A stretch of 64,000 bases of DNA, from the NCBI GenBank assembly GCA_921293015.1, contig OV121081.1:59723022-59787021 (forward strand). The letters run 5' to 3'. Numbering within the stretch: position 1 is the stretch's first letter; each line of letters begins with the position of its first letter. The notes beneath the pieces are model-generated. The model was not told the origin of the DNA. It saw nothing but the letters and a program-made list of their open reading frames with translations, and did no database searches. The DNA comes from Phorcus lineatus. Its lineage: Eukaryota > Mollusca > Gastropoda > Trochida > Trochidae. A program made the position numbers and the translations under genes. This document shows positions 1-64,000 of the stretch, in pieces.

Positions 1-254
1 CCTGCAGTTGCATGTAACATAACATATAATTAGATATAATTCTCAATTCTAGAGGGAAAACAACAACAGTGGTGAAAATTAATGTCACCGTTGATACTAG
101 AAATAATGATTTGACAGCTGTTGGTTTACTTCAAGATTTATTTGATTATCATAAATTTTAATTCCCTCATTATTTGAATATACTTGAATTTAAAATTTGA
201 TAGCGGCTTCAGAATCAAAAGTGCCTATATATCTTTTGCGTGTTATTGGTAAGA
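1..254. other. No gene seen
   Basis: AT-rich sequence upstream of the first SINE. I see no coding signal. A short frame spanning 197-391 runs into the SINE and is a by-product of it. Confidence 0.5.
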
Positions 255-559
255 GGGGCGGGATAGTGGTTAGCGCGTTCGGCTTCGGATCAAGAGGTCC
301 GTGGTTCGAATCCCTTCAGGGGCTCTGCAACTTTGTCTGCACTAGAGAACTGTTCTACATGCAGTCAGGTTTGGGTGCAATTCTACACTGAATTTCAGTG
401 CGGTACCACCCATGGTTCGCTAGTTCCAGCCGACGCGCACAGGCTTCACCGCAATGCATAGCCACATTGGTGTTGCGGGCTTTCTCCCTGCAATAATACT
501 AGCGGCCGCGATGTCAGTAAAGTACTTTTGAAAGCGGCTTTAAACCCCACATCACCTCA
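255..559 (+). repeat. tRNA-derived SINE, copy 1 (near full length)
   Basis: The element starts with a tRNA-like head. An A-box-like segment (TAGTGGTTAGCGCG) is followed by a perfect B box, GGTTCGAATCC, at 303-313, which together form an internal RNA polymerase III promoter. A non-tRNA body of about 200 bp follows. It contains TGGTTCGCTAGTTCCAGCCG, a GCGGCCGC site, and a 3' end like TTAAACCCCACATCACCTCA. The same body occurs at 10987, 55435 and 60227, always on the plus strand, which defines a dispersed family. It would be transcribed by Pol III and mobilised by a partner LINE. The head does not fold as a working tRNA because the acceptor ends do not pair. It resembles the molluscan V-type SINEs, but I cannot assign the family by name. 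Confidence 0.85.
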
Positions 560-640
560 ACTATTCCTTTATGGTAAGATCTATAAGTATTCTCCAATAA
601 CAGTCAATTCGTCGTGCCCTTAGAGTTTCTGACACTGATG

Positions 641-805
641 CCATTAATCTATGACAGGACAATAGGATGTTAGTCTATGGAAGGAACAATAGTGGCGCCT
701 GAACGATTTCAATATCCCATTACGACTTTACCTCTCAGCCGTCTAACGAGTTAATAACCGTGTTGTAAATATCTCATTGCTTAGAACTGCATTTCAGTTG
801 AGCGT
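641..805. repeat. Duplicated block A0 (partner at 29493)
   Basis: This block matches 29493-29655 in the same orientation. The first 24 bases (CCATTAATCTATGACAGGAC and onward) agree at 23 positions. Later shared words include TAACGAGTTAATAAC and GAACTGCATTTCA. It is the first of a colinear series of paired blocks that define the large tandem duplication. I see no open frame conserved between the two members. Confidence 0.8.
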
Positions 806-1523
806 GTCTGAAGGCTACGATTGTAGACTTTAAAGGCAATAACATTTCATAAGTATAACTTCACATGTCTACAGGTTGATTAGATTTATTAACATTACTC
901 ATTCTACCATTGGCTGGTTATTCGATTCTGATTGGTTGTTTTGTCCGTTTCACAGTGTATCAATTAATGACTGGAGTTGCTCTGTTTACCTGAAATCAGT
1001 TTACAATGTATTAATACATACATTGACTTCAGCGTCGGTTTTCTGCTTTTAAATGTGATTAATCTCTTTCCAATAGGAATTAACCGTATTTCTTTTGTGT
1101 GTTTACACGGAGAGAGCAAATTGATTTGACTATATGTCATATTTTGTACAAAAAAGAAGTTTGAGTTATTAATCAGGGTAAACTAAGCTTTCCGCTACTG
1201 GGCATGCAGCATCATTCCTCGAATACGGTAACAAAACAATGACGCGACGTCATTTCGCGAGTCATATATTTGCTTCATAGGGATGTCGCAGTCTTTGTTT
1301 ACTATCAACACAAGAAAACAAACTTTTTATACGAGTCAGTATTTACATTTGTACTACGTACTATGACAATACCATTTTGTGAACATGCAGTATTAGTTTT
1401 ACCTTTGTTAACGCAAAATCCCCGATACAGACGAGTTCACTTTTGTCTCCTGAAGTCGGAACCTTTTACACCGTGCATTTCGCTAGGAAAAAGAGTTCAG
1501 CATTAAAATCGTCATGGTAGAAT
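806..1523. other. No gene seen
   Basis: AT-rich sequence with no convincing ORF. A 78-codon frame at 1270-1506 has no recognisable domain and no splice context, so I do not call it. Confidence 0.4.
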
Positions 1524-1643
1524 GGAGATAAACCTAGTGTGTTTGAAAATCAGAGACATGTTATACTGGATTGATAGCGAGTAAATTTGAATTGAAACCG
1601 AACGCTCATGTCTCTGATTTTCAAACACACTAGGTTTATCTCC
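1524..1643. repeat. Perfect 37-bp inverted repeat with 46-bp loop
   Basis: Bases 1524-1560 (starting GGAGATAAACCTAGTGTG) are the exact reverse complement of 1607-1643 (ending CACACTAGGTTTATCTCC). The 46-bp spacer is unpaired. No terminal motif, target duplication or coding sequence is visible. A transcript would fold into a perfect 37-bp stem, longer than a usual miRNA stem and without bulges. It may be a recent foldback duplication or a small foldback transposon. Confidence 0.9.
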
Positions 1644-3289
1644 TTAATATATGGTGTACAAATAATGATCTAATGTTGGTTATGACAACATCAGTTTTTC
1701 TTTGTCCATCTTTCACAGTTTGGTGGTATAGTTCAGATTGTGTACACGTGTACAATAGGTTCCATTTTCCTCCCAACCCCCAGTAGAAACAAACACATTT
1801 CCTTTAGCGATTATAAGTTCTTTTTTTCTCATAACACAACGTGAATATAACGTCGATGTAATAAATGCATTTTGAGGTTCAAGGAGAGTAATGAAAACTA
1901 TTTTATGTTCATCAAATTCATGTTGAATTCTAACCATTAGAGAGAATTACATCAAAGATTTAAAAACATTTTACGTTGATGAATCACCGATATGATAGAT
2001 GCTTTGTATAAAAGGAGACGAAAGATTTTAAGAGTTTAAGTTAAACCTATGAAGTGCATTTATAAAAGTCAAAGGAATATATCAAATAGCCTCACTGAAT
2101 AACCAATACAGACTTACAATGGCAGTTGTCAGATTCGATTTCCTGAGTTCAAATGTTAAAATGACATACTGCCTTCATGTTGAGTTATATGTCCATGTTC
2201 AAAGACCATCTTTAACTTCTAGCATAAAGTAGTTTTCAAAGCTCTTTGGAATAGATCCATTTAAAAGTTAGTTAACACGTGTTTGTACAGCTTGCTTTTT
2301 TACGAATATACACTAGATACATGTAACTGTACTTAACTGGAAAATGATTGCCACATTCTCATATTTATTGATGCATTTTTAATGTCATCTCTTGCTGATG
2401 TTACGTGTTCTTTTAGGTAATCTCCTGTGATAAAGACACACTTTTTAGAACATTTCAAATGAATAAAACTGATTGTTAATGCTCTGTAAGATCGAGTAAG
2501 TCGAGAATAACATATTAAATGAATATCTAGACTGTCCATGTACATATTTTTATGACACTTTAAGTGATGGCTGTTATAACTAGAAAAATATTGAATAACG
2601 TATATTGCATACATGTAGATGCAACTTTTACAAGAACAAACCAAACCTAAGGACATTGTTCTAGTTAAACGATTTGTTATCTACTTTTACAAGGAAAGAA
2701 GTCTAAAATAACAGCAATAATTCTTTTATTGATATTTTAGAATAAAATATCGTATGCATATGCAGAAAAAGAACTGGCAATTCATATAACTTTTATCATT
2801 CGTACATACGATTAAAACAATTTAGATTATAATGTATTTACATTTTTCTTGTTGTGAGTGATTTTATTTAAGAAATAAAGTTCGCTCTACCCCAATGTGT
2901 TTTGTAATAAAGTATAGTTTTGCCCTGAACTATTATAGTTAAAGCACGAGGACGGTAGTTTCTTTTCTAAGATGCTAAAATGATCTATACGAGGACCACT
3001 CTGATTTTAGTAATCTCGAAATAAAATATAGTGTTTACATTGCTCACATTAATAATCCATGAACAGGGCTAACTGTTTGCTATTCCAAGTATGGAACTCG
3101 ACCCCTTGTTTAAAACGACATTTAGTTGGTTAAAGCATTGATTACTGCAGTTTTGCACTTTAACTTTTTCATTTATTCAATTTTGAATTATAGTTTCTTC
3201 TTATTTTTTTCTTTAAAAACTTGAACAAACAAATTAACACCTCTTGTTTTAAAAAAAACCCATTTACTTTTACAAACTCGTGTCGTGCG
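1644..3289. other. No gene seen
   Basis: AT-rich sequence. Minus-strand frames at 1713-1937 and 2333-2656 lack recognisable domains. No repeat family is identified. Confidence 0.4.
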
Positions 3290-3440
3290 ATTATGCAGTG
3301 CGGGCCCCATTGCCCATATAAGGCTTATCACGTGGTTAACATTCCACAAAGAATTATGGGTATTGTTTGTTTTGGAAGCGTGATGGCGGACTGAATCCGG
3401 ATATCCTTTTTTGTGCTGGTGTCATAAACGTTGAATGGTG
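3290..3440 (+). promoter_or_regulatory. Promoter-like patch with CArG and E-box motifs
   Basis: This stretch is richer in G+C and CpG than its surroundings. It holds an exact CArG box, CCATATAAGG (SRF-type, CC then six A/T then GG), near 3314, which also contains a TATA-like core. It also holds an E-box, CACGTG, near 3331, and GTGATGGCGGACTG near 3380, which resembles a YY1-type initiator region. TGACGTGA half-sites (CRE/UPR-like) lie at about 3548 and 3588, with further TGACG half-sites near 3804 and 3823. Motif presence is seen directly. Promoter function is inference, and no clear plus-strand gene follows. Confidence 0.3.
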
Positions 3441-3453
3441 GTGCTTTAATCTA

Positions 3454-3726
3454 TTATATAAGCAGACTAGTACTGTTGGGGTTGTGCACCCAGAATTGCT
3501 TAATCATTAGGTTGACCTTATCACATTGAACCTGGTAGAGACGGTTGACGTGAACCAACGTCACAGTCCCACGGGGCGCCGTTACCTGACGTGAAACAAC
3601 GCGGTCACTCGACAGTCGACAAGCATTTGCTTTCCATTCTTCTTTCCGATAGATAGAACTAGAAAATTCGATACTAATCTCCATTAAAAGAAACATTAGC
3701 AGCAAAATCGCCAATACGATAGACAT
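3454..3726 (-). CDS. Candidate secreted-protein ORF or first exon, unknown
   Basis: The frame is open for 90 residues from the ATG at 3726, and stays open upstream of it to about 3813 without another ATG. The N-terminus is hydrophobic (MSIVLAILLLMFLLMEISIE), like a signal peptide or anchor, followed by a charged stretch with KEEWKANACR near residue 35. The sequence CAG/GTAACG near 3585 would make a good splice donor, so the real exon may end there, after about 47 residues. A TATA box on the same strand lies about 290 bases upstream at 4014-4022. Base composition is less AT-rich than the neighbourhood. I do not recognise a family, and copy B has no similar ORF near 31 kb. A chance frame cannot be excluded. 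Confidence 0.3.
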   Translation of the reverse strand: MSIVLAILLLMFLLMEISIEFSSSIYRKEEWKANACRLSSDRVVSRQVTAPRGTVTLVHVNRLYQVQCDKVNLMIKQFWVHNPNSTSLLI

Positions 3727-4013
3727 TGATAGGGATAAGCCATGTTGATCGAAAGAACCGCGACGCGCGATCACGAGGGGGCAGCGGGGAAGAGCGGATA
3801 TAACGTCATTCAATTGTTACGTCATGAAAAAACTATACCTTTAATGTCTGATAAAGAACTTTTTTTTTCGATTGTTCTAACCGCTAGGCATCTTAGAATG
3901 GTTGATATGTTTATGCAGAAAAAGAATATAGTTTATGTACTAAGAAAAGGGTAAAAAAGGAAGTATTTGTATAGCAAATACCTCACTTGTCAATAGAGTG
4001 ACAATATGCGGTT

Positions 4014-4022
4014 CTTTATAAA
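4014..4022 (-). promoter_or_regulatory. TATA box candidate
   Basis: The minus strand reads TTTATAAAG, a good TATA match. It lies between the conserved duplicated block at 4060-4235 (upstream on that strand) and the signal-peptide-like ORF starting at 3726. A start site would be expected near 3985-3990. Confidence 0.3.
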
Positions 4023-4059
4023 CACATTCCCATTCTACACTTGTAGCAATGAGTAACCT

Positions 4060-4235
4060 TTAACCTTCGGTCGCCGCCACGTCTCGATCAAGATCAACAA
4101 TGTATTAACCCATGTCACTTATCAGATATTGAACTGTCAGGAGAAAGAAATCAAAAACTGCCGTGTATAGTCTGATTGAAATGACATTAGATAGGTCATG
4201 CCATATTTCTGCCAGTGTAACCTTTTGAGCTAAGG
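4060..4235. repeat. Duplicated block A1, best conserved pair
   Basis: It pairs with 31525-31690. Bases 4102-4155 match 31561-31614 at 48 of 54 positions, higher than the other pairs I counted over 40 bases or more. Shared words include GATATTGAACTGTCA and GTATAGTCTGATT. Weaker relatives of its start, (G/C)ATTAA-C-ATG, occur at 641, 7990, 29493 and 33540, so the module also repeats inside each large copy. No conserved protein frame is seen. Confidence 0.85.
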
Positions 4236-4534
4236 CAACATGTAGTGTATGCGTTTAGATCTCCCTGATTGATCAATCTATTGTCTATTGACTATATGTC
4301 CTAATGGTCTAAACATAAATACGTATTGTGGCACCCTCATTTATGAGCGATTTAGTGTATTGTATGTAAAATTGAATGACAAATTTTTTTATATATGGCC
4401 CTATCAATTCCAATAACATAGAATTATTAAAATGTCGAACATTACATGAACATCCACCAGTCATTCCGTGTGTCATGAGACTGATGGTATTCGAAAATTT
4501 ATAAATTGACATTAAATCAGGCAAAAAGGAAATA

Positions 4535-4625
4535 TCCTTTTTTGTATTCCAAAAATAGTTTTGACAAATTCCTTTCATCATGAAGCAGTGTTCTAAGATC
4601 AAAGCTGTTGATAAGTAAATTATAT
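4535..4625. repeat. Duplicated block (partner at 32515)
   Basis: It matches 32515-32610. The clearest word is GTTGATAAGTAAATTA, preceded in both copies by TTTTGACAAA and AGCAGTG. Order and orientation agree with the neighbouring pairs. Confidence 0.7.
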
Positions 4626-6011
4626 CATCATATTCGCAGGGAGTGAAAAATCATCATTTGTTTGATGAGAGATAATGATATGTGGATCATATAAAAAACA
4701 CTTTTAAAGTTGTTAGATTTCGAGTTTAAGAAGACACAGATAAAAAAGGATCATTAATCTTGAAGTTATACAACAAAGTTGTTATTTAACATTTGAACAT
4801 AGTCTAATATCATGAGCAAACATTTTTATAATACATTATCTGTCACTTATAGGAAATAACTCTGTGTAAACTTGTATATAAAAAAGCGCACATTCGTATT
4901 GTAAACACTCCAACAACCTATTTTGCTGAGTCAAGTATTAACCAGTTGGCGTTAAATCGTGAACGTGTCTACGATACGCAGTAATCTTGGAATTATCGTA
5001 CCAGTGTCATGATAATAATCTCACAAGATGTTAAGTTGACGTAGACTTTGTTCGACTTTATTCTATTGGTGGTCAATGGGATTTGGATATGTTGAACGCG
5101 ATCATGGCGACATATTGAGGTTTGAATTGGTATGAATTGGCAACGTTGTAGACTGTGACGAATGATGTATGGAACAATTAGCCCTCTCATTCAATAATCG
5201 GAATAATGTGACGTTTAAAGATTGTGTTGATGTTCTGATTTCCTATCAAATAACCTTGAACAACCATTATTAAGATCTTTTTGTGAACATTATTGGACTT
5301 TACAACATTAGTCTATCTCAAGACCGATATGTCGACTTATTAAATTCATTGAGGGGAGAATACTGACTTCTTCGCCGTAGATGAACAGTAGATCATTGGT
5401 AAAGAAGAAGAAGACTCATTTACAATTTCAGTTCTTGATTCTCATACATCACTGCAGGGAAGTTTAAGGTCCACAGAGACTGTTACTGAGGTGTTTTGAT
5501 TTAGATATACTAGTGGGCGTTTACCAATCATATTCATTGTGTACAAAATATACTTAACACTTGCTTAAGAATTGTCCGAAAATGCCAGTGGGTGAGCATA
5601 TGAAGTTAAATGTATGTGAGAAGCAACTGCCGTAAAAATTCAAACGCAACGGCTGTTTTAAATGTTGTCATTTGATTTTGCATGGAAACGAAGTTATCAA
5701 TCATCATGCCAGGCCTTACTGACTGAAATAGAAACAACGCTATGAGTCGCAGTTTGTAGTTGCATGCTAATTGAATAATGGTCAGAGCAACATAAATTTT
5801 CCTGCAAACCGATTCTTCTCAAAAGAGACTAATAAATTGCTTCTAATTAGCAGCTACCAAGCGGCCACAGACTGTTCATTCACTCACTTGCATCATGGCT
5901 ATCCTCTTTTCACAATTGTGGAGGCTACAACACAACGCAACCTTGTCAAGAGAAAGCATTCCAATACGAAGAAATCATTAACATACAGTGGATATTGGTC
6001 CAAGGATGTCA
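4626..6011. other. No gene seen
   Basis: AT-rich sequence. Frames at 4993-5190 (minus) and 5771-6040 (plus) lack domains, and the second runs into the foldback element at 6012. Confidence 0.4.
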
Positions 6012-6129
6012 GGTCCTGCTTTCACAAAGCTCTAAGGTGATCGTAAGTCCTTAAGGTAGCCTTAGTGCAATGTTGAAGACTGGGAGTTAAGGTTAACCTT
6101 AGTTAAGGTTGCTTTGTGAAAGCAGGCCC
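6012..6129. mobile_element. Short foldback element (MITE-like), 118 bp
   Basis: The ends form an imperfect terminal inverted repeat. The left end is GGTCCTGCTTTCACAAAGC, and the right end read on the other strand is GGGCCTGCTTTCACAAAGC (one mismatch in 19). The interior carries several further copies of TTAAGGT / ACCTTA that can also pair, so the whole element folds back on itself. It has no coding capacity. This is the usual form of a non-autonomous DNA transposon. I cannot name the family and no clear target duplication is visible. Confidence 0.65.
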
Positions 6130-6203
6130 AAGTATGGAATTTATATTTGTTTTTATTTGACATGTTTAAATAAGAAGTTTTTAACCATTGATAATAATGA
6201 AAG

Positions 6204-7744
6204 TATGCTCATAAGAGAAGGGGCAGATTTTATTGTGTTTTTATAAATTTTGCAAAAGCCTTTGATACTATTAATCATTAAGGTCTCTTTGATTGTCTTA
6301 AGGATGGCGGTATAACTGGTAAATTCTTCAATATCTTAGTATCAATGTATTCAAAGCTGGTAGCTTGTGTAAGGACTCCAAGTGGCCTCACTGATACTTT
6401 CAAATGTAACCAAGGTACCCGTCAAGGATGTATGTTAAGTCCTTTAATATTCACTATCTTCATTAACAAGCTTTTTACAGTTTTAGAAAATTTTGGAGGG
6501 AAGGGTGTAAATATATATTTCTAATGTGGATAACCTTTATACATTAATGTTTGCGGATGATGTGTCAGGGTTTGCTGATACAGCACTTCATTTGCAGAAA
6601 AGGTTAAATGCACTAGAGTTATTTTGTAGGCACACTGGCATGAAGGTAAACTTAAATAAAACAAAGATTATGGTGTTTCGCAATTCAGGCTATTTGCGGC
6701 ATTATGAAAAATGGTTTTTCGAAGGGAAACAGATTGAGGTTGTATCTTCTTATAGGTATCTTGGTATAGTTTTCACTCCTAGACTTTCATGGACTAAGGC
6801 TAAACACTGTCTGACTTCCCAAGGTAATAAAGCACTTATCTTTTCAAAGATCTTTTGGAACTTTGTTGTCTAATGATCTATTTAAACTGTTTGATTCTAT
6901 TATTCTGCCTATTTTGTGTTATGGATCTGAAATCTGGGGAACATCTTATTGTAAAGTTATTGAAAGCCTCCAGATTAAAGTTTGTAGGCATCTCCTAAGA
7001 GTTGGTAGAAATGTTAGTAGCAGTATTGTTTTAGGAGAATGTGGTCGGCTCCCATTACAGTTTAATTATATGTCTAGAGCGGTCAAATATTGGTGTAGGT
7101 TAATTCAACTAGATCCACAAAGACTTCCATCTCAGGGTTATAACATGTTAAAATCTCCTGATGATTCGGGTAGGTCAACTTGGGTTATATACATAAAGAA
7201 TATGTTATATCAATATGGTTTTGGATATGTATGGCTCTCACAAGATGTTGGGGATAGCAAGGCTTTTATGAAACAGTTTAAACTTAGACTTTCTGATACT
7301 CTGAAACAATCATGGTCTGCCAATATTCATAATCTTTCAGATTCATTTGCTTATAAACAATTTAAAACATTACTACAAGTGGAAAGCTATCTAACATTAT
7401 CAATATCTCCTTATCATAAATGTCTGCTAGCAAAATTTAGGTGTAGCAATTTTGGGCTAAGCATAGAAACAGGACGATACAATAATTTATCAATTCCTGA
7501 CAGAGTATGTTCTTACTGCAAAATAAACAATATTAACAGCATTGAATATGAATTGCACATTCTATTTGATTGTAAATTATATGAAGATGCTAGAAATAGT
7601 TTTATTACTCCACTTTTGTACAGTACTGCTAACAACCACAATTTCATCTACCTCCTTAACAGTAAAGATAGAAATATTATCTTGAATGTATGTAAATTCC
7701 TTAAATGTATATATAAAACTAGAGCTAAAATTGTATATGCATAA
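6204..7744 (+). pseudogene. LINE ORF2 fragment: reverse transcriptase and C-terminus, broken
   Basis: Coding spans three frames. The first part (6204 to about 6512) shows the RT start INFAKAFD, then GGITGKF and QGTRQGCMLSP. A TAA stop interrupts it at 6279. The frame shifts near 6512-6525 to give the catalytic FADD motif (about 6550), NLNKTKIMVF and SYRYLGIVF. It shifts again near 6845 to the 290-residue C-terminal part, with ILPILCYGSEIWG and a zinc-knuckle-like CSYC ... H-x4-C near 7510-7580. The frame ends at a normal stop at 7744. This is the polymerase of a Jockey/CR1/I-type LINE in the broad sense, and I cannot assign the clade. With one stop and two frameshifts it is dead. Confidence 0.85.
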
Positions 7745-7828
7745 AACCTGTAACCTTTTATATGCGCTTGTAAAACTATTGGAAATGTAGTTTGTATTAT
7801 GGGCCTTTGGCCTTTATACTGAATAAAA

Positions 7829-7848
7829 TGTCTGTCTGTCTGTCTGTC
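7829..7848 (+). repeat. (TGTC)n tail of LINE copy 1
   Basis: About five tandem TGTC units directly follow AATAAAA and directly precede the 3' target duplication. They are therefore the element's 3' terminus and not an independent microsatellite. Confidence 0.85.
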
Positions 7849-7939
7849 TAATAATGAAAGCGCAACTAATTCATGGATTTAAGTTCTAAAGTCTATAGAT
7901 CACTGTTTGTTCCACTAAGGGCAATCGGTATTCTGTTAG

Positions 7940-8100
7940 AAGAATGGTCATCCCTTGAATCCATTGATCAGTGCCACATTTTATATTAACCTATGTCGCC
8001 ACCCACTTATCGATCTGTCAAGTGACAGAAATGAATTTAGTGTATACAATCTATGTTCAGGTCATGTTAATCTGACATCCTAACATCGTTCTTGCTTTAT
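7940..8100. repeat. Weak repeat of the block-A1 module (A2)
   Basis: It resembles 4102 and 33540. It carries TATTAACCTATGTCGCCACC, then a CTGTCAAGTGACAGAAATGA stretch, and then CAGGTCATG. Similarity is patchy, but spacing to the next block (8690) matches that of the copy-B counterpart (33540 to 34229). Confidence 0.45.
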
Positions 8101-8858
8101 ATTTGTAAGGGATCAGGTTAAACATTTTATCACTGAACATGGCTGAGACTGATTTTAGTAAATAAACAAGTCAAATGCAGATAAACGTTTATGTATAATG
8201 CTCTAGTAATCGTTGACATGCTTTTGTTAACAATCGTATTAGAACTGTTGTTTAATGACGGATCACTTAGATGACTGTTCAAGCTTTTAGAAACGTTAAA
8301 TTGAAAAAAGTCACATCATTTTTTAATCTTTAAGTTCTCCATCTGAATTACCTGAAAAGCCTTATTACCATCAATTACCAATCAGTTACCGCCAATTAAA
8401 AAGTTTTATAACAGAAGATATTTCAGATAAACTCACCGCAGATACCTTTTTAAGCATTTTATTGATAAAAAGGGAATATTTGGATTCATTTGAATTTTGA
8501 AAGTAAACATAAAAAATAAGTAAATGAAATTTTCTTTCAGTGTACCAGCTATAAAGGGGTAGAAGAGACAAATTGTTTGCATGGTTGAAAACATTCATCA
8601 TTTAGAGTTCTTTATTCAGAACAATGTACACTACTCGTGATTGTGCATTGATTCAATGGCGCACGTTTTAACTGGACCACTTTCACGTTTCCAGACTGAT
8701 CGATCTGTCAAAATGGACCCATTCGCTGTTATTGTAATTCCTGAGAATAAATATCATTACGGCTCGTTTCCTTTGGAAAAGCTGTTTCTGTATCAAGATT
8801 TGTTTCAATTTCCCAAAGTTAAATGCCTTGAAGACACTTACAAGAAACATTTTGATTC

Positions 8859-10184
8859 GAGAGCTACCTTGAGAACAGAGAACAAAGTGTTGTTATTAAT
8901 GGTTTCCGATCTGACAACAGGCAAGTCTTCGCTGGCGTGCCACAAGGTTCCGTCTTGGGGCCGCTTTTGTTTATTTTATATATCAACGATATAGTTGAAG
9001 GCATCAATTGCAATATACGGCTCTTCGCGGACGATACATCCCTATACGCGATTATTGGGGATCCCGTTGAAACTTCTGCTGATATAAATGATGACTTGAA
9101 GCGAATTTCTGAATGGGCGGACAAATGGCAGGTATCATTTAATCCAAATAAAACTGTTTCTATTCGGTTTACTAGAAAATTGCAACCAGTTCAAATGCCA
9201 GATTTGACCATGAATGATAATACTATTGACTCGGTTCAAAGTCACAAACATTTGGGCCTTACTTTACAACATGACTGTTCTTGGAATGACCATATAAATG
9301 AAACTGTTAAAAAGGTTGCCCCAATGGTTAATTGTCTTAGGAGTCTCAAATATAGATTGAACCGAAAAACATTAGAGATAATGTACAAACAGTTCATTCT
9401 TCCTGTATTTGACTACTGTAGTCATATATGGGATAACTGTACAAAACAACAAGCAGATATGTTAGAAAAACTTAATCTTGATGCTCTGAGAACTGTGTGT
9501 GGTGCCGTCCGTGGTACGAGTCATGATAAAATATATAAAGAAACAAATTGCAAACCATTAATCCATAGACGATATGTAAACAAATTAAGTTTGTTTTATA
9601 GTATGGTTAATAATAATACACCAAGTTATCTTAGCAACCTTGTGCCTCATAAGATATCAGATTTTGTTGATTACAATCTTCGCGATGACTCAAAACTTCA
9701 GACCATAAACTGTAAAACAGTAAATTATGCAAAATCCTTCCTTCCTGACACAGTTAAATTATGGAATTCATTACCGATAGAACACAGAAACTCCCCATCT
9801 TTATCGACATTCAAAAAAGCCATAGACACGGAAACTGAAATGCATACTAATTTCGACTTACATTATGGTAGTAGATTTTCTCAAATAATACATTCTCGCC
9901 TTAGACTTGAATGCAGCAACTTAAATGCACACAAGTATGAAAGATTCATATCATCAACTCCCGACTGTTCTTGTGGCCATAACTATGAAGATTCGACCCA
10001 TTATTTCTTTTCATGTCCATTGTTCATGAATATAAGGGAAAATATGTTTTTCTATAACAAAGGTTTTGACCTGAGATCGGTCCTATTTGGAAACCCAAAT
10101 TGTTCCTCTTATGTAAATCACGAACTATTGATATCTGTGCACGAATTTATAGATTTAACAGGCAGATTTGCATCGGATCCATAA
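8859..10184 (+). pseudogene. LINE reverse transcriptase, 5'-truncated but otherwise open
   Basis: The surviving frame of about 440 codons has no internal stop or frameshift. It begins [16 protein letters not shown], then has the RT motif [19 protein letters not shown] (near 8934) and the catalytic [10 protein letters not shown] (near 9020). These are followed by [23 protein letters not shown] and [13 protein letters not shown], and near the C-terminus a CSCGH ... HYFFSCPLF cysteine/histidine cluster. The [10 protein letters not shown] and FADDT motifs place it in the Jockey/CR1/L2-like LINE superfamily. It polymerises cDNA on nicked target DNA. The endonuclease and the first RT motifs are missing because of truncation. 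The intact frame suggests a fairly young insertion compared with LINE copy 1. Confidence 0.9.
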
Positions 10185-10422
10185 TTGATATATTTCATTG
10201 TTATATTGGTAAAGCTTGTTGGCGACTATATATTCATATATATTTTTTTTATATACACCATGACATGTTCTTTATCTTGCTGGCGTATGTATAGATAAGT
10301 ATATATATTCATTATACAATCACCATGATATGTTCTATATTTTGTATTTTGGAGCGGTATTAACATAAGCTTCTAGCTTGTTTACCAATCCAGTTCTTTT
10401 CTGAAATAAATATGTTTAAACC
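8859..10422 (+). mobile_element. 5'-truncated LINE copy 2, flanked by 12-bp TSD
   Basis: An exact 12-bp duplication, ACATTTTGATTC, lies at 8847-8858 and 10423-10434. The element starts abruptly in the RT domain at codons for ESYLENR and ends about 240 bp after the ORF stop, with AATAAA at 10405-10410. The 3' UTR is very AT-rich. The unoccupied version of the same target survives at about 34370-34420 in copy B: joining 10435 onward to the left flank matches it at 32 of 40 bases across the junction side. This shows that insertion happened after the large duplication. Confidence 0.92.
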
Positions 10423-10675
10423 ACATTTTGATTCAATTGATTTGCAAATTGCAATTTCATTTTCTAATGATCTGTTTTTGACTTTTGGCAAACAGAATTT
10501 CGTTTTATTTAGTTTCAGGAAGATTAAGATATCTGAAGCAGATTTAATTAATAAAGAACAAATATTAGTGAAAAATAGAATTGATGTCAAATTGGGATAC
10601 ATTAAGGCATTTAAAATCAAATTTAGAAGAACTTGTAAACAATATTACTCACGGTGTCAATGTCTTTACATGTAA

Positions 10676-10986
10676 TCTATAAACTTAGCACGTCTACGGT
10701 AGAACAGCAGATCCAAAATAGAATTGTACCGTTTCCTCGGACCTCTTCATCCAGTAGACATTTAAGAGAGACTATATACATTTGACGGTTTCCGAAATGA
10801 ATAATTGTTGCGTCTTCACACTATCAAAATTATATTGCTTAACACTTATCCGAGATCTACACATCTTATGAAATCTACTTTTCTCCATAAAATTGAAATT
10901 TTTTTAAACCTAACAATCTTTGTTTTTCTAATTTGAGAACTGTTCACGAGTGTTCATGCTGAGTGACCTGTGACCTTTCATTTTTC
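10676..10986. other. No gene seen
   Basis: AT-rich spacer between the interrupted frame and SINE copy 2. It has only weak similarity to the region after 34540. Confidence 0.4.
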
Positions 10987-11285
10987 GGGGTGGGATAGCG
11001 CAGTAGTAAGCGCATTCGGCTTCGGATCAAGAGGTCCGTGGTTCGAATCCCGCCAGGGGCTAGGCAACATTGTCTGCAGTTGAGAACTGTTCTACACGCA
11101 GTCAGGTTTTGGTGCAATGCTGCACTGAATTTTAGTGAGTACCACTCATGGTTCGCTAGTTCCAGCCGATGCTCGCAGGTTTCACCGCAATGCATAGCCA
11201 CAATGGTGTCCCTGCAATAACACTAGCGGCCGCTATATAAGTGAAATACTCTTGAAAGCGGAGTTAAACCTCATATCACCTCACT
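10987..11285 (+). repeat. tRNA-derived SINE, copy 2 (near full length)
   Basis: It has the same head and body as copy 1. The tRNA-like start GGGGTGGGATAGCGCAGTAG leads to TTCGGCTTCGGATCAAGAGG and the B box GGTTCGAATCC at 11040-11050. The shared body follows, including a GCGGCCGC site, and the same AACCTCATATCACCTCA 3' end. Two copies with independent small indels confirm the element length of about 300 bp. Minus- and plus-strand frames over it (10944-11220) are by-products. Confidence 0.88.
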
Positions 11286-12269
11286 TGACCTTTCGTCTTT
11301 CAACGAGCGCTCTGTAATCACATCATCCTCGCCACACGTCATACTGATAAACACTTAACCATCTTTAAAACCTTTTAAAATGGATGTGTTGTTTCAGAAA
11401 TCATTTGCAGCATTTCGATTAGATCGTTAGATATGACATTGACGTCTCACGACTGATTCAAAGAGTGATTACCTTTTTGAAGGCAAGAAAATAATTCACT
11501 GTTCCCCTTGTTTAGATTGGTATACTTGAGATAAACGACAGTGACAAAATATTCTCCTTTTTAAAAATGTGTTCGTTTATGACCTTGAAGAAGAAAATCT
11601 AAATATAGAATATAGGTTTATATGTACTTGTTCCTTTCCTTAAGAATAAGAGTCTCAAAGATCTTGGCTTTATGCTCTAATATACACACAACCAACAAGT
11701 AACTATTTTATCATAACTTATACATTATTATTGTTTCATCAATTTGATTGTCAAAATGAAAATTCGTTAATGAAAATACATATTTATTTCATAACTATGT
11801 AATATTAAGGTTGATATACATTCATGTCATCAGTCATTCCATGATTTATTAATAAAGAGCATGATGTTTTATGTAGAGACTGTTAGTTTATCTTTCTCTA
11901 AACTTTCGATATTCATAGTTTTGTCAAACCTGAAATAAGAGCATCATGATAAGGTAAGGGCTTAATTCATCCGAAATGGCATGAACAAATGGCATGCGTT
12001 TCTAATACATTCAGCTTTGGTGATTTTTGCTTAACTCTAAAGATGTAGATTCTAATCCCTCAATGTATGAAGTACTCATATGATAATTTTCAATTATAAT
12101 CTTAAATTATTGCAAACATGTAAATAAGATTAAAACGTTTCCTCCAAATTATCCTATTTCATTTTCAAAAAGAAGTCCCCGTAAACGCCCTAAGGCATGC
12201 ATTGTATAAACGAGCAACAAGACTATAAACAATTAGCATTGGAAATAGATTTGTAACAGGCGAGAGAGC
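11286..12269. other. No gene seen
   Basis: AT-rich sequence with no recognised element or coding frame. Confidence 0.4.
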
Positions 12270-12450
12270 ATGTGTAATGGCCATGATTCTTATAATTGTG
12301 TGATCCTGTAAAATGCAGCTGTGTTTTCTCTTAATGATAGAAAAATGAAACGAACCTTGGAACAATAATGATCAGTTTTCAATAACACCTGTAAAGATAT
12401 TTATTGCAAATAATAACTGCTAATGTACATTTCAAATTATGTTTTATTGT
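12270..12450. repeat. Duplicated block (partner at 34930)
   Basis: It pairs with 34930-35115. GTGTGATCCTGTAAAATGCAGCTG matches its partner at 22 of 24 bases, followed by ATGATAGAAAA in both copies. Further on, TTTCAAATTATGTTTTATTG matches TTTCCAATTATATTTTATTG. Confidence 0.8.
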
Positions 12451-14229
12451 TTCGAACTTGTCATATGAAATGTGTATTTCATGATGCATAATCTGATTAT
12501 TTCAGAACATTTTCCTTTGATATTTCGAATTTTTATCTTCATCTTCATTTGTACTTCTTACTGATTTCGGGTAATTCAGAAAAAAACATCTTTCCCGTTG
12601 GTGGTAACTGTGAAAAATGTTAATTTCTGGTTTACAAAAGTGAATGGAAAATGCATTACTAATGCCAACGTGTTTTAAATGAAACGTTTTGTCACGTAAA
12701 TTATTCATTTACCAATACCCAGATGACAAAAGCTCTCTTTTGCTTGTCAAACTATCATACATACACGTGCACGTAGATAATGAAGGCTACGTTGCCAAAT
12801 CGCACCAACAAATTGTTATGCACGGGTAAAAAACTGTTTATACAAGTAGACATTTTATTCTACATTGTATAACAACAAAATGTAACTCGTTGTCTTTCAT
12901 CCAACATTTCACACTTCTATCATCTCCCAATCCAGCATTCAAAAGTTAAGTATAAAGGTAGCGAATGGGAAACAACGTCATATTGTTACAAATCGTAAAA
13001 AAATTATTCTATTTTTTAAAATTCATTTTTGCCCCCAAAATTGAAAATGTAAATCAACGTTTGTTGCTGATTATGATTCTTTCAATTTTAGTGATGACAC
13101 TCGCCAAATGGCCTTTTAACAAACTTATCCGTTTATGTGAACTTTCAAATTCATGAATCTATGTATCTGAGATATCAATTGATAACATGATTGTAAATGA
13201 TTTTAAAATGTGAGTTGTATACAAACATCTTGCAGAATAAACAAAATGAGTTCATTATGGTAGCAGTACTTGTTAGCAAGTTGTTCACAAGTTTGTATGT
13301 TTGTGTTCATGGTGTCTTATAATTAGGCCTCAAATAAATATTCATGTTCTTCTTGTTAGAACCGGACCAGTTTGATTTACACGGCGAGTTTATTCTCTCG
13401 GTCGAATTTATGATCATTGAGTATTTGTAACCATTTAAAAAAAATTCAAATGCTAATAAAACGAACTTTGTTAATTACTAATGTCTTGGATGTTTCTTCA
13501 TTTAATTTACTTATAAATCTTTGACAAATGTTATAAACTGGATAAAATAAGTTTGTTAAAGTAAGCCTTGACAAAATGAAAATATTTGTTTGGGTTGTAC
13601 TTGAAGACCTTTGTAACGAAAAACAGTATTGAATGATATTCGAAAAACAGTATTGATTGATATTCGTATAAGCTTGTATTGAAACATCTATACTGAAGTC
13701 AAAATACGCAAAAATAACAAATAATTTTAGAGTTTCATGTATGATAGAAAATCAAAACTGTTTGGATAAAGTAAGCATTTGGTGTAAATGAATTCAAAAT
13801 TAAAGGAAACAGTTGACAGTGTTTATATTTTTATCATTGACAGACAGATGAAAAAAAACCTGTCACAGACAAATATTTTGGAAATCTAAGTGAAATTAGT
13901 TACTTAATTTATCTTACACATCCTTGAAAAGCTATTGTATTAAAATTCATTTCAAATTTCTATTCTTTAAAATCAATTTTGTTATCATGTGTACTAATGT
14001 TAATTTCTTAATTGCTCTGCTCCCACCCCTCCAATTAATTCGCTGTATTGATACATCTTACAGGGGTATTCCTGGGAAGTAGACATTTGTTATTACAGTA
14101 AAAATCCTTTGATGTCAGGGGGAGGAAGGCGTGTGTTGTTACAAGGGATTAAGTCTCTGGGAAATACAAAATTCTGAACTCCACAACGAAACAGGAGCCA
14201 ATTAAGTCAACGAAACAGTGAATACTAAC
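12451..14229. other. No gene seen; small direct repeat at 13617-13666
   Basis: AT-rich sequence. A 23-24 bp word, CGAAAAACAGTATTGA(A/T)TGATATT, occurs twice in tandem near 13617-13666. Minor frames at 12502-12708 and 12965-13156 carry no domain. Confidence 0.45.
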
Positions 14230-15112
14230 ATTGATTAAGTGAACATGAAATCAAATATTTGATCAAGTGAACACTACATTTCTCAAAAAGTCAATGCTAT
14301 TATTAGACTGATTGACATTGATCAAGTGAACACGAAATCAAATATTTGATCAAGTGAACACTACATTTCTCAAAAAGTCAATGCTATTATTAGACTGATT
14401 GACATTGATCAAGTGAACACGAAATCAAATATTTGATCGAGTGAACACTACCTTTCTCAAAAAGTCAATGCTATTATTAGACTGATTGACATTGATCAAG
14501 TGAACACGAAATCAAATATTTGATCGAGTGAACACTACCTTTCTCAAAAAGTCAATGCTATTATTAGACTGATTGAAATTGATTAAGTGAACACGAAATC
14601 AAATATTTGATCAAGTGAACACTACATTTCTCAAAAAGTCAATGCTATTATTAGACTGATTGACATTGATCAAGTGAACACGAAATCAAATATTTGATCG
14701 AGTGAACACTACATTTCTCAAAAAGTCAATGCTATTATTAGACTGATTGAAATTGATCAAGTGAACACGAAATCAAATATTTGATCGAGTGAACACTACA
14801 TTTCTCAAAAAGTCAATGCTATTATTAGACTGATTGAAATTGATCAAGTGAACACGAAATCAAATATTTGATCAAGTGAACACTACATTTCTCAAAAAGT
14901 CAATGCTATTATTAGACTGATTGACATTGACCAAGTGAACACGAAATCAAATATTTGATCGAGTGAACACTACCTTTCTCAAAAAGTCAATGCTATTATT
15001 AGACTGATTGACATTGACCAAGTGAACACGAAATCAAATATTTGATCGAGTGAACACTACCTTTCTCAAAAAGTCAATGCTATTATTAGACTGATTGACA
15101 TTGATTAAGTGA
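14230..15112. repeat. 87-bp satellite array, 10 units
   Basis: The word TCTCAAAAAGTCAATGC recurs at 14281 and then every 87 bases exactly up to 15064, giving ten units with no indels. Each unit contains the 14-bp palindrome ATCAAATATTTGAT flanked on both sides by near copies of TTGATCAAGTGAACAC, so there is a sub-repeat inside the unit. Units differ at a few diagnostic sites (TGATCAAG or TGATCGAG, TACATTT or TACCTTT, GACATT or GAAATT, GATTAAG/GATCAAG/GACCAAG). Neighbouring units 3/4, 6/7 and 9/10 share most or all variants, a sign of recent local duplication. The unit length is a multiple of three, but no frame is open through the array. Confidence 0.95.
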
Positions 15113-15419
15113 ATGCAGATGCCGTAGCATATTTGTTTAAACTGCAATGATGTGTGAGTGAAATGTGTAAATTATTAAAAATGAAATATGTCCATCTCTC
15201 CATTAAATGATATCAAATTTGGTAATTATTAAAATATGACCACGTGTGAACTATGTCCATTCCTCCAAATAAAATGGTTGTCAAAATTGTTGCATATTTT
15301 TAGATAAAAAGTGCTTGAATGAATTGTTGAACATTGTTTTCCATGAATAAATACAAACTTCTCTATATTCACTTATGTTTTATGTTACACCTGATCTTTC
15401 AATTTCGGTTCATTTCCAG
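15113..15419. other. No gene seen
   Basis: AT-rich spacer after the satellite. Its end forms a pyrimidine-rich stretch, TTTCGGTTCATTTCCAG, that could act as a splice acceptor. Confidence 0.35.
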
Positions 15420-15574
15420 TTGCGAATTTGGTGCTACCCGCATGCTTATCATCACAGATTATGCCCATTGTTTCCCAAATTCAGTCGACTAGAAAATCCC
15501 CATGTGTCGCCCTCACTTGTTGTTATAGACATCACAATTGTCTTCTTCCAGGTAATGAACCATCTTACATAGAG
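15420..15574 (+). CDS. Candidate internal exon, unknown
   Basis: A pyrimidine-rich tract ending TTTCCAG precedes the segment and GTGAGT (a consensus donor) follows it at 15575. In the frame starting at 15422 there are 51 uninterrupted codons, with a cysteine-containing stretch CVALTCCYRHHNC near residues 28-40. A second frame is open through an alternative donor, CAG/GTAATG, at 15552, so the frame is ambiguous. I recognise no domain. The partner region in copy B (near 40.5 kb) does not clearly preserve it, which weakens the case. Confidence 0.2.
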
Positions 15575-15639
15575 GTGAGTTTCATTCTCTCTTGAAATAC
15601 AAGCAAGCATTTTTAACGGAAGCTCATATACTTGACTTC

Positions 15640-15960
15640 ATGCATGACATTACGCTGAAAGTCGGAAAAGTTAACATCTATATATTTCTTCTATGCAAAA
15701 TAAAAAATGTGTCCCATGAATGTTTACTCGTTAGCGTCTATCCGTCCCAGACAACATTGATTCTGTATTTCTGTTCTCTTCATTGTTTACAATAGCCTAA
15801 TTAAAGATATACTTTATCAAAAACTCGATTTCAAAGCATTCACTATCAAAACAAAATGCAGACTAACAGCCGCTCCAAAGAAATATTATACAACATCAAC
15901 ATTATTGAAACGCTTTAAGGCGTTTGTAGATAGAACAGCCAATTAACAAAGTCGCTAATC
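15640..15960. repeat. Duplicated block (partner at 40660)
   Basis: It pairs with 40660-40985. Shared words include CATGAATATTTACTCG / CATGAATGTTTACTCG, TTGTTTAC, CTAATTAA, CAGACTAACAG and CATTTGTAGATG / CGTTTGTAGATA. The order is the same in both. Confidence 0.8.
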
Positions 15961-16364
15961 TGTCAAATATCCGACTTTGTAAGGTATAGTAGTAATGCGT
16001 TATTTATTTCAAATGAGACAATTATTATGTGTTGTATAAAGTCTCGTATCCTATATGTAATGCAAGTGCAAGTGAAGAAGCAATAAATAACGGTGATACC
16101 TTTGTGGGGCGAGAATGGGGTCTATCGCGTCTTGGATGTTTTTATGAGATAATAACGGCATTATGATGAACTGACAATCTAATTGTGCCAAATAGCATTA
16201 TTTCTGTCTCTTTTAGTGATGTGAGAAAGTGACTTTTCACTGAAATAATCTCTATGTATTCGTTGACTAATATACTTGAATATTGTAAAGGCACCAGTTA
16301 ACACATATTTAAGCAATCGACATGTTATATTAATTCTTAATAAGCACACAAAAATGTAATTTCA

Positions 16365-16705
16365 GACGGACAGATAAAATGAATCAACTGCAGTGTAATA
16401 TATTTGAACAATGAAACATTTTCCTTTAAAAGACGTGTCTTTTCTGTCCCTTCTTTAAAAGATAATATTTAGTGCTATGTTCTTATAACATTCTTGCCAT
16501 TTATGAATCATGATATGTAACAGAATAGGTTACTTTGCATCAACCCTTTCTTTTTTTCCAAATGACAAAACCATTTCTGATAAAAAATGTTGATGTTGTA
16601 TAGGATATCTACTACGTGTCTGTCAGTCTGTCCAATGTTTTCGTAGCAATGGCTTAATCATCAAGTATTTTTCAAAAGTATACATTTCAAAACGTAATCA
16701 ATCTT
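16365..16705. repeat. Duplicated block (partner at 42047)
   Basis: It pairs with 42047-42375 over most of its length. A 50-base stretch centred on AAATGACAAAACCATTTCTG matches at 41 of 50 positions. It is followed in both by TCTGTC or CGGTCTGTTC and GCTTAATCATCAA. Stops occur in all frames of both copies, so it does not look coding. Confidence 0.85.
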
Positions 16706-17084
16706 TGTCTGGGAATAAATCAACGCTTTTACGTCATCACGAAATGATACGAAAAATCTGTAAACCTTTGGGTTACCAATTTAAAGTTTTGCATGGCATA
16801 GTTTATCTTAATTTAATGAAATGTATTTATTTTACGAACGTAATGAAAACATTTCAACTAAAGGCTTGAATATGTTTATTTTTAAGTTTCTCAAAAGCAA
16901 AAGGCATTAAAGTCATGTATCAAGAAAGCTTCTTGTATAGAATAAACCCACTTCATAATCATAAAATCATACGAGGCGAAGTACATTTCATCTCTTTTTA
17001 CTTTTGCTAGATAAACAGGTTTGATAGTTTAACATGTTTTATTTAGAGACTATTGGAAATTTGCCTCACACCGCATCTGAGAAC

Positions 17085-17200
17085 ATCTCCGATTTTGCGT
17101 TCAAAACATTCGATTACGGTTGGTTTTTGCAATCTGTCTGATGTATGATATACATAATCTGAAATTCCATTTGTTTATACTTTTTATTAATAGGATTTTT
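17085..17200. repeat. Duplicated block (partner at 42755)
   Basis: It pairs with 42755-42865. A 54-base stretch read on the minus strand matches at 43 of 54 bases, while the encoded 18 residues agree at only 8. Base identity above protein identity argues that it is not under protein-level selection. Confidence 0.8.
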
Positions 17201-17319
17201 CAAGCTACAAAAATAAGCAAAAGAAGTGATATATATTTTTTGGTAAATATTAAACAGTTTCACAATCAAATGAGAGTTGATTGAGAAAGAGACAGAAAAA
17301 GAATTCAAATCGAATGCAT

Positions 17320-17475
17320 TTATTTTTCAAGATAGCCATACCTCCCCTTCAAATCGACACGCGCCTCTTTTGCAGATCGGTTAAGGTCTTTGCTGTGGGT
17401 GTGTAGAAATTCATCAGCATTAACAGAAGTCATCGTCGAACCGTAAATGACTTCCAAAATAGAGAGTTTGGACAT
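17320..17475 (-). CDS. Candidate short ORF, 51 residues, unknown
   Basis: An ATG at 17475 opens a 51-residue frame ending in TAA at 17320-17322. The composition is protein-like, with balanced charged and polar residues, for example NADEFLHTHSKDLNRSAKEA near residues 19-38 and a YGYLEK end. It is not the K/N/F/I bias of random frames here. The frame is open for about ten codons before the ATG. No domain is recognised, no partner is seen in copy B, and no splice context is decisive. It may be a small exon or a chance frame. Confidence 0.22.
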   Translation of the reverse strand: MSKLSILEVIYGSTMTSVNADEFLHTHSKDLNRSAKEARVDLKGRYGYLEK

Positions 17476-20400
17476 GGTTACAGTTCTTATTGGTAATGCA
17501 TTTTGTTAACAAATTAGGAACCCGCATACATATAACTTTAAATAGTAACAAACAAATAATGTAACAATTACTATTCATCATCTTGTTTAGGTAATCGGGA
17601 TGTTAATCTAAATCTTTCAGAGACCGATGTTTCAATTTTAAGATTGAGGAATGTACTTCTTTTGGTTAAATTTCCTCTGAATTCTGATTTATATACGTTA
17701 AGTTGGCGAACAAGGGAACGTCAACTACACACTCTTATTGGATACAGATGTAAAAAGTTATGTTTATGAACTCTTCACATTAGAAATAAAATTAAATATT
17801 CTTTGCAACCATTTTCTAAATCCTATGCAAAATTTGTACTTTGCATTTGAAAATCACTTTGAAGGGTGTTTGATTCGTGCCAAAAGCTAGATATGTATAT
17901 TGCATGTGATCCAAAGCTCTGCTTCCATGTGAGATTAGAGGCGTTATCATTTGTTCAGGTTTTTGAAAAACATGACTTTGATTGTCTTAAAAAACAGATT
18001 TAAATGTGAATTCAATTCATTAATGATTCAACGACTCAAGACATGGACTGACTTTAAAAAAGTGTAGACATCATGTTTTCACGGCAGTAGACTTGTTTTA
18101 TATACTTTTTTAGAAAACCCATGCTGTGGTCTCCAGCGATTCTCTCACACACATGCAGTGGAGCTTTGTAACGATAATGACAATCAGGCAGAAAAATCAT
18201 TAAAATTTTATGTGCTTACAGCATCGGTTGGTGCTTATCAGCTCCAAATGCCACCCTACTGTTATGTTTTCTGACGACTGATACGGCATCTGAACTGATG
18301 AACTGAGTTTAGATTTCTTTTAAAGACTGTTTTAAAGACTTCCTTATGCTTTGGAGAGACACTTTTATGGCCATGAGCAAATACTTTTTTAATCTAAAAA
18401 CTGTAAATGTTGTCGCCGTAAAATATAAATACATATCTATTACAAATGGTAGCAAGCTGCTTGAATTATGATATTGATTTGATATATGTAAGTTTCACAG
18501 AGATCAAGAGTGTCTGTCTATTCTGACCCCTACATTATTTGAGTATAGACCCGTGTATCATGACCTCGTCCATCTACATGAGAACTATCAAAATGGTATC
18601 CTGATGATGATCGTCTTATTAGTTACAAGTCAATATTTTCATGACATGTCGTTCCACCACACTAAACTGGTATCAAGATACATCCGGATCTACCATCTCC
18701 CTACTCAGGTCACGACACACAGATATAACAAGAATATGAGATTCATGATGATAGAAATTTCAGATGAAAGAACAGTCGATGAAATGTAAACTGCAGAGAC
18801 GATGTATTTACCACTTGAATATATAACTCCTACTCAAATGAATTATCAATTAGTCTTTACAGCCTTCAGGGGAATGCATGTGAACTATTGTTAATATAAA
18901 TATATGTTTCGAAATAGACGGGGCTTGCTCAATCTTATTAAAATCAAGCATCAAGACTACAATCATCTAGCAGTCAATCGAGATTAGTTAGAGTAAAACC
19001 ATATCATACCCTGGCCTAATCATACACATAAATCATGCTCAAAAGTTATGTTCGTTCAAAGAACACCGCTAAGAACAAGACAACGAAAGCTTGGGTGTTT
19101 AAGATTCAGAAACGAAATTCACAGGACATTCGACAAAATACATTGTTAAACAAATATTTTAATTAATTGAAATACCAAACATTACGTTACGTGTTAATTT
19201 TGTTATTCCTATCAAATTGTATTAAACTGACTATCAGATAAAGAATATTATCTTTGTATCTAGAATTTACAATTATCTATGAAAAGCGAGTTACTCATTC
19301 ATCAAATGTTAAATGAATATGGTGTTTGGATCCACAAACCTCAGTATGATGGAAAGTCAACCTACAGTACTATAGTAGGCATTAAGATAATACTAATCAT
19401 ATTACCATTTTAAATTATCATTAGTTGCACGGTTGGAATTTTAAAAAAAACTACATTTCTTAAACCACTGTCAACAATCATATTGACCAGAATATCAAAA
19501 TAATAAAAAAATACAAATTAATAATATCCAATGAACCTGGAACAACTTCATATTGAGTAAGAGAAGAAGCTAATATCAATTCTATTAGTCGATCGTCCAG
19601 CCAAAGGGAATTAAAAGTCTCGGAAAATAATGTTTTTTGTTAAGTGGAGACGCCATACTTCTTCTCCTGGTCTGGATGAACAAGTTAAACAAGTCGAATT
19701 TCCAATGGTCTGTCTTTGTGAACGCCTGGGACAATGATAATAGCATGATAAATGCATGTGGAGATGGAAGGACCATATTCGTAATAACCTTATCAGTATA
19801 GTAGGAATTCATTTTCCAACGAGTATCGTAGCTATATGAAGGATATATCATGAATGAGATGAAAAGCATTTCAAAAGCCATAGGGCATCAATTAATCCTC
19901 CTGGGTGACGATAGTGGATATTTTTTTAATTTTCGAGGATAAAACATTATGTTCACTTAAGAACGTTTAATTACTGCTAAAGAAGTAAATTCACGCGTCT
20001 ATCAGCCCATAAGAAGGTACACAGTACTTAAAAATTAAATTCTTTGAGAGGACTCCAACGGAAAAACCCTATTCCAATTATAAAATGTTGACATTTGATT
20101 CTGGTTAGCGCAAGATCTCTTAGAATGATATTTTATTCTATAGAGGAAGAATATCTCAAACATTTTGAAAGCAAAAGTTCAATGAAGTACAAGTGACTTC
20201 TATTTTTGAAGAAGCTAAAGCTAAATAAGATGAAGAATATCAATCATGGTCACCTTGATATCATCCTCTATGTCAGGTTTTGACAACATATTTGAATAAT
20301 TGTCGATGCTACTTTTTACCGCTTAATTTCAACTTAAGCTTTGACAATTCCCCTTAAGTTATGAATGATAATTTGCAGCTGTGAAGTATCCCATATTTCT

Positions 20401-20899
20401 TACAGACCACTGCCAATATTTGAAAACTAAAACATCCCTTCTATCAAAAGCACATTGAGTCATGATTGAATGATAAGATATTTCATACATACAAATTGAA
20501 AATGTAAAATCATGTTTGTTCAAAAATTACTTGCCGTTTATGCGCTTAAAAATAATTTTTATTCAAACGCATATGTACGTATGTAAGTGTTAAAACAACT
20601 AAAAAATGCTGAGGAATCACCCACAAAAAATCAATTTAGATATAGACAATATTTACATAACAATTTAGTATAAGAAAGAATTTCCATGCCATGTAATAGC
20701 ATTACTATGAAACAACAAGAGTGATTGTGTGATCTTTTGGTCCGAATGTTTTTTAATGTTAAGGAGAGATAGCTAAAAAAGCAAATGTCGATTCCAAGAA
20801 AACAAGTTGTTAAGGTGATAATGATCTTAACTACATAATAGTCAATGACTTGACAGATTCTGGAGAGTAACATTCAAAATAGGATACTCTTGGAAAACG
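17476..20899. other. No gene seen
   Basis: AT-rich sequence. A minus-strand frame at 19585-19881 contains a stretch (near 19660) whose bases resemble the exon-like segment at 44884-45010, including CCAGGAGAAGAAGTATGG against CCGGGGAGAAGGCGTATGG. The frame there is shifted, so it would be a decayed counterpart. Confidence 0.4.
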
Positions 20900-21060
20900 G
20901 TATCAATACCTGTCTTATCAATACCTAATATCCATGACAAACCGTTTGATCGTCCAAGAGAACATTGCATCTTTTATTTGAACTAAAGCTTACAAGAATC
21001 TTTTGTCTTGAAAAATCAAAGAGAAACTCCATCATATAATCTTCTAAAGTAACATAATAG
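20900..21060. repeat. Duplicated block (partner at 46850)
   Basis: It pairs with 46850-47030. The clearest shared word is ACATCTTTTATTTGAACTA (with one change), then TGTAAAATAACATAATA / TCTAAAGTAACATAATA. Order fits the other pairs. Confidence 0.75.
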
Positions 21061-21072
21061 TCGTATCGTTAT

Positions 21073-21230
21073 GTGTTTTCCTATTCTCTTAGCTTTTCCG
21101 CTTTGGAGCTTCTATCATCACAATTCATTCAAACAGTTTATATCATAACAATGTTACATAAGTTGTTTTCATCCTATTCTTTCAGCTCTTCCGCTTTTGA
21201 ATCTATATCAACATTAGTCATTCAACAATC
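21073..21230 (+). repeat. Local tandem duplication, about 70-bp units
   Basis: CCTATTCTCTTAGCTTTTCCGC with its flanks near 21080 recurs as CCTATTCTTTCAGCTCTTCC near 21172, each followed by a similar ATCA...CATTCAA tail. Two diverged units sit side by side with an offset of about 90 bases. Confidence 0.55.
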
Positions 21231-21879
21231 AAACGCAACTATTAACAAAGTGCACAGTTACTTTTACAATAAGTTTGTAATGGACAGGTACATCAAATAA
21301 AGCAAACGTATATCAGAAACTAGTATAACATCTAGACAAGACCTTTATGAAAATGTCGTATTTGCACCATGAAAAGGAATTATCGTTCTTATCCTGATCC
21401 AAAACTTGGTTAATTACTTGGTAATTTAAATTGATCAAAACTACAGCAAAGAAAGGATTGAAATATGATAAACACATGATCTGAAAAATAATATTAAAAA
21501 ACAATATATTTACAACTATTATAATATTTTCAGATAATCATTTCCCTTTTGATATCTATTTTAATGTACATACTTTGTTCAAAATTAAAATGTTGTGCTA
21601 TTGTGGATCTCTTGACCGATCGCTTAGCATCATTGATGCTGTTTGTTTGTTGTAGTTATGATATGTTATACTATAAACATGCAACCACTCATCTGCCATT
21701 TAAGAAATTCGGAAATAATTGCCTTTATGGAATCCGAACATTGCATTCAAAGACAAATACGAGCTACCATTGATTTATCCTACAAAAGTATCGGATTCCT
21801 GAATATATATTGCAAGGCTTCTTTGTCTTAATAGGTATCTATCCCAATATGTTATGGTTTATGTCGTGTGTTGTGTCCC
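21231..21879. other. No gene seen
   Basis: AT-rich sequence. Frames at 21313-21831 on both strands lack domains. Confidence 0.4.
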
Positions 21880-22110
21880 GGGGCAAGACACTTCATCCAC
21901 ATTGCACTCAGTCCAGCCAGCTGTACAATTGGAAAGGTATGGACCTACATTGAACAAGGAAAGGTATGGACCTACACGGTCGCGCGAAGCGCTTAATAGG
22001 CTGCATCGAAGTACTATTCCTTCAGGGTAATAAAACAATTTGTGCGCTTATGGTTATATGTGGATATATGCGCGGTACAAGAAAGCTATTATTATTGTCA
22101 TCGGCCCGCG
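21880..22110 (+). repeat. Probable dispersed repeat fragment
   Basis: This CpG-containing stretch differs from its surroundings. It starts near GGGGCAAGACACTTCATCCA and CACTCAGTCCAGCCAGCTGT, a phrase I associate with dispersed repeats in marine invertebrates. It contains GCGCGAAGCGCTTAATAGGC. An internal phrase, GGAAAGGTATGGACCTACA, is present twice in tandem near 21930-21980. No second copy of the whole element is in the window, so the call rests on recognition only. Confidence 0.35.
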
Positions 22111-23499
22111 GCACGAAGATACTAATCGCAAAGAGCTGAAAGAGTAAACGCAATAACATAAACGATACATTGGATTATTCAAGTGGACCATTGTTACTAT
22201 TTCTTTTGATGACATTTAAACAAAAATACCCACTCGCATTCCACTTCATTTTCTCACAGATATATATGATAAATATTCGTCTAATGTGATAGCAAATGGA
22301 TTTCAGTGTACCTTTGATACTGGTCTTTACTTTGTTTTGTAATTTAAAAGTGTTTATCAAGGTGAGTTTCTTGTCTTCTTATCTGTTTACACAAATTTAA
22401 ATTCGTTCCTCAGTGAGAAATCATTGGAGCTATTTAGTATTTTCAGTGACATTAATTAATTAACCTGTACAAATATTTCTATTTTGATGCCCTCTCTGTG
22501 GGGTTTAATCCAAGTAACGAATTCATGTCTTGACAGCCAAAAGCAAAGACTGTTGGATATGTTATTCTAACATCAACTTAACACATCACATGATAATGCC
22601 TACTTCTCCCAATTAATAACTAGCTTTTGAAAAACGACCTAAAGGGTTTTCCCATAACAATTATCGAGCGACTTCAGAATATTTCCTCATCAATATTTAG
22701 AAATGAAATTCTTCAACTTTTAATGGCAATACCATGGAGCATGTTCTGAAGCCTGATCAATTCCCACAGTTTTAAAATTTTATTTCATTTAAGGATTATA
22801 CAACTATATATCTTAAAATAATGTAATGATAGTTTTAAAAGAGTGTCAGAAAATTATTAGTTTTCGATTATTGAAAATATCTGGAAATCATAAATTCATC
22901 ATTGGGAACGTGAAGAATTGGAAATAAATTTTTAGAAACAAAAACTATGTTAAAAATTATATATAATAACAGTTCACTTGTAATATATGCTGGTTTATGC
23001 CAATGCTCTTATAAGATAAAAAGGATAGTGAATTAGGTGAATCTATTATCATCAAATTGCCCTAGAGGATGCCAATGAAATGAGTGACTCTTAACTGGAT
23101 TCAAGGAACATTCATCAAATGACTATTAGCGTGTTACTCTGCACTCTTATTCACTGCACTTTACTTCAAAGAGAGGATCAAATTATGAAAGGCTTAGAAG
23201 TTAATCCCCGAGGGTATATGCGAATACCTCTCATTGATTCTCTGAAAGCCATTTGTTTATTCTTCATCAAAACTCAACCATGTGTCAAAGTTATTTTTTA
23301 CGAGTCTCTTGCAGGAAATAATTAATTTAGTCAAGTAGATCTTGATGCAATGATTAACAAGGTATGCTTATGTCAAATCAATCTAAGTATGTCATAAATT
23401 AAATTAATTCTGAAGCCATGTTTAGTTCCATCCAATATTATTTGAAATAAGTAAAGATTAGCTGCTAACACGGTCTTATTCCTCTTTCACGAGAGCAAA
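22111..23499. other. No gene seen
   Basis: AT-rich sequence. Frames at 22175-22360 and 23119-23325 carry no domain I recognise. Confidence 0.4.
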
Positions 23500-24660
23500 T
23501 AAAAAGGTACGTAGAATGAAAACATGATCAAAATATCACTTGCTTTTTATTTTTCAACATAGTCTCCACTGACATCAATACATTTGTACCAGCAATGTTC
23601 CAGCTTCATTATGCCATTCCTGTTGAACTCTGTATCCTGGGTCTCATGAAATCTCTCCACGACAGCAATCAGGCTGTTGTTACCCACATAAACACGATCA
23701 CGTAAATGGTTCTTCAGTTTTTGGAAGAGGAAGAAGTCTGATGGTTCCAAATCTTGGGAGTAGAGTGGATGTTGAAACATTTCAAAGCCACCTTCGGTTA
23801 CGGCAATAACGTGTGCTGTGTGGACGGGAGCATTGTTCTGAAGGAGCAGCACTCCTGCACTGAGCTTCCTTTGCCGCTTGTCATTGATGGTTGCCCTTTA
23901 ATTATTGCCTCAATACATAGCATAATATGGCCCGTTGAAAGTTTGGACCTTCATGATGATACCCTGTCTATCACCAAACAACAGAGGCCATCACCTTTCC
24001 AGCAGATGGAACATGCATTTTGGAACATGCTTTTTACGGGTGGGTAATTGGCATGCTTCCACTGTTCGCTTTGGATTTTGGTTTCAGGGTCAAAGTGCTA
24101 TACCAACGTCTCATCCTGCGTCACTAATCGTTTCAGGAAATTATCCTTGTCTCCCCTGAACTCAGCCAGATATTCCTTTCAAATGTCCAGGCGGTTCTAT
24201 TTCTGGTAAACTTTCTTGGCACCTTGCACAGACCTTGCACATGTGACAAACGTCTGCCAGGATTATGTATAGCGACCCAAAAATAATGGCCAGTGTCTCA
24301 GCTATCTTTTCAATGGTCACACATCTGTCTGCAAGCGCCATATCGTGAACAGCATCAACTTGAACATTCCTGGTGGAGGTTCCTGGCCAGAGATGACATT
24401 ATCTTCAACACACTTCCGGCTACGGTTAGATTGATAAATGCAGATATTCTTTTCCTGAACACATACTTGATGACTGCACTCTTATCAACATAATTCATTT
24501 TTCCAGTTACTTTACCCCTGTGTGCTATCTGGAAAGCGTCTTCAAGAATGGTTCCAATATTTTATCAGAACTTTCAGAAACTTTGCTTTCAAGGTTTATG
24601 GATAATTTGGAAGTAGAAGATTGTTCCATCATGCTTATTCTACGAACTATTTAAAAAGCG
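23500..24660 (-). mobile_element. Decayed mariner element (relic 1)
   Basis: The limits are set from the transposase, whose C-terminal end lies at 23547 and whose N-terminal remains reach about 24640. Terminal inverted repeats cannot be found with confidence. The length, about 1.15-1.2 kb, is close to that of a complete mariner. Plus-strand frames at 23754-24493 are shadows of it. Confidence 0.8.
23547..24640 (-). pseudogene. Mariner-family transposase, inactivated
   Basis: Read on the minus strand, the remains appear in order. An N-terminal region has helix-turn-helix traces (DRCVTIEKIAETLAI near 24310). Next is the first catalytic aspartate in TQDE (near 24120) with HFDPETK. The second catalytic block reads LLLQNNAPVHT, where asparagine replaces the expected aspartate. 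Last come SQDLEPSDFFLF with the third aspartate and the end IDVSGDYVEK. Only the last 102 residues lie in one frame, and several stops and frameshifts break the rest. The spacing between second and third catalytic positions is two residues short of the mariner D34D. Transposition would require all three acidic residues, so the element is dead. Confidence 0.85.
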
Positions 24661-27600
24661 CTCGTAACAATTATTCCAGTCTGCATAGAGAACAAGATCA
24701 GTCAGGGGATTTGGAGCTTAAGATATCAATTGTGTACTTACTTTGTTCTTTAAAATTGAAACCTTACGATCACCAAGCCCCACACTGAATTACTACTATT
24801 CTTTCCTGAAGGTCCTAACCAGGTGTATTTCAGTTTCATAAAGTCTTTTTATATCGACGACACAGGCTTTATTTATATGCAACACTTTTGAATCTCCTGG
24901 TGCAATGTATGACTTTTACTTTTTTAACAATAGTGATCTTGAAATTGAATAAAAGTCATGGTTAGTCATGACGTCATTTTAGATATGATTATATAACAAT
25001 TATGCAGCAGTTGTCTACCTAGATGTAATAAAATTCTATTCAGTTTAGATATAGTAATATATTTGGTAAAACATTTATTAAAAACAAATTGAAAACCTTG
25101 ATAATTCAATTTATTCCAGTTAACACTAAAGTAGCGAACTTGAACTGAAATAAATGACTTGACAATCAAAGACGTAATACCAAAGGATGTTAGATACTGC
25201 TTTCTCAAACTAAACCCTTATTGACGTGCCTATACTACCAACAAAGAGTTGAGTACTTGCAAAGACCAAATGCTATATGTAATCAAAAGGATTATATTAA
25301 AATTGACAAAAACGTCTCATATTCATTATTGACTTAGTATTCTGAATAGCTTATAACAACATGGCTACCTTTGAACATTTTTTGTTAAAGAAAGGTCCCA
25401 GTTGTGTAGAGTAGCACAAATTCTGGTTGGAGTGACTGAGAATGTTTATTCCATGTAACATGAAATACATGTTCAAGATTAATAGCGTAAACATAGGTTT
25501 TCAATCAAACCGATGGGGAGAGTACTGTTTACAATCTGATTTGGAAATGTCACATTTTTAATGTTGATACTGTTGAGGGAATTTTCAGTGATCTCTAGAG
25601 TAAGCTTAATACATCTGACCATCCCAAAGACTTAGCTGATATGTCAAATCTGTCATACTAAGGGTGCAAGGAAATATTACAGAAGTCCCCAAAGGGGTGA
25701 TTGTATTTTTTCCTTTAGACAAGGCATACATCTTTCACGAGCTCTCTACAACTTTAAAGCATGTGATAAATAATTGTTTTACATCCACTATTCAACAATT
25801 ATCCCAGAGGTACTAATAATGTTATTAGTGATTTTTTAATATAACAGTATAGTTAACAGTACAGTTGTAGTTGCAGACAGTATAGTTAACCTTAAATGGG
25901 CGGTAGCACGTTTTATTGAAATTTTTTTCACATTTTCCACAGTAAATCTTTGTTTATGCCAAATGTATTATCTTCAGAGGGTCAAATACCTCACAATTCA
26001 AACCATTCGTCCGTAGTCGTAGAAGAAAATATAAAACAACCACCAAAACCCACTGACGGCCACTTTAGTGCGAACACCATTTAATATTTTGAGAAATGGA
26101 ATTAGCATACCTAACTGAAAATGTTACGTTCGTTTTAGAACGGCTTCTTTTAAATATAAAACATTGTCTTGCAATTGGTTAGATTTATTTTTGTTTATGA
26201 CATGTCTTACTTACCTAAAACTTGACCCCTAATTAAAGTCGATTGAGGGTCATTTTTTAAGTAGAAATTCTTAATAGCTTCCATGGAGGTTGAATTAACA
26301 AAATATGTCGGCTCAGAGAACATTAAAAGTACAAATCAAGCGTTACTTTCAAAAACTTATAATCCGTAATAATAAGTCATGCATTTTGCTTTACACTGAA
26401 GATCGAATGAAGTGATGCCACAAGTGAGTTCATTTTCTAGTGAAAAAGCAAATGTCATATTATAAGTACTGCTTAGGGATAACACTGCTGACAAATTGTT
26501 CCAACATCAGCTCTGTCCTACATCATCTACATACCAAGGGAAGCCTGTTTATCTTATTCGTTGTAAAAAGTTCGTGTTTATTTGTAAAGAACCAATGCAG
26601 TCAGGAAATCTACCATTTCAGCTTGTTTCATTCGCCTAAGTAATTTAAGAAAATAAGTTGTGGCAAGTATGTATATGGATCATTGTGTCCTTGTGTCTGT
26701 TGCTAAATACGCTTTGAATATATTTAAAACATTTTGCACAATAGCGATATGGTGAAACAAGTCTCTGGTCTTACAACTAATTAAAAAATGACTAAGCTTG
26801 AAAAATTCGAATCATAAATAAAAACAAAGACCCAAGATGTTTTATTCTTTAATTCTGCCATACTGTTCTGCTTGTCGTGGTAAACCTGGAACTATAAAAA
26901 AAGCATAGGCTTATTTATGACATCAAAATCAAAATATCTCGCAGCATAATTAAGTTTTAAGATCTGGGGAATATTACATGTAGAGTAGATGTATTACTCA
27001 GACGAGCTTCATTTTTATTAAAAGGTCGTTTATGTTTTCCTTTCACTTCCTCTTTAGTTGAGTGGAAAATGGATAGCAAATTTCTTATTGTTTTTTTAGA
27101 ACATTAACATTTTATTCTTTCACTTCGTACTATTTGAACGAGCATTTACTTATTCAAAATAAAATTATTGTGGGACATTTTCAAGTTCTTTTATGAAAGA
27201 TGTAATCAGAGGCGACTCCATCACAACATGTTAACAACATGACTGATTGAATGTATGTTATGTTGATGACGTCTGCGTCTGGTAAACGTTGATATCAAAA
27301 TGTTATATTCACAGGATATTCTTATACTTGCATGCTATGTAGGAATAATCGATGAACTTAAATCAATGTTGGCGCACTTTCACCGAAAATAACTACTAAC
27401 ATACTTAACGTGTTTGATCAAGCCTGGAGCTACATTTCCCTTTAACAAATTTCGATCTAGTGCTGGATGCTTTAGGGCCCAAAAGATGATAAAAGTTCAT
27501 GTGATTGTTGAGACTGTACATGTATAGGTTTAACATGAACAGTGTGCTGATAAATCTATTTTTAAAATCAAGTTTATGATATATAAATAATTTGTATAAA

Positions 27601-28759
27601 GAAAAAACTCATCAAATGACATGTACCAAAACCTCAAGAATATGACATCTTAATACATTAACAGATTTAATTTATCAAACGTCAGGTTTACTTCATTAAT
27701 ACAAAAAACGTCAGCTTGACTTATACGCAAACGATTATATAGTTAACAACAATCATCACACATCATTATGTGTATCAAAAATTAATTTGTAACTAGTTGG
27801 TGATAAAATTATGTGTCGTAAACAGTTAATTGATGATTCGATCTCCCATAAATCACTAGCGAGGAGTAGCTGTAAAACCCCAAATGTTTAGTCTTCTGAC
27901 AGTAACTCTTTAAATATACCCAAAGAAAATACACATCGTCTATTTCTCTTTAACCTTTCCAAGTTAGAAAGATCCAAGGGCCTTATTGTAATTTAATAAC
28001 AGAAATTATATTTCAATCACATTTTATAATAAAATTTTTCCATAACACCACAATGGGCGAATCATAACCCGGTTTTTTGTTGCGGAAACAACTATCAAAT
28101 TTTATATCAAGCTCCCTGTTGTCAAGCGTCCAGCTTGCATAAGCGAAAAGTGCATTTAACTTTTTTAAACAAAGTTTTTGACATATCATTAATACATCTT
28201 TTAATTTATAGATACTACATTACTGTTACTTCAATGTCATGTAGCTGATTCCATTAAGATATATTGTTTGCTTAAATATGCTGTCAAGCACGTCTGTTCT
28301 GTAATTTACCTTTGAATGTTACACATTTCTGAATAACCATGTCAATGGTAAATCCTGTTTATACATTTTAAAATGTTTGATATGAGCAAGATGATTATTT
28401 ATAAGAACGCATAGGTTAACATGTCTATTAGTGTTAACAGTTTCTAGTAGCGCTGTTTAGTATTCACCAACATTATTAGACATTGTCTATTAAGTTCAGT
28501 TCAGTTACGATTTATCTACAGAACACAAATCTAAGAAAATAATAACGCCTTTAAAATTTGAAAACAGTATCAATTAGAGAAATATAAAAAAAATTCGGAA
28601 GGGTTGCTTGGAAGATTTCCGCTTTATCCACCAGTCAACCACATATCTAATCATGCTCGAAATGGGTAGAATAAGGAAATAGCTGACATTTCAAGGCACA
28701 GGATTTGCTGAATAAACAGTGACTGCCTAATTCTATACGTGATCTAAGTTAGTAAACAT
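24661..28759. other. No gene seen
   Basis: A long AT-rich stretch without a recognised element. Small frames at 24966-25208 and 26440-26643 lack domains. CAGTATAGTTAAC recurs twice near 25847-25890. A less AT-rich patch near 25980-26080 shows no coding frame that I can defend. Confidence 0.35.
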
Positions 28760-28930
28760 TGATTTGGTCTCATATCGGTGAAAGTGGCCCAATGGCGGTT
28801 TCTAACCAAACTTCATCACGTTTGACATCCGCAATCTCACTGTTAAAACAGCAGCATTATACTGCCCGATCCCGTCTTACTGGCAAGTACATCAAAGTCT
28901 GGTGTACGTTAATACAGCATGTTCTCTTTA
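28760..28930. repeat. Opening block of copy B (partner at 63315)
   Basis: It matches 63315-63480 in the same orientation. TGACATCCGCAATCTCACTGTTAAAAC at 28823 agrees with its partner at 63381 at 24 of 27 bases. Similarity extends to both sides (TTTGGTC before it; TTACTGGC, and AGCA(T/C)(G/A)TT(C/T)TCTTTAT, after it). A counterpart in copy A would lie before the window start. A 100-codon frame over it is not preserved in the partner. Confidence 0.8.
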
Positions 28931-29492
28931 TAGAAAGTCAGAGCCTGCAAGGATCTCACTATAAGGAATACTTACCGGTAATTTTCGTAAGAGAATCTCA
29001 AATTCCAGCCAGAAATGCATCAATTAATGATTTTACGTTAATTCTAGCAAACGTTATATAGACTCTTTTGACCATCACAAGATACTTCTTGTCTTGATGT
29101 ACAGTCATCTATACACTCTGCCAATCAATTTTAATCCACTGTCAATGACCATTCATGACACCTGAGACAACATAGGTTCCAGATTTGGAAACAAGCCGAA
29201 TCGTGTTAATGTTAATGTTAAAACGGGAAACGTGAAGCCTTTTTAAAAGTGTGTTAAGCGCTGTTGCTAACCTACAGAACACAATTTTGAAATTCCTATT
29301 TTCTCTCATTTTGGTAGGTTTTTAATTTTCCTAATTTGATGAATTTCCATGTTTCTCCAAAATAAATGTTTAAATCATAAAACCGTTAAGTCCCTCAATC
29401 TAATGCTCCTACTTTTATAAGCATAATTAGATTTAAAAGCATTTTGAAAATGGTCAGTTTATCTGGTGTTCTTTTAGTTTCCGACATTAAAT
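28931..29492. other. No gene seen
   Basis: AT-rich spacer between two duplicated blocks. Confidence 0.4.
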
Positions 29493-29655
29493 CCATTAAT
29501 CTATGACAGGACAATGGGCCATGCGATGTTTGTCTATGGAAGAAACGATAACGGCGTCTGAACGATCGCAATGTGTCATTTAGAGTTTGCTTCCGAAGCG
29601 CCTAACGAGTTAATAACTATGTTGTCAATGCTCCATCATTGAGAACTGCATTTCA
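29493..29655. repeat. Duplicated block B0 (partner at 641)
   Basis: Copy-B member of the pair with 641-805. It starts CCATTAATCTATGACAGGAC and contains TAACGAGTTAATAAC. It lies about 670 bases after the opening block. Confidence 0.8.
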
Positions 29656-31524
29656 AACCGTATATGGAGGCTGGTATATATAAAAAAAGAAATCCGGCTT
29701 TTCATATTGTGTTATCCAGGTTTTACATAATCATGAATCCAATTGACCTGAGTACAATTTGAATAATATGGTTTTGGTGAACTGTGTCCTTCTCAATTCC
29801 AAGTAGAAGAAAATATTATGTCTTGATCATAATAAAGATGATATTCCAGAGAATAAACATTTAGCATGTAAGCATTAATCAATGTTCCACTAAGTTATCG
29901 TCTTTAGGAATTGGATAACTCATTATGCTAACCAAGAATCCACAGTTTACAAACATACACTTAGGTTTAGGCTGTTATCATGCAAGTACCTATTTCAGGA
30001 ATTCAAACCATCCTGAAATGACTAGCTAATACAGTTAGTGTATTACAAGGACTGTGGCATCTTTGTTTGACATAGTTAAAAATGAGAAGTATGCTGTATA
30101 AAGTTATCAGAGCTGAGAAAATAATAAAAGCTTTTAAATATACCCAAATAAACAACGTTAGGGACATTAATTTCTCCATGTACTCTATATTTTCACTTAT
30201 TTGATATTTTGTAATTGAGATGCAGTAACACGATTTTTTAGATGAATAAATGTATATCATGAAAATGAAATTTAATTTTTCCAATTACAAATAAATAAAA
30301 TTGTCATGACAAGAATGTACCATTATTCATTAAGCTTTGCGAATCCATTTCCCTACATCAAATAATTATAAAGTGTTCACAATAATGGCTGCAAGTGGTT
30401 TTTGCTTGACACTTGATCATATCCTCTACTACTGACCACGGATTATCGGGTTGATAAGTGAGATATGTTGACCCTCTAAAGAATATCTATTTGGATAAAA
30501 ACTAATAATTCTTTCTGCTACTGCCCCTTTGAAATGTAATGGTCGTTTACATTTCTATGTTGTATAAATAAGCCATAAAGAGATTATTTCAGTCCCTTCG
30601 CTCGGGGAATTTTACAGAAAATATATATAAATATTGTTACTCTAAAATGTTCCATTTGTTCTGAAAAAGCTAAAATAAGTTAAGTACAAGTGATGATGCA
30701 AGATAAAGTCTTTGTCAACGTCTATGACCCAAGGAAATGTAATGTTCATTTTAGCTTCGAATGCTGTTAACACATTGTGATCTTTTTTATGTCAAATTTA
30801 AGTTTAAACCCTTTTGGCTAGATTGGTATACATGGTACTGTCTATGTCTTTCAAATTTCAAGAAGTCGTAATCGAATTAGTAGTTTTCTACTGGCACATG
30901 CCCCAAGAAAACATTCAGATTCATTTATAGTACTTTCATAAATGAAACTTTATTGTAATGAAAGACAAGATTCTAAATTTACTTTTTGAAAAAGACAAAT
31001 GATTTTTTTAAAGTAACAATTAGGAGAGAGAGTTTTGTTCCTTGGCACCAAGTCCTAAAATAATCAACGTATACATTTAATTGTACTCTACTTTAAACTG
31101 AGACAAGTGCGATTACAGCTAAAAAGGAATATTTTATCTGGGCTCATTCAACAATTAACGAAGACAAAGACTTGCAAGTGTCAAGTTTGTATTTTGGTCA
31201 TGTTTTCACGTTACTATTATTATTTTGATTGCACTTTAAACAGAGCGCTATGATAATCTGCATGTCTGTAACCATCAAAATCATTCAAAAAAGGTTCAAT
31301 ATACATATGTCACAATCGTCTATATGATTGTGTAACATTACCAGGAGTCTTCAGAATTAAGGTCTGATGTAATAAAATACTTATAGACCATGTTTCATGT
31401 TATATTGGTTCATGTTTGCGTTGGTTTTCGATATTGACATATCATGTTTGATTCTTTGACTGTTAAATATAATTAGTTGAGAACACGTGGTTCCTCTCTA
31501 TATTTTTCCAAGGAACATTTTTTC
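29656..31524. other. No gene seen
   Basis: AT-rich sequence. A minus-strand frame at 30003-30284 has no domain. The region matching the copy-A promoter-like patch and ORF (3290-3726) is not recognisable here. Confidence 0.4.
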
Positions 31525-31690
31525 TTCGATCGCCCCAATGTCTAGTTCAGGTTCAACATTGCATTAACCCATGCCACTCATCCGATATTGAACTGTCAAG
31601 AGAAACAAATCAAAGACTTCTATGTATAGTCTGATTTACATGACTTTACATAGGTCATGTCATATATCTGTCATTGCGACCCTTCGAGTC
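31525..31690. repeat. Duplicated block B1 (partner at 4060)
   Basis: Copy-B member of the best conserved pair, with 48 of 54 bases identical from 31561. On the minus strand a TATA-like AATATAGAG lies just downstream near 31500, a layout similar to copy A. Confidence 0.85.
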
Positions 31691-32514
31691 GATGTTAATG
31701 TAATTGATCAATCTCATTTCTGAAATGGTCAATAATGCCGATAAGAGTTCTTTTGAAATTAGTAAATTTAATATACATTTTGTAAATAGTCAACTTTTAA
31801 TGATTGGCATTTCATATATTAGTTTCCATATACGATACATGGTGTATTGTGAGACAAGTTAACAACTTTCCTCAATGCAATGCTTAACTTATATAATATG
31901 ATTACTGTGTGTTATTTATATTGCATTAAATGCATAAGATCATGTCATATCACTTCTCATATGATACAACACATTATTTAAATCAGTTAAATCAAAATTC
32001 TTAACATCTCTTCAGTCTCTAAACAATAATGATCAGACTAAAGGATTATGAGTGTGTAGCTGAAACCCCAAACCCTGGAGGGAAGGCTGAAACAAGCAAG
32101 TTACAGTAGACATTTGGATTGTTGAAAAATATCGATTTCCTGTTGTGGTCAAATCAAGTCTTTTGATTTATTAACACTACATTAATAAAGATGAACCATT
32201 TTAAATCGTGTCTATTTTTTAATCAAATGATTCGATCTCGCGTTACGAATGATATTTGTTTATACTGACGTTTTACATTAAAGTCATATAAATGCTAGAA
32301 TAGTATAAACGCACTCACATTCAAGCCCTAAAACTTCAAGTGTTGCAGGTGGCTAATTTATGTTTGAAAACAACAACGGGAAGGAACTTGAGGATCAAGA
32401 ATTTTTATAAAACAAATAAAACCCACATATAATCTATTTCACATGTACATCTATATCTTACCTTACTGTAACTATAACACATCAAAACGATATTTATTAC
32501 ACCAAAAGAAGCCA

Positions 32515-32610
32515 GAAAAAGCCTATTCCATATTCTAAATATACATTTTGACAAAATCCTTGAATTATAAAGCAGTGATTAGAGTAAAAGTTGTTGATAA
32601 GTAAATTAGA
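32515..32610. repeat. Duplicated block (partner at 4535)
   Basis: It shares AAGTTGTTGATAAGTAAATTA-like sequence and flanks with 4535-4625, in the same order. Confidence 0.7.
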
Positions 32611-33519
32611 AGAAACTTGTCTATATCTTTACAAAACAAGAACAAAACATCATTTGTTCTAAGATAGAAAGGCATGTGTATTTCAAATTGGTGCTATTCT
32701 AATTTTCCTTTATTTTTTGTTTCGAATTAGTGTTTAACGCTCGGGGGAAAACTTAATATATATAGATATAACAGAATGCAAGAAAGGGTCAATTTGAAAC
32801 AGTTGAAACTTTTGAAGTCTTGATATAGACTTTGATAACCTGTAAAAAAAATGGAAGTAAATTATAGATCGTTGTACATTGTATTTCACTGTGGTCACAT
32901 GTTGTTTTGTCAAAGATTGATTCACAGAATTTTCAGAAATAAGACCAAACTTCAAAACATCATATACATAAAATAGAACTAACATAAACACATTTATCAT
33001 CACAGATTTCAAAACCACCTGTTTTATTCTGACTCTTCAAGAAGCCTGTCATATATGTGAAATAAAGATTTTATACAATAACGTTTGAGTTGTTAAATGG
33101 AAATGTAGTGAAATACTTACTTGGTTAAGTTTATTCTATTGTCACAATATGCATAATCTTTTGTTATTTAAAAAGGTTGTTACAAATCTAAATCAATGCC
33201 CCATATCTACAATAGTCTTACAGATATAGTACAAAGAATGAAACATAGTTTAATTCGTTTGAACTATTTAAACACCAACCTTGAAACTACATGTAACAAG
33301 ACTTATGAAAGGAAAACTAGTTTAAACGGAAATGCTTCAATGTTTATTGATTTTCATTACATACAAGTACATGTAGTTAATGATTCTTTCAATTCAGTTC
33401 AGCTGAAATATTTCTGAAGCCGTGCTGAAAAATAACTTCCTCACTGAATTATTATTTCAATGTGTGATTGTAAGCACTTCCAAAACGGTGAGTAGCACGG
33501 TCAGCCCATCGCCGTTATC
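32611..33519. other. No gene seen
   Basis: AT-rich sequence. Frames at 32734-33018 (minus) and 33196-33417 (plus) have no recognised domain. Confidence 0.4.
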
Positions 33520-33660
33520 CTTAAGGTTCACATGTCCATTAATCTATGTCACTAACTAAGTACGTAGAAAAAGAAAGAAATCAAGAAATGTCCATAAACA
33601 CACGAAGGTCTTTGCTCAGGTCATTCTACTCAGACATTCTTACAGCATAGATGTCTTACT
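33520..33660. repeat. Weak repeat of the block-1 module (B2)
   Basis: It contains CCATTAATCTATGTCACTAA and AAAGAAATCAAGAAATG, resembling 4102 and 7990. Its distance to the next block (34229) matches copy A (7990 to 8690). Confidence 0.45.
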
Positions 33661-34228
33661 TCACATTTACGTCGACTTCATTTAATATTTCACCTTCGAG
33701 AACGTTCTGGATGAAGTTGATCAAACGAACAAGCTTAGTCAATGAAAATCATTATTTGAAAACAACTTTACTAAATTATCAGTAAGATGATTTATAAACA
33801 AAACTCAATTTGAAAACAAATATTTTTAGATTAATTTCCATGTCGATGTACTTTTCTATTATCAAAGAATGAGATTCGAACTTGATGATCATTATTTGAC
33901 CAATGCACTCAATAAGAGGCCCTCGTGGTAGCATCAGTATGTGAAGGAGTTGAGATTCAAGTCATTAATTACAGACATTACCTTTTAGAATAGTAATGGC
34001 TTTTGAAAAAACATCAACTGAATCCATTTGACTTACTTAAAACTATCCGAAACAATAAAGGAGAATGAATGTAAGCTTTGAATCTGATATTGTGATACAA
34101 TTGTTATCTCATTCCTCTAGTCTAGTAGCGGTCACAGAAACAATAATTTACAGATGTTGTTAATAATAAGAAAAATCTGCGATAATCTTGATTATGTATT
34201 GTATATGTCCAACTAAACCAAAACGTGG

Positions 34229-34470
34229 CCAGACTGATCAATCTGCCAATATGGACCAATTAAACATCATCAGATTTAGTTTACTTTAGAAACAGCTGTT
34301 TCTGTATCAATATCGTCGCCAATATAGGAAAGGTTGAAAGCCTTGTGGACACAAGCGGGGAAAAATTAGATTCCATTGATGCGCAAATTGCAATTCAATT
34401 TTCTAATAGACTGTTTGTGACAATGCAAACAAAATATTGTTTAATTAACTTTCAAGAAGATTAGAAAATG
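34229..34470. repeat. Duplicated block holding the empty LINE target site
   Basis: It matches 8690-8858 and continues into 10435-10510 without the LINE. CCAGACTGATCAATCTGCCA pairs with CCAGACTGATCGATCTGTCA. Past the junction, ATTGATGCGCAAATTGCAAT pairs with ATTGATTTGCAAATTGCAAT. This is the pre-insertion arrangement of the site used by LINE copy 2. In the frame open in copy A this copy has stops. Confidence 0.85.
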
Positions 34471-34929
34471 TAACAAAATTTGATGAAATGTTGAATTGGG
34501 ATAAAAAATATCAATTTTACTAGAAATTGTGAACAATATTGATTACTTTTGTAATAAATGAATATTTTGTATATTTAAGTCTTACACCAGAGAAGAGATT
34601 CTCCAAGATTGGAAGTTTGGGCAGTTTTCAAGCACAGCTTCACGGAATGCATTTGAATGGATATCCTTTGTCATGTTTTCAGTTAGCAAAACGAAATACG
34701 TGAATCTTTTAAAAACAATTAACTGCGTTTCTGATTCGAGTACTGTTCTTTTGGGGTTACATCATTGTGTATGTAAATATTCAATCAAATCCCATGAGAA
34801 TGATCGACTCTAAGCCTATAAAGGGGATTTCTAGGAACGTCGTGAAACATGGATTGAATGAAATGGCAAGGCAATTAAAACCAAACTTTTGGAAATACAA
34901 TTCTTTCATTTGAACGCGTATAATGGTCA
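34471..34929. other. No gene seen
   Basis: AT-rich spacer with weak, patchy similarity to 10510-12260. Confidence 0.35.
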
Positions 34930-35115
34930 TAAATCTAAATTAATAAAATATTGCAGTGTGATCTTGTTAAATGCAGCTGATTTATGTTTATGATAGAAAA
35001 TCTTAATGTAGTGTAGAACGCAAACGATCAGCTACAACATATTTGGTATTCAATACAACATATAAAGTTATTATTGCCAATAGAAAGCGCTGATGTCCAT
35101 TTCCAATTATATTTT
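34930..35115. repeat. Duplicated block (partner at 12270)
   Basis: Copy-B member. It contains GTGTGATCTTGTTAAATGCAGCTG (22 of 24 identical) and the TTTTATTGTTT(T/C)GAAC end. Confidence 0.8.
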
Positions 35116-35920
35116 ATTGTTTTGAACCCTTTCTTCTAAAAGGAGTTCATGATGGATAATGAAGTTATCACAGATGATGCGTCTGTAACATGAAATGTAT
35201 AGATGAGTGATAGCTATTAATCAGTTATGGGAAAATATTAGTTACGCTATCAACGAACATTGATCTATTTGATGTCTTTCAATTGCCTATACTTTCCATG
35301 AAAATTACATCATTCAAAACCTCATCAAATCTTGATAAACACTGTGTGGACAAAATGCATTTGGTGAAAGGAGAATTTCCATGTAAAAATAATGTTCTAT
35401 TCTCTACAGATATATACTTTTATCTGTTAGTATGACTACAAGTAAAAGGCTTCCAATTTCAACTTACTAACACGCAAATTATTCACATTCTGATTTTTTT
35501 AGATACCTGACAACCTATATCCGCAATACCTTTCAAGTGGAAATGAAATAAAGCAAGTTAATCTGATGTAGAAATCTCCCTTAACTTTACACTTCGCCGA
35601 AAGAAAAGATTGCTACATCGATATAAATTTATCAGTCTGACTTTGTTTCAAGGGATGTTCAATAAGTAGGTTTCCATAAGTTGAAAAGGATACAAGTGCA
35701 GCTGTTGTACTGCTTTCACTATATTCTTAAAATCGATCAAACACTGAAAATGACTTATGTTTAAGTATAAATATCCCAATTTTGTACAATAAAACTGTTT
35801 TGGAAACAAAGTAATCAAGTAGGGTAGGTTGAAGTTTATCGGAATGCATTGTGGACGTTGAGGCACACAAACACACAATTCAAAACCAGCCAAAGCTTCT
35901 ACCCTCGTTATATTTACCAT
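35116..35920. other. No gene seen
   Basis: AT-rich sequence. A minus-strand frame at 35648-35920 lacks a domain and stops at the edge of the next element. Confidence 0.4.
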
Positions 35921-36750
35921 TATTACCCACGTAGGACTTCGTAAAGGGGTTTCACAGCAATCTGTTATGACACATATGTGTCACATATGTGTCATAACAC
36001 CTTCGAGTGATTTGATTGGCTGATACATGAGATTTGACGTTACCGGTACTACTTTCATCAGCTATTTCATTCATGACTTCCATTCATAAGTTTTCGTTCC
36101 TAAGCACACGAAAAACGAGAATTTTCATAATATAATCGAATAAAATGTATTTTCATTGTGGTTACATGCAAAGCTTTTCTTTCCTTTAATTACTGAAATG
36201 TCCGTAAATAAATAGAAAAACGATACAATCTGAATAAGTAACAAAAATCGTCTGTTAGGTCTATCGGGACTCGTAAACAAAGATGGCATCACCAGTTGAC
36301 AGTTTTGGAGACATAAATTTCAATGTTATTCCCTTTTGAGGTCAAATGCTACGTGTGCCATTCAAAACGTGTCTTGTTAATCCGTTGTTTCCGAACAGTT
36401 ATTCACGTCACGACTCGCCTGCAGTGATGGCCGACTGACGTTGAGCCGAGATTTAGGTCACGTTTGTCAGTTCAAAATGTTGACAGTTTTCGTGTTTATG
36501 CTGAATAACAGATTTGTAGCTGAAACCAAGTCTTTAAACGAAGTGAATTAAATGAGTTTTACTTTCAGTTGTAGTTTATTTTCATGTGTTTCTTTATCAA
36601 ATGTAATGAACTACATAACGCCAAAGCAGCGTACGTTTTACGAAGTGAAGGGGCCGACATTCCAATCACCAGTGTAATGTTATTAATCCGCGTTTTGGGT
36701 TTCCCTTTTTTAATTTGACGATGTTTTTATTGTAAAAAACGTGGGTAATA
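35921..36750. mobile_element. Candidate non-autonomous TIR element, 830 bp
   Basis: A 12-bp perfect terminal inverted repeat, TATTACCCACGT at 35921-35932 and ACGTGGGTAATA at 36739-36750, bounds a stretch richer in G+C than its flanks. The first and last TA could be a target duplication. Near the left end is a 37-nt perfect palindrome (35963-35999) built on ACACATATGTGT. No ORF of useful length lies inside. It has no counterpart in copy A, so it fits an insertion after the large duplication. The superfamily is unknown. Confidence 0.55.
35963..35999. repeat. 37-nt perfect palindrome
   Basis: TGTTATGACACATATGTG, one central base, then its exact reverse complement. It lies about 40 bases inside the left end of the TIR element, a place where transposase-binding sub-terminal repeats are often found. 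Confidence 0.9.
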
Positions 36751-36763
36751 AATATGTTACAAA

Positions 36764-36893
36764 ACTCGTTCCCCTTTCATATCAAGTTTATGTCCCTCGT
36801 GAAATAATTTTGCCTTGTCACTCGCCAAGGCTCGTGACAAAGCAAATTTATTTCACTTGGGACATAAACTTGATATGAAAGGGGATGCTCGTT
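36764..36893. repeat. Long foldback, arms about 55 bp
   Basis: CCCCTTTCATATCAAGTTTA at 36771 pairs with TAAACTTGATATGAAAGGGG ending at 36884. The pairing continues inward through CACTTGGGACATAAA / TTTATGTCCCTCGTG and GACAA...TTGTC, leaving a loop of only a few bases near GCCAAGGC. A weaker extension (AAACTCGTT / GCTCGTTT) flanks it. It sits 14 bases past the end of the TIR element. A frame starting at 36815 is a by-product. Confidence 0.85.
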
Positions 36894-37227
36894 TGATATC
36901 TTATAAACACAACTTCTTAGGGAGACAAAACCTATCATGTGAGGACGACTGTACTATAAGCACTTCCTGTATTGCTTTGACTTTCTCAAACACAAAGCCA
37001 AAGGTCACACTAAATCCTGAATGGCATCACAAGTGCAAGTCCTTAATATATCATAAACAATGAAAGCATTGCTGTTTTGTAAGGTTTAAATGGGTGTGTC
37101 TTTCAAACTCAACCCAATCAAAATTTGACTCAAGAAATAACAGTGTTTGATATATATATATAAACTGGAGGGCATAAAATTATAAAAAGAGGTCCAATGG
37201 AAAGATAATGATCTTTAAATGCTAATA
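36894..37227. other. No gene seen
   Basis: Spacer between the foldback and the mariner. No feature is recognised. Confidence 0.4.
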
Positions 37228-38504
37228 CGAGGGGATATCGAAAAGTTTCAATTATCACAGACACATATCAAAGGTACAAACTTTATTTTGTTCTCATGTT
37301 TTTAAGACTTCTCTACATAGTCACCATCCAGAGATACACATTTTCCCCATCGCTTCTTGACCTTGCGCAGATCGTCTGAATAGAAGACCCCTGATTTAAT
37401 GGAAAACCAAGCCTCCACCTCTCGAATGATGTCATTGGTGTCCTCAAAACGACGTCCACGAAGTGGATTTTTCATCTCGGGGAACAAGAAGAAGTCACAT
37501 GTTGCAAGATCGGATGAATAGGGGGAATGCGGTAAGATTTCAAAGCCACATCGCCGTGCCTACACAGCAGCTGCTTGACAAGTGTGAGCTGGGGCATTGT
37601 CAGCTAACAGGCGTACACCTGTAGTGATCATACCGCGGCGCTTCTGTTTAATGGCATCTCGTAACTTGCTCAGCAGGTTGCAGTAATAAGCTCCAGTACT
37701 GGTCTGACCCTTAGTTAGATAATCCGTCAAGATGACTCCACGACAATCCCAAAAAACAGACACCATGACCTTTCCTGCAGACTTTTGCACCTTGACCTAC
37801 TTGGGAGGTGGTGACGTAGCATGCTTCCACTCTTTGCTCATCTCTTTTGTCTCAGGATCATATTGATAGACCCAGCATTCATTCATGGTAACAAGACGTT
37901 TGAAGAAATCCTCTTCGTCTTGTTCCAGAAGCTCCAATGCCTGCCGTGACATGTACCTTCGATTCTGTTTTTGCAATGGAGTCAGTAAGCGAGGAACCCA
38001 ACGACATATGCAACTGGTTATGGAGTAAGTTCCATGCACTGCCATAACTTAGACCTGTTTCATGCATTATCTTTTGTAGAGTTACGCGGCGATCTTCTTG
38101 AACCAGCGTCTCAACCTTCTTGATGACAACCATATCATCAGTAAGTGACGGCCGTCCACTTCTTGGCTCATCTGCGAGGGACATGTGGCCTGTTTGGTAA
38201 TTCCTTTTCCATCTCACAACATTGTCATAGGATGGGCTGTCATTGTCATAAACAGATTTCATCTCATCTTGAATTTGACCTTTGACACCCTTCAAATGTA
38301 GAAAATTAATTACACTGCGCGCCTCAATTTTCTCCATAATAGGGGGTACTGTGCTATTTTGTAAACAGACGTAAAACTGGCTGTCGCGAAAAGGCTATTG
38401 TTAACCCAGGAACTAGACAAGGATCATTTATGCTACAGTGACCATTTGGTCCGTATTCACCAGTATATTCTTTGTGATGATTGAAACTTTTTGATATCCC
38501 CTCG
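37228..38504 (-). mobile_element. Complete mariner element with TIRs and TA duplication
   Basis: Both ends are preserved. The left end, CGAGGGGATATCGAAAAGTT, and the right end read on the other strand, CGAGGGGATATCAAAAAGTT, agree over about 30 bp with two mismatches. A TA dinucleotide flanks each side (37226-37227 and 38505-38506), the standard mariner target duplication. The length is 1277 bp, normal for the family. The transposase lies on the minus strand and is broken. There is no counterpart in copy A. Confidence 0.95.
37302..38337 (-). pseudogene. Mariner transposase, inactivated
   Basis: The ATG is at 38337. The N-terminal part shows the paired helix-turn-helix region (EARSVINFLHLKG ... 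DEPRSGRPSL ... HETGLSYGSAWNLL). A frameshift, probably a small deletion, occurs near 38005. The frame then continues as WVPRLLTPLQKQNRR and TMNECWVYQYDPETK, where asparagine stands at the first catalytic position. SAGKVMVSVFWD and LLADNAPAHT (second aspartate) follow, and then SSDLATCDFFLFP (third aspartate). 34 residues lie between the second and third, which is the mariner D34D signature. TAG stops lie near 37797 and 37557. The protein ends VSLDGDYVEKS. Well-kept TIRs may still be mobilised by a related active transposase. Confidence 0.93.
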
Positions 38505-39835
38505 TACTTACAGATATTATAACCCAGTTTTTCAGCATGATTACTGTATCAAAGAGCGTATCTGCCAGATATGAAAAGTCAATGTTGTAACTCCTGAACA
38601 AATTTATTAAAACTTTTCAAATATTGGACAAGGAGAAGACCGACTACTTATGGAATACTCCTCTTATGATAATTATATTAGTTATTGTACAAATCAAAAT
38701 CTTCAATTAGTCCTTATAATTGGTAAAATAATAATTTTTTATTTTGAGATTTTTTATTTTAGGTCACAGGATAAATTTCAAGATAAAGTTAAAGTGGCTT
38801 CGAGTACATTTACATGTTTTTGGAGTCAAATATGTCAAACGTTATAACTGATTTTATTTGATTGAATATTATTTGCTCTTTCTAAAAATTAACAGTTTGA
38901 TGCGTATCAGTTTAGTATAGTGAAAACACACCGGTTGGCGAAGTGATTTATGATCGAAATCGGGTAATGACGCACACAAATGACTAAAACGTAATTTTGG
39001 AAACTTATTAACAGCAGACTCAAAGAAAAATATCAGTTGGTAGTGTTGACTTGAGTAGTGTTCATGTTGTTTGAATGCATGTAAATGGAATGTAGAATTT
39101 CTTCTTCTTTATATTTATATGACTGGTTTTCCTAATTATCGAAAACACTTAAGTTGTGGCATTTTAGGGATTATAATGCAGGTTTAGCAAGATGATTGGA
39201 TTCAACTAGGAACAAATGTTACTTTGACTCTTTTTTTAAGCAACTATTCGGTGTCACTTTAAGCTGAGAAGATTGAATTGATAATTGTGATAGTCATTTT
39301 AAAACGTTCAGTTTTCGAAATAACAGCATAGAACTGGAAGTGATTATTCAATCTCAGGGGAGTCATGCACAGCATCTAGACACTGTCAGAAAAAGGTCTA
39401 AAGTGTATATCATTTTGATGTAAAATCTACACGCAGACGTAATCTAATTCTCTTAAAGTGCAATCAATTAAATAAAGTATTCCCTTTGGTATGACATAAT
39501 GCTTAGTATGGAGGAAGTTTTTTTATGGTTAAAGTTTGTTAATATTTTATTCATGCTATGGAACTCCCATGACGGTTCTCTCTACACATTCGATAAAAAA
39601 ATGAGAACACTGAATTATTAGCAACAGTCCAAAACATCTTGAATCATTACTGGATCAATAACAATCAAAGACATTTCGTCTGCGAGTCAAAATGTTAGTT
39701 TGATGTGAATAGTCTGCAGGATATATAAGCATGATTTAAATGTACCATTACACATAATTCAACTCTTCGTGTGCCCTTAGCAAAATGATAATTTCTACCT
39801 GATGGTCAAGTTGAGTTTTTTTTATTCAACAGGCA
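38505..39835. other. No gene seen
   Basis: AT-rich sequence. A 65-codon frame at 38650-38847 has no domain. Confidence 0.4.
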
Positions 39836-40180
39836 TATAATATCATGGGATATAGTGGTCGACCTGTCCTCCTGTCCGTCCGTAATCAATTTGTTTCTGT
39901 AGCAAAAGTCCGAAACCGTTTAATAGAACTTTCTGAAACTTTGCATGAGTACTGCGTACCTACTGGAGTGGTGGCTTTTTATACATTTAGATATATATTT
40001 TCCCCAATTATTTTTTAAATGAAGTGAATCTAGACTTAAAGATAGGTTCGTTTCCGGTTAAAAACTACTCATCAAATATTTCTGAAACTTCGCATAGGCG
40101 AATTATGACAAATTACCTTTCCTATATGTCTCAGTCAAGAAAAACAAAATCCGAAACACGGTCGATTTTAACTACAGTGC
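39836..40180 (+). repeat. Probable dispersed repeat fragment
   Basis: It starts near CCTGTCCTCCTGTCCGTCCG and contains TAGCAAAAGTCCGAAACCG and TTTCTGAAACTTTGCATGAG. The last phrase is echoed as TTTCTGAAACTTCGCATAGG about 140 bases on. The style (TGTCCGTCCG, then sentences on GAAAC and CTTTGCAT) is one I associate with abundant dispersed repeats of molluscs. There is no second copy in the window. Confidence 0.35.
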
Positions 40181-40659
40181 TCGTCTAAGGATAATAAAAA
40201 AATAACTGTGGTCTTGATGGTAATGGGTTTTAAGTATCTTAATAATCTCGGACAATCGATATAGCTCATAATGCTACAAAAACAGCGCATAGAATTAACC
40301 AATAACGTGGGTGCATAGTGGATAAACCTGAAATAGTTATACGTGATAGTTCAACTTATACATTTGGAGTGAAATTTAATTACACACCCTCGTTTCCTTT
40401 TATTCCTGTAGCTGATTGGGTCATCAAAAGTAAACTGTGAACTTAAAATTCTTATGATAACTCACTTTAACTAGACAAATCTTGGACATAAATGATAACA
40501 TAATTCATCCTTGAAAAGAATCTTATCAATAACATGAAAAAATATGTTCACGATTTCTTCGCCAGACAAATGCCGACCTTTGGGAGGACTGAACTCTTTT
40601 AGTGAGTACAAGTTTTCCATTTTGGAGATTTATCACCATCAGTAGATAATGTCATGACA

Positions 40660-40985
40660 TACAATAAATCGAAAGTCAGAAAGAATACCCAAGTAAATGT
40701 AAGATCTTGTGCCATGAATATTTACTCGAGGGCGCCTCTCCGTCTCAAACTAACATAGATTTTGTTTGTTATTCACCGTTATTGTTTACTAGAGACTAAT
40801 TAAGGATATTCCTATGCGAAAAAAGTTTATTTCAATGCTTTCACTATCTAAACATTATACAGACTAACAGACGCTTCAAAGATATACTACACGGCATCAA
40901 TCTTATTAAAATAGGCTTTTATAGCATTTGTAGATGAATAATTGATTAGCAATTAACAATACCTGTCACATATTAGACGTTGTCA
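40660..40985. repeat. Duplicated block (partner at 15640)
   Basis: Copy-B member. It contains CCATGAATATTTACTCG, CAGACTAACAG and CATTTGTAGATG in the same order as copy A. Confidence 0.8.
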
Positions 40986-41009
40986 CTAACTGGACTGGAC
41001 TCATTCAAG

Positions 41010-41795
41010 AGTTTCATAAAATGTTTTTAAACGGGACTGAGTTTAGTATTGTTTAGTATTGCATTACTCGCTGAATTATATCATAAAAAGCATGAAAATC
41101 ACTGGCATTACCATTGCTACCGAGCCACTAAGATAGTGACATTATGCTTGACGACCTTGACGTCATGTGACGTCCATAAGCACGCGATTTAATGACTCAT
41201 TGTGTAATAACATTGTAGATTTATCAAACGGCGATATCTTCAAGGGGCAAGTAATATCTAAAGAATACTAAACGGCGTCAGGTTTAATATCATTTTTATG
41301 AAACGAGTGAGTGGTTTGGTATTTAGCGAGCGAAAGCGAGTTAGATACCGATACCACTCACAAGTTTCATAAAAATGTTATTAAACTGGACTTAGTTAAG
41401 TATTTTAGATTATATTCCAAAAAGCAATGGAATTTCCGAGATTACCATCGCTGCCGCACCGCTAACATTGTAACTAACATTATTATAACGTTTGTAATGT
41501 GACGTCAGTCAGCACGAGATGTTATGACACAAAGTGTAATAACTTTGTAGATGTATAAAACGGCGGTTTCTTCAACAGGCGAGTAATAACTACATTTGTC
41601 ATAGTCCTATGTGCAATTTCTGTATCGTAATTTCTTTTAAAACAAATGCATATACAATAGATAAGAATAAGAATATAAAACGTCTGACGAAGTCGGACTT
41701 ATACTATGGATACTGATTAGTTTAGTAGATAAGATGTTATCAAACTGGACTTAGTTAAGTATTTTAGCTATTATTCTCAATGCATTACCATACAA
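41010..41795 (+). repeat. Tandem repeat, three partial units of about 240 bp
   Basis: Unit 1 (41010-41260) and unit 2 (41363-41592) share GTTTCATAAAA-TG, CATTACCATTGCTACCG / GATTACCATCGCTGCCG, TGTGACGTC, GTGTAATAAC-TTGTAGAT and CGGCG, in order. A third partial unit starts at 41733 (ATCAAACTGGACTTAGTTAA, identical over 18 bases to unit 2). The copy-A counterpart near 16 kb does not have this expansion. Confidence 0.75.
41282..41386. repeat. Foldback between tandem units, arms about 41 bp
   Basis: GTTTAATATCATTTTTATGA at 41282 pairs with TCATAAAAATGTTATTAAAC ending at 41386. Pairing continues inward through ACTCACAAG / GAGTGAGTGG and GGTAT / ATACC, leaving a loop of about 22 bases with AGCGAGCGAAAGCGAG. 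Its outer arms are the start sequence of the neighbouring tandem unit, so it looks like a head-to-head junction of that unit. Confidence 0.8.
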
Positions 41796-42004
41796 TGATG
41801 AAATGAGTTGTTTGACTATGTAAATTGACACAACAGTAAAATCTTTCAATATCGGCCTATCTCGAAGTTATGGTTGCGCTGCATGTAACGATATCACTTT
41901 CCCACTCAATACTATGAAATTGCCTTCGGCATAATCAATGACATACTCGTTGACTATTTCCTTCAATATTATACCCTTATTGATGCAAACAATGTGCTTT
42001 ATTG

Positions 42005-42375
42005 TTCTTTCTAAGTATCAGATAATTTTATTTAAAACAAAAAGGACAGATTCAATTAATCAGTTGCAATGTAATGTGTATTAACGGTAACGTATTTTAC
42101 AAACAAAACCTGTCTTAACTGTCCCTTTTTTCAAAAATTATATTCAGTGGTTTGTTTTTAAAAAACGTTGCCACTGATATAGTCTGATATCTGACAAAAT
42201 CAGTTACTCTGCAGCAATCGTTTTGTTTTCAAATGCCAAAAACATTACTGATAAATAACGCTGATGTTGGATCTGATATCCACGAAGCGTCTCTCGGTCT
42301 GTTCATGTTGTCATTATAATTGCTTAATCATCAAATTTATAAACAAAGTATACATTTAATCAATCCTTAATAAAC
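42005..42375. repeat. Duplicated block (partner at 16365)
   Basis: Copy-B member. 41 of 50 bases match over the AAATGCCAAAAACATTACTG stretch, and similarity extends to GCTTAATCATCAAA. Confidence 0.85.
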
Positions 42376-42754
42376 ATGATATACCTTTATGAAAACATTA
42401 TCAATCATCGTCTTCGTGTGCAGAGACAATTTCACAATAAAAGGCGTAAAAAGTTAATGCACTAAAATAATAAATATATACAACCTAAATTGTTACCAAG
42501 GCAGTTGTTATCTTATGAGAAAAGTGTATGTAATGAAAAGATATACCTTTAAAAGCTTTATTATATGCATTTCAAGCTTAATGAAACACAAAAAGTTAAC
42601 ATCATACGAACTTAACTCATTGATAAAAACAAATTCCTGTTTTGTTTGACTGACTGAGAAAGGCCCACTACATTGTCGTAATATTACATAAGTAAAAACA
42701 CCAACACTGTATCCTTTTTTGCATGTTAGAAAAAAAAATTCGATACTCATAAAA

Positions 42755-42865
42755 TTGCTTAGAAAAGGCTTATGACATTTAAATATCGTTTCCGGTTGAC
42801 TTTTGTAATCTGACTGATGTTTGATATTTATAACGTGAAATCCCAGTTTTATCAACACTCCACAT
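42755..42865. repeat. Duplicated block (partner at 17085)
   Basis: Copy-B member. 43 of 54 bases match. It lies inside a 205-codon minus-strand frame (42508-43125) that is not preserved in copy A. Confidence 0.8.
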
Positions 42866-44883
42866 ACATTAATTATGAAGCTGCGATTTGTGAGGCAAAT
42901 TATACTTCCGATGATATATACCCTTGCGATTGTATATTTTCTACTACTAAGTCTTAAAAGGGATGAAAATACGCTTAACTTTGGTAAATGTGAATATTGC
43001 ATATACGTCGACATTGGGCACCATTCACATGTAGTGGTCACAAATATAGAACAACCCTGAAATATGATGAATAAAGCATACACAGAAATAAAGGACAGAT
43101 AATTTAGTCGGTTTTGTTTCGTCATGGTACCCTAATTTTATTGTAATGTGAAATGTTTCTTGCCACTGTCTTTATGCATCTCGTTTCGTTCGATTCAGTT
43201 AAATATCCAAAACAGATGCGATGCTTATTTGCGTATCATTAAAGTTTTGAACTTAGCAAATTATTAAATCAAATTTTTCCTTTCGTTTTATCAAACAAAC
43301 GAAGACGATTGTGGTACGTTAAATTTAAAACAGTTAAGGTTAGTCGCTAGATTCAATGTGGGAACTTCGAAAGTAGGTCCGACAAACGTTTACACTATCT
43401 TGATCAGGAAGACAAATGTTCACACAAGTTTATAGTGGCCATCAGTTCGTTTGAATCCTATCAGCTGATTACAAAAGAAGTACGGTATTATGACAGCCCT
43501 TTCGTAACTAGTTTTGGATACAAAACACCCGTTGATTAGTTTTCAACTGGTTACAAAACACCTGTTTCAATAACAAAAGGTATTCAGAACATGTATGTAA
43601 TAAAGAGTAAATTTCCCAATCAGTTAGTCTATAAGCATCTAGCAACCAATAGTTTATAATTAGAGTAAAAACAGCCACCTGGCCTGATGAAACACACAAA
43701 CCATTATCAGGGTTATTCTCGCACAAAGTACACAACCATGATTCTAAATGCTTTGATTTTAGCCATGAGATCAAAACAGTGAATGCAAAACCTGTGTATT
43801 ACCAATTAGAAACGAAATTATTCAGAGGTAATGGATAAAATAAATATATTAAGATCGGTAAAGCTATAAACAAGTACACAACGTCTTGATCTTTTAATCA
43901 TTAACAAATTATGTCTATTGTAAAAATCCTGCTATCGCGTTTTACTGTCTTAAGAAGTTATGGACTTTAATATGCTTTAATACGTATACATACTACTTGT
44001 TCCTTTCCAAAGAATTTAAAAAGAAAAATTGAAGCAAAAAATGTCATCGATGACACCAGGCTACTGACAACATGATATGCTTTATGTAGCGCCATGATCT
44101 CGGGTTATCGCAAAGCTAATCTTTACCAAATCAGACAGAGACTTGATCAATATCCTTTTGTTAAAGTCTGATAAGTTCTCTTTACGATGTGTATTTTTAT
44201 CGGATGTGTATTTTTATCGCACGTCTTCTCTCGTTATCTAGAGAAATATGTCCTCTTGTTCGAAATTGAGTTTGGTTTAAGATATTGGGAAAGACCTTAG
44301 ATTTCCAAAACCGTGCCATTTGTATTCAAAGATGTTGAAAACGATGAACAAAATAAACGCTAGATTCCTAGTAGCTTCATGTGTCATAAGTACGTTTAAT
44401 TTACATCATAAACATACATTTCCAACAAAACAAACTAGGTTTAAAATGGTTTGAAAACGACTCAAGGAGATATGTAGTAACGTCACGGTCTCTGGATAAT
44501 GAAGTTGTTATAATTATCCATTACATTCGGTCCTATCTAAATCAAAAGATCTAAAACCTCAACATAAGAAACTTAAGGTCTTGTCTTTGATTTAACCAAT
44601 GCAAAAACCGTCTGATAAGTTTGTCTCATGATATTTGTTTGACTTCCAAACTTCTCAAAACTCTTAGCAAACGAAATAAGGGTAAAAGCGTCGCATTTAC
44701 TATTTTTGGTAACAAGTTAAAAGTCTTACACATCATGACTTGAAAGGCATGCTAGGAATATTGCATTAGCATGAATCTTTAGACCCTTCTAAAAGGTCTG
44801 ACAATTTCAAGAATAATATATGGCGTAGACTGCTTTCAAAGGCACTTAACTTGATTGAACACCTCTAAATATTTTCGATCCAG
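42866..44883. other. No gene supported
   Basis: AT-rich sequence. It contains the 5' half of a 205-codon minus-strand frame that starts at an ATG in good context (43125) with a hydrophobic beginning. The partner block in copy A does not keep that frame, so it is not called. A minus-strand frame at 43508-43774 has no domain. Confidence 0.35.
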
Positions 44884-45010
44884 TCAATTAATGATGAATG
44901 GCTTAAGAGACGCAACTGAAATTAATTCTTTTGGTCGACCTTCGATCTCAGGAGTAGTTGGGAGATTTTTTGGAAAATCAATCTTTCCATACGCCTTCTC
45001 CCCGGCATTC
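44884..45010 (-). CDS. Candidate terminal exon, unknown
   Basis: On the minus strand, CTGTGTTTTAG (acceptor-like) precedes 127 bases that, after one leading base, encode 41 residues and end in TGA. The composition is protein-like and not AT-driven: NAGEKAYGKIDFPKN at the start, then TPEIEGRPKEL. A decayed relative of the same bases lies near 19590-19670 in copy A with the frame shifted. No family is recognised. Splice phase does not join directly to the exon-like segment at 45489-45610, so another exon or a different transcript would be needed. Confidence 0.3.
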
Positions 45011-45215
45011 CTAAAACACAGGATTCTCTTTACAGTATAAGCTGATTTGTTTGATATCAATATTTAATTGCCTTTATGATATGATGGTGGGTGTTATCGG
45101 TGGAATAAAGCTATCGGATATACTTGGTATCCAAATCTGATAAAAATGCAAATAAGGTTAAGACTATTTTAATTAGCAACTTGACTTCATACATTTCTTG
45201 AGAATTCTCAAATGG

Positions 45216-45386
45216 TTACTCATCAATGGTAACGTCATCAAGAGAATATAGGGTGACGTCTGAACACCATTCAGCAGGATAGATCTGCTTTGCATAATAT
45301 TTCAACGATGCCTTGGTATTGATATAGTCGAATTTGATGAAAAAAACAACATGTTTTCTCACAGAAATAACAACGCGTAGCCAATA
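45216..45386 (-). CDS. Candidate exon or short ORF, unknown
   Basis: An open frame of 56 residues ends in TAA at 45216-45218 on the minus strand. It reads with a protein-like composition: KHVVFFIKFDYINTKASL, then AKQIYPAEWCSDVTLYSLDD and an acidic end. It has no ATG near its start, so it would have to be spliced. Possible acceptors end near 45361. Copy A shows only faint similarity at 19700-19880. It lies between two other exon-like segments on the same strand. Confidence 0.25.
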   Translation of the reverse strand, partial: YWLRVVISVRKHVVFFIKFDYINTKASLKYYAKQIYPAEWCSDVTLYSLDDVTIDE

Positions 45387-45488
45387 TCAGAAAACGTACG
45401 TGAATTACCCTGAGGAATAAGCTGCAATGTTGCATGAATTAAATGAATCGCTTCGATAGACTGAGGCCCATATATCTGTTTAACTCAC

Positions 45489-45610
45489 CACTGAGCATGT
45501 TTTGAGTGATGACGTACGTTATCACGTCTCGTAAGACAACCAAAAGAACTCTATCTTCGTAAATGAAACCGTTGAGTCTAAGGACACCGATAATCGCTAA
45601 GCCGATTTGG
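45489..45610 (-). CDS. Candidate internal exon, unknown
   Basis: On the minus strand the segment is preceded by TTGTCATGTTTGTTCAG (acceptor-like) and followed by GTGAGT (consensus donor) at 45483-45488. Between them 40 codons are open: GLAIIGVLRLNGFIYEDRVL, then RDVITYVITQNMLS. One base overhangs on each side. The flanking splice signals are better than for any other frame in the window. I do not recognise the family. Alternating hydrophobic residues suggest a folded domain and not a membrane segment. Confidence 0.3.
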
Positions 45611-46849
45611 CTGAACAAACATGACAACGACCTTTTTTCAGGATGCCTTTGATAATGTAGATCATGACAGTTTCTACGTTAGCATTTTATCTCAGTTTTT
45701 GTTTGATTTTCAAATAGATGATTTACTTGTGCATTTTTAAATACAAGGGGCATTTCATTGTAACTAAATATTATGTTGATGATTTTCGTTAGGACTAGGA
45801 AAAGAACATCAAGATTTTTAACAGCACAGAAGTGGGCACCCGGTAGAGATCGCAATTAAGTACTTAATTCTCATTAAAAAAAACCATCTAAATAAATATC
45901 AAAACTTGTTTACCCTATCTATCTGTTATTATCTAAACACAGCGACCACATAATTTGACACGACACATTTGTTTGATATAGGCCGGTTCAGAGTAATTAA
46001 GGAAGACATTTCTTAAGGAAATATGAGATATAATCAAACAACATAAGTCGTTGATATATATTTCATTTCACTACCAGTCGGGACATAAACCAAAAGAGTC
46101 TATCGCTATGAATGAAAATGTTGAAACAGCATATATAACCCATAATTTATATAAACTATAACAAATATAAACTTGTTAATGATAACTTAATTAAGTTGAT
46201 GGTCAGTTATATCTATACATAGTCAGACAATAGTTCATTGTAAATGCTATGACTGTGTTTACTTTACCAAATTTCCCAAAAATTACATAATGTTTTCTTC
46301 AAAATAACGTTTCTTAAGTCACGCATTTCTAAAGCAGTGTGTGTTTACCGTATTAAGAGCTATGAACATGAACTGAGAGCCTGGAGTTTAAGCGCTTTAT
46401 AAATCTAATTTGTCATTATCATCTGCTCAGTAGCATAAAATGAATTTTAATTTCATTGAATGTTCTTAACATTGAGGTTGCTGTATCATATTTTTAATTA
46501 GAAAAAAATAGAACCAAAATGATTTAAAATCGATCGACATGCTGTATAAGAAATGGAGTGATAATCAAATCGGTCTTTGGACTGGTGCTTTAACTTAACT
46601 GGTGCTAAACTGTACTTTGCAGCGAAACACAGGTATGCTGGGGTTATCAATTTCTTTAAAAAGGTTTCCTTCACAATTATGTTAAATGATCATATTAATT
46701 TCCTACATTTACAAATGCAGTTTACAGATTATAATTAGTTCTAAATCAAAATAACATTCAGTTTTCATCAACAATACTGATTGGCAGTAAAGTCGACTAT
46801 ACGCAAAAGGGTAATTCATTTGTATGTGCTAAAAGAAAATAAGAAGTCG
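45611..46849. other. No gene seen
   Basis: AT-rich sequence with no recognised element. Confidence 0.4.
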
Positions 46850-47030
46850 GTGTTAATGCTTGTCTTATCAATGATATGTTAATATTTTACACATGACAGA
46901 TCGGTTTATCAGTCATGAGAAAATTACATCTTTTATTTGAACTATGTAAAAAGACTACGTCAATCCCTTTCATGTCAGAATCAAAGTGAAGCTCAATTAT
47001 GTAATCCTGTAAAATAACATAATAAATGTA
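46850..47030. repeat. Duplicated block (partner at 20900)
   Basis: Copy-B member. It contains TCTTTTATTTGAACTATGTA and CCTGTAAAATAACATAATAA. Confidence 0.75.
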
Positions 47031-49390
47031 TATTTATAACTTTACGCTTTTTGATGAGCGACAGTCATGTCGACCTTCTTTCTTTTCAAAAAAATTCAAT
47101 CGAACACTTACGGATATGCAAATTCAATGACATAAACACTTTCAAAGTTTACAACACGGCAAATACGTAGTTGGCATAGTTAGACGTAACGTATTTGATA
47201 TTAGCTAACGCGTTTCAGCCATATATCAGTTATTCGACACGTGGATGAAAATCCAAAAGGGATTGGACAGATTAAGGAAAACGGTATCGAAAAAAATGAG
47301 GGAACATACGGCGGGAAAGGCATAATGCAAGATCAACAGCAGGTAAAATGACTTCGCAATCAAATTCGGTCTGACTTCTAGTCGTCAACATTGAGTTTTA
47401 TGACCATGTCTTTTATATCAAGGTCACAGCTTGATATCTTAAGAACCAACCACTGAATGCTCTTAATAACTGACACATACATGTACCAACTGCAAGAGAA
47501 GAACCCGGAGCACATTCTATCTGGATCTGGATCTTGTGTCCAGGTCACATAAAACCTTTGAATGTGACCCATTTAGGTACATGTAGCAGTTCATTCACTT
47601 GCGTCAGCTCTGTATTGTAATTGTTTTAAACTTAGAGTGTCAAAAGCAAAGTCACAACTTAGTACTCGTATTTGCCTTAACGGAACTATAGCACGCCTTT
47701 TCGCGCTCACGTTGGCGTTTTAAGGGCAATTGAGGACAGTTAAACTTCACCTCGAAAAATACAATGACATACTTAATATTCTTTACAATTACCCTGCAGT
47801 AAGTATTGAAATAGCCGACGTCACAAAGGAATGTAAAAAGTCTTAAGTGTCGTTTGTGCACAAAAAGGAAAAGTGTTTATTGAAAATGGCTGAACTAAGA
47901 ACATGATCATGTTTTGAAAATAAGGTTATCTTTCAAATAAAACATGGAAAAGTATGAAATACTCGTAATAAAGATATCTTTAAGTTCATTTTTCTTACAC
48001 GCTGTAACGTTGTAGTATTAATCATAGGGGAACCATAATTGTTAAAGCGGTCAAAGTCGGCTTGGATATTTTTTCAATCGGTCAAGTTACAAGATTGCAT
48101 TTATAAAAACTATGTTTTATTCATTGTTCCAACTTCAGAGTTTCGGTAAATTGAAAAATAGCAGAAATTACTAGTTCAGCCGTTTTCAACAGTCAAAATG
48201 TTTTCCCCTTTTGTGTTCAGTTGACCATAGATTTTAAATATCTAAAACATCGGTCGACATTACTATATCATTGTTTATTGCAGATCAGTTGTCAAGAATA
48301 AACATTATTTCTTTACATCGATAGAAAGCTGAAGTGTGTACTTATATCCTAAACATAGCATTAGCTTTCTTATTCGAGTTCCTGCCGTTTATGCGTTTTT
48401 ATACAAAATTTGAATATCGCCTATATCGTTGTTCATGCGTAATTAATGCAGCGTTCCTTCCGGTGTTTTGCAAGTAACCTAATTTCATGAACATATATTT
48501 CCAAGATGTCTTTATAATCGGTTACCTGAGCTCTGAGTTAACTGTACATTACCCATATTGGTGCGCAATATTTTTGTACACCACTTCGATAATCATGTAT
48601 ATGTCACAGTTTCTTATTTGACTTCCAACTTCCATATGTAACTTCAAGCAGCTACCATTTAACTTCACAGACATGCGCAGAAAGATAACACGTGCTTGTT
48701 TATCTTCGTATCAATGTAACTATTGTCAATAAAACGAACTGGAACTAGAAGTGAAAACTAAACAATTTCCTTTGTGTTTCACATCTGTAACGATCTTCAA
48801 AACAAATATTACGTTGTGTATTATTCAAGAACAGGCATTGTTGAGACCTTTTAAGATAATTAAGTTTTGACAGACTAATACTTTAAATGGCGAGACTTGG
48901 CTTTTAGTAAGATTGAGCCCCAAGTATTTTGTTGCGACCAGTCATCAATCTTAACAGCCATTATCTATGAACAGTTTAAAACAATACTCTTGAAAGTAAA
49001 AGCTTTTTCTGACAATGTTCAATGTCATATTGATTTCCCTGGAACAATCTAGCCCACTTACTTAATCAAAATTAACCCATATGCGCACGGGATCCAAGAC
49101 TTAAAATTGTTTAAAGGAAGTGAATTCACTTGGGTAAGTATAACATGTGTGCAAAAATGTGACCAATTACCTTTTTTGAGTGATTGCGATTGTGTTGAGT
49201 TACGTTTTTTCACCAATATATCAGTTAATAAACAAGTGGTTGACAATCGTCCAAAAAGAGAATGGGCAGATCAGGGAGAAAGGATGTTGAAAGGGGGGAT
49301 TGAACAGAAGCCTCTTGATTTAAAGTTAAAATATGGCTTAACATATAAAATGACCTAATCTCAATAAAATGAAATCTAAATGCTTATGCG
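47031..49390. other. No gene seen; one member of a short motif family
   Basis: AT-rich sequence. The motif CGTGGATGAAAATCC then GGATTGGACAGATTAAGG near 47238 recurs near 51892 and 51989. Frames at 47378-47861 and 49058-49358 lack domains. Confidence 0.35.
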
Positions 49391-50147
49391 AGCCGTCAGG
49401 TTTGCCTGTAACATAAGTTTAATCAGCCAATCAGCGAGTTCGACCCGTATTGTAGGATGCAGGCGAATTCTATTTCGCTTGTACGACAATGCTCTTTAGT
49501 ACTCAGAAAACGAAATTTTTGATTTTTTTCCGAATTTCGAGCTACCTACTTACATGTACCCAAAGGGGCGAACTGTATGTTGCTCTAAATTAGGCCCTGG
49601 CTGGGTTTGTTGGTCAAATCGCAAGCTTTGGACTTATCTTTCGTAAAACAATCTCTCCACACCTCAACGTAATGTTTTAGTAGACGGGACAGATCCGAAA
49701 TGCTATTTCTGTAAACAGCTACGTTGAATAAATGTTTCGTCTTTTAGTTTGTAGTATTTGTTTAATACTCTTTGAAATAATCATTAACATGTTGATAAGA
49801 GACGAACAATTGAACATACACAAATACCAATAAGATTTATTGTTAATCATAAGTATCAGTCATTTTCGATGTATATATGCAAACGATATTGACCTTTGCT
49901 CTGTCAAACACTGAGAAGCTATAGCTGATTCTGTCCGGTATTACTGAACTAAATTATATATGCACATTACTTCACCTTGAACTTTGTAAAATGAAAAAAT
50001 TAAAACAATTTCAACTTCAGTTATTAAAAGTACTTGTAATGTCATTTATTACCGTCGGGTGACGCAGTTTGTGATTGCTTGAAGTTGTCTACGTCAAGCC
50101 AATGAGATTAAGTGTTCAAATTGGTGTTAAAGTTGAACCTGACGGCT
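49391..50147. mobile_element. Candidate non-autonomous TIR element, 757 bp
   Basis: AGCCGTCAGGTT at 49391-49402 is perfectly inverted at 50136-50147 (AACCTGACGGCT). Inside each end, AGCCAATCAGCG and AGCCAATGAGAT (the latter reading inward on the plus strand) and TTTAATC / GATTAAG give further partial symmetry. The ends are richer in G+C than the flanks. No ORF is present. The target duplication is not clear and the superfamily is unassigned. Confidence 0.55.
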
Positions 50148-52554
50148 TGAATAAAGGGGCTTTTTGACATCTTAAATTAGCGTAACGAACGGCAGCAATA
50201 TTACATTTTATTTTATAGAGATTGAAAATGACCCGGTAATCGTTAAACTGGTAACATCACCATGCATCAACTTACATCGGAAGTGATAGTTATACATTTG
50301 TACATTATCTCTTACATTGCTGCTACTGACCAGTGGCCATACACACCATTGACGTTGATGCCAACTGGTGATCTAGGGGCAACGGAAACACAACTTAAAA
50401 GTTAGAGTAATGTTTGCAAAGTATTTGCGTATGGACCTTTGAATTTCACCTTCTTACTATCGGAATTATTTTCTCTTTATGGAGATATATGAATTATTAG
50501 AACGTATCTTTCTGTTTTTCTTGGAGAGTGTATTCAGGTATCCTAACATTTCACAGACAGTGTTTTATTGTTTATTTTGACTTTTATTGATACGTATATA
50601 TATAAAAGTCAATACATGGTTGTAAAAAGTACATTATATACGTTAAATTTGTAATAGTATATACAATTTCACCGGAATAAATTATTAGTATGGGTTGTGA
50701 AGAAATGTGAAGCCTCACTAATCAGCTTTCGTGTCAACATTGTTCATGAATTCAGTTTGAAACGATTGGAATTGCGTCCTAAAGTAACCTTTTCAAAGGA
50801 ACTGTTTGCTTGAGTGCCCTTTAGTGCACATTATATGAGGAAATGTCTGCGGGTATCGTCATGAAGACTTATTCATGCACAAAATCGTCAGCAACTGAAA
50901 TTGGATATTTTTTAAATCAATATTTCAGGAGTCAATAATCCAAGGAAATTAACATATAGAAGCAGTTGTTTGCGAAGCAAACGGCCTTTAGGTGATGTTT
51001 TTCTCGGAAATTATAGTCACAGAGAATTGTCTATTTTTAACATCGTTCAGTCTCAATTTAAGATCAATTTCAAGGGCGGTTGATGACGTTGTGATGCTGC
51101 TTGTGCAAGTTCTATTTGTAGAGAGTAACTTTTAAATTTGACATCAGACTTTCATTTCTTGTTCCTCCAGTGGCAAGTATAATATACCGGCCAATATTTG
51201 ATTAAATTTCACCACTTGACTCAATATCTTCTCGAGGTGTGTTGGTTTGTGTGCTTCGGAGACCCCGAAAGAAGTGCAATGGTCCAATGCAGTAGAATAC
51301 ATACTGTTACGTTACAGTCAACAAACAATTATTTTTCCTGTACATGGGTTCTCAACGGGTACACGCTGAAAGCGACAACAGAAAAAAAACTGGCTTTACA
51401 AATGTTGCATTAAGGTTAATGTATAATACATGTTCACATAGGTGTAAATACTTTTTAGAGAAATTTTTAGCAAGAAGTGAGCATGTGTTTACATGCTATC
51501 TGAGACAAATATGAGCTAATGAATGCCTAAATAAACAATATTTTTCACTAACTTTATATTGTGCATGATGTATGTGCACCAACAATTATGTGTAGGAATC
51601 AGATTCTATATGAGGGAGAACATACAATAGAAAACAGGCAGTCGATGAACTCACGTGTGCTTTTGGTCTAACCATAACAAGCAAAACACCAGTGATCTCC
51701 CTTAGTCCAATACACTGAGTCCAATGAACCCTACCGTATTCATGTCATACTGCAGTTATCTCCCTTTATAACTGAAACTTAACAAAAGAATTTCGAAGTA
51801 AATTAACTAATACTATTTAAAACCTAAAATAAGACAGACTAAAAAAAAGATGTAAAATACAGTACACATACATTGTTTCAGTTATTAAACCCATGGATGA
51901 AAATCATTCAAATGAGAGTGGATAGATTGAGGAGTCATTAAGTTGGGATTTAACGTGTTTTCAACAATATTTCATTTATTATATATACACATGGGTGAAA
52001 TTCATCCAGAAGAGAAAAGAGAGAAAAAACGGATTGAAAAGTCGAGTACTCTTTTTGATAACTTTTAACACCGGCCTGACACTCCATTCCTTACCATTCC
52101 GCTCATGCATTATGCCGATGCAAAGTCGCATCTTTTTAGATGAAATGATAAGACCCCGCTCCTCGTAGGGTCACCGACGCTGGACAGGTTGACGGATAGA
52201 AGCCAGGACAAGCATGTTCTGTCCCCCTTAAAAGGAATCAAAAGGAAAATTTGGCTTATACACACAATATGACACGGCTGTCCAAAAAACACAACGTAAT
52301 CAAGCATTTTGTTTGTTTGATGCAGGTGTCTTATCAATACGAAATTACCCTAGCTTCAATTGTCACCGAAACGCTCTTTCAGCTCTTAACTATGACGAAT
52401 TAACGACTAACCGCAGACAAGGCGTACAGAAATTACCATCCCTGCTGAGGAGAAATGAATACAGCTTACTCACTAAAGTAATTGCATGTAAGATCCCATA
52501 GCAATAGCCAAAACCATTCCTAACTTGATGAAACTTGATTTATTTGTCAGTTTG
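50148..52554. other. No gene seen
   Basis: AT-rich sequence. It contains two members of the GGATGAAAATC motif (51892, 51989). Frames at 51198-51413 and 52110-52501 lack domains. Confidence 0.35.
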
Positions 52555-52965
52555 GACTGCGTGCACATCGACCTATAATTCACATTTCTACACAACGACA
52601 TCGATCTAATCGGTCGCATTGGTGCAGATATCAATTCAGACAGCCTGATCGAGGTGGTTGAAGAACGTTCTGCAGCAGGATCACGCTAGATTAGATGGCT
52701 GAACAGATGTTCCAGCAGTAGAGTAATGTTCACCTTCTGCAATGGCCTGCCAATTCACTTGTTCCTCCTACCATTGAGCACTTGAAATTGAGCGGCGATT
52801 ATGTCGCCAACCACACCCTCCACTGACGCTGTAAAGCTGACACGGAACTCATCAGGATTCGGAGTAACATTCGTCAAGTCTTCCTGAAACGTCTGATGAA
52901 GTCGATGAGGCATCGTGGTAACGCAATGATTCTGGTATATAAGGAACATAAAGAGCATTGAGATT
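52555..52965 (+). pseudogene. Tc1-like transposase fragment, internally deleted
   Basis: Plus-strand translation shows LRAHRP and QRHRSNRSHWCR (the usual region before the first catalytic aspartate). After a collapsed middle come MFQQ-SNVHLLQWPANS and TIEHLKL, matching the canonical LPWPA-SPD-NPIEH block that carries the final catalytic glutamate. The C-terminal helix remains as RQVFLKRLMKSMRHRGNAM. The first and second catalytic blocks are lost and stops are frequent. The minus-strand frame at 52755-52973 that looks like a secreted peptide is an antisense shadow of this relic. Confidence 0.7.
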
Positions 52966-53284
52966 GAGAACATCTCTTTGATTCCTTGTATGTTCGTCCA
53001 CCTCTAAGAATGCTAAAATGCGATCACGAAAACGAGCTTAATGTGTTTATATATCCTTATAAGTGCTACATCGTGTTATATTTCAAATCGACTGAATAAA
53101 ACCGTGAAATGATTCAATGTCCCAGCTTTGTGTACCAAGTACATAAACCTAGTTCATTTTTTACTGCATATTTTTGACCACATTTCATACGTTTCTTGAG
53201 CGACTATATTCCTTCCCAAATTCAGATTTGAACCTATAGTTGCAAAACGCAACATGTTTTAAAACAAGTAACCTCAATACTAAA
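52966..53284. other. No gene seen
   Basis: AT-rich spacer between two Tc1-like fragments. Confidence 0.4.
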
Positions 53285-53530
53285 TGGTCAGCTGAAGACG
53301 TCGCGACTTTTGAAAGCTCAGAGGATCCCCTGAATGAGACGACTTGCAGCTGATCATACGCACAAGCCGATGCAAATCACTTCATCATCAACATGCGGAC
53401 GACACTACGTCTGCAGCAAAGTTTTCGGATCACCTACACCACAAATGATCGCCCGCGTAATGGAAGACCGAGACGACGAAATGTCATATATTGTTGACAG
53501 CATGTACGGAATGCCTCCTCAGAAGGAAAT
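53285..53530 (+). pseudogene. Possible Tc1-like transposase N-terminal fragment
   Basis: The plus strand reads LQQSFRITYTTNDRPRNGRP followed by a basic stretch. This resembles the linker after the first helix-turn-helix of Tc1-like transposases, where RDRPRSGRPR is typical. The following residues (HVRNASS) are compatible but weak. As it lies after the C-terminal fragment at 52555-52965, it must come from a second copy or a rearrangement. Frames at 53334-53676 run through it. Confidence 0.4.
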
Positions 53531-55434
53531 ACTACATCACCCCAGACAGTGTTAACACACGAGAGACCAATCAGTACGTTGAACTCTTACCAGAGAGAAC
53601 CTCCAATGACGTAGACATTACTGTTGACAAATCGTCACCCCTCGTCATCGGCGTGAACGTTTTCAGTGTGCCCTGAAGAATTAATTAAGTACCATTGATC
53701 GACGGAGGATAGTTTTCAACTTAAAATAATAGTTATTAAGAGTTTCGGATTAACATGTTCAATATATTTGACACTTTTGCCAATTGGCGGGTCATATAGC
53801 CAACTTTGTTCGCTTGTTATTAGGTATTACGTACACAAGTTAATATACTGTTCCGAAAACGAATCCAAATCCTTATTTATTCGACACTTCCCCATGCATC
53901 TTTGGAAATATGTTCATGTCAGTTTCAGTTATTTTTCAGACTTGAAATCACCTAGCATGAATGAAATGCTAAAGTTTATAACTGTCAGCAAATGAGACAT
54001 TCCTCTCATCTAAAAGTGCTTTTGACATATAATATGCTAGAATGATCTTCAAAGTAAAAAACTATTTAAAGCTAATGGCAAATAATTGTTCAATCAGAGC
54101 TGTATGAGCGATCCTGATTTAACTAAATCTTTGAACAGTCAATTTCAAAGTTATAACTGTCAAATGAAAAACACGCATCATAGGCATGCGACATTAAAGG
54201 ATAACAAGAAAACACTGACTGGTGACAAGGAAGTGTTATATAAAAACTAAATTAATGATCCTACAGACTGCCATCTGCAAAAGACATGATTGAGTTTATT
54301 TGCATATATTTTGTTTACGTGACAGCAGTGTTCTTAGATAGACTCTTTTAATTCTCTGTGCAATAGTCCACGGGCTACTGACACTTTCTAGCTGTTAAAA
54401 AAGCCGTGTTATATCCACTGTTGTGCGTTTTTGAGATTATTTTAGTTTCTTCATATTGTCCAGATTAATTGCTAGTTTATAACGAAATATCATGTGAATA
54501 ATCAGTACTATATTGGAGAAGGGCAGAACGATTACGTACAAATTCGAGTCTTAACTCGTAAGTTTAACATTCAATAGATGTCTATAATATGTAATGCATC
54601 AGCGTTAAATACGTTTCCACAATTTAGTTATACTAAGTAAAGCGCGTCATTTTCCGTTTTTTAATCAAGATTAAAGCTTTATTTAATAGCTTTAAACAAC
54701 TGTCTCTAACAATCAGTATTGAGAACATGCAGAATGTATCTTTCCGAGGTTTATACTCGCCAGCCACATTGGAACCTGGTCGTATAAGGCATGTCTTTTA
54801 TGGAAGAGATTGTGGATGTCAGAACGTCAGGAACTGACATGGAGGCAGTCCACCAATATTAGACCACATATAGATGCTTATGCTAGACCATGTAAAGTAA
54901 CAAATACTCTCAATAAGATACGTCCTTAAACGTCCTTGGCCCGAGCCGGATCACTTCGGTCTATTTCAAGACACGTCTTCATGTACTCTGATTACGCCAG
55001 AAAAGTTATCCCCTTTTTACTGGTCGAAAGGATTCTCTAACAATATTTTAAAATGCTAATTCATCAATTTTTAACCTTATTGGTATGAATAATGATTATG
55101 AGATATTGATGGTATTCTTTAATAACTGTTTTGCAAGCCAAGTCTCAAATGTTTTGGCCCGCGTATACATAAGGGATTGATTTGGCAAAATCCTTATTTT
55201 CCCGACGCAACAACTTAAATTGCCTGTAACATTAATTATATCAATTATTATCTTTCTGTGGTAATTTAGTTGAAAGGTAAGGTTTGAAAAGAAATCTTGA
55301 AGTGATGGCGCAGTTTTAATTTCAAGATTGCGCAGGTTTAATTTAATAAAAAAAAACATTGCCAGACTTATCTTTCCTGCGTAAATGCCAGTATCATTAA
55401 AATATTATTCATTGGAACAAATAATAATAATGTT
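53531..55434. other. No gene seen
   Basis: AT-rich sequence. Frames at 53768-53995 and 55096-55359 lack domains. Confidence 0.4.
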
Positions 55435-55575
55435 ACACTGAATTGAAGCGCAGTTCAACCCATGGTTTGCTAGTTCCAGCCGATGCTCGCAGGTTTCACC
55501 ACAATGCATAGCCAGAATAGTGATGCGGGCTTATTTCAGCAGCCATACTATAAGTGAAATACTCGTGGAGGCGGC
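55435..55575 (+). repeat. SINE fragment, copy 3 (head missing)
   Basis: It matches the body of SINE copies 1 and 2: ACACTGAATT, CCCATGGTTTGCTAGTTCCA, GCTCGCAGGTTTCACC and ATGCATAGCCAGAAT, and then a shortened end with AAGTGAAATACTCGTGGAGG. The tRNA-like head and the promoter boxes are absent, so it cannot be transcribed on its own. Confidence 0.8.
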
Positions 55576-56251
55576 ATCAGAGTGTAACCATTGGAGCAGA
55601 CCTTTCACAAGCTTTCGGGTTGCGGAATCAAAGTTAAAACCATACAAGACTCCTTCGAGCTGCCATTACCAGCCACAGCTACATGTAATTTACGACACGA
55701 TATAGAAACTAAAAATTAAAAAAATGCATTTGGAATATTTCCTTATATTAAATATTTGGTGTTGCCTCATTTGTATCTGATGTAACATAAGTTCCCTGGA
55801 AATAATGACATTCTGATGACATTTGGAATATGAACATACTTAAGATTAAGAAAACTGAATGGAATAACATTTTGTCTTTCTTGGAAAAATACTTTATCCA
55901 TTTTAATATCTTACGAAGATTCTTTTCTAAGCGATTAAAAAGCAATAACTAAGTTCACTTTACTACAACTTTTTTTTAAACCTTTGAAAACCTTTGATGC
56001 GATGTCCTTTCTTTTTTAACCGCTGAGCAGTTTTATGATATAATTTACTTACCACCGTCTTTGATCTCAGAAAACTCTTCCTGGAAGACGAGAAAGGAAA
56101 GTATTGCTTTTTGAGGTAAAAAGACTGAATAGTTGTTACATTTGTCAAACTGGACAATAGAATTGCCTTCTTGTTATGCCTCTCAACTGTCACCTAGAAA
56201 GACAATTATTCTTTTTCTTACATTCTGATCCAGGAAGTAATCTAGTTAATA

Positions 56252-56256
<5 letters not shown>
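55576..56256. other. No gene seen
   Basis: AT-rich sequence. Frames on the minus strand at 55748-56193 are lysine-rich by composition and have no domain. Confidence 0.4.

Positions 56257-56308
<52 letters not shown>
56257..56308. repeat. (AT)26 microsatellite
   Basis: Fifty-two bases of uninterrupted AT dinucleotides. They generate the artificial tyrosine/isoleucine frame on the minus strand at 56190-56378. Confidence 0.97.
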
Positions 56309-56310
<2 letters not shown>

Positions 56311-56959
56311 GTGTGAATAAAATGCTGTTTTCCGACATGTATTTCTTTGAAAATATCTAATTGTTTTATATTTCGCATTAATTAGTTGATGATTTGATTT
56401 TAATCAAATCAAGCTCAGCTGTTCGTTACGTATAAAAGCAACATAAGTTTTAAGGAAACACACTCTTTGTCACTTAGATGCGCTCGTTGATGAGAAATCA
56501 ATATTAAATTTGTATATCATTTAATTGTTAGTCTAAGTTGACTGTCATCCTAATGAGGGTGGAAGTTGATAATTGTAGCCTTATTTAGTTTCAATGTCAT
56601 CTGACTTATCTTTATGATTTGTCAATTATGATAGGTAAAACAGGCCAATGATATATTGGAGAATCAGATATACAGAAAAAATTCAATTGCTAACATGAGC
56701 ATTTTCGTTGGAGGACGTTAACTAATGTGTTGGAATGTAATCGATGTAAGGTAAAATGAAATTTTGAAATAGAGCAGACTAGACAAAATTAGTCGGGATT
56801 GATACAAATATGTCGTTAAATATTGTTTTAAAATGCCATTACGATACATTAAAGATAAACGTTTTCAAACGTAAATAGTCACATATTCTCCGTAGCGATA
56901 TTTTACAAGAGCTTACTCTTCAAAATTACTTCACAAACATACAATAAATCAACATCCAC
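56309..56959. other. No gene seen
   Basis: AT-rich spacer with no recognised element. Confidence 0.4.
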
Positions 56960-57150
56960 ACTTAAACGTTGCATTTCATGCAATAAGAACTTGTTCGTCT
57001 TCATCAACAATATTTGCTTGATAACGGTGTTAGTAGCTACTCAGAAACGTTGCATACCATGCAATAAACCATTTGACCATCCAGAGATCTTCGTCTTCAT
57101 AAATAAGTACTCAACATTATTTTTGCTTGGTGAAATAAAAGCTTCTGCCT
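56960..57150 (+). repeat. Local direct duplication, about 90-bp units
   Basis: AAACGTTGCATTTCATGCAATAA then TTCGTCTTCATCAAC and ATATTTGCTTG is followed by AAACGTTGCATACCATGCAATAA then TTCGTCTTCATAAAT and ATTTTTGCTTG. The units are diverged. The 57-kb frame over it has no known domain. Confidence 0.7.
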
Positions 57151-60100
57151 CTGTGATCAAGCTGTTTCTTAATGTCGCTTGACGTAAACACTGCATCTTT
57201 CATGACTTCTTTACACCTAGAAGACTATTTCTGAAAAAATAATATTACCAGTTTGTTCACTGTACAGCTGTCTCAAGAGGGTGAATATCGGCAATTCATC
57301 CCACGCATCTATAGTGTAAAACTTTCCATTATCTCTGCTATTCAACCGTTTGTCACTTGCTATTAGTTTTATATAGAGTTTAACGAACTATAGATAAACC
57401 ATATCCTTTATCCAGATAAATAATATATTATATATATAGATCAGGTCGAACATGAGACTTCAAAGGTTTTGTTTAAAAAGGTAGCAGGCAATAACACTAT
57501 TATGAAATTAACATCAGTTATAATGAAATATTTTCAAACCTCTTTCACTAACTATCTCTTTCTTTCAGCATATTTGCACTTGGCGTTAATATCCTTCCAT
57601 CTGATGGGTCAACTTATTGTTTTGAAAACTGGTTTTTATCAAACGAAACGTTTTGACTGTGATAGATCATTTTGTATTTACAAAAATATAACCCTGTCAG
57701 CATAATATCCTGGAGAGTCATTTTTTACATGTGTCTAAACTCAATAAATCTTTAATTTCTCTTCACGAAAAATCATTGTTTGAAATTTTGTTGTTCATTA
57801 TTAATGTCGAATAAACATAATATAAAGGGTAGTGGTATATTTAAACTTTTTTCAAATAACGTTTATTCCTATAAAAAAGCATTGTTGTCACCGAGCTTAT
57901 GATCAAATCAGTAACTTTATCCTTCATAGAAAGAGCTTCTGTTAAGAAACGTTAAAAAAGTGTTTTCGGGCAGACACGAAAAATAAGAACAGAAACGGAT
58001 ATTTAAATAATTATCAGGTTATTGATGTAAATAGTTTTGTTATAACGGTTGTTCAAATGATGACTAATGATGACTTTGTCTGGTAGAATCTCGCAACTGG
58101 ATTTGTTGGCATTAGGTATAAATTTTTTACTTCAGATTTACTTTTAAAACAACCCCTCATCTAACCAGTCCGACAAAGGAGAAACAAATCGACTGAATAT
58201 AATATTTTGTAAATTGATTTTTATGTTGCCATGCACCCCATGCACTGGTTTCACATTTGTATAGCTCGTAAACATTAAGACGAGGTAAGATTGAACATTC
58301 ACATTGTACATCATGTAATCAACGTTTCATCAACAACAGCTACACATCTGAGCACACATTTATTGCAACTTGCTCTTCTGTAAACCTTTTGATTACATTC
58401 ATTTTAACAGACCTCTGTTTAACATACAGAATGGGTCAACCAGTGAACATATGCTGATATGCTGTAGATATGTATACACAGACTAAGTCAACATCGTCTC
58501 AAAGTGTCATTGTATAACTAGTAAAACATGGATCTTTATGGCTCAGTTTTATACATGGCCGTATGTCAATTCAGAAATAATTATTTTAGGATATTGACTT
58601 AGCTTCAAACGTTAACTTTATCATTCACCTAGAAGATTATTTTATGAAAAGAGTTTTGAAAAAGACCAAATACAATTTATCATCAAAGCATAACTTGTAA
58701 GGGTTTTCGCCTTTTTGGGAAATATATTGCACAGGCAGGTGTTTAATAGATAAAATGGCTTAATTTTTTAATTCATATGTTTTTTTCAGGCATGAGAACA
58801 AGTGAACATAATTAAAACGAGAGGAATTTTGACCTCCTAAATGGTATGTTATTGTTTCAAAAGGTCTGCAAAGATTACAGATAAATGTTCGTAAAATCTG
58901 CTAGAACAATCCTCAGATTATTCTGGCAAATATATACTTGTTATTTTACAGTTTGTTTTACAATAGACGACTACATTAAATCTGAAAACAAGATAATATA
59001 TTGTGTGATGATATTGCATAGGTTTGAGTGATACTGTACATGGTGTTAGAAGCAGTCGTTCATTTGTTTGAAATGACATACTCTCACAGAAATAGGGGAC
59101 AGGATATTAGTTTGAAAATTAGGACGGGGTTGATATTTCAGGAAATAAAAAGCTTTGCCGTGAGACGAGCTAAAATGCACTCAATTTGTCTAGGACATTA
59201 AGTTTTGTCTGCAAGGTCTCCTTTTGGTAAGTCTGCAAAGTACCAATGACAGTCAATGAGATAACATACATCTATATCATTATACATCAGTCTAAAGTCA
59301 TTTTAATTTATCAGTTAAGAATCCACCTCAGACAAGGTCTTAATCGTTAGCCTGCGTCTTTAAAAATTATAATTATAACCTGCAAAAATCAATAAAACAT
59401 TCACAAATCTTAAAGCTATTTACGCAAACAAGATTAAAGAAGAAACATAATATTATGTACATGATCAAATGTACAATCAATTTATATAGATATTTAGTTA
59501 TTACCTAATCATATTCCTTTATAGCCCAACATTTACAGAAATTATTTGAAAACTACGATTTCCCCTTGCAGTGCATTCACAGTTCAAGTGTGTTTTCGAA
59601 ACAATGGTTGCCTCTCTACAACAATAATTGAAAGAGACCACAAACCTATAACAATACTCCAAGGAAAACAAAAAGAGAAATTTGATTAAGTATCGTTGTC
59701 AGATCGACCAGCTGAGGGGTTGTCTGAAGTGATAGTACATCTCAAGTACAAAATTGATTTCTTAGGCCAACGAATCCCTAAGCGAGATGATCCGACTCGT
59801 TCTTGCTGATCACATCAGAACCTGAAAGGTGACAGAGATCTCGTAGGCGACGACACCTGCCCCTTCCCCTAATGAATTGAGACTTTGAAATCTAGGCAGT
59901 ATTCTCCTTTTTGTTTGGACTATTCGGTTACATTACAAGTATAAAAACTACTAACGAGAAACTTATTGAAACTTATTTCCTCTGTGAAGAAATCCTGAAA
60001 TTTGTTCAGCAATGAATTTGGAGACTCACTCTGAGGAAGGGATGAACAAGATTTATTTTGCCGATAAGTCTTTTGTCAAAGAGATTAGACTGTGCACTTC

Positions 60101-60226
60101 TTAACTTACTCTGATCTGTGCCAGGACGACTTAGCAATGAACTCTGGTGTCACGCTTCAGGATGAAACTGGTCTTAAAATTACACTTTTGTTTTCAACAG
60201 GAGCTTGCATTTCAAGCAATTCTTAG
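57151..60226. other. No gene seen
   Basis: AT-rich sequence. A frame at 57469-57705 has no domain. A less AT-rich stretch near 59750-59880 has no supported ORF. Confidence 0.35.
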
Positions 60227-60450
60227 CAGCTTTGTCTGCAGTAGAGAAGTGTGCTTCATTAAGTAAGGTTTGGATGCAATGTCATACTGAATTCAGTACG
60301 GTGCCAGCCATCGTTCGCTAGTTCAAGCCGATGCTCGCAGGTTTCACCGCAATGCAGAGGCACAATAGTGTTGCAGGCTTTCCCCCTGCAATAATAGAAG
60401 CAACCTTGTTATACTCTTGTAAGCGGTGTTAAACCCCCAATCACATCACA
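60227..60450 (+). repeat. SINE fragment, copy 4 (head missing)
   Basis: It starts at GCAGCTTTGTCTGCAGTAG and shares the full body with copies 1 and 2, including GTTCGCTAGTTCAAGCCGAT, CCTGCAATAATAGAAGC and the AAACCCCCAATCACATCACA end. The A and B boxes are absent, and the GCGGCCGC site has decayed. Confidence 0.85.
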
Positions 60451-60889
60451 TTGTGTCAATTTCTTTCAGTTTACGGTACTTAATTGACTTTTTCAGAAGA
60501 AGCAGTTTGTCTATATAAATATTAAATGACACAAGAGAGTGACATTTGAAGATCACAAAGTACAGATCGTAAAGTGGAATCAATGTGACAACTTCTCTCG
60601 GATGAGGCGGACACTAATTAGACACCACCGAGAGCATCAAGTTGGTTATTGAATTTCACAATATGAGCATTTTTTGTGTTTGTTCTAATTAAAAAAATGT
60701 TAAATCTCTTAAGATAAAAGTCTGGACATGTAACTTAGAGAAAATCTGAAAACCAGATTCGTTGAGGTTTTACCAAAGTTGACCATAAATTAATCAATAC
60801 AAATAAAGTTTGGAAGACCTGTAGTTTCTTCACACAAGAAACTTTCATAGCACTACAATGTACATGTGTTTGTAAAATCTGAATATGCT
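60451..60889. other. No gene seen
   Basis: AT-rich spacer. Its last part may belong to the LINE tail that follows, but no boundary can be set. Confidence 0.35.
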
Positions 60890-61010
60890 TTGTGAATTAT
60901 ATAATTGTATTCCGCACAGCCAATATGTATTTCAATACTGTTGTACTCTGGGCCATGGGCCACGAGCCCTCCAATACTGAAATAAAGACTTTGACGTTGA
61001 CTTTGACTTT
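60890..61010 (+). repeat. LINE 3' end fragment with (TTGACT)n-like tail
   Basis: It contains GTTGTACTCTGGGCCATGGG, then AATACTGAAATAAAG and a tail of TTTGAC/TTGACT units. The layout (GGGCC palindrome, AATAAA, short tandem tail) parallels the 3' end of LINE copy 1, which has GGGCCTTTGGCC, AATAAA and a (TGTC)n tail. No RT sequence is attached. Frames on both strands here (60853-61092) are by-products. Confidence 0.6.
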
Positions 61011-63314
61011 GGTAGATCAATGCAATGGCAGCTGTAGGGAGAAGTTTGTGTTTACCAGGGGGAATAATCGAGGCAACACTTGACTCGTCCATAGATGATC
61101 GAAGCTTTACTGAATGATCATCTCAGGTGTCTCCTTGCATTTATTGAGTACAGTACGAATATGATATATCATGGATACCTTTAATTATTGTATTGATATT
61201 TTGAGGTATTAGATAGATGAGGTCTAGTATGAACGGATCTGTAATTTGGTCGACCCACAAAGGGGTGATTCTGTGAGAACTTTGAAATTCCGTTTCCGAC
61301 TCCTCCTACATTGTGTCCCTCGTACCTTTCTTCCTTAAAAAATGAGCAGCTACTAAATGGATGAACAGTAGTGTTACTGAGGCGTAAATGCGTGGGATTC
61401 ATCACCAACACCTCTACCTCTTGAGACAATATTGACCAGAATAGTGCCATTATGTTTCAGACGTAGTCTTCTAGGCGTAAAGAACTCATGAAAGATGCAC
61501 CGCTCACGCCAAATGACATCAATAACTCGTCTTGGTCAAAGAAACTCTTTTTTCCAAGCCACTTGTATGAAGTATGTTTATTTAGTGATTAAAATTCTAG
61601 CTGCTCTACAATATGGAATGTCGATGTATGTAATCTGTTTAAGAAGTGATCCTTACTGTATACAGGTTCTTCAAGATCAAGAAGTTTTGATTTAATTTTT
61701 AAAAAATGTTTAGATAAGGTAATCTTCTGAAATTAACTCAACTCTCACAAGTTGTAAACGAAATTGAAATCTAGGTAAATTAGCTACTGGGTTAGTTTAT
61801 TGTGGATTTTTTTATTCACCATTAATCCCAGGTCTATATCTCCATGGCTCTATCATGGTTGGGTATATTCTAAAAAAGTGTTGTATCGTTTGAAAGTGGT
61901 TGCAAGATGGTTTTATAGACAATGTCCAAAGGATTGTAAGGGATACTATATCTCTAGGTTTGTTTTCAGACTGTTAACTTCAGAAAAGTCTTTTGTGTTC
62001 ATCAATAAGACGCCCTCTGTGTCTTGACAAGACATAAAACAACTTAAGTAGAAAATATCAGGTCAACTTGTCTTTAAAGATTTTTAAAGATAATTTACTC
62101 TCATGCAATCTTGAATCAAAGGTTCTGAAGGTCAGACTTCCACAAATTCAAATATCAATAGCCAAATTTATCGTCTTTCATTAATAATATAATCAGATCT
62201 TAGACCGTTTTCAAAGTATCCGTTTTGTTTGATTTTATGCTTGGAATCATCTGCTTTGCTCTATTTACTGAAACACACATCATTCAATTTAGTACCCTAT
62301 GCCAAGGAATTCATAATAAAAAAATGTATTTATGAAGAGATTTTTACCCCAGTCAAGAAAGACAAGTTGATTAAGATAAGTTATCAAAACCTAAATTACA
62401 CTGTAGGAGCAAATAATGTTCATTAGAGATCTATTGTGTTATACGTTTTACCATGAAAAATGCTAATTAAGTTTACGAATACCTGAATCAATTACACACG
62501 GCACCATTCATTTCAAAACTTTAATTCGTACATTTCGTGTAATATATACACTTTAACAATCCGGTTCCACAGGGAGCAATGGATGTAGCAAAATATGTCT
62601 GAGTTGCTGACAGTAAAGAGACATTCAAAGGAAAGCAATTACATTGTCAACTTTGACAAAAATAACAACTATTCTTTTTGGATCAAACAGTAATAATTTC
62701 ATCTCTTTTTTCCTTTGAAAAGGTTTCTGAGATCAAAGACGATGGTAAGTAAATCAAAAAACAAAATAGTTTTAGCTGTGAAAGAAGGACACTAACACAA
62801 AGACTTTCATATTTCTATTATGCAACGTTGTGTCAAACGTAAAGTGTTCTTAACTGAAAATTACATTTGCAAATAGCTTTCATAGATGTAAAGGCGTTTA
62901 AACGTTTTTTGCATGTAATGTAATTAGTACCTTTTTGATGATGTCATCCAAGTGTTAGTGGAAAAAATAATGTCAATTCTTTTAAAGAAAACTTCAAATA
63001 CCTACTTGAAAGCTGAAAAGTTAGAAAGAATGAATTGATTAAGCTCGACATAGGGGATATTTAACAATGTCTTTATAGATAGAATGGGTTTAAATCTAAT
63101 CAAATACTTCAGAGGAAAGGTAAAGAATAGATAATATTTAAACGCTATTAACCAGCTTACAGATAAATAAAACGCTATTGCCATAGTCCAAAGGTATATA
63201 CATGTAACTTGAAAGAGTTCAAAGTGATCTTCGGACCATAGACATTTGATAACTTATTATTTATTAAATAAACTGTACACTATTCGTTACTTAATGTGCT
63301 CTATGATAAGCAAC
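61011..63314. other. No gene seen
   Basis: AT-rich sequence. Frames at 61181-61450 (minus), 61495-61695, 61800-62027 and 62229-62426 (plus) carry no domain I recognise. Confidence 0.35.
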
Positions 63315-63480
63315 CTTTATTTGGTCCAATATTCGTCGAAAAGCCTCTATGTCAATTGCTCACAGAATTTCCCCAATTCCTGACATCCGCAATCTGGCTG
63401 TCAAAACACAAGTATTATTCCGCCAGAACCCTTAATTTGGTGACTGGCGGGCAAACGTAAATATAGCACATTTTCTTTAT
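63315..63480. repeat. Opening block of a third copy C (partner at 28760)
   Basis: It matches the block at 28760-28930, with TGACATCCGCAATCTGGCTG at 63381. If the tandem model is right, a third unit begins here and runs out of the window, giving a B-to-C period near 34.5 kb. Confidence 0.75.
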
Positions 63481-64000
63481 TGAATGCACGAGGCTACAAT
63501 GACCATGTCCAATGGAACTCATCACCTCGTTTTCTTTTCACACGTACAATTTCCTCAAGAGCATCAGGAGCCACTGAAATAGATTCACAGTCAGATATGG
63601 GACTCTTTACATTCAGAAATTATGTTGTATTTTGAATTGTCTAAATAACAGTTCATATCATTATGGATATCTAATTCAGTCGTTATTTAGGGAAAATGCA
63701 TCTTTTCAGCTTATCCAAGAATGCATAAATTAAGATTGATAATGTCAACGAATAATGTGATAGTATTACAAGGGTTTAGTATTTTTTTTATTGCACGCAT
63801 TTAAATTGAGGGAGAGAAATGTAAGTCTATAGTATTCTGTTCTTAATGATTATTTTATTTGTTTACCAGATTACTTATACTTGTATACCTTTTGAGTTAC
63901 GGGAAACGTATCAATTGTCAATGAAAACATTAATATATGTATTTTTATCATCCAAAATTGTGTTCCACAGGAGATCGCATGTGGGAGATCAAGCAATATC
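63481..64000. other. No gene seen
   Basis: AT-rich sequence. If it belongs to copy C, it should resemble 28930-29480. I see only patchy similarity. Confidence 0.35.

Follow-up and report, generated by a model that had tools for sequence, protein, structure and literature searches.

The 64-kb window analysed here, by which we mean the whole stretch C1:59723022-59787021 of an assembly of 957.8 Mb in 74 contigs, contains a genuine ancient colinear tandem duplication with copy-specific insertions and a unit of about 29.6 kb. This pair of units, A and B, is at about 30 kb the largest repeat within a surrounding array of roughly 150 kb, whose short blocks recur in tandem and inverted modules and carry no coding signal in our tests. 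The explanation that we consider best, with a probability of roughly 45%, is a duplicated array whose cores have been kept by selection, most likely as multi-copy regulatory DNA.

Results

Self-BLAST of the window gives a chain of same-strand matches between the two units, from 577/29429 to 20893/46843 (Table 1; coordinates are window positions, negative values lying upstream of the window start). The ten colinear block pairs listed in the original prediction are all recovered with order and strand kept (E = 1.6e-9 to 4.4e-55). Its blocks at 16365 and 17085 are both spanned by the single pair X', the inner part of which is an inverted copy of X (inverted similarity about 61-64%), and the pair 15698/40695 extends to 15637/40651 in a profile search. 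Further pairs beyond those noted lie at 10427/34366, 18945/43617 (both from self-BLAST) and, more weakly, 7932/33485, and two more, -2322/27274 and -1215/28512, straddle the window start. Because these last two begin before the window, the period from A to B, start to start, can be set at 29.6-29.7 kb; offsets inside the window run from 22.7 to 28.9 kb.

Named transposons, one satellite and one other repeat were removed before the order of the matches was tested. Fifteen A/B matches were left, 12 on the plus strand and three on the minus strand, and all 12 plus-strand matches form a single increasing chain. None of 200,000 shuffles reached 12 in order, the best reaching 10, and reversing unit B left a best match of E = 0.008. 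Adjacent copies in a common order and orientation, as expected of a tandem duplication, are thus seen in 12 of 12 plus-strand matches. Identity is another matter: blocks are 61-80% identical and the spacers lack a clear alignment, short of the usual threshold for segmental duplications of about 90% over at least 1 kb. The best ungapped stretches, 48/54 (4101/31560), 43/54 (612), 41/50 (614) and 22/24 (4116), reproduce every one of the matches previously counted by hand; reversed-sequence controls of the ten pairs reach at most 31/54, 29/50 and 18/24.

Nine A/B intervals between blocks were ranked against Markov shuffles, with 3, 4 and 6 of 100 as the lowest values and at least 17 of 100, or 8 of 20, for the others; the lowest-ranked interval is the site where a weak second c-like block later turned up. 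The spacers therefore hold faint similarity at most. The clearest copy-specific insertion is a LINE fragment at about 8859-10422 in unit A, with a reverse transcriptase frame at 8856-10184 (RVT_1); the same 12 bases flank it, and the corresponding site in B is unbroken. The picture of an old tandem duplication, its blocks split by unalignable sequence and copy-specific insertions and its colinear chain visible on self-alignment, is therefore upheld.

Two copies of the unit stand, and the third that the original prediction thought probable was not found: none of blocks b, f, X and h is matched in the 80 kb downstream at E <= 0.01, and genome-wide BLAST returns no third match for b. The recurrence of the block at 28760 near 63315 is a real match, between the block a core at 28685-28953 and 63241-63502 (62.7%, E = 4e-18). 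The two are homologous, yet the 63241 block is placed elsewhere in the pattern, within a run of roughly 7-kb modules, and is not the start of a third 30-kb copy.

Table 1. Features of the 64-kb window
Feature	Position	Strand	Remark
Block b, unit A	577..816	+	71.5% vs 29429-29672
Block b, unit B	29429..29672	+	pairs with 577-816
Block c, unit A	4052..4229	+	79.8% vs 31511-31688, gapless
Block c, unit B	31511..31688	+	pairs with 4052-4229
Block d, unit A	4529..4692	+	67.4% vs 32515-32688
Block d, unit B	32515..32688	+	pairs with 4529-4692
Weak second c-like block, unit A	7932..8172	+	E 1.8e-5 vs 33485-33735; c profile match at 7966
Weak second c-like block, unit B	33485..33735	+	c profile match at 33509
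Block e first half, unit A	8597..8858	+	61.3% vs 34143-34373
LINE fragment inside block e, unit A only	8859..10422	+	RVT_1; 12-bp flanking repeat
Block e second half, unit A	10427..10551	+	75.2% vs 34366-34487
Block e, unit B, uninterrupted	34143..34487	+	self-BLAST
Block f, unit A	12184..12506	+	64.1% vs 34836-35174
Block f, unit B	34836..35174	+	pairs with 12184-12506
87-bp satellite array, 10.2 copies	14228..15113	.	within window, unit A only
Block X, unit A	15698..15980	+	71.7% vs 40695-40983
Block X, unit B	40695..40983	+	pairs with 15698-15980
Block X', unit A	16245..17172	+	61.0% over 969 columns vs 41931-42848
Block X', unit B	41931..42848	+	pairs with 16245-17172
Block g, unit A	18945..19066	+	69.7% vs 43617-43733
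Block g, unit B	43617..43733	+	pairs with 18945-19066
Block h, unit A	20893..21138	+	65.7% vs 46843-47109
Block h, unit B	46843..47109	+	pairs with 20893-21138
Inverted g block, start of unit B	27274..27477	-	67.3% vs -2322 to -2112
Block a, start of unit B	28512..28959	+	61.9% vs -1215 to -776
Inverted duplication, left arm; blocks a, d, i, j	54704..58176	-	four mirrored blocks
Inverted duplication, right arm; blocks j, i, d, a	59696..63502	+	four mirrored blocks

The window lies inside a local array that spans about -44 to +106 kb. The A/B pair sits at its centre, flanked on either side by tandem modules, and inverted copies also occur. A profile search of 344 kb (400 bases of them N) gives 12 matches for block a (-44 to +76 kb), eight for c and seven each for d and g; b, f and h have two each and X four, all within A and B. 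Families a, c, d, g, i and j recur over the 344 kb, their partners concentrated at about -20 to +106 kb, and the matches of block a mostly sit in modules shorter than 30 kb. Modules starting near 59.1 and 66.6 kb have the common order j, i, d, a, c, n, and partial modules lie near 75 and 80 kb. On the upstream side lie modules near -18.6 and -10.3 kb, which match at 66-83%, and a further, mostly inverted group occupies 88 to 106 kb. The stretch at 54.7-58.2 kb is an inverted copy of that at 59.7-63.5 kb, and the right arm of this pair opens the run of roughly 7-kb modules extending downstream. In trees of families a, c, d, g and n neighbours mostly cluster, with one upstream set and one downstream set, as expected under local growth. 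Three things go beyond the original prediction: the inverted duplication at 54.7-63.5 kb, the part of the array that lies outside the window, and the blocks' lack of coding signal.

That these blocks are dispersed repeats sharing their order by chance is extremely improbable. Transposons are frequent in the region and block k, which lies out of the chain, also matches outside the array in the 344-kb profile search; against this stand the order chain that no shuffle equalled and the genome-wide distribution of the blocks. BLAST over 958 Mb, which covered a, b and c, finds at least four, at least two and at least four matches, respectively, every one inside the array, and the profile search adds copies there beyond these lower bounds. 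Copies scattered across the genome, the outcome that had been named as refuting the duplication, are not found for a, b and c, and for these blocks the idea is largely refuted.

A tandem protein-coding gene family was considered and rejected. A family-level coding test flags 0 of 13 block families (lowest 5 of 60; block p, 20 of 60) and both of two transposon controls; b, e, f, X and h were tested as pairs instead. Among 34 window pairs the codon-substitution test gives k = 1 of 100 for the mariner pair only (the next is 7), and among 111 pairs of the wider array it gives k <= 3 of 60 for three, namely LINE, mariner and block p (74/85 kb). In none of 17 families does the length of the shared open frames exceed chance (lowest 24 of 200). 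The window has 86 frames of at least 70 codons; 25 distinct ones were submitted to Pfam, where only RVT_1 scored above cut-off, and one frame compared with solved structures gave a best E of 0.48. Micro-exon genes were likewise set aside after families c, d, i and n were inspected by eye for short open exons bounded by splice-like sites; the differences looked mixed or mostly amino-acid-changing.

Searches for structured RNA and shared motifs were similarly negative. Against Rfam, nothing in the window reaches the gathering score, and the 130 kb of flanks searched yield one tRNA. Sub-threshold mir-223-like matches at about 1512-1655 fall on both strands of an inverted repeat and were dismissed as a chance reading. 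Consensus folding yields no convincing RNA structure: the scores lower than -4 come from folds whose energy is close to zero, and the score of family i moves from -3.2 with two copies to -0.4 with three. No motif common to the block families is evident (largest mean z 2.4), and viral contigs, scanned twice for motifs, yielded 0 matches.

We fetched 280 kb of flanks, in which 74 frames reach at least 105 codons; nine of these were submitted to Pfam. Upstream frames match chitin synthase (PF03142) and myosin head (PF00063), and these exons are the nearest genes recognised in the flanks. Chitin synthases that carry a fused myosin head have been described from lophotrochozoans, and in the mollusc Lottia some lie in tandem (PMC3942024).

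In five families taken together, the core aligns in 90 of 98 copy pairs; in family a it fails to do so in four of 36, and some copies of that family seem to be in decay. Alignments of older copies tend to end near the core edges, and close modules align into the flanks. Segments of one unit that match modules elsewhere are retained in the partner unit in four of four cases for A and five of six for B, as against 12 and 45 of 20,000 random placements as extreme, the range for B ending before one observed segment. The core of block p (74 and 85 kb) is identical at 97 of 100 positions and its flank drops to 54-70%. Identities differ mildly between blocks (p 0.006-0.008). The recurrence of the same cores in independent duplications suggests selection on noncoding DNA, perhaps regulatory elements or lncRNA exons, a constraint deduced from paralogs within one species. 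Detectable segments may also be detectable for reasons other than selection, and gene conversion between copies is a possible alternative source of core similarity.

Discussion

In regard to how such a locus could have arisen, the array may have grown as its DNA was duplicated locally time after time, in tandem and inverted, and insertions, deletions and substitutions have probably overwritten most of the copies since. Cores of about 100-300 bp would have persisted under selection, most likely as DNA, and could form a multi-copy regulatory set of enhancers or boundaries. A more specific version, which we regard as improbable on present evidence, holds that this array without recognised genes serves a shelled animal as a multi-copy regulatory or lncRNA locus kept by selection, possibly for the chitin synthase genes, and so a family of control DNA only. 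The chitin synthase genes would enter such a scheme as the nearest recognised genes, not as a designated target.

Alternatively, the array may be a functionless old relic, in which the surviving matches are simply unbroken stretches, perhaps refreshed by gene conversion between neighbours. The mild differences in identity among blocks, the many insertions and the long matches shared by close modules at 66-83% would all sit comfortably with neutral decay, and we consider it a possible, if rather unlikely, account, because the same cores recur in independent duplications above random placement and because alignments of older copies tend to stop near the core edges. More doubtful still is the idea of tandem noncoding-RNA genes, each module (block order j, i, d, a, c, n) being one gene for a spliced long RNA, with the blocks as its exons or promoters. 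The fixed block order is what such genes would produce, and a search for conserved splice-like sites flagged seven of its 52 tests at k <= 1 of 30, against an expectation of about three. The flagged sites, however, lie on both strands, even inside one family (d, F9); a pairwise scan of 16,662 aligned columns finds two on the plus and 10 on the minus strand and no clear exon chain, and a convincing consensus fold is lacking. Selection on multi-copy regulatory DNA remains the reading that we prefer.

Our findings can be set beside several known kinds of locus. Like an ancient tandem segmental duplication, A and B are large adjacent copies on one strand and in one order with copy-specific insertions, but they are far more diverged, with unalignable spacers, and are embedded in an array of shorter modules. 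Duplicated conserved noncoding elements at vertebrate developmental genes likewise keep noncoding cores between paralogous copies, whereas here many copies share one array, the comparison is between paralogs only, and no developmental gene is recognised nearby. Tandem families are usually traced via their coding genes. Among the works listed in literature searches on duplicated noncoding elements or arrays, nothing was recognised as alike. The cis-acting lncRNA loci of bivalve shell formation (PMC11464482) resemble the array in being noncoding, in occurring in shelled animals and in lying near possible shell-formation genes. They involve other genes, chitin synthase having 0 mentions in the main text of that paper, and transcribed RNAs, whereas the array is known from DNA sequence alone.

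A large array was seemingly built here, and its cores kept, without coding sequence detectable by the tests used. If the cores prove to be conserved in other species, the array would offer a set of roughly twelve paralogous copies of a single noncoding element for comparison; if not, it would illustrate clearly how completely an old duplication can be erased in an invertebrate genome.

Transposons and other repeats

Transposons are a frequent component of the region as a whole. The window is eukaryotic, as its reverse transcriptase frames, a mariner-like frame and a short tRNA-headed repeat show, and the host is probably a mollusc or a near relative of one. Two window frames match RVT_1 above the cut-off. 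A further frame gives a helix-turn-helix match below its Pfam cut-off, and the name mariner that we use for it is our own assumption, taken from the frame. A short repeat headed by a tRNA occurs at four places, and its end presumably resembles mollusc repeats.

Genes upstream of the array and repeats within and around it

Upstream of the array of duplicated noncoding modules, frames matching chitin synthase in Pfam (L009 on the minus strand, L018 on the plus strand) share the span from L005 to L018, about -199 to -64 kb, with frames matching the myosin head (L005 and L012). We read these frames as probably belonging to at least two myosin-linked chitin synthase genes.

Downstream of the window, the cores of the two tabulated copies of block p, a repeated block family of the array, are identical at 97 of 100 bases, the highest conservation we observed, and additional copies lie near 88.3, 88.6 and 94 kb. 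Although block p appeared coding-like in one pairwise codon test, it did not in a family-level codon test.

Repeats, duplications and other features (negative positions and those beyond 64 kb lie in the flanks)
Feature	Position	Detail
87-bp satellite	14228-15113	10.2 copies, 97% matches
Mariner-like copies (2)	23655-24152; 37413-37920	
Local direct duplication within unit B	41002-41776	64.8% (self-BLAST)
GC-rich stretch	53.3-53.7 kb	
Tandem arrays (2), ~63-bp unit	-37.3 to -35.7 kb; -31.9 to -31.1 kb	L021
Block p (2 copies)	74.0-74.5 kb; 85.3-85.7 kb	L026, L027

The two arrays of the ~63-bp unit match each other. The mariner-like copies occupy positions that do not correspond between the colinear tandem units A and B, and the frames of the GC-rich stretch resemble a decayed Tc1-like transposase.
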